From contig JAULBX010000226.1 in NCBI GenBank assembly GCA_032358255.1, positions 1-64,000 of the forward strand: 64,000 nucleotides of DNA, in the 5' to 3' direction. Each line of letters begins with the position of its first letter. The first letter of the stretch is position 1. Origin of the DNA: Heterotrichella gracilis. Its lineage: Eukaryota > Sar > Xanthophyceae > Tribonematales > Xanthonemataceae. Under the pieces are notes generated by a model. It was not told the origin of the DNA. It ran no database searches and worked only from the letters and a program-made list of their open reading frames with translations. A program made the translations under genes and the position numbers. Below are positions 1-64,000 of this stretch, in pieces.

Positions 1-360
1 CTGCGTGGCGCCGCATGTGCAAGACTGACTGCTAATCTGGCTATTTTGCTGGAATGCATGTAACTAACTAACTAACTGCATGTCATGCCCCACGCAAAGG
101 ACCAGGGATGGGTATGCCAAAACAAAATGCTGCAATTTTCTCATGTCAGATCATGGTACATGATATGGTTTTCCTGTATGATTTTCCTTCCTTGGCGCCA
201 GGTTTAGATTGCATTTTTAAATAGGCAAAAAGGGGTTTGTGGGATATAAGGAATAGGAGATTCATGCACTCTGCCATTACCTCCTGTCGCCCATGTGCAC
301 GAGTGAGCACCCTTCACATGCCTTTAAGCCCTGAGGGCCCTCAAAATACATTACACGCAC
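1..360. other. Left edge: intron of the TAF4-like gene with one dispersed-repeat copy
   Basis: No exon was recognised. Positions 12-58 match a dispersed repeat also found near 40700 and 58920. It is followed by a short (aact)n run at 59-77. The rest is ordinary intron-like sequence. Confidence 0.5.
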
Positions 361-2539
361 CTGCATTGGGTAGGGCGCAGGGAGGCCCGGCACCATGGGC
401 GGCACCTGCGTAGTAGCCACCCCTTGGGGCCGAACCATACCCCCCTGTGGGGCAGGCACCCCCTGCGCCGGCATGTGGTTGGGTTGCGCATTGGCATAGG
501 GCTGCGTGGGCCGCTGCGGGGTGGGGTACGGCGGCCGCTGCTGCATTTGCTGCTGCATCTGCTGCTGCATGTGCTGTTGCTGCATGTGTTGCTGCATCTG
601 CTGCTGTTGCTGCATGTGTTGCTGCTGCTGCTGTATTTGCTGCTGCTGCTGCTGCATCTGCTGCTGTTGATGGGCCGCTTGTTGCTGTGCCGCTTGCTGT
701 TGTTGCTGTTGTTGTTGCTGCTGCTGCTGTTGCTTTTGTTGATGGGTAGCTTGGACCTGCAGGGACGTGGGCGGAGCCAAGGGGGTGAGCATATCACGCG
801 TACACAAGCAGATGTGATGCACAGGGGAGGAAGGAGCTGTGCATAAGTTTAACGTTTCAGAGAAGCCCTGATCATTACCAAGGCACTGTGGTAGCACAAA
901 ACCCCATCCTAGTAAGGTAGCATGTTGCCCCTGACAAAGCTCAGGGGCTCGTGACTGCCCCGCACATGCAGTGTGGCTGGTCCTCAAACCCTACGCCAAA
1001 CCCTGCCCAAACCCATGCCCACCCCTGCCCAACCCCCTCCCCAGACCCTTGCCCACACCCTACCAGGTGGTGGTGCTTGGCATACTCCTGCAGCAGCTTT
1101 GGCCCCACCACGCTGCGAATCTCACTGGTGATGGAGTTCTTTTTCTCGGGGGTCATGCCCTCACGACTCAACTGGGGGAAGGGGGGGTAGGGAATTGGGG
1201 GAAGGGGAGGAAAGTGATGGTTGCCAAACCGGCATAACCAATTGGGACGGTGGTGATGGTGTTATGCTGTTGGTGGTGATGCTGGTCATCATGATGATGA
1301 TCATGCTGGTGACGACGATGCTGGTGCAGGTGCAGGTGCTGGTACTGGTGAAGCCTATGGTGCTGGTGACGTGAGGATGGTGATGGTGATAGTGATGGGT
1401 ATTGGAGATGCCAACATTGATGAAAATGGTGGCAAGATTATGATGGCGAGCCACACACAACCACACACACCCTCGTCGTACCGCTGCCATGCGCTGCGCC
1501 AGCTCCGCAGCCTTGGCGCGCTTCTCAGGCTCCAGGTGTGGCTTGCACCACTCAATCAGGTCATGCACGCGGATGTGCTGGCTGTGGGTGGCACTGGTGG
1601 GGGCTTTGGGAGCGGGCGCCGGTGCGGGGGGAGCGGGGGCGGGCTGCAGAAGCAGTGGTGGTGGAGGGGGTTGAGGTATTGGATGGGGATAAGGCAGTTC
1701 TGGGCCGCATGTTCATGTACGGGTGGTGGTGAAAGTGCAGCACAGAATTTGGCTGCCAGTATCAGCTACATTGTGCAAGGAACCTCTAGGGTTTAGGGTC
1801 ACCTGTTGCGGCTGGGGGGCAATGGCCTGCTGCGGGATCCCTGGAGCAATGTGCGGCATGGCGATGGGGCGTGGGGCCAGGACTTGCGGCGCGCCAGAAG
1901 GTGCTGCACGTGGTTGGAAATGGCAGAGTTTAGTGGGAAACCGGTGTGTTGAGCAGTGGGTGCATGGAGCTTAGGCACCTGTGCAGCCTGTGGATGGCTT
2001 CATGTGTGGCAGTGCCACACTGCCAGGTGACCAGTGGTGTATCCCATCTGTGCTGAAGCCACAAGGGAGGCGGGGCTGTGTTCCAGACACACAACGGGCT
2101 GGACCACTTGGCAGGAATGGTGCTGTGGATAGTCCCCACCGGCTTGACAGGCAAGGGTGGGTGCACGAGTGGACGACTGACTCGACGCGTAACCTGGTGC
2201 ACTGATCTATTTGCCAGACTAGTGCTGCACAGCAGCAGGAGCGTTGATCCAGCGTTTGCAAACTGGCAGTCCTCGTATGCACTTGTCTTATGCATGCATA
2301 TGCCACAGTATATGGCGTTGTGAGTACCCACCTGACACCGCCTGTGCACCCAGCACCTGACTCTGCAGCATGGCTGCGAACTCCGACACGTTATGCGTGT
2401 TATCCTGCAGCCAGCAGGTGTGACTCAGGATATCCTGGCGTGCAGCTTTGTTGGCAGTGGTGCTTGCACGCTTGTCAATGCCTACCTCATCATCGTCGTC
2501 ATTCAGGAGCGCTCCAAACAGGTCGTCCTTCTGCGCCAT
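361..2539 (-). CDS. TAF4: TAF4-like TFIID subunit with RST domain and polyQ tract (5' part; runs off left edge)
   Basis: Predicted TFIID scaffold subunit, acting at Pol II promoters in the nucleus. Five phase-consistent exons are visible on the minus strand: 2539-2332, 1903-1803, 1643-1482, 1171-1064 and 756-361. The protein starts MAQKDDLFGALLNDDDDEVG, has a Pro/Ala-rich linker (about residues 70-125), and then a region matching the RST fold of RCD1/SRO/TAF4 proteins (about 126-193). Its two halves read LIEWCKPHLEPEK and, across an intron, EIRSVVGPKLLQEYAKHH, like the 'RSIVGDQML' end of plant RST domains. A long Gln-rich exon with Met and His interruptions follows. The last visible donor is at 361/360; the histone-fold TAF4 domain expected near the C-terminus would lie outside the window. 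RST occurs in plants in TAF4 and in RCD1/SRO proteins; no PARP-like domain is seen here, so TAF4 is preferred. It is divergent from SPT5. Confidence 0.66.
541..743 (-). repeat. CAG/CAA-rich trinucleotide tract encoding polyglutamine
   Basis: Within the fifth TAF4-like exon, CAG and CAA codons on the minus strand run for roughly 65 codons, broken by ATG, CAT and GCC. The codon mixing shows an old, partly stabilised tract rather than a pure microsatellite. Similar Q-rich, low-complexity activation segments are common in TAF4 and other coactivators. Confidence 0.85.
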
Positions 2540-3220
2540 CGGTCACCAACTTCCCTCTAGAACCTTTTGAGGTTCTTGGGTGTGGCACAGGCGGGAGCTG
2601 ACGAGCTTGGGCAAAAGGCCAAGCTCAGCTCATGCCCAAATTTATCTCATGCCATGACACTGCATAGGTTTCGAGAGGTACGGCCTTTACAGGCTACACA
2701 GCAAGGAATACATAAGGTGGCGAGTTGGGCACCGGTGTCAAAGCTCTCTCGCCAAAGTACACTAACAATGAAGTGTCGACAGCTCAGTGAAAAAGCAAGG
2801 ACATGCAGCCTGCCTGGGCAAAAGGCTAGCATGGATAGGAGTTATCGAGAGAACCTGAGAAGTGTGCAGGAGACGCACATCTTTTATACAGGTAAGAACC
2901 CGTGGGAGAGCAGTTCAAGCAAAGCGGGAAGCCTTACAGTAAGGACTGGCTCGCAATAAAAAAGTTGGTAATAAATACAAACGCAACTCAACGCCCTGAA
3001 GACTTTTAATACAGTGATTCCAAGAGTCTGCAACTTGTGTTTTAGTGAACGTCAGCTGCCGTGAAACTGCTGTGGCTCTGGTAAAGCTTTGCTTGTGGCA
3101 CCCATCTGTAGCAGGTGCACACCTCTGCAGCATGAACAGTTGTCTGGGACGGATAGCTTGAACAGAACCTAGGTTTCAGCTGGCTCTAGGTAGCTCCTGA
3201 CAGACGACAAACACACCAAA
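2540..3220. promoter_or_regulatory. Divergent intergenic region between TAF4-like gene and SPT5
   Basis: These 681 bases separate the two start codons and must hold both 5' UTRs and both promoters, unless a non-coding first exon lies elsewhere. No TATA box or other motif stands out. The inference of a shared bidirectional promoter rests only on gene layout. Confidence 0.45.
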
Positions 3221-6200
3221 ATGGCTCGTAAGGACCGTGATGAGGAGGATGAGGAGCTAGAAGATGAGGAGGAGGACGAAGATTATGAAGATGGTGGGGA
3301 TGAGGAAGAGGAGGAGGAGGAGCGCCCTGGGAAGAAGCGCAAAGCAAGCAACCCCTTCATCGATGAGGCAGCAGAAGAAGACGAGGACGAGGTGAGTTTC
3401 ACCTTGCATGGACAGGACAATCGCCAGTAATGTGTCTGTGTTGGCGTGAAGTATATCCTATATGCATGCATGTGTGATCGGTGGCAAGTTGCAACCACAC
3501 GCGAGCATCGAGGCATATTGGTGCATGCACTGTTCTTGATAATTGCCAGTGGCCGTGCTTGTCACGATGCACACCTGTACGGTCCTGTGCCTGAATTCAT
3601 GCGTTGCCCATTTCTCAGGAGGAGGAAGCCCGCGCAAAGAAGCCACGAAATAGGTTCATCGACGATATGGCGGCAGTGAACGAGGATGACGAGGAGGAGG
3701 AAGAGGAGGTGAGTGGTCTCTGGGTTCCCTTTGCTTGTGGATTCCCTTGGGTTTGGCCAATCTGGTGTTCACTGCATGCTCGCCATATTCAGAGCCTTGC
3801 CACCTCCATGCTTTTCAACCAGCCAAGGCAAGCAACTGGGAACTACGCCAGTGTATTGCACTGCAGTAAGTATACACGGACTGAATGACTGGTTCACCCC
3901 CCAGGGTCCTGACCTCCAGTACAATTAGCACTCCCTACCAAGCACCCTGCCCAATAACTCTGCACTGAATCCAACCCAGCCAGACAACACCCTGTCCATA
4001 AGTGATCAAACACACTTCGAAACTGGGTTGGGGGGGTATCCCTTTCCTTACGCTGACACCGCCCTTGTCACCAATCACCAGTATTCCGGGCACCCCTCTC
4101 CTCACCCCGCACCTCACTTCTTGAAACCCTAAACCCTAACCCGCACCCTGCCAGGAGGGCGACGAGGACCTGATCGCCGGCGAGGACCTGGGCGAGGAGG
4201 TGGGGGCGCAGGACCACGCCAAGTACCGGCGCGCGGACATGCGGCGCCAGGAGGAGATGACCAACGAGGAGATTGAGGCCATGGCGCGGCGCTTTGAGGA
4301 GCGCGCGCAGCAGGGGATAGATGTGGAGCTAGAGGAGGCGGACACAGGTAAAGAGGGGGGTTTGGTGGGCGTGATTGGGGTGGGTGGGTGGGGTGGTGGT
4401 GGCGGGAGACCGGTGGCTGGAGACCGGCCAATGCACACAGCAAACTGCACCGGCAATGCCATTTTTGAGGCTAGTTTGTGGGTGATCAGGGTGCAGAAAT
4501 AAGGCATGTGGCCAGGGCAGAAAGCAAGCAGCCATGAATTACAGCATGCGGCAGCCTCACCACCTGCTCCCCACATGTCAGGACCCTAAACCCTAAACCC
4601 TTGCAGGCGCCGTTGGCCAGCAGGGCCTGCTCCCCACCCGCCAGGACCCCAAGCTGTGGATCATCGAGGTGCGCACGGGCAGCGAGCGCGAGGCCGTGGT
4701 GTGCCTTCTACAAAAGTGCTACGACGTGGCGGCGGCAGGCACGCCGCTGCTCATCAAGTCAGCGTTCTGCCATGACCACCTCAAGGTGGGTGGGGAAGGG
4801 GGGGATGTTGGGGACGGGACCTGGGGGCGCATCGGTTTCCTTGCTCTGCATCATGCAGCAATGCAGATAAGGAAATGGCATGATTTTGATTGATGGTGTT
4901 AAGGATGATGGTATTGGTGATGGTTTCCATGTTGCGCACCATCACGCACAAGGCTGCCCCATTGCAGACTACCCAGGCCCCAAGGCTTCATGCATACATT
5001 TGGGACACCACGCAGTGCATTGTGTTGACCCCACGTCTCCACACACGCCACCCCCGTACTCACTGCGCCCACCCCCCACCCCCGCCCAGGGCTACATCTA
5101 CATTGAGGCCACCAAGGAGAGCCACGTGATGGACGCCATCAGGGGTCTGAGGGTGGTGCGCGTGTCCAAGGGGGCCAGGCTGGTGCCGCTGAATGAGATG
5201 GTGCCCGCCATCACAGTCAACCAGGAGGCAAAGCTGCAGCTGGGTAAGGGAGGAGAGGGTTAGATCTATTGTTGTAATATTGCTGTAATATCTGTTGTTG
5301 TAAATCCTGTTGTTTTTTTGTTCCTTTGTTGGGGATTGGGGAAGAGTTTAAGGCAATCAAGGTTAACCAAGAGGCCAAGCTGTGCTGCTCAAAGGTCGGG
5401 GCGTATCAAAATGACCTTGCACCTTTTCCCCATAAATCCTAAATTTCACCCCACACCCGCACCCTGCAGACCGCGACTCCTGGTGCCGCATGAAGACCGG
5501 CGTGTACAAGGACGACCTGGCGCGCGTGGCGGACATCGACCACTCCTCAGGCAAGGCCACGGTGCAGCTGGTGCCCAGGCTGGACTACCAGGCAATGGCA
5601 AGCAGGGCGGCGGGCACGGGAGGGCCTGCACCGCCCTTTGGACGCGCACCCAAGGTGGGTGCTGTTTCCGTGGGGTAGAGGGGGTCTGCAGGTCGTGGGG
5701 AACACGTTGGCTTTGCACAGGTGGTAACTCAGTACACCATCTGCGTTGTGCCATGTGCGCCACGCGCCCCCCGTCTCACGCGTGACATGTGCAACAAATG
5801 CTCTTATACAATTTTAATGTAGAGAAACATACACTACGGTACTCACACACTTACCTTCTGCCTGATGATATATAATACCATGACAAATTCCCCCTTGCTT
5901 TCCCACAGATCACGCCCCCTCCCCGTGCCTTCAACCCTGAGGAGGCGCGAGAGATGCACCTGCCAGTGGATGTGCGCAGCGACAGGGTCACAGGTGGGTG
6001 GTGGCGGTGGGTGGGTGGATAGGGTTCCTGGCATGAGGAACCCCTCAGCAGCCCAGCGTACTAAGACAGGCATAAATCCTGAGCATGCATGCATGCAGAA
6101 CTCCGCGCGTGCTCCATTCTATCTGCACGCTGGAAATCAAGTGCTCGCAACCCTCCCAACCCTACCCACCCACCTACCCCAGCAACCCACTCACCCACCC

Positions 6201-9200
6201 CCAAGCCTCCCAACCTTCACGAGAACTGGAGTGACCCCCTGTCCCCCTCCTCCCCCCCAGGTGAGCGCTACTACCTGCTTGGCAGCCAGCGCTTCCAGGG
6301 CGGCTACCTCATCAAGTCAGTGGCCATCAGCAGCCTGAGGCCGGAGGAGGGCGTGCCCGCACTGGAGGAGCTGCAGAGGTTCAACGAGGTGAGGTTGGTA
6401 GGGTTTGGTAGGGTAGGGTTTAGGGTGTGGTAGGATTTAGGGTTTGGTAGGGTGAAGATGGGTTAAAGGAGGGCCGGTGGTGGAGGAGCTGCAGGTGGGG
6501 TTTGGTGGGGTTAAGGGTTTGATAGGGTGGACCATGTGTGTGGAGGGGTTTTGCTGGGGTGTGAACGACTGATGAAGCAGGCAATCTGGCCCCCACAGCA
6601 ACAGCAAACAGCAAAGTCATCAACACATTGCGGCATGACTCCCAAACGGCCGTGTTCTCCCACCCACCCCACCCCACCGCAGGCCTCTGCAGGCGGCGGC
6701 GAGGACGGCCCCACCAGCTCCATCTCCGCCCTGCTCACATCCATGCATGCCAGTGGCGACAAGGGCAACGCCACGCGCTACGCCAAGGGGGACAAGGTGA
6801 TTGTGACAGAGGGCGAGCTCAAGGGCCTGCTGGGGCGGGTGCGCAACGTGAACGAGGAAGGGCTTGTGGACATCGAGGCGGTGGGGGTGGACGACCTGGG
6901 GGGGGAGGCCATCCCCGTTGAGGTGGACCAGCTGCAGAAGTACTTTGAGGTGCGTGTATGGCATGCAGAATGACATGCATGTGGTGATTCTGAACGCAGG
7001 GGGTGTACTTGAATAATGTAATTTAAAATGAATAAAAACCATGTAAGTAGGTTTTATGTAGATGTACCCTTGTTTTGCTGTCTATGCATCCTCTAGAGGT
7101 GGACCAGCTGCAGAAGTACTTTGAGGTGCGGGCAAGGGTTTAGGGTTGAGGTGGGGTGTATGTCTAATCTCGCCAATTGGCTATGAAGTATGAATTCAAT
7201 GTTATTATGCTTAAGCTTGGATTTCCTGGCTTTCTGAATTTATCACACATCGTGCATGCTAACACATGCATGCCCTCCCCCACCGCGTTACTCCTTCTCC
7301 GCACTCGTCCCCACCCCCCTTACCCCTCCCCCCGCAGACCGGCAACCACGTCAAGGTGTCTGCCGGCCAGCACCTGGGCGAGACAGGCATGGTGGTGCTG
7401 GTGGACGGGCCCGTCATCCACCTGCTGTCGGATGCCACACGCCAGGAGGTGCAGGTGTTTGCACGCGACCTCACCGAGGCGGCGGGCGCAGCCATGCCGG
7501 CGGCCAACGACACGTGCGTTTGTGGGGGTTAAGGGGGAGGGTTTTGGGATAATGGATAAGCAAAATAATGTACAGGAAGAATGTTAAAGCAAGCATGTAA
7601 TACAGTATGTGGGGGGGGAGGGTGGGGGCATGTGGATCGCTCTGCATGCGGGGTGCTGTCTGCCGGCGTCTGTGGTGGTGCACGGCAAGGGCTGAAATGC
7701 ACTAGATGATGGCACCCTGTACCTTTACTCAATGCCCCCACAAAACCAGAGCTTTGTCCCAAACTCTCTGTGAAAAAACTCTGTAAGACCCTACCTAAAC
7801 CCCCCCTCCTGCCATCTACCCCACAGGTTGGGCGCCTTTGAGCTGCACGATCTCGTGGCCCTTGACCCTCAGACTGTGGGTGTGATCATCACGGTTGAGC
7901 GGGACTCGTGCCGCGTGCTGACCAACAGGGGCACAGCGGACCGGCCCGAGATCCGCACCTGCAGGCTGCCGGACCTCAAGCGCAAGATACAGCAGGTGGG
8001 GCAACTGTGCTGCATTGCAGTGGCTGAGGGTGTGGGGACGCCTGCATGTGGGGATTGCGCGCCTGCAGGCAGTCGGGTCTCGCGCATCGCTCCCTAGTGC
8101 CCTGGTTCCCCAGCACCACCAGGGGATGATGCTGTGTTTGGCTTGTGTAGGATCAGGTGGGGCGGGGTAGCGGTGAGGGGGCGCGCTGTGGTGGGGGATG
8201 ATCAGGAGGGGCATGCCAGCCAGCCATGCATGCACTAAAAGCACCCACCTCCTCCCCCGCAGGGCTTCCGCGATGTGACCCAGGACGGTGCCGCCAACCA
8301 GATCAACCGCGACGACATGGTCAACGTGGTGGAGGGGCCGGCAAAGGGCAAGTCGGGCACAGTGCGGTACATCGTCCGCGGCATGCTGTTCCTGCACTCG
8401 AGGGACAACTTGGACCAGGTATTTATTTCTTGAATTAGGATCTTATCACTAAAAATGAAAGCACCAGCAATGTACATGTAACAATGCAAGTGAACCGTTC
8501 CATTTAATGAATTGCACAATTTAATTCAATTATCTATTTAATTAAAATAGATTCACATCAATTACCTGCGCCGTGTTGTCTTTGCAGTACTCATCATTCC
8601 TTTATGTCCATCTTCACTGCTTGATCGCTTTTTCACTGTGTTGCCTGATGACGCTTTCTTTTCTGCCCCAGGGCGGGTTCATGTGCGTGTCGGCGCGCGC
8701 ATGCCGCATCAGGGGCGGGGCTGGCGCCAAGGGCACCTACCTGTCGCAGATGGGCAACCTCAGGTCGCCGGCGCCGCACAGGGCGGGCAACGAGCAGACA
8801 AGTGCGTGTTACTGGGGTGTAGGGGGGTGGCTTTGGGTGCACAGCCCCTGGTTCACGTGGGTGTCAGGGGGATCAGGGGGGTCAGTGTGCTGGCACCGCT
8901 GGGATGGTATTCTAAACGCTGCCATGCACCCCAGTACAGTGCATCTCACCCTGCCATGAGTCTAGCAAATCCACCTATTCACCCTGTCCCCGTACTTCGC
9001 AAACCTCAGGGTTGCGATACCTTACGGGACATGCACCCACTCACCCCAACGACCCACCTCCATTGCTCACCCCCTGTCTCACCCCCTCCTCCACACAGAC
9101 ATGCTCGCCTCCCCTGGCCGAGGCGGCGGCGGCGGCCTCCCCCCTCCACTGCCCGGAGCTTACGGCGGCCGCGGCCCCACCCCAGGCACCTTCTCGGGCC

Positions 9201-11340
9201 GCTCCAATGCCGCGCGCCCCGACAACTCCCTGGTTGGCAAGACCATCACGGTGGCCAAGGGCCAGTACCGCGGCTATAAGGGCAGGGTGGTGAGCGCCAC
9301 CGACACCCTGGTGCGCATGGAGCTGGAGGCGGTGTGCCGCACCGTGACCCTCAAGAGGGACATGCTGCGGGCGGACGTGCAGGGCATGGGGGGCTACGGG
9401 GCGCCGCAGGCGGGCGCGTATGGCGCACCGCCCACGCCGTCGCACTACGCTGCAGGTGCGTTGTGGTTCCTACCCTTGCTGGGTTTAAACCCCTGTTTTT
9501 CTCATGTTGCGCTGTTTCATGAGCTACTGCATGCATTCAGTATAAGTGTGTCTGCCTGCTACATTCAAACATCCCCTCCTTCTTCCCATCTGAAGACTGG
9601 TCTCTTACCCTAACCGCCCTTCTGCAGGCTCACGCACCCCCATGCACCCGGGATTGGCCACCCCCTCGCACGCATGGGGCGGTGCCACCCCCCTACATCC
9701 ATCCATGACCCCCCTCCACGACCCCACCCGCACCCCCTCCCGTGCGGACCCCACCCGCACCCCTGCGCACGACCCTGCGTGGGCGGTGGGTGGCCAGACG
9801 CCCATGCACCCCTCCATGGATTCAGGCTTTGGATCATCCAACTATGGCAGGGGGGAGACGCCGCAGGAAATGGGTAGGTGGAATGGGTATGGGGGAGGGG
9901 CTGCATTGGGGGCTGTCTTGCAGTCTATAATGTTTTCAGTTCTCTACCCGTTGTGCGGGGTGGGGCAACTGTGGCAGTGAGTGGTTGGTTGACAGCTGTT
10001 GTGAGGGATTTGTGCCCCTGCTTTGTGGCTGATACACCTGTGTAGGGTTTGTTAGGGTATTGCAGGCCTGAAGAGACCGTGTGGGATGTTGTGGGCCCAT
10101 CTGCTGAGCCATAACATGCTGTGCAATTGTGTGATTTCACGCGCTGCTTTTCAAGTTCAGGTTTGCTGCGCCACAAGTGGTCTAATGCGTGTGGCCCCTG
10201 TATATTTCTATGTCTTTAATTCACCTGCCTGCCCCATGTTTTGCAGCTGCCGCACAGTCTGGCGCGTATGGCACTCAGCCGTCGCCCTACGGGACCGGCG
10301 CCACACCCTACTCTGTGCAGCCCTCGCCCTACGGCACAGGCGCAACGCCGTACCCTTTGGGGCCATCGCCCTACGGCACAGGTGCGCAGCGGATGCTGAT
10401 CCAGGCTGTGGGTGTGCAGTGCTTCTTTACCTCGTCTCATATAGGTTGCATTGGCGCTAGTGATGCACCCGCACACCTTGCCGCACACCTGCACAAAGTT
10501 AGATGAAGTCTATGTGATGTAGACCCACCACCATGCCAATTGCACAACACTGACCCCCCACCCCCCTTGCAGGTTTCTCCCCCTACGGCGACGGCGTCAC
10601 CCCCGCATACCTTGATGCCAACACCCCAGCCATACCCCCAGATGTGCACACACCCTACGCGGCCACGCCAGGCACTGCGGGCACCCCCGCACTTGCAGCC
10701 ACACCCGCCATGGCCGCCACTCCCGCCACTCCTGGCTTTGATGACCAGCTGCCAGCCACACCTGGGGAGGGTGGTGCGGCGGTGCACCCAACATGTACCC
10801 TGCCTGCTTCACACAACTGTCGTTTAGGATGGCAGTTGTGATTTGGTCTATGTCTAGCTGGTATCATGATAGATTGTTGTTTGGGCTGCGTTGTGACTTG
10901 CTGCTGCTTATGATGTCCCTTCAACCCACGCACAACCCTAAGCTAGGGCATGTGACTAACCACATTGCCCTGCAGGTGCCGATGACGCTGACTACACCCA
11001 GCTGGAGGGTGCGCTGGTGGCAACGCCAGGTGGCGACACAGCAGTGGTGCGACAGGTGTCACCAGGGGGAGAGTGCACGGTGGAATTTGGCGCGCTGGAT
11101 GCCTCGGGTGCATTCAGCATCTCAGCGGATGGGCGGGCGCCTGAGGAGTTCCATGTGGCTAACCTGGCGGTGCTGCCGCCCAATAAGAAGGACCGGGTGC
11201 GGGTGTTCAGGGGCGAGGACAGGGGCCAGACCGGTGAGCTCATTGCGCTTGATGGGTCCGATGGCTTTGTGCGCCTGGATACCAACAGGGATGTGCGCAT
11301 CGTGACGCTGGCGTGGCTGGCGAGGCTGGTGGAGGCGTGA
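3221..11340 (+). CDS. SPT5: Transcription elongation factor SPT5 (DSIF large subunit)
   Basis: SPT5 pairs with SPT4 to form DSIF, which clamps Pol II during pausing and elongation. Eighteen exons: 3221-3391, 3619-3708, 4155-4347, 4607-4785, 5090-5243, 5470-5654, 5909-5993, 6261-6388, 6683-6949, 7338-7513, 7827-7995, 8263-8418, 8672-8801, 9099-9455, 9628-9873, 10247-10381, 10573-10770, 10976-11340. All phases join, giving 1127 aa, the usual SPT5 size. Order of parts: acidic N-terminus (1-140), NGN domain (about 165-255, from LWIIEVRTGSEREAVV), KOW1 (about 265-300), several KOW units (about 425-470, 485-520, 605-650, 738-785), a C-terminal repeat region (about 815-1000) and a final KOW (about 1080-1120, RVRVFRGEDRGQTGELI). 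The C-terminal repeats (SRTPMHP, TPLHP, PSPYGTG) are the kind phosphorylated by P-TEFb; the convergent neighbour encodes such a kinase. Confidence 0.96.
5353..5390 (+). repeat. Diverged echo of SPT5 exon 5 end
   Basis: ttaaccaagaggccaagctg at 5363-5382 matches the exon 5 end tcaaccaggaggcaaagctg (5217-5236) at 17 of 20 positions, with weaker similarity on both sides. It lies about 146 bases downstream inside intron 5. The donor is not preserved. Confidence 0.65.
7096..7130 (+). repeat. Exact echo of SPT5 exon 9 end with its donor
   Basis: The 35 bases at 7096-7130 are identical to 6920-6954, which cover the last codons of exon 9 (EVDQLQKYFE) and the GTGCG donor. The copy lies 176 bases downstream in intron 9. 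It could serve as a second donor but would need its own acceptor to be used as an exon. Confidence 0.95.
10262..10381 (+). repeat. In-frame PSPYGTGATPY repeats of the SPT5 C-terminal region
   Basis: The codons for (Q/G)PSPYGTGATPY recur about three times in exon 16 with near-identical DNA (ccctacggcacagg-type units). Exon 17 continues with SPYGDGVTPAY. These Ser-Pro and Thr-Pro rich units are the SPT5 CTR, a kinase target and a docking surface in other eukaryotes. Confidence 0.8.
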
Positions 11341-12718
11341 GGGCAAGAGGAGTTGCATGTGGATAGCTTGCAAGCTTGCCTTGGCTGCTGCCCAAATATG
11401 AGGACCGGGAGCTTCTGCCTGGCAGTTCTGTGGGGAGGGCAGGGGGTGTAGTTGGGTTGATTGCACTGGATGAGGTGGATGGGTGGGCAGAGTACCAAGG
11501 AAGGAGGAGCTGTGGTCGGGGATGCAATGCAGGGGTTGTTGGGGGCCTTGAGCCAGGTATCAAGCACTTACCTGTGGGGTTGCGCTGGAATGTCGGGTGC
11601 ATATTGACGCTTGTCAGCAATGTTGTAGGCAATTGCTAGCTCAACCTTGGCTCACTAGTTGCTGCCTAGTTACACTCAGTGCGTCGTCTTTGTTGAAAGT
11701 TTCAGACCAGATTTGATGTAGGGTAGTGGGTGCCAGGCCTGGCATTGTATTGCCCTGGTTTGCCGCAAGTGTCACAGGCACTGTGTCACTGGCGAGTCAA
11801 CTAATGGGGTGCACAAGTGAAGCACTGATTTTGTCACATCGCTTGTTACCGTTTGTTGTCAAATTTGGGTTGAACGGACCCGGCGACGGAATGGTGGACT
11901 GCCGCAGTGCAGCCGCAACACTTGTTGGCTGTGCCACTGACGAGAGATCTAGCGGCTCTAGAGCGGCGCAGCCACAGTGGCGCAGAGTGACTCAGGAAAG
12001 AAAGAAAGAAACAAAACGCGTCTGATCATTGATACCCACACAATTCCAGAATGTTTCCCGGGGTCACACACGTTGATATCAGTCCAAGACCTACTGGTGT
12101 GTAGGTACAAGTACCGGTAACCGTTTGAAAATGTAATTTACAGCAGAATACATGTGACCACCCAGCGCTGCAGCCCATCGATGTGGCCACTGGCCTTCGA
12201 AAGGAATCTGCTCCATCGTTTAACAGACGTGCCATTATACATCCCATTACAATCACCACAGTCATTGTCAACATGTGCACAGCATGTCAACGTGATTCAC
12301 TGTCACACCATCAGATTTTGCCAGAGGAGTGCATGAGATGAAGCAAGGACCTGCCACTGACAGTGGCACAGGCTGTCAAGACTTGCTCATTGGCAATGCT
12401 CTAGTGCATCCAATTGCTTTTAAATTGCCATGAATCATGATAAATGAAACAGCACATCTGCCGAGAAGAAATTGATGGGATTAACGATATATCAGGCTGG
12501 CCCAGGCCCTGCCAATAACTGTAATTGTACCTATCAGGCTCATGGCAAACTCCTCCCACCACGCGAGAACTCAGCATGCCATGAACAGCTCAGTGCTACC
12601 ACTGTGTGCCAGGCACGGCGTGGAATGTAATGGTTGCCCCCAGAGTGCCATGTGCAGCTGAGCCACTACCAAACTGCGCGCCCAACAACCTGCAATCTGT
12701 GCCATCCGCAGACCAGCC
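11341..12718. other. Convergent 3' flank shared by SPT5 and the CDKC kinase
   Basis: No gene was recognised in these 1378 bases between the two stop codons; short ORFs here show no family features. The stretch most likely holds both 3' UTRs. TGTAA, the usual green-algal polyadenylation motif, occurs at 12132-12136, overlapped by its mirror copy on the other strand. Confidence 0.6.
12132..12142. terminator. Palindromic pair of TGTAA polyadenylation motifs
   Basis: TGTAATTTACA carries TGTAA on the plus strand (12132-12136) and TGTAA on the minus strand (12138-12142). It lies 792 nt past the SPT5 stop and 577 nt past the CDKC stop, both reasonable 3' UTR lengths for green algae. Use as a shared poly(A) signal is inference. 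Confidence 0.4.
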
Positions 12719-15700
12719 TTACTGCCAGTGCTGCTGCTGATGCCCAGGGGCCGGGCGGGGGCCGGTAATGGCGGGCGGGCCTGCAGGCCTGGGCAGGGTC
12801 ACCGCGCGAGGCCTGGCCTGCGGCACTGTGGCCCCCGTGGGGTTGTAGGTTGCGCGGTTCCAGCGGGGGCCAGAGGATGGCGGGTGGCTGGGCGGGGCCG
12901 CGTATGGGCGTGCAGGGTAGCTCAGAGGCGGTGGGGCCTGTGGGCGGTACCCCCCTGCGAGACATCACAAGCGGGAGGGGTCATGAATTGCATGAAGCGC
13001 AGCCACGCATAGGGGTCAAGCCTTTACACCAGAATGGCGCACATTGGCTCATTGTGCCAAGCAACAGGGACCAAGCACGCACACGCTACACCAGGCATAC
13101 CAGGCATTCTGAAGCACCACAACAGGAGCACACACCCGACACCACCCTACGCAGCAAAAAGGTGCCGTACCTTGCGGCGGTCCAGTGTGGTAGCCCCCCG
13201 CGCCGTGCTGCAAGGCTCCATATTGCCCTTGTGAAGGGTTTGCGGGTGGGCGGCCGTGGTGCTGCTGGGGCGGACCACGAGGGCCCCCCCCTTGGTTGCG
13301 CTGCTGAGGGGGCAGCATGTTCTGGGGCATGGGCCGAGGGGGGTGGCCGCCTGCGGCCGCGCCTGGTGCACCGTAGCCTCCTGTGGGGCCACCGCGCTTA
13401 GGTGGGGCTGGTGGGTAGGGTTGTGGTGATGCAGGAGCAGTGGGGAATGTGACTACAGCGCATTACCGGCAAAATGTTTCCACGCGTTCCATGCCTATTG
13501 ATAAATGACAGTGCGGTTCTGGCGCCTCTTCCTCAAATGATGCAGAATCAGTGGGCAGCAATAATATACGCCTTGTGCTACCTGGGCATGCTCTTTGCAT
13601 TTCCAGCGCACAATGCAGCCCATCCATTGACTAGTCGAGTGGTAATTATCCAAGCCTACCTTGCTGCGGGTGGTTGTACTTCTGTCGCTTGGGGTCTGCA
13701 TGCCCCCCATGCTGCCCCCCTGGGGGTCCTCCGTACATTGGCCTGCCCTGCTGTCCCTGCCCCTGGTGCTGCTGTGGGTGCTGGCCATGGCCGTGCTGCT
13801 GCTGCTGGCGCGCCTCCTTCTCAGCGTGCCGCCTGCACAAAGCAACAGGGTCAAAATTATGTACATTAGCTAACGGAATGACAGGTTGCACTACATTTGA
13901 TCTCTAAGTCAGTACTCATTTAGCATATTTCGCAGCAATCCTCCTGGACAAGCACCAGTTGGATGTACTGATGTAGCTCCCATGGTTTGGGGTCAGCAAT
14001 TGAACCAGAAATCAGGTACCTTCGGGTGTTAAGTTTTAGGTTTTAGGGTATAGAATTTTGGGGTTTTAGGGTCTCATTCCCACTTTTTCTTCATCTGCAA
14101 CTCGTGGCTGGCGCCTGGCCTGGGCAGCTGGTCCAGCTCGCACGGCTTGGGGTCTGCGTAGAACCAGTGGTGCGTCTGCGCGTCTGCGGCGTTGAGGCGC
14201 TTGCTGGGGTCCAGGCACAGCAGCTGCTGCAGCAGCCTGAGCGCGTTGGGGTCCTTGATCTTGGCGCCAAAGGTCTCCATGAAGCGGTCCTTCTGGTACT
14301 TGTTGTGCGGCACAAGGGACCAGCTGCAAAGGGGGGGCAGGGGAGGCATGAGCATGAGTGTGCAGAGGTCGTTTGAGTGCTTTTTCCACTTCCCTATTCA
14401 TAGAAACCCTCTGAATAACCCAATACAGGAATAACAAGCCCCTTGTTGACGTTTGGTCAGGGCAATGCGGCATGTGAGGCATGAGTGTGCGTGCAAGCAG
14501 CCTTGAAGGCTCCTCAGCGGCAGGCGCACAGTCCCTGTGCATCCTCTACACCGCCTTCAGTGTCCAACGCCTGTGGCAATCCCAGCGACCCTACCCAAGC
14601 TGGCAACATGACAGGTGCCGCCATAAACACCAATTCCGACCCGCAAACAAAACCCCAACCGCAACTTACTGCTGCAGCTTGGAGCAGCCCGGCATGTTCT
14701 GCTCGTTGGGTGAGCCCAACACCTTGGCTATCTTGTCCAGCTGGTCCATCTCGTCCTTGCCGGGGAAGATGGCCTTGCCCAGCAGCAGCTCCGCCATGAT
14801 GCAGCCCACGCTCCACATATCCACCGCAGGGCCATATGTATCCGCACCAAGGATCAGCTCAGGCGGTCTGTAGGAGCAGCAGGGGGGGGGGTTAGCACAG
14901 CCAGCCAAAGGGGAACACGGCGCATGTGAGGAAACGTGGAGGTCGAGTCAACTGGCACCGGTGAATATTTAGCTCCCCACGTTCTGGCACAGGCTGCGCC
15001 AATACAAAGGCTGCCCCACCTGGCTCTGTTTTGGCAGGCCATTTACCGCTCAAGCTTCTGGATGTGCAAAACATATAAGTCCTCAGCAACTACTTGTAAC
15101 CCCTTACTGTAGTGCTAGTACTTGCGCAGAAAGCAACGCAGATTTGTTACCGTCCACAATAACCACACAAGCCAGTGGTAAGGGGGCGCTACACTGCACA
15201 CCAAGGCTTGCGCAGTACACATACCTGTACCACAGGGTGATGACCCTGTTTGTGAGCCGCCCGTTTTCGTCCTTGTTGTCCCTGAAGGGCCTGGCCAGGC
15301 CAAAGTCGGCCAGCTTCAGCTCGCCCTTGTTGTTTGTGAGCAGGTTGGAGAGCTTGAGGTCTCGGTGCAGCACCCCGTTCACGTGGCAGTAGTGCAGGCC
15401 CTTGAGCAGCTGCTTCAAGTAGCACTTGACCTGCCAAGCGCAGAGCCAGGAGGTGTGGGAAAACTACATCTGGCACAGTATTGTGTGTGTGTGTTGTCAA
15501 CCTATGAGCAGGCTGTCTTGTACTGCACTGTGTACTGTTGTTTACACCACCTGAGCATGTACAGGTGGCTAAACGCGGCACTGCCACAAAGGTCCGTGCC
15601 CAGTCTGCAGTACAGATAAGGAAGGGGCAAAGTTGCCTGCAGCCCACCTGCGAGACTTCGAACTTGTAGTTGAGCCGCTCAAACAGGCCGGTGAGGTCGT

Positions 15701-16234
15701 GGTCCATGTAGTCAAACACCATGTAGATGCTCCCCTTGTAGTTGTTCACCTTGTGCGCTGTGACAGGCAGCAAAAAGTCAGCAATGAGTGGTGGTTGCAC
15801 CCGCTGCAAAGGCCCTAGTCGTTGGACAAAAACTACTGCAAGGCGAACGGGCTCTGCAACTCACATTGTGACCTCACAATCTCCTTCAGGTTGATGATGT
15901 TGGGGTTGCGCAGGTTCTTCAGGATCTTGATTTCCCGGATGGCTGTGATGGGAAACCCCTCCTTCTCGTTGTCCATGCGGATTTTCTTCAGGGCCACCAG
16001 TTCACTAGGGTTTCGGTTGTCCTTTGCCAGGTACACCTGTCCATAGGTGCCCTCCCCGATCTGTTCCAGGCGCTCATATGCGTGCTCCACGCTCCTGCAG
16101 CCACCAAACTGCCTATCCTCCTCCTCTGTGCTGCTGCTGTTGCTGATACCAACAGCTGGCAGCTCAACCTTCCACCGTTTTAGGTCCTCTGGTGTGAGCG
16201 TGCTGACAGCAGCTGGTGGGCTGGGTGCAGCCAT
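12719..16234 (-). CDS. CDKC: CDKC-type (CDK9-like) P-TEFb kinase, PITAIRE
   Basis: Nuclear Ser/Thr kinase that, with a cyclin T partner, phosphorylates the Pol II CTD and SPT5 in other eukaryotes. Eight exons: 16234-15865, 15757-15648, 15430-15225, 14867-14670, 14323-14084, 13832-13660, 13452-13171, 12954-12719. Phases join to 604 aa. Kinase domain about 53-375: Gly loop [10 protein letters not shown] (59-68), Lys83 in ALKK, PITAIRE helix (95-101), HRDLKLSN (182-189), DFG (202-204), and activation-loop Thr220 in [12 protein letters not shown], the CDK9 pattern. The Q/P/G-rich tail (375-604), with [11 protein letters not shown], resembles plant CDKC tails (KRQKLQHPQQ) and ends QQQHWQ. The frame of the last exon was set by phase, which also gives the best composition. 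A CDK12-like kinase also has PITAIRE but is much longer and has RS repeats, so CDKC is favoured. Confidence 0.93.
14031..14075 (+). repeat. Telomere-like TTTTAGGG/TTTAGGG cluster in CDKC intron 5
   Basis: Several degenerate TTTAGGG-type motifs sit just inside the intron, about 10 bases downstream (in the gene's direction) of the exon 5 donor at 14084. This is one of many such interstitial clusters near splice sites in this window. Confidence 0.6.
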
Positions 16235-17203
16235 TAGGCTGCAGGCCTAGTGGCTTTAACCAAGAAGCAAGAGGATGTAACACGATACACAATAGCACAA
16301 AACACAAAGGGATGTATGACGCTGGCTTGCAAGCACTTGTCGTGTTGCTCTGCTGCTATCAGTGATAAACTTCTCATACACGCTTCCGACTTTCTGGAAA
16401 ACCCCCCAGTGCTTGTATGCGGTGCAGCAAAAAGATAACACAGCACAGGGAGGTTGAGCCCGACGAACAGGCTGTGTATAGAGAGACCCAAACCGGACGT
16501 GTCTGACGCTCTTGAGCGCCGAGCAAACCAGCAAAGCCTATGTACCACTACGGCTTATGCATGCATTGAGAGAACCGATACCAGGATTGAAACACAACGG
16601 GGAGGTACACATACCTCCAAAGCTAGGAACCAGTCAGGACTTGCATTCGCCAGCGCCCAACAAAGCAACGCACTCACACACTTCCAAGCGTCGATCCCTC
16701 TCTTCCAGCCAGCGTTTTGAGCCCAATGTATGGCTTGTGCGCCGCATTTTGTGGGCAGTGGCATGTGGTGCATGTCCGTGTGAAGTGAAAGTACGCATAC
16801 GGGCAGCGCCCTGACGCACAGATGCCCTGAAGTCAGTGCAAAGCTATCTCTAGATAGCTAGGTCACATAAGGAGATATGCAGCTTGGAGGAGCCTCTTTT
16901 GACTTGTGCTCTTTTTTCTCCTTGTTCTGGAATGTAAGTATGTCGCAGCAAGTTGCACGTGTTTAGCAGCACTAGGTTGTGCACAGTACATCTGTGTTCC
17001 TGGAATTGCAATGCCAAGCTATATGTTTTTATCCAGACTGTAGTCTGCAACTGCACGCTGTTGTTAACCGGACGTGGATTGCCGTCACACAGCTGAAGTG
17101 CCCACACGCACAGAACCCTGGTTGAGCCAACGCTCCTGTGCTGCAGGATAGGGGAGTCAAGCTAAAAGTTTGCTTACCAGACACTGTGTTCTTCAGATTT
17201 AAT
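16235..17203. promoter_or_regulatory. Divergent intergenic region between CDKC and the coiled-coil gene
   Basis: These 969 bases lie between the two start codons and presumably hold both promoters and 5' UTRs. Nothing specific is seen apart from a TATGCATGCAT-type palindrome near 16556. A non-coding or short first exon of the plus-strand gene could also lie here. Confidence 0.4.
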
Positions 17204-20200
17204 ATGCTGTCCGCTTGGTGGGGTGTGAATAAGGTACAGCAAGACCCATATAGCAGTGCTGGATCTGCTGCCACTGCAGCTCAGCTGTATCTTGTTTTAT
17301 TGTCAAGCTCCACCTTGTTGACACCACCTAAACTGCCTATAACATGTGCTAACCCTTCAACTTCCCACCAGGAGGGCATTGTTCAAAAGCACCCAAGCGG
17401 TCGGTCCACAATAGAGGCGGTCAGAAAGCAGTTTACACAGGCTGGGACTTGCGATTCTGCGCAACAGTTTGTGTGCCTGGTGTGGACCAGCGAGGGGCGT
17501 GCTGTGTTGTTGAACAGCCAGCAGTTTGCAAGGCTCTGTGAGGAATTGCAAGGCAGAGGGTGGAAGGGATCGCCACAGCCAGCGCTCTTTGCACAGCCTC
17601 CCGTTGCAATCCAAGTAGGGCTGCACCAGCTGTATGCATATGCCTGCCTTGCTGCCAGCCACTGCCTAATAAAAGCCGAGGGTTACTAAACCGCATGCCT
17701 CTGGCTTGTCGTGCATGCAGGCATATGTGCACCCATTTTTGGACTTCCGGTATGTCACCACATACCTCAACGATGGCAACACGCTGACATGCAGCTCAAG
17801 CTTGAAGCGGTACAGCCAGCGCTATGCGTGCTACGATGCAACACAAGGTAGTTAAAGCACGGTCGTGACATATTTCCCCCCTCTTTTGTGTTCGAGCCTG
17901 CTGTATATGATTTGCATTATTTGGAAATAGGGCTGGAAGACAGGCCAGCTGATGGGCCCCTCCCAGACAGTATCGATGCCTCACTGAGGACACAGCTCCG
18001 GAAAGCAGCCCACAGTGTTGTCCAATACATCCAGAAGGCCCACAGCCTCACCTTGAGCGCGCTGGTCTGCGAGTTTGTCAAGGACCAACAAGGGAATGTG
18101 GTGCTGCTGAACGTCCTGCACACCGAGTGGATCACTGGGTCATCCGCTGGGGTGGACGCGTATGCAAACACTAATCTTTCTGCGCAGCCAAGGGTGAGGA
18201 TGGATAGATTCGCAGTCACTTTTGCTGCGCATGGACTGCTGTAATGGTGGCCATTATTGACCCCCAAATCGATCGTGCCTGGTTGTACATGATTGGATCC
18301 GCTTGGTAAATGCAGGATTGGGTCTGTCAGCAAGATGACGGGGACATGGATTCCCTTTCTCAGAGGCACCTCCAGCTTGCTGCAGCGGATGGGACTGGTA
18401 GACTCAGAGCATCCTGCATCCCCATTGATCACCAGTCATCCCCAGATAGGATGCGTGCGGGGAGCCCAGGCCCTGCCAAATCCGTGCCATCCCCATCCAT
18501 CCGGGACACTCCTTTGCTGACCAGGTAACGGTGGTGTGGAAGTCGAACACATTATGCTGTAGTCGAATTGATTTGCAGGCTGAGGTTTGTTAATCTGGTA
18601 ATGGTGGGATGCTAGCTTGGAGACCTTGCCACTTTGGTTTGGTTTGCTGTTGGCAGTATCATTAGGGATGAAATGATAAAAATGTGCGTGCATGATGCAT
18701 GCTGCGGCCGCATGGGTGGCTGCATTAACGGAAAACATTTAGAGAATTGCAGGATGATATAAAATATGTCGGTAAATTCGTATGTGTCACATGATCCATT
18801 TATATGAGTATTTTTTACTGCAGACCTTGCAGTCCAAGCAAAACACTGCCCGAGAAGCACTTGTGCACAAAACCCTTGCAACCGCCTCAGCCAGAACAGG
18901 ACCAGCATCGCAGCTCGCCCACTGCCTATACTCGACAATGGCTGCGTGATTTGACCCTGCCGGATGCCCAGCAAGCCTCCACAAATAATGTGGACGGTGG
19001 CAAGGCTGCTGCGGAGTCATCACCGCAAGAACATGCTGCTAGGAACTGCTCCCCATCATCACGACCCCCCGCCTCACCAAGCACGTCTGCAGCTCAACGA
19101 GGGGGCAATGGGCAGAGTAAATCGACCAGGCCTGAAATACAGGAGGTGGTAGACCTGCCCTTTCCCAGCCGAAAGCCTGGCTTTCGACCTGCAACTGCGC
19201 AGGTTGGGTCGCCTTATGACATCTGGCTCAATCAGCAAGCGTCTCCAGGGCGTACAAAGTCCCCCCCAAGGTACTGTTGGTGTATGAATGAGGATATCGA
19301 ATTTTTGCTTTGCATATATGAGTCCACTAGCATTTGGATACTATGATAGGCAAACCGCGGAGCCAGGGTTGTCAACATCTCACAACAGTTATTTGGGTGA
19401 TCCCCTATCAATACAGCATGGATTAAAAAATTGTAGCTACCCTATAAGGTGCTGCAATTTTCTTCGTCAATGTTTTCCATTGTCAACAATGAGATGATGA
19501 GACATTTTAGAAACATAACTCACTCCTGCTGCTGAAAACATTGCACCAACATGTGCTTGCCTGTGTTGCCAGGACGAGGTACCAGGGCCTTCCAGGGCAT
19601 GTCAACAATGGTGTGCGGGGAGGCAGGGTGATGCTGGCAGAAATGGCTAAGGAGGTTGAAACTACGCGGGATGCAATGCTGAACCAGAAGGATTATGTGG
19701 CTGTCTTGGAGACAAAGGTGAGACAACATCACACTCCATTACCTGATTGTGGGCTTGCAAGCTGATGCTTGCACAAGATACCTAACCCGCAATGTCTGCT
19801 TGATCATTCCTCTGTGTTGCATGCCGAAAGAAACAATTGCAGCCCTGGGTACCCGACTGGGGTGACGAATTAATGTTTGACAAGCGCAAATAGTACCATT
19901 CCCAGTTTTCTACAGCAGCATGGTGTGCATCAGGCAGCAAAACTACATGGCATGAGCATTCTGACTGGTGCTCTGCAGCTGCAAACGGCTGAGCACGACT
20001 CGCATTTAGTTGCTGGGATGTTTGAGCAACGGGTGCATGACCTAGAGTCTGAGCTTGCCTCCCTCAGAGAGCAAGTTGCCGATCTCAACTGGGACAACAA
20101 AACAGCAAACAGGAAATTTGCTGAAGCGGAAGCTCATGTGAAGCAGTTGGCGCACAGCAATGCAGAGATGCAGAGCCTGTTGGATACCGAGAGGTTGACA

Positions 20201-22136
20201 GCATTGAAAACCATGAAGGTGATATTCCATTATACAACATTTACACTATATAAATAGCGGTCTACATGAAACTATTACGTGGCATACATGATTGGTAATT
20301 TGCAGTGTATGCTGCATTGGCGTGTGTTGTAAGGCTGCATGGTGCAAAGCTGTTCAGCCCTCTGCTGGTGTGAAATTTTGCAGACTTACTGACACATATT
20401 TCTGTTCATTCTTATGATGCAGATGTACCAGGAAAAGGAGGCAAAGATCCAGGCAGACATGGCATGCCTGCAACAAGACCACCAGCTTTTGCGGTCAAGG
20501 CTGCACGAGGAAGAGGTGGCTGGTTCAGTGATGAAGCGACAGCTTGTTGTGTATGACAAGCAGGTGGGTGTTGGAATTGCGAATTTCCTCAAGACAATGC
20601 GCTATGGTATGGTAAACGCCTCCCTTGTAGTTGTACGCCATGTATTTAAATTATCCAAGGATTGTCGATGTCAGCAATTGAACCTTACTCCTCAAGCAGT
20701 AATGCGCACTCCATTGACACCCTCTCGTTTAAACATTGGTAGGTTGGTGGGTCATCTGGGGCTGCAGCTGCATTGCAGAGGCAATGGTCAATACACGACG
20801 ACATTGTGGCAAGGATGGATCATCTGTTGAAGGGCTTAGAGGAGGCTGACTCAGAGAAGGTGGCAGGTAGGACACCCACCCTACAAGTGCACTGTTGTAT
20901 TGATAGGATCGTTGAGAGATGATGTGCACAGCCTTGACAACCCTGGCTCTCAGATTGGGATTTGATTTTTTCTAAGTACATAAATTCCTGGTTCTGCAGT
21001 TGTCCACATTCTGAAGGCACTGAAGGTCGACTTGCACAAAACGTACATGTTCTATAGCCTTCAAGACCCTCAGTTTGCACAGCACTGGCCACCACGGCTG
21101 TCCAAAGACGCATGGATGGCGTTTGTCAAGGACATCGACGTGTCTGGCTACACACCAGGCGTCCGTCAGAGGTAGGGCAGTGCTGGGGTTGGTAAGATTG
21201 CCACCTTGGGTGTGATATCTCAGATGCAATGCATTTTTGGAGACTGTTATGGGATTTGCATTATAATCTTGAAGGATTATGACACTTTGCACATTCCTGT
21301 CCATCCAACAACCGCTGCACCAAAACACATGCGCAATCCGCCAAGGGACATGAGTACAACAGATATCTCCACACCAAAGCGGTACTGTTCATCATTCAGG
21401 TCCCTGATCACGTTTCCTACCAAGGAAGCGGAGGCTATCTTTGCAAAATACTGCGAACAGGCGCAGGCAGGGCGGCCTCAGGCAGGAGGCACCATGTCCT
21501 TTGAAGGCTACTGTGCTGCAATCTGCCACGTGTCCAGCAGGATTGACAAGGTGGAGGCACCGCAGCTCTCCGTAAGCGCAGTTTAGGCATTGCCTGTTGC
21601 CACTGGCTGTGTGCCAGGCATGAATGGGAAGTGAGATAGCAATGCACTGTCAGTATATAAGCACTAAGTATTGGACACCACATGTATGAAAATGTATGTT
21701 ATAGGTTGTTCAAATTGTCCGGATATTTGCGCCAGCATTACCCACATGAAGATCTGCATTTGTTTGCACCCAGTGCGTCTGTGGCTTGCTTGCCCATTGC
21801 AATTACAATGATATGCAATGGTGACAGTTTGTGGGCTAGCTGTGACTTATACTCTGCTTGACTGTTTTGGCTGGGTGTTGTGTCCTGTGCAAGCCAGTGG
21901 CCCCTAACCCCACCTTTGTGCGTCCCCCTGTTTTCATATTTCTATAACGCAACGCCCTTACAAACAGCGGGCTTCATGTGCGTACCTCCCTGACCGTGAT
22001 GGCCTGGCTTGTGCAGGACCAGCTGCGCATTTTCATCTCTGAGCTGATGGCCAGGGCGCAGCGCCTGGAGGGGCTGCCACAGAACAGGCCGCCAAAGGGG
22101 AAGAAGGGGAAGGGAAAGGCATCCCCGTCAAAGTAA
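17204..22136 (+). CDS. Unrecognised coiled-coil protein
   Basis: Thirteen exons: 17204-17233, 17372-17614, 17721-17847, 17931-18193, 18316-18524, 18824-19270, 19573-19717, 19979-20218, 20423-20563, 20743-20866, 21000-21171, 21346-21571, 22017-22136. Phases join to 828 aa. The N-terminus (11-220) looks globular; 221-440 is a Ser/Pro-rich low-complexity linker; about 450-620 is a strongly heptad-like coiled coil (QRVHDLESELASLREQVADL). About 657-790 is a helical domain with YMFYSLQDP and MSFEGYCAAICHVS, which recalls EF-hand-like modules of basal-body and axonemal proteins, though I cannot name the family. The tail is Lys/Pro-rich (PPKGKKGKGKASPSK). The start at 17204 is the least certain part. 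The acceptor at 21345 has a poor pyrimidine tract, so exon 12 could begin elsewhere. Confidence 0.72.
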
Positions 22137-23535
22137 CCATGGCTGTCCCTGAAGCAAACTGCTACAGGCATTAATGCCTATGGATACCATGCGCCCATTT
22201 TGTGCAGCTATGCCTCCCGTGCATGGCACCCCCAGTGCCCCTCATAGCTGCACATTCATGATTCGTTGTCCTCAGTTGGTGCATCGGTGTCCTCAGTTGA
22301 TGATCAGAGCTACTTGCTTAGCACAATGCGCTTGTTTGATAAAACCTAACCCTCAGGGTTTTCTTATTCTTTATTTCTGTCTGAATTCTTGCTAAAGTTA
22401 GTTGAGTAAATTTCCTGCATGTAATGCAATGCCATGGCAATATTCCTGCATATGCAATTAATATCAGACAGCTCGCGTCCAGCGAGCCTGATTGGTTTTA
22501 ATCCTCTTTGAATATCAGTGAGTTTCAAACTGTGTTCAGCTCAAAGGTTGACAGTGATGCATCTGAATATTCAACTTTATGGTGCCCAACTTGAAAGCTG
22601 CTTTGCTGCAACGTTTGGCGCCGCTCTGGCACTGCTTCCGGCACTGCCAGCTGGCTAGCCTGAGGCTAAAGCCTGGCTGTTTAAGGCCAGGTGCACCATG
22701 TGGCACTGGGTTCTCATAGAGTTTCTGTGTCGATGTAACACCCAAATGGTACATTGATGCACACCAATTGCACTTGGATCATCTTAGACTGCTGAAAATA
22801 TATGGACCTTTTAAACCTGCAGTGCAAGTTTCAAGCTCCACAGTTTGAAGATGGTTTGTTACAACATCACAGTGACTGAACACGTTCCGAATAGGACTCA
22901 GTCTTGAATTTAAAACGCAGAGATACCAGGGACCGCCGTCCGCTCACTAAATTAACAAGGAAGATGACACTAAACCTATTAACTCTTTTCATTAAAAAAA
23001 AAACTGAGGGCCCTCTGCCAACTCTGTACCATATGATTATAAGAAGACATCATTCATGTAAATGCAGTATCACAGAACCTGCACTGTGGTCCAAGAGGAC
23101 CATGGTGAGCACTCTCCGCTAGCTGAGCACACCAGCGTGTCAAGCTCCTGTGGACCAGCATTCAATGCAATTTGCTACCCACCGTTGCGTGGCACTCTCC
23201 TGCTAGCACGTTTAACCACCACATAAGTTTTTAAACACTCTCGCTACGCTCCATAGATAATCTTCGCATTTTATCGCTGTACCAACAGCGCTGCTCTGAC
23301 AACATCCCGTATTCTTGACAACTTTATTTATTACTGCACTTGTGCCATTGCTTATGGGCAATGCAACTCTGCCTCTCACATTGCCCTCCACTCATGACAT
23401 TGAATGATGGGCAGGGACGTCACCCCCCCCCTAGAGTGGAAAGCGACTAGATGGCCGCGCTTCACGACTCTGCTGTCCGCCACCCCCACTGGCACCACCG
23501 CTGACCCTTGCCAATGCAGTATGTCAGCGCCGCCT
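22137..23535. other. Convergent 3' flank of the coiled-coil gene and pyruvate kinase
   Basis: No gene was recognised. Both 3' UTRs presumably lie here. TGTAA motifs occur on the plus strand near 22420 and a minus-strand counterpart (ttaca) near 22858. The sequence is less GC-rich than the genes, especially around 22880-23060, where a short A-rich run occurs. Confidence 0.5.
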
Positions 23536-26500
23536 CTACACCTTGCCTGGAGGCACCGCATCCTCAAAAGCTGACGGCGAGCATGGCATTGGCTCCGCCA
23601 CCACTGGCGACACGCTCAAGCCAGCCAATGACACACCGCCATTGAACAAATCCCCGTTGAGCGAGTCCTGTTGGGTCAAAATTCACGAGTCAGTTCGGGA
23701 AGTGCAGAACATGTTCCGAGCGAATGTATATATGGTATTTACATTCCAGCTGTGAAGCCAGATTACCATGCCTGGGTATGCCTCACCCCAGTTCAAGAGC
23801 CACGGCTTGAATTTGCAAGTAATAGATGATGACGCACAATATATATAAGTAGAATGCAGCCTGTCCTTGAGCGGGTGAGCCGGTTGACAGGAGTCATAAA
23901 GCTCCAAAACCACCCTCCTATCACACTCAAAATACCACTGATAAGTTGAAGTCGTTCTGCTCCTGTCCCCTACCCTCACCTGCTGGTTCAAGTCATCCAG
24001 GCTGGAGCTTGACCCCGCCATGGGCCTGATGCCGCTGCCCTGCTCGTCCACCGTCACAATCTTCATCACGATGGTGTTCTTGATGCTCATGAGGCACACA
24101 ATGTGGTCGTGTGCGGCCACCAGGCCCTTGCGCGCGGCTGCCGAGACCACCTCGGTGAGCACGTTCTCGCTGGTGCCCGGCAGGGGGGTGGACAGGATGG
24201 GCAGCAGCCCTGGGGGTGGGGGGTGGGGGTGCGGGTGTTCAGTGCCACGGGTGGCTGTGAAGGGAAAGGTGGGTGATGAAGTGGTGTGGTGTGCACAAGG
24301 AAGCCCAACAAAGCAATGAACAGTCAATAAGCAACCCTGTGTGACCCTTCCCGTCACTCCGGCGCCACCACCGCTGACCAGCTGGCACTGCCAGGCTATG
24401 CTGCTGGCCCACCCTGCAGCTCCCACACAAATGGCCACCCACCCACGTCTGATCACCAGGCACTGCATGTCAATGCTATTCCCACGCAAATGGCCCACTT
24501 GCGACGGAGTGGCATTGGCAGGTTGAACCTACTGATCAGGCGTGGGTGGGTGGCTGGGTGGGTGATGCGCATGACCTGCCCACCCGCCCGTTCCGCATGC
24601 CATGGTCGGACCCACCTCTGACCAGTAGGCAATGCCTGGCTATGCTGCTTGCTGCCCACCCTGCCAACTTCCACACAAATGTCATGACCTGCTCCACCCA
24701 CTAACCAGGCACTGCCTGGCAATGCCACTCCCACGCAAACAGCATGCTCATGACTGAACCCCCCCCCATTCCGCACCACCCACCTCTGACCAGCAGGCAC
24801 TGCCTGGCTATGCTGCTTCCCTGCAGCTCCCATGACAGGTCGTTCTGCCTCAGGTTGGGCACCACCACTGTGAGCACAGGCACATGTGGGCGGTACTTGG
24901 CCACAAGCAGCGCGGTGCGACCCGTGTAGGCAAACACAATGATGAGCTTGGCCTGCGGGGTAAAGATGGTGGAATTGGGTTACCGTAGTAATGATGTTGA
25001 AAAGAGAAGATTATATCATGGTGTTACTTTGCGATGTTATCAGATTGGCTGTTGAAACAAACACATTGACCATTTTGGTTTGCAAGGGCGTGACGGGGCT
25101 GCTATTGTGCGTGCATGGCGAATACTCATCATCATTCTTGGATTTATTTCTGTGACAATTGTCATAATTTTGGTTACGTCTCTTGGCATGGGTGATACTT
25201 ACCTCCAGCAGGGCGGCCCGGTGCACTATTATGGACACTGGTGACTGCTGCGATGCACTGCTGGAACCCACGCATCTCTTTCACCCACCTGGATCTTGTC
25301 CTCAACCCTACACCCTACACCCACCTGAATCTTGTCCGCTGCGCGCACCGCCGATGACGCCATGGACTCCAGCTTTGAGAGGTAGGGCGAGCCGGTGTAC
25401 AGCCGCACGCTTGTGCCCGCTATGCTGGCCACACTGGAGGTGCGCTGCAGGCCGGTTGCCTGGAACAAGGGGTAATAAACAGGGATCAAATAAATAGGAA
25501 ACTATAGGAAACAAGGCTTATAGATGAGTATTTTGATTTCAAGGAAGGAGGAGCGCTGCGGGCCAGTCGCTTCAAGGGGAGGAAGATAACAATAGGACTA
25601 TTGGTATCTTTATTACCGTTAGTCGCCTGGAAGAAGGGGCAGAAATCAAAGATTGAAATGTTGAACCAGGCGTTGGAAACAATCGTTTCTAATTGATAGA
25701 AAGGTGCGGTGCAAGGCTGGGACAAGGGGTGCTAATACATGAACAATAGGCTTGGATGGTATCCATTTACATCCCTTCCAGCCGCTCATCCGCAGGCCCA
25801 AAACTTGCCTGGAACACGGCGTTGTAAAAAACCCCAAACTTGCTTGCATATAAAGCAACAGTTGTCAATTTCCATACTTGTAAAGGAAACGCACACATTG
25901 GTCCAACAGCTCCATGCATGCATGTCACTTGCCTGGAACGCCGCATTTGACTTTACCGAGTGCAACCCCCCCTTGGCCAAGTGGGGCGACCCTGCCAGGC
26001 GCACATCCGCCATTGAGCGCGACGCGTTTGGGCTCAACCCCTCAAGCTCCTCCAGCAGCTCTGCTTGTTGCTCCTGCAGGGTGTGCATTGTACTGATGGT
26101 CATTCTGTTATGTAGGCGAGTACTTCGGTGTGAGCTATCTATTTTTTATTAGACATAGCTGAAGTAATTCAACCTGTGAATGCTAACATCACACATCAAA
26201 CCCACTCCTGACCATCATGCATGCATCACCCTCATTTAACCCACCCTCACCAATCCCAGTAGTGATTGTCTGCGACCACTACTCCCTCCCACCCCTCTCA
26301 AGCCCCCCCCGACCCCCACACCCCCATCCACCTCCAGCGTTGGTTTCTGAGTCACACGCCCCCCCGTCAGCAATGTCCCCACCACCCACCACCAAAGACT
26401 CACCACCCCCCACCCGTCCTCACCCCCACCCACCTCCAGCGTTGAGTCCATGAGGAACTCGTAGTGGTTCCTGTGGTCAAATACCAGCTCCGCCTGCTGG

Positions 26501-29500
26501 CAGATCTGGAGCACGGTCTTGGCAGCAACCACAGGGTACTTGCCACGCAGCGTCTCAGCGCCAAGCATGATGGCGTCGGTGCCGTCCAGGACGGCGTTGG
26601 CCACGTCGGTGGCTTCGGCGCGCGTGGGCCGCGGCGCCTGGGGAGGGGGAGGCCGAGGGTATTAGTGAGTCACATGTCCTAGATTAGGGCTTTTGCATGT
26701 GAAGATTCTACATGCCGGGGATTGGGTGCCTGGGGACATCAGGTGGCTAGATACATGCCCTAAGTCAGGGTTTCCAATGCCCTTGCCGTCACTTCAGTCA
26801 GCAAATTTGAATCAACATGGAGCTCCACCCATTGTGCCCAAATACCCACGCATGTATCCCATGCCCTAGGGTTTTCCCAACGCCCTGCTAGACCACTCAC
26901 ATCGACCATGGTGTCCACAAAGCGCGTGACTGTGACCGGCTTCCCCAGCTGGTTGCAGCGGTTGATGACCATCTTCTGGATGAGGGTCACGCGCTCGGGG
27001 GCTACCTCCACGCCCAGGTTGCCGCGCGACATGATGATGCCGTCGGAGGCCCTGGCGATGTCCTCAAAGTGCTGCAGGGACTTGAGGGTCTCCACCTGGG
27101 AAGGGTAGGGATTTGCACAAGTTAGGGGTGTTTTAAAATTTGGCAGGTTGGGATTCTTGTATTGGCATGGTAGTGTGGCTTGTAGCTGGCGGAATTTCAA
27201 CTTCGAAAAAGATTATAAAATCATACCATCCTTGAAAATATGGCAATGATTGCAGCCCACCCACCTTTGCGAGATTCTTGAACTCAACTCAAACCCCACC
27301 CAAAATTCAACACTACGTGCCCCAACAATGGCCAGCACCGGCACAATTCATCATCCCACACACACCCACCACACCTTTGCCAGGATACTAAATTATACCA
27401 TCCCTGTGAAAGATGTCATGATGTCAGCCCACCCACCTATGCCAGGATTTTGCCTCGACTCTCAGATCAAATCCATTTGAAACCCTAATGAAACCACTCC
27501 AACAATGGCTACCATTGGCACCATTCAGCACATCCCACCCACCTTTGCCAGGATCTTGGTTGACTCCAGCCCGATCTTGTCCAGGAACTCGCGCATGTCG
27601 GTTGCGTCCTCTGCGCAGTTGCAGTAGGACAGCGCCACGTAGTCCACCTCGCCCTCCCGCGTGAACAGCTGCAGGGCCGCCACGTCGTGCTCACTCAGCA
27701 GGGGCAGGTCGGGCGCCACTGGGACCATGCCTGAGGGGTGGGAGGGGGGTGTGGGTGAGTTTTACTGAGAGGTAGATGGGGGAGAACGGGGGGTGTGGGG
27801 GGGAAGGGTGACTGGGTACAGGGGGAAGGTGTGTGCGGAAATGGCAGGCGCCATATAGCACTTTACGCTTGAACAGCTGCAGGCAGTGGCAGATCGTGCT
27901 CCCTCAGCAGGGGCAGGTCGGGCGCCACTGGGACCATGCCTAAGGGGGGAGGGGGTAGTGGTGGTAAGTGAGCATGCGGTGTAAATGCCAACCGGGCGGG
28001 AGGGGAGGGAAGGGCAGTGCCACATCGGCCATGTGGGGCCGCACGCCAGCGCAACCATCGCCAGCCTTCAATGCACTTCACCACAGCCACATGCTTGCAC
28101 ACAAGCGCAATAAAAGCTAGGTGGGTCATTCCTGATGGGGGTGGCATTTGCAGGGTACACCAGAAAATACCAACTTGAACATAAGGGCTTGATTTTCATT
28201 TTCTGGTCTGTGGCGGTGAAGGGGCAGGCATCACATGTGGGCCATGCGCACGTGCCTGCATCCGTCGGCTTGGAGTGCAGCACCAGGAGCAGGCCGCTGA
28301 GGTGCGCGGTGTTCTGCGCCTCGCACACCACCTCCCCCTTGGCCACCTGCTTCACGTGCAGGTACACCGAGCTCTCCTCCGCACCCGTCACCAGGTAGCG
28401 GCTCACAAACAGGACATCGCCCACGCTCACCATCTCGGTCAGCCGGGGGTAGGTCACTGGCAGGCAGGTGGGGCCTGCGGTGGGAAGAAAGCATTGCAAA
28501 TGTTAATAACCATGCACCCTAATTGTGAACCGGCCCGTCGGTTGAGGGAGCAGGGATGGCGTTGAGGAGGGCGCTCTCTCCTGTCACTGCCTTGTCTACC
28601 GACATTGAAGCCAGAGGTCTGCACCGGGCTGATATCCCTGGGTGCGGTTAGCAAAGCCAAGGAATGCTCGGCGTGCGGCCACTGCTCGGCATCCGCCACG
28701 GCATGTCACCGTAACTCTCATACACTGTAATTGTTACTGTCATTAATTGCTAGTGTTACATGGTTATCAACTGTTATTGCAACTGTTATTATTTCATTAC
28801 CTGCAATGGCGTCCGCGTCGGTGGTGACTGTCACTGTGGACCCCTTTTCGATCATGAAGCTGTCCTCGATGATGGGCCAGCCCTTGTCGTTGAGCCTGAA
28901 GGTGCGCCGCACCGCCAGCTCGCGCCCGTTGGTGTCCACCAGTACTGCGCACATGCGCTGCGTCTGCTTCATGGCTAGCTGCAGATTCTTCAAGGACAGC
29001 AGGTGGTACTCCAGGCTGCCCCACTGCGCGCACGGTGGATATTTAGGGTCCAGGGTTTGGCTGCGCCCACAGCTGAGTTTTGCTGTGGTGATCTGGGGTG
29101 AGTGGCATGTCATGTCATGATGCAGTGCCGGTCCCGACTGCCCTCCTCCTAAGCTCTGGAACTGACGCTGCACAGCGGGCTAGTGTGTCTTTTGATAGCC
29201 CCATAGCCTTGGCAAGGTGGTTGATGGTCAAGGTCAGCAGTGTGCAATGGTGGTCATGGTGGGGGTGGGGCAGGCACTGGTAAATGCAAGCTATGCAGCG
29301 GTACTCCCACTGCATGAAAGCACTTCTTGTTTGAGGCCCATCCAGGTACTTTGAAAGCCTCGTAGCTTTAGCACGGTGGGTGAATGTTTCGGAGAGCAGG
29401 GTGGATTGCAGGTCACTGGTACTAGTGCAGCTGCCTCTGCCTGTGCTCTGGCTTTCACAGTGGTTGGCAAGTACTTACTGTGAGGTCCAGTCGGGCGCAA

Positions 29501-29923
29501 GACACTCCCGCATTGAGCAGCTCCACCAGCGTCTCCACCTCCTGGCACGCTGGGCCGATGGTGATGATCACTGCACATGCATGTCAGAGGTCACTCGAGT
29601 CCTGGGCCAGATGTGCACCATGGTATCAACGGGACAAATGCCCTGCGTAGCAGCACCCTGCAAGGACTGCTTTAAAGCAAACTGGGTTGGCGTATAACGG
29701 CTGCAGATCCCTTTGGAACTAACTTGGGTTGTCACGTGGTTGTACTAGAGCTTATCCCAAACTGACTGGCTCATGAATGGTGCGGAATCGGCGCTGCCCA
29801 CTCACCCTTGGTCCCGGTTGGTACGGCGTCGCTGGAGGGCTCCACCAGCATTTTCATAGATACGTCGTCCATAATGTGCGTCTTGGCCTTGTACAGCCCC
29901 TTGCCGAGCTTGAGGTGCGCCAT
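23536..29923 (-). CDS. Pyruvate kinase, plant cytosolic type
   Basis: Converts phosphoenolpyruvate and ADP to pyruvate and ATP at the end of glycolysis. Twelve exons: 29923-29806, 29570-29479, 29023-28801, 28474-28256, 27730-27543, 27095-26901, 26637-26434, 26073-25933, 25459-25325, 24952-24784, 24209-23980, 23667-23536. Phases join to 681 aa, against about 530 in Arabidopsis. Landmarks: [20 protein letters not shown] (about 38-57), catalytic K280 in ILAKVET, D298 and SRGNLG (303-308), [19 protein letters not shown] (from 349), [14 protein letters not shown] and [10 protein letters not shown]. The wording follows the land-plant cytosolic subgroup (SRGNLG, not ARGDLG). The extra length comes partly from exon 8 (about residues 414-460), which is Glu/Leu-rich and absent from the plant relatives I recall, and from the C-terminal 60 residues. 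Introns 4 and 8 begin with GC rather than GT. No transit peptide is seen, so it is probably cytosolic. Confidence 0.94.
23745..23812 (+). repeat. Dispersed repeat R2, copy a
   Basis: About 65 bases match 37465-37531; the shared core is tgggtatgcctcaccccagt, flanked by ccagct.tgaagccag and agagcca.ggctt. Here it lies in the last intron of pyruvate kinase. Same orientation in both copies. Confidence 0.75.
24375..24740 (-). repeat. Four echoes of the pyruvate kinase exon 10 edge
   Basis: The 3' end of exon 10 plus its donor (24781-24835, minus strand, coding [12 protein letters not shown]) is repeated imperfectly at 24375-24425, 24450-24492, 24611-24675 and 24695-24740. The shared core is caggcactgcctggctatgc on the plus strand. 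All copies are in the same orientation inside intron 10, and at least the third keeps a consensus donor. Confidence 0.8.
27256..27560 (-). repeat. Three decoy copies of the pyruvate kinase exon 5 donor
   Basis: The real exon 5 end and donor (cccacccacctttgccagga on the plus strand, 27533-27560) has imperfect copies at 27256-27280, 27361-27393 and 27427-27452, spaced about 70-110 bases apart in intron 5. Each keeps the exon-like 'ttgccaggat' core and a donor-like cacc (GGTG on the minus strand). Confidence 0.75.
27867..27946 (-). repeat. Echo of pyruvate kinase exon 5 start with acceptor
   Basis: Positions 27905-27941 are identical over 37 bases to 27696-27732, which is the start of exon 5 including the AG acceptor. 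Similarity continues more weakly to 27867. The copy sits about 209 bases upstream (in gene direction) within intron 4 and is a potential alternative acceptor. Confidence 0.88.
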
Positions 29924-30728
29924 GGTGGAACGCTGCACGAGCAGGTGTTCAACAAGAAAAGGCACCTTTTGGCCCCGTTGGTGACACTGGGAACTGCTTG
30001 CAAGCGTCAATAGAGTGACTGGCTTGAGTATTTGACCGCAACCCTTCTTGAGTATAGGAACAAATCTGCCACAGATCTACTCTCGAGATTGCGCAGCAAT
30101 GCAGACGCCCTGGAGCAGCTCGACGTATTTGCTGCTTGGGTTGGGTGTACTAAAGTGCGCCAACGAAGCAGATCTTCAGGTAGCAATCCTCACACAGATA
30201 CCTCTCACTCGTATTGTGCGAGGAGTTGCTCTTTATGACAAGGTCGGTCTGCAGCACTCTTGGTGCAAAAAGCCTGGGACTAGGCTCCCGTGAGCCAGAA
30301 CAGTGCAGGGGTGGTACGCTTAACAAAACTGATGCGAGGAGTCAAAGGGGGCAAGGGGGTGGGCCGCTTATTCTTTAGGCGGCACCCCACCCCACCTGGA
30401 CAAACAGGTCACCGCTGGCCAGTCCTTTTGCCAGAAGTTCGGTGGTTACAAAGTCCAGACACGCAGCCGGGCGTCCACAGCACCCGCAGCATTGAAAACG
30501 TCGTGACGATCCATCATCATGATGGAGTGCATGTGGCGGCCTCATGATGACGGGAAGAGGGCACAACTGCGCAGCTACCGATGGCTGCACCCCATGCATC
30601 CCATGCCGCACATGCATGGCCGCAGTAGCCACTGCCTAGCAGCATGACACCCTCATGCACATATGGTGCTGCGCGCATCCACCGCCGGCCTTCTGTAAAC
30701 GACACTGCACCCAACGCCCAACACACCC
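29924..30728. other. Pyruvate kinase promoter region and chaperone-gene 3' flank
   Basis: Both genes are on the minus strand, so this 805-base stretch holds the 3' UTR of the PAC1-like gene and the promoter and 5' UTR of pyruvate kinase. No further gene was recognised. Positions 30648-30682 echo the end of the PAC1-like coding sequence. Confidence 0.5.
30648..30682 (-). repeat. Echo of the PAC1-like gene's last codons in its 3' flank
   Basis: 30648-30682 matches 30725-30759 with few changes; the shared core is atggtgctgcgcgcatccac. The original covers the stop codon and last codons (DARSTMFA) of the PAC1-like gene. The copy lies about 77 bases downstream in the same orientation. Confidence 0.75.
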
Positions 30729-33193
30729 TCACGCAAACATGGTGCTGCGCGCATCCACTGACAGGGCAGCGCTTGATGTCCGCACCAGCGCGTGCATGGC
30801 CGCCTTGCCGATGTCAAGGACCTCCCCTAGGCCTGCAAAACAGAAAACACAAATGGGGTCCTCAATGTGCAAGCACCATGCGGCCCACACCATGGATAGC
30901 TTGCGCATCACAACGTGCCCATGTTCCATTTTGCATGATGTGCTTGCATCACCCAAATCACATGGCATATCAATCTTACAATATCTCAAAAGCTGGATGC
31001 GGCATGTCTATCCATGCAGAGCAGAGTGCCAATCCGGCTGTGATACTGCGAAGTAATTTAGTGCCATAAATATCATCGCACAACACACCTGGCTCAGCAT
31101 CCTGCAGAGTTGCGTGCGCCGCATGTGCCAGTGCCGTGAGCAGCTCCCCGTCAGGCAGGGGAGTGCATTGCACTGCCACCACCAGCCGGGCATCGAGCCC
31201 CTGCACCTGAACAAGGGGCACAAACCAATTCGTGAATAAAACATTGAGCTGCGCTCATGGCACCCTGTGTGTACATGCATTTTCCAAATGCATGGAATTG
31301 TTCCACAAACAAAGCTGTCTTGGGCTGATAAACAAATGACGCGTTGCTGCTAGTTTGCATGGAAACTCGTTTACGGCGGTTGCAGGAAGACATGATGAAG
31401 TTGCAGGTGGCAGTTACAAGCAAAAACATGAGTGCGAACCCAAATCTTACCATGCATGGGCAGGTTGCCATCCTCTTACCTGTGCATGTGTCAGTGCCGC
31501 TGCTGCCAGCCCACCAACCGCTGTCCCATAAGGCAATGGAGGGACGGTGACCCCGCTGTGGCCCTTTGCTGCCGCATCAGTTTGGAGCAGATACACCAGG
31601 CCTTCTTGTGAGGGGTCGTGGTGGCCCCGGTACTCCGACGCCTGGCATGGAGAGTGGGCACGCATGTCAGGCAAATGCCACGTCCACTCATGGATTGTTC
31701 GCATGTGCTAATCCCTATGATCACACGTCAATTTTCCCATGATCTAACACGCCGCTCTCCATGCCCCTCCAGTTACCATGGCCACATGATGCATGGCGTG
31801 CGATCACATGTACAGGCCCACATGCATAAGTCCCTATGATCCCACATGCAGGCGTCCATGCAACCCCTCGCATTACCTCTATTTGCGCCAGGACCACCAG
31901 GCGCTGCGGTTGGACCAAGCTGACTAGGGCTTGTAGCAGCACGTGCGCCGCCTCGGGCGGAGGGGGCTTGTTGCAGCGCACCAGCAGCACGCCAGGGGTG
32001 GAGGGGGCGAGCACATGGAGATCACCAAGGGAGCAAACTTCCTGCACGGGAAAATGTGGGTTGGTGGGATGGGGTGCTAGGTGGTGATGTGGATGAGGAA
32101 AAGGGTTAGCAAGTTGTACGCCGATGCGGGTTGTGCTCTAGGTTGTTGAGTGTGAGTGGTGGTGCTATGGGTAGCATGTAGCACTGTGAACTTTCGGTAC
32201 CCGTGTCCATTGACGGTTGGTCTCATTTTTGACACGACGACATTTTGGTTTCTTTCAACACCCCCAGCCATGCGGCTTGGTCCAATTACCCCAAAACCAG
32301 TGAGAAAACTTGAAGGGGCCTTTTATTTGACACCGTTTTTCGGTCCTAATTCGGCGAAATTCGTGTCGGTCGACCCCTGCGTCGCCGAAATTTCACAGTG
32401 CTAGTAGCATGCGGGCAATGGTATGGGATGTTAGATGGCAAGGATGTTCCAATAGGGTAGCATGTTGCACGGGCACACCCAGGAATGCCGTGGTTTGGCA
32501 CACATACCCAGCCTTGAGGCAACGCCAACAGGTGGTCAGCCAAGCAGAGCCCAGCACCACACTGGAAATGGTCATAACATGCCATGCCAGGGAACACATG
32601 AGGTCACAGTCTGTTTGCAACCTGGCACATGGGTCTGAGGCGCACCTGTGCTCCTGAGGCGCAGGCGGTGAGGACTGCGTGTGCTGCTTGGCCCACACCC
32701 AGGACCTGCGCATTGCTCATGGCTGAGTGTGCACGTCATACCGATTGAGAGGGAAGCATTCCCCAGACTGGTGTGCGCATGGGCCAATGTGCTGTGGGGC
32801 GTTGTTCCACCGCTAAGGAGCAAACCCTTAAACCCTAAACCCAGCACCCCAGTGGGTGACAGGCATGAGCACAGATATGATGCCAGGGCAAGCAATGAAG
32901 ATGCAGCTTGCCTCTACCCCTACGTACCAGTGTCTGTTGGCCTTGCAAGTCGCTTTCGCTCCCAACCCACTGCGAGGTGGCACACACTCAGTTCCCGGTG
33001 CTCAGTTCACAACGCAAAGCGCCAGCTGGATTGCCAGGTACCCTACCATTGCAAAGGTGTGTCTAGAGCGTACCTGGGGTTCTGGTGGGGTCAGGTATGA
33101 CTCAACCAGGGGCTCTGCTTCTTCCTCCTCCTCTTCTAGCAGCACTCTTGAGGGGAAGTCCCCTGCAGGCATGGGTGTTGCGGATGAGTACAC
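30729..33193 (-). CDS. Proteasome assembly chaperone 1-like (PAC1/PSMG1 family)
   Basis: Probably helps assemble the 20S proteasome alpha ring together with PAC2. Seven exons: 33193-33074, 32969-32928, 32705-32646, 32041-31877, 31641-31480, 31206-31089, 30832-30729. Phases join to 256 aa, close to PAC1 size. The family call rests on the central order ALVSLVQPQRLVVLAQIE, then PPLPYGTAVGGLAAAALTHA, then VQGLDARLVVAVQCTPLPDG, which parallels plant PAC1 (a 'V.P.RVLILDSIQ' strand, then 'VVDGLSAALLGRCQ'). The N-terminus has a short acidic stretch (EEEEEEAEP). Exons 2 and 3 are small (14 and 20 codons) and were picked because splice sites and phases fit; they are the weakest part. It is divergent from the plastid-protein gene. 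Confidence 0.58.
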
Positions 33194-34060
33194 TTACAAC
33201 ACTGGTACACTGGAAGCTACAGTGTACCATACAATGCTCGGCAACAGCTTTTGGCATATTCAATATATTGTATGCATCTTGGGAGCATGCAACTGGGGTG
33301 GACAAGAGTTGATGCTTGCACCGCACCTGTGAGGGGGTCCTGCATGCTCATCTTCAACAGCCAGCAGGTCAAGGTGGCCTTCGAAATAAAGGCTAAGGCA
33401 ACGGCACGCCACAGGTGCCCTCAGCTGCGCACTTTAGCTCAAAATACAGTCCTTGGCAATTCAGCATGCATGCATACAGACCGATTTGCTCAATTAGTAA
33501 CTGATGGACAATGAGTCAGCAGAAGCGCAACGTGAACACCGTACGAAAGCCTTTCAAACTTGGTGAGTTTAAGGCACGCTTGGTGAGTTTAAGGCACGCT
33601 GGGTGTTCTATGAACAGCTAGATAAAGTGCTTGCAAAACTCTTCAAAGCATTTTATTGGCGTGCGCTGTGGAAAGTACGGTATCTCATACAACGGGTTGT
33701 AATTTCAAAGTCTCTTTGAGCAAACTGAGAACTTATCAGCCTGAACCGGTGAGAAAGCAGAGTTCCTTGTTGCCACACCGTGTTTTTCGTACCAACCTTT
33801 TTGCATAACCGTTGTGGGCGATGTTGGTGCATTTTATGCCCCACATGGTGTACACGCGCCGTCTGAGCAGGCTGTTTTGACTTCCGGGGACGAGTTGTAA
33901 TAAACTTTGGAGGGCTTACTATCGTTGTTGATCGACACCGGGATAGCGTCCGGTGGAAGTTGCTTATTGCTACACCGATACGTGAATCCAGCCTGAGGGC
34001 ACCCCCCTCACTCTCGCACACCCGCGCTGGGCAGCGCTGCAGCATATGACATCTGGTTAG
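33194..34060. promoter_or_regulatory. Divergent intergenic region, PAC1-like gene / plastid-protein gene
   Basis: These 867 bases separate the two start codons. A 20-base unit (cttggtgagtttaaggcacg) is tandemly duplicated at about 33560-33600. No other motif is clear. Confidence 0.4.
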
Positions 34061-37000
34061 ATGCAGTCTACGGCACGTCAGATGAGGCTCCAGGGCGCGG
34101 CCGGCAGTAAGTTTGGCACCACCCACATGCATGCACTAGTACATTCACTGCAGACCTCCTACACTCATTTTGCCAGTCGATTCTGTTCTCTTGACCCCTT
34201 CCACGCCACCCTACACACGCCACCCCTTCATACCCAGCCAACGCAAACAGTCCCAACAGTGCAAGTTGCAAGGCAAAGGCTTCGCCTTGTGTGTTCTCGG
34301 TTTGTCTTGCAAATTGCTCCCACAGGCACCTGCACCCCGCAAGCTACCTAGGCCTTGCGTCTCATACCCTACACCAAGCCCTGGCGCGGGTCAAGGCCCG
34401 CAACATGACAACTTGCTTATCCTGTGATTGGTGCCCTTGGCTTTGCAACCCCCACTTGCACCTTTGCACGCAAGCACGCATGCCCTGCGGCCCACTTCAA
34501 GAGTCATAATTCACAGAGGCGGGGCTTGCTACTGTGGCTCATGGCAACGAGCTGTCCTTTCTTGTACCTAGGGCACCTGCACTCTCTGGCATACGGCCCT
34601 TTGCACCCACATGCACCTCTACAAGCCATTGGCCCTTTGCTGCTCACCACCCACACCGAGCGCGGGCTCATTCCATTGTCATACCTCTACACCCCAAAGG
34701 CGCACGCCCCTCTGCATCCACCCACACCTCTGCAGAACACCCACGCCCTGTGCATCGTAACCCTCACTAAACCCTGGTGCACTTCAGGGGCCACTGTGGC
34801 GCCTGCACGGCCCACCCACCACCGCCCCTTTGCCCCCTGCCCCACCACACCACACCAGCCATGGGCCCGACCCACGGCCGCACGCCCCCACCTCACCCGC
34901 CTCTCACGGAGGTAAGCCCGTGAACCCTAAAACCCTAATCGCAAACCTGGCGGGACCAAAAGCTTGCCCCATGTTGAGGTGGTTCCCTAAACCCTATCCC
35001 TGAACCCTTGCTGAAACCCTTGTGTATGCAAGGGTTCTGCTCGTCAGCGCTAGCAAAGGAGATCAGCATTCTAATGTGGAGGGGCCATAGCCTGTACCTG
35101 GGCTGCAACCCGTGTGCCACTGTGCTGGTAAAACCCTTGCGCTTGCTGAAACCCCAATGTAGGGTTTTGCTGGTGTGCGTCTGCAACAGTGAGGAGCCTG
35201 TGGTAGGAGCCTGTGGTAAATTCCTGGGCTGAACCCCTTGTGCGCGGTAAACCCCTTATGATTGATGACACCCTCTTGCAGGGGTGTGCCGGTTCGCGCC
35301 AGCAGCGAAGACCAGCCTCCTGAGAAGCGGGCACCTAAGGTCATTTCCTGGGCTGATAAGATTTTTGAGGAGGACTACAGGATCAAGTGCAAGGAGCTGG
35401 AAGAGTGAGTGGCGCTGATTATTTGTTATGAGTGAAAAATACGAAGCTTTAAAGCCTGTCCTTGGACAGATGTATTGGTGACAAACGAGGAGTTGGGGAA
35501 TAGAATAACACTCACCGCGGTATACAATCCTCCGTACCCCACTAAGACAATAAACTGGACCTCCCCCCCTAATAATACGGTACACAATACGACCTGTAAC
35601 TGAAATTTTTCTTATCAACCCCTAACTGAACCTGTTATTTTCAACCTCTGCCCTGATATGACGATAATAGGATGATTGCAGGCGCTGGCCAATGGTGGAT
35701 GCCAAACCCTTAACCTCCAACCTAAACCCTAAACCCTGCATCCCCCCTCCCAGAACGGAGCAGCGTCTGGAGCATGTGCTGGCCAACAGTCACTCTCAAA
35801 CCTCAGACCCTAATCCCTAAACCCTTACACCGTAAACCCTAATCCCTTATCCCAAAACCCCCCTCTTAGGACTGAGCAGCGTCTGGAGCAGGCGGTTGCC
35901 AACGGTGACCCTGAGTGGTCCATCAAGCTGCTCAAGTGGGCCAAGGAGGGCCAGATCCAGGGCCTGGTCAGGGTGGTGGAGGCGCAGAAGCAGCTCAAGG
36001 ACTGGAAGAAACTGGACGAGGTAGGGTGGATGGGGGGGATGACTGGGTGGGAAGAGCGGGATGGGGAATGGGGTTGGGGAGGGGGCGCGGGCGCACGGAT
36101 GGTGTGTGGTGAGGTGGGGTACGGCTGTGGGTTTTAATAGGCATCCAGGGGTTAGGGTTTGGTGGGGCAACATGGATCCACGCGCTGGTTGAGCTGGCAG
36201 AGGCCCAGCAAGCAGCTAGACAGCTGAGGTACATATACTGGATCGTTGCTTGATTGGCGACATGCGACCACCGTCATGCACCCCTTTCCTCCCCATTGGT
36301 CTGACGCACCCCCTGCTCCTCCAGGAAATCCAGCGCCAGCTGGCATCTGAGCAGATGGCTGCTGCCAAGTGGGCGCAGGAGACTGTGCAGCGGGAGGCGC
36401 CCCTCGCGCAGAAGGACATAGAGGAGTAAGTACCCTAGACCGGGGGTCTGGGATAGGGTTTGGAGTGTATACCATAGGCCAGGGTTATGCTAGGATTTTC
36501 CGTGCATCCCCAGCAGGGTTGGCTCAGTGTTTGGAAGTGCATACCCTAGGTTGGGGTTTGGAGTGCATCTTAGCTGGGGTTTGGGCTAGGGGGGCAGAAG
36601 GCACCCATCGTGCAGATGGACTTAGAGGAGTGAGTGCATACCGTAGCCTTGGGTTGAGCACTTGCTTACAGACTGACTAGAGAAGAAAGAAAGGAAGGGA
36701 ATGCACAAAGGCGGACTTATGTGGCCACTGGTTTGCACCAAGTCACCACAGACAATCAGCCAGGACAATTGATTAGGCTGTTAGGCTTATGCCTCACGTT
36801 GTGGAGTGAACATCGTTCTTCGGGTTTGGGTTTTGAGGGTTCGGGGGTCCGTGCCCTAGGCCGGGGTTTGCCTGGTCATGTAGTCACATCCAGCTGTATC
36901 TGGCTATACTGTGGAATAACCCATTACCCCCAGCAATACTCCTCCCTGAACCCTAGACTCAACCCCAATGGTACCCGCAGGCAGCACAAAACCTTAAACC

Positions 37001-40000
37001 CCAATCTACTTGAAGCCTGAATGCGGCCCACCTGCCGGCTGTCCGGAAACCCTAACCCCAATCCCTTGAAACCCTAACGTCGACCTTGCGCCTCGCAGGC
37101 TCCAGGTGATCCTGGCCACCATGCGCGCTGAGGGGTACCCCCAGTGGGCCATCAACATCGGTGAGTCGCTGCTCAAGTGGAGGAAGAGGAGCTTCACAGC
37201 AATGATGGAGGAGGCGGTCAAGATGTCACAGGTGGGGGGGTGGGAGGGGGGGTAGGAATGGTGTTTGCAACACGTGTTGGGGGGTAGGTGGAAGGGGAGT
37301 GTAGCCAATGCATACGTTTGACCCTAGCCAGAGGGTTTCTATGCAGCTACGCCACGCATTGCCTCGAGACTTCTAGGGCCAGCATCCTCCTTTAGGTTTC
37401 TGGTCATGCGCCAGTAAACCCTTATGTAGGGTAAGTAAGTAAGTAAGTAAGTAAGTATTTGCTTTCCAGCTTCGAAGCCAGGTTAGCATGTCTGGGTATG
37501 CCTCACCCCAGTCCTAGAGCCAAGGCTTAACTGACACTCTTTCAAGTGTGGCAGATAATGGCCAACCAGTCGTGCCGCTTACCGCACTTTCGTGCTCCCC
37601 ATTTTATCCCGTCGCAAAGGGATAATGTAGGGTATTGAAGGAATATATTGATTAATAACAGATTATCCTGATACAGTTTCGGCCAGGGCAGGAGGGCACA
37701 GGGTCCATACGCAGACACCTTGAAATGCGCAGTGTTCACAGATGGTATACGGTACAAAGTGCCACCATAGGGCTGCTTGGCTCTGGATTGGGCTGCTTGT
37801 GCAAAACTGATCACCTTGCTGTGCTTCTAGAATGCAAATACCATAGGGTAATTTATTTAGTATATGCCACCCCCCAACCTACCCCCCCTTCCCACTCATA
37901 TTCTCCCCTATGCCCTCTCCCCCAACTACTCATTTTACCCACAGCCTCCCCTCTTGCTACTCATTTCCTCACACGCGCCACCCCTTTGCACCTGCAGCCA
38001 CCACCCCCACCGGATTTCAAGCCCTCAGATCAGCTTCAATCCCAAGAGCAGTCGCAATCCCCAGAAGAGCGCATCAAGTCCCCAGAGGCCAGCCCCAGTG
38101 GCCAGGGTGGGGATCAGGAGCGGCACTATAGGGTTCCAAGTTCCTGGGAGGATTCAGAGGGTGAGTGATAGCGGGGAGGAGGAGGGGAGTGGGGTGGGCA
38201 CTGCGTTTGGGGATTTGCACGCTGCATAGTTGGGTGTCTCACATCTTGCCCCAATCACAACGAGCCTCATCCCCAATCCCCAAACCCCAACCCTGAATCC
38301 CCACCTGCAGACTTCCTTGACCTCCAGCCCATGAGCAACGACAACAGCTACACCTACCTGCTAGGGTATGGCTTCTGGACGCTCATCACATGCTCGGCGT
38401 TCTATTGGCTGCTGGGGGTGGACCCGCTGCAGGTAGGAAGGGTTGTGGAGAACCCTAGCAAGGGTATTGATAGGCCCTAGCAAGGGTTTGTTCTGTGTTG
38501 CGTATTACTGGCTGCTGGGGTGGACCCGCTGCAGGTGGCACAACCCTAGGATGGACAAACTCCAGCTAGGGTTTGTGGTGTGTTGCGATGTACTGCATGC
38601 AGGGGTGGACCCGCTGCACGTAGGAAGGGTTTTGGAGAATCCTGACAAGGGTGTTGCAGAACCCCTGCAAGGGTTTGTACACATTGCATTTCCTGCTGCT
38701 GAGGGTGGACCCGCTGCTGGCGCGGGCGGATAGGATCAGCCGCAGGCTAGGCTTCCTGCTACGGTTCAGGCTTTGGGGTTGCGGGGATGGCCCAGGTTAA
38801 GGTTTGCAGTGGCAAGTGCCAGGGCTGTCCCTGGGAATCGATGTTTGCAACAGAGGACGGCTTCTAACACTTGCCCCAGCTGTGTGGATGGTCGCGCACA
38901 CACCCACCACCCCTCCTCCTCTTGTGCAGGCGTGGGTGTTCCCCCACTTGGATTTGGCTTCCGGCCAGCAGTGGCTCGCATGGACCCTGCCCTACATGGG
39001 GGCCACCGCACTCACCTGGTGGCAAGGGGGGCAGGGCTGGTCACCCGCGTACCCAGCAATAAAGAAGGAGGCGGAGGACATGGCGGTGAGTAGGGTTGAG
39101 AGCTGGGGTCTAGGGTTTTGGGGCGGGGCGGTGGGTTTGGGTGGTGGTGCAGGAGGCGGGGTGTAAGGGTGAGGGGGGTGTAAGGTTTGGGTGGTGATGC
39201 CTGCGCCGGATTCTGCTCTGAACACCCTAAAACCCTTGACAATAAAACCTGCTTGTCTGGAGTTGACCCTAGTTAGCACCCCAACCACCTTGAACGCCCT
39301 GTTGTCAAATGTGCCATTCCCGAAAACAACCCACCCTGCTCAAGGAAACACCGTTCTTGCGCCAATTTGCTGCTGCCCTAACACCCCACCCTCCACCCGC
39401 AGTTTGTGTTTGGCAACGTCAACTGGCTGACCCTGGTGGGGGCGGTTGTGGTGGTGGCGGGGTGCGACTGCATACTGTACCAGGGGTGCCTCCTCAACCT
39501 ATTGAAAGGCTTGAACGCACCCCTCCCTATGCCAAGTGACCCAGAGATGGTGGAGCAACAGCTCAGGTGGGGTGGTGGGGTGGTGGGGTGGGTGGTGATG
39601 GCGGCGGCGGTGGTGGTGATGGTGGCAGTGGGTGGCTGAAGCTGGCGGTGGCTGATGTGGTGGTGGTGCAACCGTATCCTGTACCAGAGGTGCCTGCTGA
39701 ACCTGTTGAAGGGCATGATTACATTGACGTTATTTTTAATTATTATTTTGTTCTTTTTAAAGGTGGTACTTGATCACAATCGACCAAAAGTTGATCAGAA
39801 TTCCCGGGAGACTGTTCCCGGGAGCCTGTTGCAATTGGCTCATTGTAACAGGGCCACTGGCAAGGCTGCTTCCCTTACCAGCTTCTTGCCATCCCCCATG
39901 CTGTGCCCCCTGCCCTCGTTCCTAAGTGCCCTCTGCTGCGCCCCCTACCTGCATTTCTGACATTTTGCGTCCAATGTGCAGGGCCGTGATGGGGTCCATT

Positions 40001-41679
40001 GTTGAGCCGCGGCCCCTGCCCACCTTCCTGCGGTCCCCTATGCTGGCGGTACAGGTTGGCGCCTTCGGTGCAGTGGCGTTCAGCCTGTTCTCGGAAGCAA
40101 GGCAAGACGGGCCTGAGATACAGTAAGTGATGTAGGGTTTAGGGTTAAGGGTTTTACTGATGTCATAAGCAAGGCAAGACGGGACTGGGTACAGTAAGTG
40201 GGTGTAAGGTTTAGGGTTTTGGCGTGGGAGACGTCAAGTGGGAAGTAGTTTGTGAACAACAACAGACTGTCCTTGAGAATCGATGGAATACATACCAGTC
40301 CAATACCTGCGTTTGGTTGTTTGGATCATTTGTTGTAGCAACACAGGGTTTCACTGGTTGAGGTTGACGTGGAGTTCTTAGGAATACAGTAGCCTACTTG
40401 GAACCCTACCCAAAACCCTAACGAGAACCCTCCTTGGCTTGCAGGGTGGTCACTGATGGCACCACCACCAAGGCCATGCCCGTGCTGGACATGCCTGGCC
40501 AAGGGGCAGATCCTGATGAGCTCCTGACCATTCAGGTGGGGAGGAGATGTTGATTGCTGTACAGCACGTAGGCGGTTGAGTAGAAGTGGAACGCACACAT
40601 GTGGGCAAAAGTGCTGCATTCACCAATGATCTAGGCGCGTTAAACCCGCCAAACCGCAGAGATGGTATACTCAGTGCCAGGACAGGGCTGGTGGGCGCAA
40701 TGCATGTAGGACTGGCTGCTAATCTGGCTGTACTGCTGGACCGCATGTACGTCATCATCATCAACCTTTGTCATTATTCCCAAAGGTATTTTGCTGTATG
40801 GCTTGAACGCATGTACCGAACACTGACCACACTGTTATCACCAATAAGCATTGCCAATATTCTCGCAGGTGTTTGGCTCCCTCCAGAAGTTCTGCCTGGC
40901 TGCCTTCCTGACCCTGGAGACCCTGTACACCGGGAGCCTGCCGCTCACGGTGGCAACGGCAGCTGCCGGGTACCTGGTGGCCGAGGCATATGCGCGCAAG
41001 TTCAGGAACAGCTACGACAGCGAGGTGGGTGGCGGGGGGGTGCACACATTTGGGGTGTATGTGGACGGTGGGTGGGGGTATGCATGTGGCGTGTGGGTGT
41101 GGGTGTGGGGGGAAGGGAGAGGGAAAGAGCTGAACTCTTGCGTGGCAACTGCGGTACCTGGTTATAGTAGTCATGGAGGTGTTGGCAACCGGTCCCCAAC
41201 TGCGGCCCCCTCTGCTCCTGGTTTCCCTTAAACCCTAAACCCTAAACCTTGCCCATACTATAGTGTTTGACGTTCAGTCGATCCTGTTGGTCTGACCTGT
41301 TCCCCCCCCCCATGCGTAGGTGGCTGAGATTATGGAGCAGGCGCTGGCCGCCATGGGGGGACTGGGCGTGCTGGGGGGCATGGGCATGGGCATCGAGGGT
41401 TTTGGGGAGGGTGTGAACGTGTATGGGGAGGAGGATTACGACGACGAGGACTACGATGAAGACGAGGAGGGGGAGTATGGGGATGATGATGACGAGGATG
41501 GGGATGATGATTTCCCTTTTGGTTCGGATGGGGATGACGAGAGCCCTATCGTGGACGTAACTTTTGATGAAGCTGGGGACGTGGAGGGTGGCGGGAATGA
41601 CAAGGATTTGGACAGGGATGAAGGTGCAGATGGATTTATAAGGGAGTTTGAAGAATGGGTTCAGGGTGGGAAGTTGTGA
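34061..41679 (+). CDS. Unrecognised probable plastid membrane protein with acidic C-terminus
   Basis: Fourteen exons: 34061-34106, 34788-34911, 35282-35404, 35870-36020, 36325-36425, 37099-37231, 37998-38160, 38311-38432, 38930-39085, 39403-39566, 39982-40122, 40445-40535, 40869-41024, 41320-41679. Phases join to 676 aa. Residues 1-65 are rich in Arg, Ala, Thr and Pro with no acids and end RGVPVRASSED, a typical chloroplast transit peptide with VRA cleavage. Then a soluble helical domain (about 65-225: ISWADKIFEEDYRIKCKELE), a Pro/Ser/Gln linker, about five hydrophobic segments (including YLLGYGFWTLITCSAFYWLL and NWLTLVGAVVVVAGCDCILY) and a C-terminal 100 residues that are mostly Asp, Glu and Gly. 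Its family was not recognised; plastid inner-envelope or thylakoid location is inference. Several introns carry exon-edge echoes. Confidence 0.75.
35742..35790 (+). repeat. Echo of exon 4 acceptor and start (plastid-protein gene)
   Basis: An AG acceptor followed by gagcagcgtctggagcatgt... at 35742-35790 copies the real exon 4 border at 35860-35910 (gagcagcgtctggagcaggc). The interval contains several CCCTAA-type motifs. The copy differs enough in sequence to suggest divergence after duplication. Confidence 0.8.
36591..36640 (+). repeat. Echo of exon 5 end and donor (plastid-protein gene)
   Basis: 36591-36640 copies 36396-36434: the same gcagaagg..cat/tagaggag followed by a GTGAGT/GTAAGT donor. 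The copy lies about 200 bases into the intron, in direct orientation, and retains a consensus donor. Confidence 0.78.
37465..37531 (+). repeat. Dispersed repeat R2, copy b, next to an (aagt)n microsatellite
   Basis: Matches 23745-23812. It is preceded by about seven tandem aagt units at 37433-37458. It lies in the intron between exons 6 and 7 of the plastid-protein gene. Confidence 0.75.
38497..38725 (+). repeat. Three echoes of exon 8 end and donor (plastid-protein gene)
   Basis: The exon 8 end ctgctgggggtggacccgct plus donor (38410-38450) recurs at 38497-38538, 38578-38640 and 38684-38725. The first keeps CAG|GTGG; the second has CACGTAGG with the following 'aagggtt.tggaga' copied too; the third continues into GC-rich sequence without a donor. 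The spacing of about 90-100 bases gives a degenerate tandem array. Confidence 0.85.
39666..39714 (+). repeat. Echo of exon 10 interior (plastid-protein gene)
   Basis: 39666-39714 (ctgtaccagaggtgcctgct..) resembles 39463-39512 inside exon 10 (ctgtaccaggggtgcctcct..). Both read LYQ(G/R)CLLNLLKG in frame. The copy is in the following intron. An alternative is that it is a mutually exclusive exon piece, but no good acceptor was seen before it. Confidence 0.7.
40166..40200 (+). repeat. Echo of exon 11 end and donor (plastid-protein gene)
   Basis: The sequence aagcaaggcaagacggg...tacagtaagtg at 40166-40200 copies 40096-40130, including the GTAAGT donor. The 35 bases between them are mostly TTTAGGG-like (tagggtttagggttaagggt). 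Confidence 0.88.
40697..40755 (+). repeat. Dispersed repeat copy R1b
   Basis: Matches 12-58 (R1a) and 58910-58975 (R1c) over about 45-60 bases; the shared core is gactgctaatctggct. It sits in an intron of the plastid-protein gene. All three copies are in plus orientation. The origin is unknown. Confidence 0.6.
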
Positions 41680-41941
41680 GGCAGGGTCGCAAGGTGGGGG
41701 GAGGGGGGGAGGGTGGGGCAGTCAATGTGTATGTAGGCAATAGACAGCGGGAGCGTATCCCTTGGTGGTGCAGTGCAGGGCAAGGAAGGGGGGATGGGGG
41801 GTGGGTTGGAGGCATGGGATGGGGATTAATTGCAGTGGTTTTGCGACTCCCGGGCTTGGTTCCTGAAGGGTATCAGGATTACCCTAGGGTGTACAACAGG
41901 GTGGACCCTTGGGGAAGCACCCGCCATGGCTGTTTAGGGCT

Positions 41942-42265
41942 TCATACCACGTCTTGGGGATGTTTGGCAGGATTGGTCTTAGTAGCGTTTGAAGCAAGGT
42001 ATAATGGTTTTATCCTGGCCCAAGTTGTGACGGTTAAGGGCTTTGGATAGTTGGGACATGGAGTGGCCACGCCTGGTAGTTCACTGTGTACACAGGTTTG
42101 AGGACATTTTGTGCAGTACACTACCGCATCAGGAGGACCGTAATACTCTCTGTGATGCGTCCAGTCCTTAGGGTCATATATGCACGTAGCTACTTTGCCA
42201 TAATAGCCATGAAAGCGACAGCATGCATATATCTCAGACAGGCTGGTTGGAGAGTGACCTGCCAT
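41942..42265 (-). other. Possible retroelement-derived ORF fragment
   Basis: A 107-codon minus-strand ORF contains CCRFHGYYGKVATC, a Cys-His-Gly-Cys pattern loosely like the short segment that follows the protease in some LTR-retroelement polyproteins. On the plus strand, 42255-42450 reads ALVIDNTGIIPVSTFDALTA, loosely like a decayed retropepsin. The two lie on opposite strands, so they cannot be one simple element. This is a weak call. Confidence 0.22.
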
Positions 42266-43485
42266 GCACTAGTTATTGACAACACAGGCATTATCCCTGT
42301 CTCCACCTTTGACGCCCTCACTGCTATTGGACTAGCTCCTAGTGTGCTTGCCAAACTGATTCCTGAGTTGCAACTTCTTGCTATCCAAGGCTCCTATTCT
42401 GTGTACACCAAACGTCAAACGCTTTTGCATGCCATGCATACTGGCATTGGCTAAGGCCTGTGCTTGACCAGCCGTTCTGGCTAGTCGGTGCCCTGGTGCG
42501 AGCCAGTGGCCCCTCAACTACGCCTTTGTGCGTCCCCTTTCTTTCTTTCTTTCTTCTGCAGCTTCTGGCTGGCAGCGCCTCACTGACCATGCACACGCAT
42601 AGGCACCAGTTTTCCGCACATTGGCCAATGCCGCTGTTGAGAGTTTAAGCTGTGCGAGCTCCATACCGCTGGTTTACGTTGCTCTGTCGACTTATTGAAA
42701 ACGTAACGATTGGCACATCTATCTATAGTATTGCACTAACTAGTGAGCTGCACCTGGTGTGGTGTGCTGCCAGACTATTTGTCTTCAGTGAACGGCTTTG
42801 GCTGGCATTGCATGGACACCAGTTGAAATGGCTCATTGTCACATAATGGCTTACCACACCACCCAGTGAGGGGTGAAGCTGCCTGCAGTGTGTGTTTGCA
42901 ACCATCTTGGCACTCAACAAAGCGCATTCACCGGTGAGGTTTTGGGGGGCATATCGCACCCGGTGCGTATAGTATAGCATAGTATGGCTGCTACTTTGGC
43001 CACAAGCTTATGTACCATGGCAAGTTTTCACTGCACCTGCCTTGCCAGATACTACTTGGCGGCACTCAAACCACAGCCACTGCAACATGTGTGCCAACCG
43101 GCTACCGGCTACCTGCACTGTTTGCTATTGCTGTTTTGAGGCCTCGACACTGTGCGTGACCTAACTGCAACCTAGTTGGTAGTTCGTTTCCCTTCTCTGT
43201 GTGTTGGTGCCAGCAGTTGCGTGCACCAAGGTCAAGCTAGTTGGTTGAAGTCCACGCTTCGATGGTCGCCAACATGAACCTGGTCAAGGGCACGCCCACG
43301 GCAACATCTTGTCCACTCGAGGGGCCCGAGGAGATGCCTAGGAGCCTACACCCCACACGGCAGAAGGTTCTGTACAAAGGGTGGCTGTGCCATCTAGCCC
43401 TCTGCTAAACAGATGACATGGACGCTGACCAGCTGCAGTGTCACTGGGGGTATATGGTCAACATGATAAACCACCAGTGCAGCGC

Positions 43486-43555
43486 AAAGGGGCAGCACGG
43501 CTGAGTGGCTGGCCGTCGGCAATGCACGTCGAGGTCTCGGGTTCGAGACCCGCTG
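43486..43555 (+). ncRNA. tRNA-like element or SINE head
   Basis: A 70-base unit has a perfect 7-bp acceptor-like pairing (ggcagca with tgctgcc). It has an A-box-like ggctgagtggc and an exact B-box, ggttcgagacc, which together make an internal Pol III promoter. The anticodon arm pairs poorly and there is no long variable arm, so a working tRNA is unlikely. A tRNA pseudogene or tRNA-derived SINE head is the best reading; 43556-43690 with its repeated 'gattc..gatctccg' pieces could be the body. Confidence 0.5.
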
Positions 43556-44202
43556 CTGCCCTGCGTTTCTGCGATTCAGAAGACCTTCGTTTCAGATGAC
43601 TTACGATACAGATGCCTGCATTCACAAACTGCAATTCTGAGGATCTCCGGTTCACAGGATCTCCGATTCTGAAGCCAATTTTTTGGTGTGCTTCTTGAAG
43701 AGCTTTTGCACAGCAAAGGACCGTGTTGACCAATGTTTTGCTGGCAGGCATGTCCGTATGGCATGGCATGGAATGGCATTGCCTGTCTGGCATTGCCTAT
43801 AGGGTTTCGCTAACTACAAACTCTTTACTGTCCGGTGTGACGGCCAAGTTACTGTCATGTGGGCATATGCACGACCTTCTTTCTGTGCATGCATAGTGTG
43901 TGCACGCATATTTTGTGGTGCATGCATGCCAGTGACTTTGTACCCGACTCCGTGTAAGGCTGTTACACTGGCAAACTGTTGCCGCTTTCTCGGTATGCAT
44001 ATATGCATGGTTGCATATTAAATCGCCTCGTTTAATAGTCGAGCCGAGCACTGCTCTAAGTATTAGCAACGTGGTGCTCACCCTAGGGTGGGTTACAGCG
44101 CTTGATATCGTTGTAACGCGCTTAGACTGGACACCACCCAGCTTTCAACCAGGTGTGTTGACTGAAGTTAACAGTTCGCACTCAAGTCCGCAGTTGCCCA
44201 TT

Positions 44203-44420
44203 TGAGTCGTTTGCTCGGGTCTGTGCCGAGGTTGCATATGCATGCATGCATATTGCAGCAGGGCTAGAAGGTGATGTCCCCGCGCTTGCACTGCGCACGT
44301 CTGCTTATCTCTTTTCCAAAAGCCAGCTCTCAGATCTGCAACGTGTGTGACAGTCAGTGTTGGTCCTGTTCTTTGCCACTTCGAGCTGATTGCCAGCACG
44401 TGCATGTGCACCATTATACG
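44203..44420 (+). repeat. Dispersed repeat R3, copy a
   Basis: About 215 bases align imperfectly with 60970-61205. Shared landmarks in order: gctcgggtct, gccgaggtt, catatgcatgcatgcat, ttgcagcagggct, ttgcactg, tctgcaacgtgtg or an equivalent, and gtcctgttctttgccac. Same orientation in both. No coding capacity or terminal repeats were seen. Confidence 0.75.
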
Positions 44421-44640
44421 AAACCCACAGCTTTCTGCGCAACTTGACGGCTGTGACACTGTGGCGACCTTCCCAACCTAAAAAACTGTCGGTGCGTTGG
44501 CATTTCCAGTCTTAAATCAACAAGAAGCAAAGGTATACTGTGGGTAGAATACTGTGTACTGCATAGTGTGCACCTGGTGTTTTGTGCAGACGTTCACACC
44601 ATCTCTCCTGTGCAGATTTCATATATTACTTGACAAACAA

Positions 44641-45345
44641 TGGGCAAACACGGTAACAAGAAGCGGAAGGGAACACAGCCAGGACAGGCCCAGCAGCCGC
44701 TGCAGCACACCCAGGCGCAGGCCCAGCAAACCCAGGCGCATGTCCAGCAAACCCTGACGCCACAGCCAGAAGCCACACAGCGGCCCACAGACGTCTCTAT
44801 AGCTATGATGCTCCACAGGTTGGAGCAGGTGCAGGAGCAGCTAACGCAGCTGTAGCAGAAGGGGCAGCAGCATAAGCAGCTGTGGCAGCAGCATAGGCAG
44901 CAGATAACTGTACTACTGGAGCGCAGAGTGAAGGCTGTTTCAGAGGAAGTGGTGCTCCATGGCTGTGGAAGGCAGCCACACACTGCAAAGGAAGTCGAGG
45001 CATTCTCCCTCCTCCGAAAGAGCGAAGCTGGGCAGCGCCTGGTGGAGGACCTGCTCAACAACACAGACGCTGCACATAAGCTTCTGGGTAGGAGGTGCGC
45101 GTGTGCAACGCGTTCGACAAGGCCATCGCCGATTGGAGCAGCCTGTACCACCCTCCCATGGAGGACGTTTTTGATGAAGCAAAGAGGCTGTACAGCGCTC
45201 TGGACCCGTGTACCAAGAGTGCGCTGCGAGCGTCCTGGCCGCAGCACATGGCGGTGCTGAAGATTGCTGCCCACCTGCAAGCTGCAACACTCAGCCACCT
45301 TCCTAAGCCGCGGGACATAGCTGAAGCAGACAGGCAGCGGCCATA
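44641..45345 (+). pseudogene. Broken Q-rich ORF, possibly transposon-derived
   Basis: Starts MGKHGNKKRKGTQPGQAQQP and runs 71 codons to a TAG at 44853. The same frame continues sensibly after it (QKGQQHKQLWQQHRQQ...) to LLNNTDAAHKLLG, so the TAG looks like a mutated CAG. A frame change near 45088-45095 is needed to reach VRVCNAFDKAIADWSSLYHPP and the end at 45345. A donor-like ggtaggag lies at the frame change, so a short intron is possible, but no acceptor fits. The basic start, Q-rich coiled region and a globular second half would suit a gag-like or unknown host protein. The family was not recognised. Confidence 0.4.
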
Positions 45346-46864
45346 GCCATGGAGACCCGGTGAGCAAGGTACACTGCGCAACTTGGGCTTTGGCCAACTG
45401 TCTACAATCTATATCCTTCTTGTATCTTACAGCAGCCCTCTCTTTTTGTTTTGAGTTACGTAACTGGCTGGTGTCTCCTTGTCTTTTAAAGCTTGCAACA
45501 TGTGGCAAGAACGGTCCTCATTTAAACACTTCATGTTTTGGCTGAGCTTGCGTTTGAGTCTACCGTAGTACTACAGTTGGGAATTGCAGGCATTTGAGCA
45601 AACCACCACAACAAACTAAGTCTGTTTGTGCAGGCGAGCTTCCAGACGTTGGCTTTGGCGCCCTCAGCCCAACTGATTCATATTTCCTGCGGCCCCTTCA
45701 GATGGCAGCACAGTCCACCAGCTCAAGGTTCTGCCAAGCAGTGTGGCTTGAAGCATGGCGTACACGTACCCCACGCACCGCTTGCACCATTCTGGCGGCT
45801 CGGCTGACGAGCCCCCTGGCACCACAACCACCACAGCCACAGGGAGGCAATCAGTACTTCCAGCCTGGACGTTCCATGTTTGCCAATGTGCGCACCCACC
45901 GGGTATCGCCGCTGTCGACCCGTCCCAGCCGACAAGTGGCGGCAGTACCCGGCCCCGCACTACACGACCCCCAGTACCAGGGGATGCAGTATCCTTCTCC
46001 ACATCCTCAGCTGTACATTACCAGCCTGCTGGTTCTGCGTCAGTATTGGCGACAATGCCAGCCTGCTGGTATTGTACAGCGGAGACTGTGGCGAGGGATG
46101 TGGGTTGCCTGGTATTACCTGCGGGGCAGTGTAGTGCGGGGAGGGTACTGGGCCCACTGGTGGCGGGTATTGGGGGTACTGTTGGGACACCCTCAGCAGC
46201 ACAGGCGTACCCACCTTACCACATAGTGGCGTAAATGCCAGCTATCACTTGCCTACATCTGGTCGTCTGGTTTCAGTGTAGCCTCACAATGAGTGCCTTT
46301 TTATGCACTGGCTTTGGTACATGATCCCAGGACTTTGAGGCAGGAGACAGCCACCTCATTAGAAGTGCAAATTTATTTGGAGTCATACAGCCTGAACACC
46401 ACTGCAAATTAGAAGTTACCATTTATGCATTTTCAACCCGCACCAGCTATCGCAGGGCGAGCCCCTTTATACCTAGAGTTTGACGGCAGTATCATACGCA
46501 GTTTAACCTGTTTGTTCCTGTAAATATGGATGGGATTTTGAACCAACAAAGCATTGTCGCTGATTTTTTGGGCCATATATCAGCCCCATTTTTGCATGTG
46601 GAATACTGTGAAAGGCGTGAGCGGGAGAGTCGGATGTGGGCGAGGCCCATCGTGGATCACATGGCTTGCTCCAGGCCCGACATCCAGCACTTTCCCGCGC
46701 AAAAGGTTGCCAAGCCCGACCAAGGAGCAAGCATATAATACCACGTTTCCAGGTGCCTTTCAGAAGGGACATGCATGTTCTCGACATCTCAGTGCTACAT
46801 GTTCATCGTGAGCTGCACCGCTGCTCAATTTGATGGCGGGTGAACCTCGCTAGTTGTTCCCAAT

Positions 46865-49800
46865 ATGTGGTCGTCAACACAGGCGCTGGGTAGGTTAGCT
46901 GAAGGTGGTAGTAGCTCCGCTGGCAAATACCAGCTGCCCACTTGCCAGCTCAGGAGCACGCGCATGCTGCAACAGCGCGGTCTCCGCCATGCCAGTATCA
47001 GCGCAAACACACAGCATCCCTTGCGGCATCGAGCCACACGGCAATATCCGGGTAGGAGGGTGCTACAGTACTGTGTAAGGGCCGAGCAGAAGCCCAACCC
47101 TGCGTGCGAGCCAGCCACATCCAGCAACAGCAACAGCTCGACACATGCAGAGCCCCAGCCCTCCCAGCCAAAGGCCTCAAGCTCCAGGGACCAGCAGCGG
47201 CCGCATGCCCCCGAGGATGGCCCCTCCTCGTCCACAAACACGGTGTATGGCAACACCGTGAAGCCTTTTCACCTGGCCGTGTTCTTTGCTATCCTGGGGG
47301 GAGGCATCGCCTTTTTGTCCCTCCTCCTCTACATCACAGCGGACACCTCCATACAAAAGGCCATCCTCAAAGTGTGCCGACGGCTCTTCAAGACCGTGGC
47401 TCTGCGCCAGGTGCTGGGGATCGTGGGGGCGATGGTGTTTGTGCGGTTAGGGCTGGAGCCGCTAGTCAAGTCGATGCGGCAGTCGTTTGGCGCCAGTGGA
47501 GCCTGGGAGAAGTCCTCGGAGTACTACGTGATCAGGGAGGTGAGTGCAGGGGGCTAATAGGGTCTAGATTGACCACCCTGCAGGTCCCAAGTTTGTTAGT
47601 CTAGCCCCCCAACATGTATGCGCAGATTGGCCTTTGTCACTGTAACACAACTCCAGAATTAAAGTGTGTCGCTGCACTTTGGCACCCATCTGGTTTTCTG
47701 CAAGTTTTGTAAGGTATACGGGCCACATGTATGCAACTGGCACACCCAAACGTTGGGGGCCTCGTGGTGTGGAAGGGTCGGCACTTGGCAGCTACTTGTG
47801 AAGGGCAGGAGTGCTAGGCGCATAGCCATCAGTGGTAGAAGCATCCCACCCGGGCATGCCTGCTGACTGTTAAGTGCACCCTCCTCGCACTTGGCACATC
47901 CTAGACACGCTCGCCCCAAACCCCAAGTGTCACTTGGCCCAAAAAACCCTTGTCTTGAACCCTTGACCGCCTGTGCACAGGTGTACCGGCCGCTGGAGTT
48001 CCTGTTTGTGATTGCTGCTGTGGCCACACTGGCCGAGAACTTCCTGCCGCAGCTGATAGCCATACCCAAGGTGCGCGCCTCGCCACTTGAACCCCGCCTT
48101 AGGGCATACGCAGGAGGCCATACACACACTGCGCACCTCCCACTTGGCACCTACCATAGGGCATATGCAACGTCTTCGGTTGGTCCTGTCACGTGCACGT
48201 AGACCAGTGCCTTTTGTTTTGAAAACATATGGGAAACGAAAACATGGTTTCGCCTGGCCCTGTCATATTCACATTCCCTGGACCCTGCACTCACACCTCT
48301 CCACACCCCACCCTGCACCCTACGCCCGCACGTGCCCTAACCCCTATCCTGTGCACCCAGGGCCTGGTGCAAAACGTCGCGCGCACCATCCTGTCGCTGA
48401 CCTTCGTGATTGCCGCTGCGCGCGTGACCATGAACATCAAGAGCCGCATGACGCGCGAGATGACCTGGGAGCTGGAGCTCAAGGGGGACATCACCAGGCA
48501 AAGAAGGTGGGGACCCTGGTACAATTTAACGTGGAGCGCGGGGTCTGGTACCTGCTCAACGTCTGCCCACAACTCAGGATGTACCACTGCTACTGGTGGT
48601 GCTGCAAGCCATAGCCATAGCCTGGTTTGCTTGTAGCAACAGAAACTAGGATGTAAGAGATGAGCTAGCACAGGTTCAAGCCAATATACACGCATGCAAG
48701 TGTGGCTACTGCAGCACCTTCGAACAGGAACTCCTGCAGCCGGCGTAACGCACAACTGCATAACGCACTAGCGCACGCGTGGAGCAAACTGTTTCTTTGG
48801 CTTGCAGGGTTGAGGCTGTGGACAAGCTGCTCACCCTGCTCACCCTACTGGTGGCCTCGGTGCTGGGTCTGCAGGCAATCGGGCTGGACGTAAACTCGGT
48901 GCTGGCCATTGGGGGGGTGGGTGGTCTGGCTGTGGGTCTGGCTGGGCGGGAGATTCTTGAGAACCTGTTCACGGGGCTCATCATCCTGTCTTCAAACCCG
49001 TTTGAGGTGCGCACAGGTTCAAGGGGATGGTGTGGGGTGGGTGGAAATGCGGTTAGGGGCTTGTGCATGGGGAGAAGGCATGTGGGCTGGGGAGATGTGG
49101 GTCTGGGCGGGCGGGATGTCCTTGCATTTGCTTGGATGAGGATCAAGATCTTGCATGATATATTCCATCACATGCATGACGGTACCTGCACTAGGTCGAT
49201 ACCCGCACGCTTGAAATTACTCACTCGCATGATAAACTCAGCTGGGGCATTCTCACCATTCATGTCATCACACGTTAGCTCCAAGCAGCAGTCGAATAGG
49301 GTAGTCATGGGCCACACCACCTGCAAGCCCTGCAGCATGCATCGCACCATGGGTCCAGCTCTTCATTATGAAATTTGCAGCCTAGCACGAGGTTGCACAG
49401 CTGATACCTTCCACCTCAAACTGGCTGTTGCAACCCCCAGCGTTGCCTCAGCATTGCACAACACGAGGCTGTTACAAGATCCTTCATGCATTTAACACCA
49501 TAGCCGCCCCCTCTCCGTGCCCAGGCCACGCCCATCTCTTTTTTGCTAATCAACCTCCAACCCTCCTTATAACCTCTTTGCAGCTCCTGTGCTTACACCC
49601 TTTCATCCCCATCCCCTAACAACCCCATCACCCCCTACCCGTCCTTAGGTTGGCGACGAGATCCTGTTCCGGCCCAGCAAATCTTAAACCCTAAACCCTA
49701 CGCTCTTTTTACCCTCAGGTTGGCGACGAGATCCTGTTCCGCCCCAGCAGCGGCCAGGTGATTGAGGGCATCGTGCTTGACGTGGGCTGGTACCGCACCA

Positions 49801-51912
49801 CCATCCGCAGCTTTGAGCGCGAGATTTACACCATCCCCAACAGCGTGTTCTCGCGCAACGTGGTGCTCAACATCACGCGCAAGCAGAAGGAGTGGAGGTT
49901 CTACGAGTTCCTGGGTGCGTGGGGGATGGGTGGGGGTGGGGGTGGGGTGGGTTCTGGCTTTGGCATGGTGGTGCCTATTTTGGGTCAGCAGTCAGCCTTG
50001 CACATGCTGCGCCAACTTGCTGGGTCCTGGCACTGTATGCTAACGAGTTAGTAGGTGTATTGGATTAGTATTCATGCTCTTGCACTTTGTCACCCATCTG
50101 CACCCTCCTTTCGTCGCGTTCCACCACGCACCCCTCGTCCCCTCCCCTCCTGACACCCTTCCCTCCCACCCCTCAGCCCTGCGTGTCGAGGACATGTCCA
50201 AGGCGGGTGCTGTGGTGTCTGACATGCGCAAGATCATCCGCCAGGACCCGCGCATCATCCAGAAGCTGCACCGACGAGTGTTCCTGGACAAGGTGCGCGG
50301 CAAGGAAACCCTTAGGGTTTGGGTCAGCATGTGCGTGGTACCTGTGCGCATGTGTGGGCAGGGAAATGCTTAGGGTTTGTGTTGCACGGCAGGAATTCAA
50401 AATGTTTGTGACAGCATGTGCCTACTACCTGTGCGCATCATTTCAAAGCTGCACTGGCGCATGTTTCTGGAAAGGCGCGGCAGGGAAAACACTTAGGGTT
50501 TTGTGGTTTGCAGCGGGGAAACTTTAGGGATTGTGGCAGCATCTGCATGGTACCTTGTACGTATGTATAAAACAGATTGCAAGAGTGCGTGTATGTATGC
50601 TGATTTTTACACACCTCCACTTACTGGATTGAACACAGCAGCTCCAGAACTGTGAAGGCCAAGGAACCCCCAACGGCCTGCAGTTCCTCCTACGGCATCC
50701 CTCACGCCCAACCCCCCCTTCAGGTGAACATGGAGCAGCTCCAGATCTACGTGTCCTTCTACGTGGAGGCCAAGAACCGCGACGCCTTCATGGCAATCAA
50801 GCAGGATCTGCTGCTGGCGTTTGCAGACTGCGTGGAGCGAAACGGGGCGCGCCTGGCTCGCAAGCGCATGCAGGTGGGTGGGCGGGATGTGGGGTTTGGG
50901 GGGGGTGGGGTAATGCGTTTTGGGTGGCGTGGAGGAGGGGTGTGGATAGGGCATGTCACATAACTTATGTGATTGTGGTGTTCTCAGAGAGGGTCATGGA
51001 CAAAGAGTGCAACATGCATGGGAGGGTAGGATTCCCACGTACCTTTTTCAACCTCCAATAGATCATAGATGAGCCCCTGACCTTGCCCCCCTCCGTGTGC
51101 AGCTCGAGTGGGTGCAGGCGCCCTTCCAGGCTGCGGTCCCCGCCAAATCCAGCGGCGGCAAGGATCCCGAGGGGGCTCCCCGGGACAGCAAGGCACTGGC
51201 ATCAACCTCCAGCTCGGGAGCGGTGGATGTGGCTGCCGGACCACCCAACAGCCCGCAGCCAGGGGGGGAGAAGGGGCCGGAGGGGCAGAAGGCCGCGCCA
51301 AGCACCGCCGCTGGCGCGCCGACGGCAGGTGGGGATCTGTGCAGGGCTTGTGGGTCATGTAGGGAAATGAGACCTGTGCGGGGTTGTGGTGCGGTTGGCA
51401 TGTGCTGGCGCCATGCGTTGTGCAGCCCGGTGGGCATTGCGCACACACCTTCACCACGCTACCACCACCACTGGCTATCAGTATGCGCCACAGGGGCCAT
51501 GTGCCCTCCCCATCTCGAAATTGCAACATGATGCAGACCGGCAGGAAGCACTCCCTCCTATTTCACGGAGCACACCCCTTGTCATGGTGCATCCATTCCT
51601 CACGCTCGCACCTTCCTCCCCTCCAAACCCGCAGATTGCTCCCTCCCCTGATCGGCCCAGGCACGGCCTCCATGGCCCTTTCTTTCGCTCACCTCCTGTT
51701 GCCTCCCTCCTCAACGCGCGCGCGACCTGCTGCCTTGAATTAAATCCTTCCCCTCCCTCCCCCTCCCCTCTCTAGGCCTTGACGCCGCCATGGCCGCCGT
51801 TGCTGCCGCCAAGGCCGTCAGCGCGGATGACATCATGGAGGGATTTCACCAGGAAGGGGGCCTGGTCACCGGGTCGTGGGATGATCTGCCGCTGGAGAGC
51901 CTGGCTACGTGA
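46865..51912 (+). CDS. MscS-like mechanosensitive ion channel, plastid type (MSL/MSC1-like)
   Basis: Forms a stretch-gated channel that relieves osmotic stress in an organelle membrane. Nine exons: 46865-47539, 47981-48070, 48361-48506, 48808-49006, 49719-49914, 50177-50292, 50724-50873, 51103-51328, 51776-51912. Phases join to 644 aa. Residues 1-73 are Arg/Ser/Gln-rich, ending RRVLQYCVRAE, a transit-like presequence. Predicted membrane segments: about 135-158, 180-200, 229-247, 259-277, 310-330, and the pore-lining helix 333-363 (GGVGGLAVGLAGREILENLF). This helix is the MscS TM3 pattern and leads into the beta domain (NPFEVGDEILFRPSSGQVIE and IYTIPNSVFSRNVVLNIT). The cytosolic or stromal tail (525-644) is Pro/Gly/Ser-rich. 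Relatives are plant MSL1-3 and Chlamydomonas MSC1; whether it is plastid or mitochondrial is inferred from the presequence only. Confidence 0.93.
49649..49679 (+). repeat. Echo of channel exon 5 start with acceptor
   Basis: An acceptor-like cttag followed by gttggcgacgagatcctgtt... at 49649-49679 matches exon 5 start at 49719-49749 with a single mismatch. The 39 bases between include aaaccctaaaccct, a telomere-like motif. It is a potential alternative acceptor, 70 bases upstream. Confidence 0.92.
50434..50503 (+). repeat. Echo of channel exon 6 end and intron start
   Basis: 50434-50503 imperfectly copies 50249-50325 (gcgcatcat, aagctgca, gtttctgga, gcgcggca, then aaa.acttagggttt). The copy includes the exon end and the first part of the intron with its telomere-like motif, showing the motif was present before this duplication. 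Confidence 0.68.
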
Positions 51913-52054
51913 CACCTGGCGGGGGGGTATTTGGGGTGGGAATTGAAATATTTCAAAGAGGTAGTTGACAGCTGCAGCACGCGCAGGACAGCTATGGAGT
52001 CCTCAGGGTGGATCACAGTAGGTGGCATTTAATCATAGGGGACGACCTGCCACG

Positions 52055-52260
52055 TGGGACGACCTGTCGCTGGAGAGCCTGGCTTTCTGACACCTGGCAG
52101 GGGAGAATGGGTGCTGGGGCCCCAGAGAGGAGGGTCGCTGGGGCGGGTCTTGATATGCAGCTCCCATCACCCCCCCCTGTGCACCCACCTACCCTCGCGC
52201 TGGAGAGCCTGGCAACGTGACACCTGGCATGGGGGGAATGGGGGAGAGATCTTGAGGATG
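52055..52260 (+). repeat. Two 3'-flank echoes of the channel C-terminal codons
   Basis: The end of the channel gene, cgctggagagcctggctac followed by the TGA stop and cacctggc (51891-51925), is copied at about 52069-52100 and 52199-52232. Flanking sequence (acagct..gcacgcgcaggacagct) is also repeated, so the unit is roughly 130-180 bases. In both copies the stop codon is kept. Confidence 0.85.
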
Positions 52261-53092
52261 TGGACGGACAGCTACAGCATGCGTAGGACAGCTACAGAAG
52301 TATGCCAGGGTCTTACAGTATGTGCCGTTCATTAGGGGCAAAGAGGTGCCCAGGGTTTGGATGTTCAGCACATGGCGGCTCCCTGGGCACTGACCTACCT
52401 GCAGGGGCTTCCCACGCCAGGTGGTGCGGTGCGCGATACAGCACGGAGGAGGTGTGACGTACATGAACCTCGGTGCGCTTGGGGTGGCAGCTTGTACTCC
52501 CTCCATTGGATGGACCATGCCAGTGTGGAGGGTTGTCTCAGCCTTTTGGTGACTAGCAGGTAGCGCACTGATGGTGCAATTGGCACACATGGGGTGGGTA
52601 TTTGCATGGTATTTTTCCTGGCATGCACGGCCGTGGTGCAGCTTTGTGGTAAGGGCTCTGTCCTCGCAGACCCTAAATGAACCCATCAACATTTTATGCT
52701 TTTTGCCTGTTTTTGCTTTTGTTCATGCGGACGGGATTGCACATGGGACAGCCCAGTGCACGGGATCTGCACTGTGCGTGATACAGGCTGTAGTTTCCCG
52801 TACAATTAGCTCATAAATAATTTGCCCAGTGGCAAACCGCACGCTGTGCCACTGGCAACGTCATGTCCCACCGGTCATGACAACCACGATTGGCGACCGC
52901 CAGCGCTGTTTCTTGTAGCGTATGCGCTTTGGAAGCTTACAAATTGGATTGAATGGATGCTGCAGCGCAATGTGCTTGGGCTTGCGAAGCCTGAAACCCA
53001 TTCATTGTCAGACTTTGCCCCGGCATGCCCGGTGCATACTATGACCCGGTGGGCAACGCATGCGCATGGGGTGTCAAAATCCGATCCTTATT

Positions 53093-53105
53093 TGTAACAG
53101 TTACA
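53093..53105. terminator. Second mirrored TGTAA pair between convergent genes
   Basis: TGTAACAGTTACA carries TGTAA on the plus strand and, three bases on, TGTAA on the minus strand. It is 1181 nt past the channel stop and 752 nt past the HVA22 stop. The same arrangement occurs between SPT5 and CDKC. Confidence 0.4.
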
Positions 53106-53142
53106 TGTTGTACACTGTACAGCCGCTGTGCATACCAGCAAA

Positions 53143-53173
53143 TTGGGCCCGGGCCCTACTAGGGCCCGGACCC
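53143..53173. repeat. GC-rich inverted repeat (hairpin)
   Basis: gggcccgggccc and agggcccggaccc face each other with a 3-4 base loop (tac/tact), predicting a stem of about 11-12 bp with one or two mismatches. It lies between the mirrored TGTAA pair and the HVA22 stop. No function is known from sequence. Confidence 0.6.
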
Positions 53174-53856
53174 AGGGTGTGCTACTGAGCCTGAGGGGTA
53201 TTCATGAAATTTACAACTCAGCCTTCAAGTTGACAGAACTATGCCAAGTTAGGACTTGATGCTACTCTGAGACGGCCTGGCTGCGACTGCAAGCCAGAGG
53301 TGGTAACAGTACTGTATGCTGTGGATGCCGCAGAAAAACATTCAATTCCACTCCAAACCGCACACAGCTCTACATACTACTTGAAAGGGGAACCCTGAAA
53401 AGTGGCTCATTGGCTGCACGTTCACACATTCACAACGCACAGTTGACACAGTGCACGTGGTGTACCCATACGTAGCCCAAAAACTATAAACCTCCTTAGC
53501 AGGCAGCAGCAGATTGACCACCTGCAAGGCCCGGTGCAACTGCTACGGTAATGAGCACAAAAGGTTGCGGTGGACTGGCGTGGGAGCAGCAAAAGTAGAC
53601 ACTAAAACCAGCTACTCTGATGAACGCAAGCAAAAGCTGAGGCAAAATGCAACTAACAGCTAAGGAACAACCTACGTATAATACATATTATACAAAACAC
53701 GGTAAAATTGACTTGGGGTCGGGAGGTGGAGCAGAGCAAAGCACTTTCAAAGGTCAACAGGTTGCAACCCTGCAGCACTGCTGAAAGTACCCATAATCCT
53801 TGCTGTGACCTGTATCTGCAGTTGGGGGCTGAATCTGGTGTTCCTCACGCTGGCGC

Positions 53857-55755
53857 CTAGACAACAGTAGACTTGGCAGCATTCCTTGGCCTCAGGGTGC
53901 GCTTCCTCACATAGTTCCTCACATGCGGCATGCCCTCGTCCTCGCCACCATCAGAGTTGGCGCCCTGGCCATGTGCGGCATTGGTGCCTGTTGCTGTCAC
54001 CACAGTAGCTGGGTCACCTGCCTGGAATATCTGCGGTGTCAAACAAGCAGGGTCAGGTCTGGACCAACTATTTTTTGATTGTGTCAACAACCCTGACGTG
54101 GTAGAGCATTGCCACCTACTTTTTCCTGCATTTATTTATTTATTCAGGACTGCTTCTGCAGCACGGCTGCGGGCTACTCTGCATCCCTGTAAGGAGACAA
54201 CACCACTTTTGAGCCCACCTGCGGGTATCTGACGGGGCCATCGTCCTTCTTGCTGGGTGAGGCGGTGGTTGGTGACCAGCTGCCGTTGATGGCGCTGAGC
54301 GTCGACGCGGCAGCCGTGTACAGCCAGGAGCCGCTGGACTGCGGCGCGGGCTCGGGAGGCAGGGTGCTGCAGCCAGAGCCAGCCCGCTCTGGCTGAGCGT
54401 TTGTGGTTGGCTGGGCGCTCGTGGTGGTTGGCTCCGCCTCTTCCTGGAGCCTCTGGGGGCCAGGCTTTGGCACCACCTTTGCGTGCTTGAGGGCTTCCAC
54501 CTGCTCTGCAGTGAGGGTTGCCAGGGGCACGCCGTCCTTTGACAGCACCACCCACTCGTCCCCGCTGCGCTGCACCGGGGCAGGTGCCGGGGGCTCTGCA
54601 CTTGGCGCTGTTATGGAGCGGGTGGTGACCTGCAGATGGCAGAGGGCCAGGTCAACAACTGGCAAGTCAAGATTGCAATAGACAAGAAGGTTTGTTTAAA
54701 GGACTCGTGGCAGCAACAGTAAACCTGACATATGACGGAACGGGTTAGGGTTTGCCAGGGTTGTGCACATGCCAGTCACCCACCTCAGAGTTTTGGAGGG
54801 TGGCCAGCTGCAGGAGAGTAGCACCCACCAAGACTTGCACCTGGGCCATCACAAACTCAAACAGCCTGCGGGCACCACAAGGTAGAGTTCAGGTTTACAG
54901 CAGCAGGACAGTTGGGTATTCCTGGAGCAACATTGGGTCCGTGCTGCAACCCTCACCTCCTGAACTGGCCGCGGGTGGAGGTGGCAATGTGCAGCCTGCC
55001 TGACTCGATATGGCCGTCGATTTCGGGCTCGTAGTGCAGCAGGAGAGGCTGCAGGTACCTGCCATATATGAACAGCGCCCCTTTGGTCTGGGGTGCCCAC
55101 AGATACACCACGAATATCACCTTGAGCTCGTAATACAGAGGAACCCTGCGTGACAAGGTCATGGTCAGCAACCTCCTCGTCTAGACAACATACCCAGCAA
55201 AGAGACTGAATGGAGGCAGAATGGAACCTCTGTACGGCACTGCGATGCAAGGTAGGACGGCCAACTAGGCGGGTGCCACGTCCGTTTAGAAGACACGCAC
55301 CAGCACAGGAATACGTCCAGCACCACCTCTGCAAACTTGAAGAACCCGAACACGATCCTGGAGAAAGGGTACAAGGTGAGACTCGGGCGTTGATAGAAGA
55401 ACATGATAAAGGAATAACGATGAGAAGCCTCCCGCACGCTTCGAAACAGGCATAGGCAACTGTCTAACTGTGAAAGGGACGGTGAGGAGCCTGAACACTG
55501 GTTTACATTGCATGCAAGACTCACCAATACGTGAACCACTCCCGAATCAGGTCCGCGTTCCGGCTCTCAAGGGCCTTGTACGAAGAGTATGCCGGCCACG
55601 CCAGGCCCAACAACCTCCTGCAAGCACCCAAAACTTTCAACGGGAGTGCTCCAGCCCACGAGGTCCTCAATCCATCGAGACCTCTGTCCCGGGCACAGCA
55701 AGCTAGACGAGGCACAAACTTACCCCGCAACAGCCTCTATGAAAACGCCAATCAT
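53857..55755 (-). CDS. HVA22/REEP (TB2/DP1) family ER-shaping protein
   Basis: Members bend ER tubules and act in trafficking and ER-phagy; plant members are called HVA22. Seven exons: 55755-55724, 55617-55525, 55357-55301, 55145-54957, 54865-54784, 54629-54219, 54030-53857. Phases join to 345 aa. The TB2/DP1 domain is about residues 10-105: GLAWPAYSSYKALESRNADL, then WFTYWIVFGFFKFAEVVLDV, then VPLYYELKVIFVVYLWAPQT and the closing HYEPEID, all diagnostic. The rest (about 125-345) is a long Ser/Thr/Pro/Ala-rich tail with DEWVVLSKDGVPLATLTAEQ, ending in a basic segment (RNYVRKRTLRPRNAAKSTVV). Most plant HVA22 proteins are under 200 residues, so the tail is notable. The short first exon (MIGVFIEAVAG) is supported by phase and by the family's usual short N-terminus. 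Divergent from the ADP-ribosylglycohydrolase gene. Confidence 0.92.
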
Positions 55756-56419
55756 CCTGGCTTCCGTCCCCTTCTTTGCTGGACTAGCTCTGGGGACAAT
55801 TTAACAACCGTGAATAATAGGACCCCAGTAGGCACAACCGTCCCACAAAGTACCACAGCCTGCTCAACGCACTCCTCGCGTTACCCTTGAAGGCCGTGTC
55901 GCAGCAGGAGGGAGCCAGGTCACCTCCAATCAATACAAACCGTTGCGTCGCCCATTTAGTTCTATAGACGTCCCCCAGCTGTTGCCGGGGTGTTGGCAGG
56001 GGGGATACTTTTAGGCGACCAAAACCCTCCAGCAGGGTTTACATCGATGATCTAGTGGTTATATGCATGCATCTTTGATGGCCAGCCACAGTTGCACGAC
56101 AGAGTTCAAGAGGCCATCCTACTGCGTTGCCAAGTCCCTGTGCCGGTTAATGTACCGTGCAGCTTGGTTATTTTACACCAGTCTCTCCTTCTTGTCAGCA
56201 TCACTTGAAGATTCGGTTGTTGATGGCCGGATAGGCAGGCCTTCTCGCTCCCTCGTGACTCCAGGAACTCGAATTAAGTTTATATAATTTCGACTGATCG
56301 TGTACTGGTGACGTGGTGTGTCCAGACCTCTCCAGAACCGTGTCCCTTGTCCAAGTCTCTGGTGCACCCACCCATGCTGATCGCTTTATTACCCACTGCA
56401 AACCCACTACGGGAAGGCA
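55756..56419. promoter_or_regulatory. Divergent intergenic region, HVA22 / ADP-ribosylglycohydrolase
   Basis: These 664 bases between the two start codons hold both upstream regions. Codon use here is unlike a gene, and no motif stands out. The upstream in-frame region of the plus-strand gene is open for some way, so its true start could be slightly different. Confidence 0.4.
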
Positions 56420-59400
56420 ATGAAGCCAAAGTCGAGTTCGAAATATACCCGCTCCCCGCGTCAGCTATTGACCGTCGTCTTGGGAGTTGCCGGGATTCTC
56501 TACCTGTGCTCGTTCGCAATCCTTCATGCCTTGAAGGCCCCAACACTGGCCAAACGCCGTGTCATAACAGAAACCAAGCACCCAGCGCATGAAAAGGAGG
56601 TGAAGCCTAAGGTGGAGCGGCGTGCCAAAACTGGGAGGCTCAACATCAAGACAACTCTCAGAGAACAAGGGGGGGGGCTTGCTGACACAAGGGGGCTCAG
56701 CACAGGGGATGTGGGGCGCTCTCGCACGAAACAGCGTGCCAAGGCAGCAATGCTAGGAGCCTTTGTAGCCGATGCTGCCACAATGGGTCTGCACTGGTGA
56801 GCCTTGCATCCAACTAGATCACTGGGCTCGCTCACCATGCCTGTCCCATCTAGTCAGCGCCCGAGTCGTTAAGCGCACTTGCTCCCTTCTCCAGGATCTA
56901 TGATACAAGTGACATCCAGGACAAGCTCAAAGCTGCCCACAAACTCCTGGAACCAGAATTCTTTGAGCCACCCTCGTCACCGTTCTACCAGGTGCGCTTT
57001 CCCTTGCTCTGTGCATCTGCGCCAGTCGCTACCACAAGCTGCCTGACCTGGTTTTACTTGTGCTCCAGTACTTCCCTGGGAGCTTCAGCCCATATGGTGA
57101 CGAAGTGCTGCCACTGGCGCGGACCATAGCTCGGGTGGGTGAGCTCAAGGGCCCAGAATTTCAGGACTACTCCTTCAAATTCTTCAAAGAATACCCCGGC
57201 AGGCTCAATTCAGTCCCCAAGCAGTTTATCAAGAACGTGGAGAGTGGCAAGGCATGGCCAGACGCAGCTGTGTACGATGACCAAGCACATGGGTTGGTGA
57301 AGGTAAGAATTTTTAAAAACTCATGTGCACGTAGTGGCCTTCTTGCATGCCACTGGCCACTCCGGTGCCATTGGCCACTATGCTCTTATCCACTCCCTCC
57401 AAGCCCAGTAGTGGTTTGCAAACCTTTGTGTGTTTTGTTAATGGGATGAAGTTGCCATGCCCGTTTGCTTGAGGGCTATATCTTTGGCAATATTGGTCCC
57501 AAAATTCATATAGCACGTCTAAACCCGAAGTGTTAGCATCCATGTGCTTCACCTTAGAATAAGCAGCACTCATTCCATACAATGCCCTCCCTCAACTGCA
57601 TGGGCAGGCAGTGAGCCATCATTTGCGATTTGCTCCCCCCTCTGCCCCCACCCTTCACAACCTGTTTTGCACCATGATGGCAATGCATAGTAATAAACAT
57701 TTTTAATGCCACTAATTTTTATTGTATGCTGCCCAGGTGGCGCCAATCGTTGCCCGGTACGCTGGCCTCCCCCAGCTGGAGTCCAAGGTTGAGGAGGCAG
57801 TGAAGACGCACCAGAGCAACCCCATAGCCATCTCGCTGTCGGTGGCGGCGGCAAAGCTGCTGGAACAGGTGGGTGGGACGGGACAGAAGGCAGGCCCATG
57901 GGTATTGCCTCTGATATGTGGCTGCTGTTCTGGCCGCTTGGAATGAGGGGTTGCATGATCCAGCTTTGTGGCATGTCCACTGTTGATGCTGTAGAATTTG
58001 GATTACTCATGTCATCGATTGCATCCAAGGAAATGTAATGAGAGTTGTTGACTGGTAATGCGCACTGAAGAGCCCGAAATGCCTGTAATGTGCGTGCCAG
58101 GCCATGATTGCGTGATGATATGCCCACCTGGTGATAGGCAAACATCACAATCTGGGTCATGTTATCAATCGCATCCACTGCCATGGAAGACCATGACTGG
58201 CAGTGTACACCAAGGAACCTGAGTGCGCTGGACGATGTCAACATGCCACTTTTATACTCGCACATTTGCACTTGAATTACCGAAATGGCTTCCATACTGT
58301 GCCCGTAGCCATACATTATGTTGCCCCATGCTGTACCGGTAACTGTGGCCATTTCTGCGGCTACCCTCCCAGGTGGTTCTGGGGTCCACCATCAAGGCCG
58401 CCCTGGAGTGGGCTGGCGTGGAGGGCAACCTCAACCCCGACCAGCGCAAGGCGGTGATGCAGGCACTGGAGTACGAGGGGAAAAGCCTGACAGGTAGGTG
58501 ATGCGGCGAACATACAAGAGGTGACTGCATGTGGTGCTGGGCAGGGTATGGTGGAGGGTTTTGGGCTTTGGGGGCTAACGTGACACATTTGCTTCTTTGG
58601 AGTGTTGGGGTAGGTATGGGGAGAGGGATGACAGGGATGGTATAGGCGTCCCTCATCTCACACAAATTGCATGAGAGGGTCATTCCTTTGGGCTGAAATC
58701 GAGGGATCGATTACATGTTCCTACCAAAAGAGTGTTGGTTTGGCCACATGTCCCAGGGGACCAGAAGCGTGTGCATTGGTTAATTGCTGCACGGTAGGGT
58801 GTGCCTTGGGCCTCCGTGGCACCCTTCTCCAAATGATTCAAGCCGCCTGGTGATTTTGATCTTGCAAGTATCACAAGCTCAGACACATGCAGCCTGCCAT
58901 CAAAGCTGTTTTGCGCAAGCTGTACAAGAGCGACTGCTCATTTGGCTGAAATGCTAGAAAGCATGAAACTAACTAATCAACTCTGGTGTGCTGCAGAGGC
59001 TGTTGCTCATTTTGGCCAGACATGCCACTTGCCTGGCAGCTTCCAGGGGCCAATCTACACGCTGCACACGCAGGTGCACTACGCGGAAGCTGTGCGCGCC
59101 AACATACTGGCAGGTAACTCACATTCTCATGCGCAATATAGGTGCAAGTATTTGGTGCTATACTGGCACGCGGGGGACCAGCGGAATAAGACCTGCAACT
59201 TGCGTAGTTGGCGTGTGCACTGTGCGTGGGCGATGCATGGGCATGGCTGATGCGCAATCAAGGATGCATGGTGGATTGCATATATGGTGGATGCCCAATC
59301 AGGGGTGCATGGCAATACCGGGGAGCATTTGATCCTCACCAGTGCCCTGTTTGGACTAATTTACAGCCACGGTGCAAAATTCCACTGCCATTGCCACGTG

Positions 59401-59603
59401 GCCTTGTTGACCGCCCATGTGCCCCTCCCACCCCCCCAGGCGGCGACAACGCGGGTCGGGCGCACCTCATTGGCGCCATGTTTGGTGCGGCTGGCGGCCT
59501 GAGCAAGATCCCGCCCACCTGGCGCGACAAGACGCTGCTGTATAAGGAGGTGGAGAGCCTGGCGCTGGAGATTGTGCAGCAGTGGGGCAAGGACCAGGCG
59601 TGA
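56420..59603 (+). CDS. ADP-ribosylglycohydrolase / J1-crystallin-like protein with N-terminal membrane anchor
   Basis: The family removes ADP-ribose from proteins or small molecules using two Mg ions; J1-crystallin-like members have poorly known substrates. Seven exons: 56420-56796, 56895-56991, 57069-57302, 57737-57868, 58373-58493, 58997-59113, 59440-59603. Phases join to 413 aa. Residues about 16-38 (LLTVVLGVAGILYLCSFAIL) are a likely signal anchor after a basic start, then a Lys/Arg-rich linker. The domain begins near 108: AAMLGAFVADAATMGLHWIY, the J1-crystallin form of the first metal motif. The C-terminal motif is GGDNAGRAHLIGAMFGAA; the second Asp of the classical GGDTD is absent, as is common in this subgroup. 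Intron 5 ends with dispersed repeat R1c close to the acceptor. Confidence 0.88.
58910..58975 (+). repeat. Dispersed repeat copy R1c near an intron 3' end
   Basis: Resembles 12-58 and 40697-40755 (core gcgactgctcatttggctga / gactgctaatctggct, then a gcatg..actaac end). It ends about 20 bases before the acceptor of exon 6 of the ADP-ribosylglycohydrolase gene, so it may supply branch-point or tract sequence. Confidence 0.55.
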
Positions 59604-60240
59604 GCGGGGCAAGAACAGGGAAGGTGTATATGCCGCAGGCCTTGCATGAGCCCACCTTCCGGATGCTTGTATTTTTTGCTGGCGTGACCGACCCTCACCG
59701 CCCCTTTATGCCCCGGGGGTGTACTATTTGCAGGGATGTCAAAAACAGTTGCGAAGATGTAGTCCTACTAGGTCCTACAATGATTTTTGATGTTCAAACC
59801 CTCTGTTTTTGTTTTTCTGCCCGTCCTGGTCCCTTCCTTGGAGAGGAATGCACGTGAACATACGGCAGTAAAATTCAGTCCCTAGCCAGGATCCACACTG
59901 TCTAATATTGAAAAATTACTCAAAATTCAGTGAAAGTACTCATAATCAAAACGCATTTTTCGACGTGGCTACTATCAGAACCAGGATCTATTGCAGCACC
60001 CCGGTTTGCACACTTAGCAACTTCAGTCATATGCGAGTTGCGCACAAGAACATCTCTACTGGGGGTTATTTTTGCACGCATGCATGTTTTGAACAGCCTG
60101 TGCCAAGGGCCCGTGCAGACTACTGCTCACGTTTGAAATCGATTTTTCCAAACTCAGCTTCACTACTAGGTCAACCAAAAAGTTGTTGACAGAACGGGGC
60201 CCCTGTTCACGCTACCTTGAAACCCACGTATCGCCTAGCC
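59604..60240. other. 3' flank of the ADP-ribosylglycohydrolase gene
   Basis: 637 bases with no recognisable gene. The GC content drops after about 59750. Presumed 3' UTR followed by the upstream region of the next gene. Confidence 0.5.
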
Positions 60241-61863
60241 GCCATGAACTCTTCTGGGGAGGGATCCCAATCTGCCCGAGGACACGTCAACTGCCTCCCT
60301 GACGACGGCAAAGGTATGCTGCCAAGCATGGCACATGTGCGTAGTTGCTGACTATGTGTGGTAGCATATTGTCAGTGTGATAGAAGGAGTTATCTTTTCC
60401 ATGGGCAGCCTTGCACACAGTCTTTTTTACAATGACAATATGTGTGACGGATGGCACTACCAATCACCCAGTTTGGCGGTGATTGCATGAACTGTTTCAT
60501 GATCATCATGGGCATATTTATTGCCTTCAGTAATGTTGCAATTTTGTAAATTACAAAATGTGCTTCTTTCTATCTCAATCCTTGAACGCTGCAATCCGCT
60601 TTGGGGTTGTTGGGACAAAATCATATCCTGGGTACGCTGTGGCACAAACGACCTTCAAGGTGAGTCACCTTGTCGATGGCATGAGGTGGCATGCCGTGGG
60701 TGTGACAGACCCCCATGCTGGGGCTGCTTTTTCGCAATATACTTCACCTTCATACTTGTGAATGCTTATTTTGCTAGCCCAGCCTGCCCCAGGTTCATAA
60801 CCCGGCACTGTGTCTTCATGGCCACTGCTACTCCCTGAGGGGTACATGGGCAACCCGTTTGATATACACATTCCCCCTGGTTCACTGCCTTTCCGTGGTA
60901 TAAACCACACAGCCTTCGACCAGGCGTATCTTGTCAACAGATCGCACTGCAATATACAAATGTAGTTTCGAGCCGTGTGCTCGGGTCTCTGCAGCCGTGT
61001 GCTCGACTCACTGCCGAGGTTCCATATGCATGCATGCATCTTGCAGCAGGGCTGTTGAAGGTTATGTGCCCGCGCAACGCTTGCACTGTTCGTGTCTGTA
61101 TGTCTGGTTTCCAAAACCCATCCCTCTGAACTGCAACGTGTGGGTCAGTCACACAGTGGGTCCTGTTCTTTGCCACCTGTTTGCCAGCAGGTGCACCCAC
61201 TGGGTTGACAACTTAGGGTGAACCAAGTGTTTCATATTGGCTGTGGAAGCCCCTGGTGGTCTGTCTTTAAGGAGGACCTGCAGCTGCTCGCCATGAGTTC
61301 CCTGATTTCACCTGAGGAGGAGGCGCACATCCACAGCCTGCCTGGTGAGCCCCTGGCACAGGTATCACCTAGATAGCGCTGTGTAACGTAGGTCATGCAC
61401 ATATTGGTCACATCTCTTTGTATTGTAGGCTACATTAAAGAGCCCCTTGGTCTGTGCCAGGAGGTTTCCTCTGCACGCTGTGCCCTGCAGACGCACCTGG
61501 GGTGCAGTGTCGACTGGGAGGCAAAATCAAACGTGCACGGGTCCGTTGTATCAAATCTGATGCGTTAATTGTTGGGATCTAAACTAGCCACACGGCAAGT
61601 GGTGGCGGAGCAAGGTGATCACTGGTATCTGTATGCCCATATTCTCTTTCAAATTTTGGTGACAGTGCGTTAGCATTGACCGTGTGCTGGGCGTTGGTCT
61701 GAACCGTGAGGTGCGCGTCCTGGAGACACCACGCTTAGCTCAGTCTAGCAGGCTTGTATAGGACCAACAACCTGCACAGGGCATTAGCGCTAAAAAAAAC
61801 TTGGGGAAAGTGTGAGCAGCGTGTATAGCAGAGGAGCCTATAACACTGCTCCCGGCTGCGCAG
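60241..61863 (+). other. Region with unplaced candidate exons upstream of the F-box gene
   Basis: Candidate coding pieces: 60244-60314 (MNSSGEGSQSARGHVNCLPD, then a GTATGC donor), 61294 onward (MSSLISPEEEAHIHSLP then GTGAGC), and about 61429-61560 (GYIKEPLGLCQEVSSARCAL). The first two both reach an LP and a phase-1 donor, whereas the F-box exon needs phase 0, so none joins it directly. A copy of repeat R3 fills 60970-61205. It is unclear whether this is a separate gene or alternative 5' exons. Confidence 0.3.
60970..61205 (+). repeat. Dispersed repeat R3, copy b
   Basis: Homologous to 44203-44420 in the same order and orientation, including the catatgcatgcatgcat palindrome and gtcctgttctttgccac. 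The opening gtgtgctcggg/gtgtgctcgac piece is itself duplicated in this copy. Confidence 0.75.
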
Positions 61864-62859
61864 GTGCTGCTGTGCTTGAATATGGATGAACGCGAGCGCG
61901 CCGCCGCGGTGTGCAAGCGCTGGCGCGACCTGCTGCTCCGCCAGGGCGTGCTGTGGGAGCAGGTGGATAGGTCCTGGAGGCGCATTGTGGGCGGACTGTA
62001 TCAGCACCTGCATTACACCAGAGAACTTGCCTTCCCATGGATTGGTCACCTAAATACTGAGGAATGCATGCGTTTGGTTACTGGGTTGACACCGGCACGC
62101 GCGCAAGTGCTGCGTCTTGGGGCGTATAGCGACTGGCTGACACCAACGCTGGACATCATGGAACCTCTCTTTGTGGCAATCGCACGCCTGCATCGGCTGC
62201 AGGTGCTGGACATATATTGTTCTTCCAAGTACTGCGATCGAGGCCAGCAAGCAGGCAATGCTGCAGCGGACTATGAGCGCTTGGCAGCTGCAACTGCAAA
62301 CCTCACCAACCTGACAGCCCTCACCAGCCTTTCTTTATACCTGAGCTACCACTGCGGGGCTGGTGGTCCTGGGCCCTACCCTTTGCCAGTCCTACCCACA
62401 GTGGTTGATGCAGAAATGAGCCAGTGGCGCCTACCCCTCAGCAGCCTGCCCAACCTGCGCAGCTTAAACTTGCGCGCACTTTGTGACACATTGGACCTGC
62501 GCACTGCAACCGCGCTGACCGCTCTCACCATGAACACCAGCCGCTCAATAGTGAAGCTGCCACAAGGCGCACCGGGGTGGCTCGCTGGCCTGACCAAGCT
62601 CACCCTCACCGCCTTGGCAAGGGAATGCGACCCACCCATGCTGGCAGAGGGCGATTGGGCACGCTTCCTGCCACCCGTGCGCAGCCTGTGGCTTGACATC
62701 TCCCAGATCTTAGCACCAAAGCTGCTACCCCACCTGCCAGCCACCATTGAGGAGCTGAGTGTGATCGACATTTCAGGCACACGCAGGGGGTACATTCAGC
62801 TCGCAGTCTTGCCCAAGCTTACCTTCCTGCATTGTGGACCTGGCAATGTACTGTCATGA
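61864..62859 (+). CDS. F-box / leucine-rich-repeat protein (5' end unresolved, 3' end possibly frameshifted)
   Basis: Probably a substrate receptor of an SCF ubiquitin ligase. The main exon opens after the acceptor tgcgcag at 61863 with VLLCLNMDERERAAAVCKRW, the second half of an F-box (ERAAAVCKRWRDLL then VLWEQV). The first half, usually LPxExL, must lie upstream or is missing. If translation begins inside this exon, Met at 61882 is the first start. From about residue 100 there are irregular LRRs: LTNLTALTSLSLYLSY, LSSLPNLRSLNLRALCDTLD, ALTALTMNTS, LAGLTKLTLTALA, and LPKLTFLHCGPGN. The frame stops at 62859, but another frame directly after reads MTLTILSQDYIQLLPLPELS, which looks like a further LRR, suggesting a frameshift, unseen intron or sequence error. 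Confidence 0.7.
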   Translation: MLLCLNMDERERAAAVCKRWRDLLLRQGVLWEQVDRSWRRIVGGLYQHLHYTRELAFPWIGHLNTEECMRLVTGLTPARAQVLRLGAYSDWLTPTLDIMEPLFVAIARLHRLQVLDIYCSSKYCDRGQQAGNAAADYERLAAATANLTNLTALTSLSLYLSYHCGAGGPGPYPLPVLPTVVDAEMSQWRLPLSSLPNLRSLNLRALCDTLDLRTATALTALTMNTSRSIVKLPQGAPGWLAGLTKLTLTALARECDPPMLAEGDWARFLPPVRSLWLDISQILAPKLLPHLPATIEELSVIDISGTRRGYIQLAVLPKLTFLHCGPGNVLS

Positions 62860-62936
62860 CCCTCACCATACTGAGTCAGGACTACATCCAGCTTCTGCCT
62901 CTGCCAGAGCTCTCCCCTGCATCCTGATCTGCAGCT

Positions 62937-63255
62937 CCAGGGGCAGTGCAAGCAGCTGCCAGTGGACGGGCAGAGGGGGGAGATAGAGGTGGGAAGCAAC
63001 AAGGGTCAGCAGCCGGTCGGACAGGGGAGGCGTGTTAGGATGGAGGAGCTGGAGGGGCAGCCGGTGGAACTAGTGGATGACAGCAACAGGCTGGATGCCT
63101 TGCGGTGGGTGCAGGGCCATGTGGAGGGGTTGCGTGCCTGCGAGGCCAACGCCCATGCGGGAGTCTTGACCTGTGCCAGGGCCAAGAAATGGGAGCATGC
63201 ATATCGTGTAGTGTGCTACGCAATGCTGGAGCAGGTACAGGCGTGGACTTTTTCA
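62937..63255 (+). other. Possible last exon of the F-box gene
   Basis: After an AG at about 62930, an open frame reads QCKQLPVDGQRGEIEVG, then LVDDSNRLDALRWVQGHVEG and AYRVVCYAMLEQ before a donor-like caggtac at 63236. The composition is gene-like and the LP/Leu pattern suits an F-box/LRR C-terminus. It cannot be joined to 61864-62859 without a frame change, so it is left separate. Confidence 0.35.
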
Positions 63256-64000
63256 TGAAGTAGGATCTGAAGCCATGTGGCAGTCTGCAGTCTCTGAGAG
63301 TACTAAATACTTGCAGGCAGTCTCTGAGAGTACTAAATACTTGCTCAGTGACGAAAACAAGGTGGCATCTGTGCATGCATATAACGTAAACTTGGTATCC
63401 AACGCCATGCTAGGAAGTGCTGCAGACATACCATTGGTCCAAATAATACATGATCCAATCATGATGCTGCATGCATAAAAAGGTCACGACAATTTGAATT
63501 CAACGGTCATTTCCAAGTCGCTCTGGATTTCTCTTTGTATCAGGTGCAAAGCCAGGCTCACGCCTGATCATGTGTGCGATGTTGCAATTTTGGACAGACT
63601 GCCATTTTGAATACCAGAAGCAAATGTTTGAAATTGATGATGCTGTCCAGTGCACGCATATGGGGACATATTAAGCAGACACATCATTGACTTGTTGTGA
63701 TTCACGAGCTTCTACATTTGCAACCAACCTTTGGTGGCACCTTTGGTTGCACTGCAGAGTCTTACTGCAAAGGTGGCTCCTAATTAGCATAGGAGCAAGT
63801 ACATTATAAATGAGCGGACGCCGTCCAGGGCCGGCCTCAATTTTGCACAAATGAGTCATCATAATCACTTGCCATAATGTCAACATTTGCACAGTGTGTC
63901 ACATACTCTGACTACGAACTAACCAAAGTATTCTGGATATAAAAAACTGATACCATACGTCATAGACTATAGATATTGATGTGTACACGACTAAATGATT
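63256..64000. other. Right edge, no gene recognised
   Basis: AT-richer sequence with no convincing ORF. A 30-base unit (cagtctctgagagtactaaa...) is tandemly duplicated at 63287-63344. The rest shows nothing specific. Confidence 0.5.

Follow-up and report, generated by a model that had tools for sequence, protein, structure and literature searches.

In primates, proximal duplications mediated by the repair of DNA breaks have been reported with filler sequence at the breaks, and two duplicated exons were without detectable coding constraint (Pace et al. 2009, PMC2671141). In mouse cells, fill-in of 3' overhangs by CST/Pol alpha leads to small tandem duplications (Schimmel et al. 2021, PMC8355091). 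Nergadze et al. (2007, PMC2246262) described telomeric repeats inserted at breaks, which in some cases came with random additions or a duplication of the target site. A tandem duplication across one intron-exon boundary of the potato RdRp gene was absorbed by splicing (Ma et al. 2016, PMC4974935), and the gain of introns by AGGT tandem duplication (Rogers; Hellsten) is described in the same paper. Interstitial telomeric repeats are mentioned in a paper on Chlamydomonas telomeres, in its available text not as a feature of introns (PMC6549138). No description of a genome-wide pattern of exon-edge copies was found among the papers listed, as judged by titles and the beginnings of abstracts, with few subscription journals covered.

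The copies studied here, called echoes, are same-strand copies of an exon edge in the adjoining intron or 3' flank. They resemble the duplications of Pace et al. (PMC2671141), in which linked copies at breaks are accompanied by filler and include splice sites and exons. However, donors of the 'partial exon/intron' type made up 4 of 824 in the human data (Table 2 of that paper), whereas edge-spanning pairs are the largest class here (52/131). The range of distances also differs, since human pairs were within 5 kb and the pairs here were searched within 600 nt. In potato RdRp (PMC4974935), one gene was involved and a new intron arose from an exonic cryptic donor, whereas here many genes are involved and old introns are lengthened.

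The window analysed in this study covers the initial 64 kb of a contig of 160 kb, and the assembly comprises 68.5 Mb in 903 contigs. To judge by the gene set and the TTTAGGG-type repeat, the genome is a nuclear one, probably of a green alga. Statistics are based on 244 kb (about 0.36% of the genome), comprising the window and 18 of 24 stretches of 10 kb; the other six, of which four were AT-rich, one was withheld and one overlapped the window, were left out. Gene models were produced by a small two-strand gene finder, self-trained on the sequence without RNA-seq or transcript support. With a low intron penalty the predicted genes were too fragmented and that version was dropped, and the stricter model converged on a consistent splice consensus with CAG/GTGNGT-like donors and TGCAG/G acceptors. 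Ten genes were predicted in the window. Pfam matches were obtained for six of the eight gene products or parts scanned, i.e., SPT5, a protein kinase (of CDK type by our reading), pyruvate kinase, an MSL2/3-type mechanosensitive channel, a TB2/DP1/HVA22 protein and an ADP-ribosylglycohydrolase; a 'PAC1-like' gene, which the original prediction had named among the hosts, could not be identified in the window. The main echo sites of the window are as follows.

6920..6954, plus strand: SPT5 source, made up of the exon tail, which ends at the donor after 6949, and 5 bases of the intron; SPT5 homologues support this edge
7096..7130, plus strand: SPT5 echo, lying in the next intron and identical at 35/35 bases; the 141-nt spacer shows no significant homology
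24784..24818, minus strand: pyruvate kinase source, exon tail at donor, edge 24783/24784
24610..24650, minus strand: pyruvate kinase echo of the 24784 donor edge, matching 24778-24818 at 95% over 41 nt
24368..24405, minus strand: second pyruvate kinase echo of the 24784 donor edge, 92%; further partial copy at 24439-24477
25282..25301, minus strand: echo of donor edge 25325, source 25318-25337, 19/20
25803..25823, minus strand: weak echo of donor edge 25933, 86% against 25927-25947
26319..26342 with 26421-26444, minus strand: donor-like pair, 23/24; the gene model does not settle which copy is the exon edge
27534..27558, minus strand: pyruvate kinase source at donor edge 27543, edge supported by a solved-structure homologue
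27428-27452, 27361-27386 and 27253-27280, minus strand: pyruvate kinase echoes of 27543 in the following intron
27685..27738, minus strand: pyruvate kinase source, exon head at acceptor, edge 27730
27894..27947, minus strand: pyruvate kinase echo of acceptor 27730 in the upstream intron, 52/54 identical
35858..35903, plus strand: source in predicted gene g6, exon head at acceptor 35870; echo 35742-35787, 83%, with telomere-like tracts between
38408..38434, plus strand: g6 donor-edge source (after 38432); echo array 38510-38536, 38595-38656 and 38695-38720, intron parts also homologous
40167..40187, plus strand: echo of 40095-40115 (exon end 40122), 20/21
49713..49749, plus strand: channel-gene source at acceptor edge, exon from 49719, edge supported by a solved-structure homologue
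49643..49679, plus strand: channel-gene echo upstream in the intron, 35/37
49680..49712, plus strand: channel-gene spacer of 33 nt, 19 bases of which are a telomere-like CCCTAAA tract (49683-49701)
51875..51925, plus strand: channel-gene stop-codon end, source; 3'-flank echoes 52053-52103 and 52198-52235

In the SPT5 and channel genes, exact or near-exact exon parts are separated by spacers (141 and 33 nt) without detectable homology, and at other sites arrays of repeats occur (g6, 38408-38720; pyruvate kinase intron, 27250-27560). Exact copies of 35 and 37 nt had been claimed; the SPT5 copy is indeed identical over its 35 bases, but the channel copy differs from its source at two of 37. It had also been claimed that the splice site is usually included; in one set, that at 51875, 52053 and 52198, the stop-codon end of the channel gene and not a splice site is copied into the 3' flank. 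Homologues with solved structures could be aligned without insertion at donor edge 27543 of pyruvate kinase and at acceptor 49719 of the channel gene. The acceptor edge at 27730 is less firm because of small gaps in the alignment of the pyruvate kinase homologue near it. The copy at 49713..49749 was taken as the channel exon because reading on from 49643..49679 in the frame of the exon meets a stop codon, as seen by eye.

In the window, 11 exon edges, some of them resting on gene models, carry about 18 copies. This count omits three repeats within exons (548, 9720 and 10276) and four pairs off edges (30647, 50317, 51967 and 63287). With four weaker edges (4606, 6388 and 36425 at scores of 14-16, and 25933) the number rises to 15, so that the 'at least fifteen places' of the original prediction was about right. 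Two of the 12 listed window edges, 24413 and 52093, probably belong to predicted exons that are themselves echoes. The repeat at 10276-10382 consists of 42-nt tandem units, an in-frame length, in the SPT5 C-terminal region. The pair at 63287-63344, near the end of the window and outside predicted genes, is a tandem one with a 30-nt period and 28 exact bases.

Local repeats are strongly biased toward the direct orientation. At a score of at least 20 under the stricter, earlier filter, the window held 14 direct pairs, no inverted pairs and none in three order-2 block shuffles. That filter lost long pairs of mixed composition, e.g., 27685/27894, and was then replaced; the improved filter gave 28 local direct-repeat pairs at a score of at least 17, and a laxer search gave 37 direct families and seven inverted pairs. 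In the sampled stretches outside the window (AT-rich and window-overlapping ones included), 59 direct vs 6 inverted were found, and none in shuffles. When each intron was compared with its own flanking exon in the sampled 244 kb, using probes from the exon side only at a score of at least 18, a copy was present in the adjacent intron for 45 of 672 edges (8 of 680 having been dropped), that is, about one exon edge in fifteen, whereas the reverse-complement probe and a random other intron gave 0 each. At a score of at least 14 the numbers were 63 edges vs 1 and 0, respectively. Same-strand copying close to the source thus occurs beyond chance, as in repair-mediated local duplication, and the pattern recurs outside the window, the 45 edges being the count over all 19 loci. 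The echoes are unevenly spread: the 18 stretches of 10 kb have on average 1.9 edges each, with a range of 0 to 8 and a variance of 4.8, and the window has, by the same measure, seven edges or 1.1 per 10 kb. Four sampled stretches, L004, L005 and L022 on contig C1 and L018 on contig C100, have 35-38% GC, long uninterrupted ORFs and no local repeats; ORF coverage is 78-88% in three of them and 65% in the fourth, and one of the contigs is 894 kb, the longest among the contigs listed. The two contigs are probably bacterial DNA, from a symbiont or a contaminant.

The copies are concentrated at edges. In a scan with 40-nt probes at a score of at least 16, hits were obtained for 46/664 probes at -40..0 and 46/660 at -20..+20, vs 68/2458 in the intron interior (four non-overlapping bins, +20 to +180; Fisher p=3e-6) and 12/620 in the exon interior at -80..-40, with reverse-complement rates of 0 to 0.5%. 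The excess at edges over the intron interior is about 2.5-fold, and 28 of the 45 exon-only matches reach right to the edge.

The anatomy of the copies was studied in 49 junction echoes at 42 junctions, in which the copy lies in the intron beside that junction. The distance from copy to copy is 67-412 nt, mostly 70-220, and the ungapped match has medians of 35 exon bases and 8 intron bases. From ungapped profiles, homology appeared to end at the splice site, a reading that gapped tests upheld only in part: 31 of the 49 show homology that continues past the splice site into the intron (p<0.05), and intron homology beyond +6 is not significant in the other 18. In 26 of 49 cases the spacer is homologous to the intron sequence that follows the echo (p<=0.02), the remaining 23 being without such homology, and four of the 14 echoes with at most 6% exon divergence have no intron homology in either test. 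Judged from these alignments, the homology of flanks and spacers indicates that the echoes are tandem duplications with decaying intron parts. The exon parts diverge by 9.6% and the aligned intron parts by 18.7% in substitutions (43 of the 49 echoes, extent at least 25), values that are approximate given that the alignments were optimised and some were non-significant. The ratio of about 1:2 would be as expected if one exon copy is constrained while both intron branches decay.

Mismatches in the 45 echoes with full codon phase (the other four lacking it) amount to 50/589, 42/587 and 87/584 at codon positions 1, 2 and 3 (8.5, 7.2 and 14.9%). Among 152 changed codons, 94 are nonsynonymous and 58 synonymous, and in-frame stops occur in three of the 45. 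The synonymous share is 0.38, vs 0.29 expected without selection; the surplus was ascribed to synonymous changes of the exon itself, and weak constraint on some echoes is also possible. The codon pattern is largely that of an unconstrained echo beside a constrained exon, i.e., of near-neutral decay, and constraint on both copies, as in duplicated alternative exons, was not found across the 45 echoes, although a few may be weakly constrained. It is therefore unlikely that the echoes are working exons or come from mixed haplotypes.

Some features could still suggest that the echoes are alternative exons or decoy splice sites under selection. The splice dinucleotide is intact in 33 of the 36 echoes that reach the edge, the 19 acceptor echoes keep a pyrimidine tract (0.67 vs 0.65 in real acceptors and 0.52 in random intron), the synonymous share is raised as given above, and the SPT5 echo was called an in-frame exon of nine residues by the gene finder. 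However, those nine residues are absent from the best-matching SPT5 chain among solved structures; the mismatches at codon positions 1 and 2, the excess of nonsynonymous changes and the stops also speak against function; and 33 of 36 does not significantly exceed the 0.81 of a low-indel neutral simulation at the observed age (p=0.13), though it does lie above the 0.74 obtained when the simulation included more indels (p=0.008). Such function is considered very unlikely.

It is highly improbable, too, that the pattern is an artefact of the assembly, in which divergent haplotypes were concatenated or repeats misjoined. The assembly is fragmented, and near-identical full tandem copies are rare (two of 34 young pairs with coverage >0.8), as collapse would cause. 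However, copies from two haplotypes would differ mainly at third positions, which the echoes do not, their exon-part identities span 75 to 100%, and for neither the SPT5 region nor the spacer 27739-27893 did a search skipping simple repeats find another match in the genome. The range from exact to decayed copies agrees with the earlier claim that the process has acted over time, and same-strand local duplication recurring in many unrelated genes is likewise supported.

The claim that tandem duplication across AG/GT junctions might give birth to introns was not supported. The present echoes share with AGGT intron gain (as described in PMC4974935) a local tandem duplication near AG/GT, but the geometry required there, a match on the donor-on-acceptor diagonal, was absent at a score of at least 12 in all 403 introns. 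At a score of at least 10 two introns were found, both scoring 11 and one of them in the window at 25459/25932, vs a control of 0.17 per diagonal. Introner-like transposons, the other route to new introns, should leave a repeat family. Spacers of at least 25 nt in the sampled stretches gave 79 cross-matches at E<=1e-3, from 10 spacers; the 30 listed of the 79 are short (18-38 nt) and, as far as they were read, telomere-like, and among these listed matches no repeat family was found apart from the telomere-like tracts. This agrees, for the matches listed and the two regions searched genome-wide, with the earlier statement that no transposon signature accompanies the copies. Local duplications do occur at AG/GT junctions, but intron birth by either route is an extremely improbable explanation. 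What the echoes do go with is the lengthening of old introns, as had been proposed, with a mean of 476 nt in echo-bearing introns vs 348 nt in others. A noncoding element of 134 nt at 42422-42555 of the window is shared at 95% with L008:2460-2593 on a different contig and has weaker copies at 36683-36747 and 21852-21935, being thus a dispersed short repeat.

Whether edges are special in the making of the copies or only in their survival was approached by simulations, the parameters of which were set by hand and not fitted; the functional splice site was unprotected in the first runs and protected in later ones. In the simplest case, units of 50-300 nt would be tandemly duplicated at random positions in genes and would then decay neutrally; edges would stand out since the protected exon copy decays on one branch and not on two. 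The spacer homology in 26 of 49 echoes and the 1:2 divergence are in line with this, and random relocation of the observed pairs alone would put 28.8 of 131 on junctions. However, 52 of 131 lie there. The observed junction:noncoding ratio is 1.44 (52:36), the median intron side is 8 nt and the exon-internal:junction ratio is 0.33, with 17 exon-internal pairs in the set. At the observed age, as given by codon positions, random duplication yields ratios of 0.51-0.65 and median intron sides of 12-29 nt, and the counts of 52:36 observed vs 334:656 simulated differ significantly (Fisher p=4e-6). Older ages with more indels come near the observed values, with 1.17 and 6 nt when the splice site is unprotected and 1.35 and 11 nt when it is protected, but these settings overshoot the exon-internal:junction ratio (3.06 and 1.32, respectively), and the protected one leaves only 0.64 of splice dinucleotides intact vs 33 of 36 observed. 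Random duplication by itself is thus a possible but rather unlikely explanation.

Duplication with filler and no bias gave junction:noncoding ratios of 0.24-0.29 and 15-21 nt, and when events centred outside exons were kept at only 5-20% the values were 0.99-3.66 and 12-22 nt; when duplication with filler was centred on exons, exon-side length and coverage approached the observed values. This better fit of exon-centred models could point to copying that is directed to splice edges or exons, for instance through breaks or switches of template associated with splicing, R-loops or exon chromatin, with the copy ending a few bases into the intron. Among the 11 echoes of at least 95% identity, intron identity is about 0.5 at +6 to +10 and about 0.25-0.38 beyond, and the run of 28 of 45 exon-only matches to the edge fits as well. 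However, stop-codon ends are also echoed (51875 and, among the matches listed, one in stretch L006), where there is no splice site, homology extends into the intron in 31 of 49 echoes once gaps are allowed, and the effect is partly accounted for by selection against events inside exons. Directed copying is judged unlikely. No simulated setting of random or exon-biased duplication with decay matched every measure, and the exon bias is thus partly unexplained; it seems that either the events must be biased toward exons or purely intronic copies must be lost faster than was modelled. The label 'exon-edge' given to the echoes in the original prediction accordingly reflects in part differential decay and selection, yet the 2.5-fold excess at edges exceeds the simulations at the observed age.

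A further feature, absent from the original prediction and new in this analysis, is the association of echoes with telomere-like tracts, defined as matches to a 12-mer of the CCCTAAA/TTTAGGG repeat in which no more than one base differs. Such bases number 2220 of 244,000 vs 105 in one shuffle, and make up 1.59% of introns, 0.43% of intergenic sequence and 0.06% of exons. In the spacers of echoes they reach 10.5%, and a tract is present in 18 of 46 spacers (three of the 49 being <20 nt). Tracts occur in 20 of 36 echo-bearing introns vs 45 of 297 others (Fisher p=2.9e-7), so that short telomere-like tracts lie at duplicated sites as do the interstitial telomeric repeats of break repair. The share is higher with an echo in each of four length classes (2/2 vs 5/62, 2/6 vs 16/121, 10/21 vs 17/88 and 6/7 vs 7/26), some of which hold very few introns. 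As in Nergadze et al. (PMC2246262), telomeric or telomere-like repeats are thus found at duplicated or break sites; however, duplication concerned a minority there (6 of 130 loci in rodents and 4 of 25 in primates), whereas here the tracts cluster in introns that bear duplications. The orientation of tracts relative to the nearer copy (9:5 against 8:7, p=0.71) departs from the simple prediction of telomerase acting on both ends, and being non-significant it does not confirm the simplest telomerase model.

Taken together, the echoes have probably arisen by local duplication during error-prone repair of DNA breaks inside genes, often with filler, and have then been filtered by whether a usable splice edge remained. 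A staggered break or a pair of nicks may be filled in, or a resected end may recopy nearby sequence, and a stretch of roughly 30-100 bases would thereby be duplicated beside itself, the two copies either abutting head to tail or enclosing filler. Such filler would often include telomere-like repeats, as if telomerase or captured telomeric DNA had acted on the open ends; possible filler is seen in the 23 of 49 spacers without homology and in the 18 of 46 with a tract, although filler and older intron look alike here. We infer that duplications inside exons would be lost since they break the protein, and that those carrying an edge would be tolerated because splicing can use one copy and treat the other as intron. 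The surplus copy would lengthen the intron and decay neutrally. Tens of bases are also duplicated at staggered breaks by CST/Pol alpha fill-in (PMC8355091), and the complex involved is telomere-associated; unlike here, neither telomeric repeats nor a splice-edge pattern is described in the available text of that paper. The process is an unusually intense form of a known one. A stronger version, in which break repair of this lineage prefers exon borders and joins local fill-in duplication to telomerase-type addition, with introns growing mainly by exon-edge copies and telomere-like filler, is doubtful.

How old introns grow longer is difficult to see, as the origin of most inserted sequence can no longer be recognised. 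Here the conserved exon edge stands beside its copy, so that the single events can be dated and their breakpoints determined, and if the stronger version were true, splice edges would hold a self-dating record of intron enlargement. Gene prediction can also be led astray by echoes that carry splice signals, as was the gene finder used in this study. The coupling with telomere-like tracts points to a repair pathway that can be tested. Within introns the tracts are strand-biased, sense TTTAGGG occurring 46 times in the 5' half and seven times in the 3' half, vs 27 and 31 for sense CCCTAAA (strand difference p=8e-6); TTTAGGG contains AG and may be selected against near acceptors, or the tracts may help splicing.
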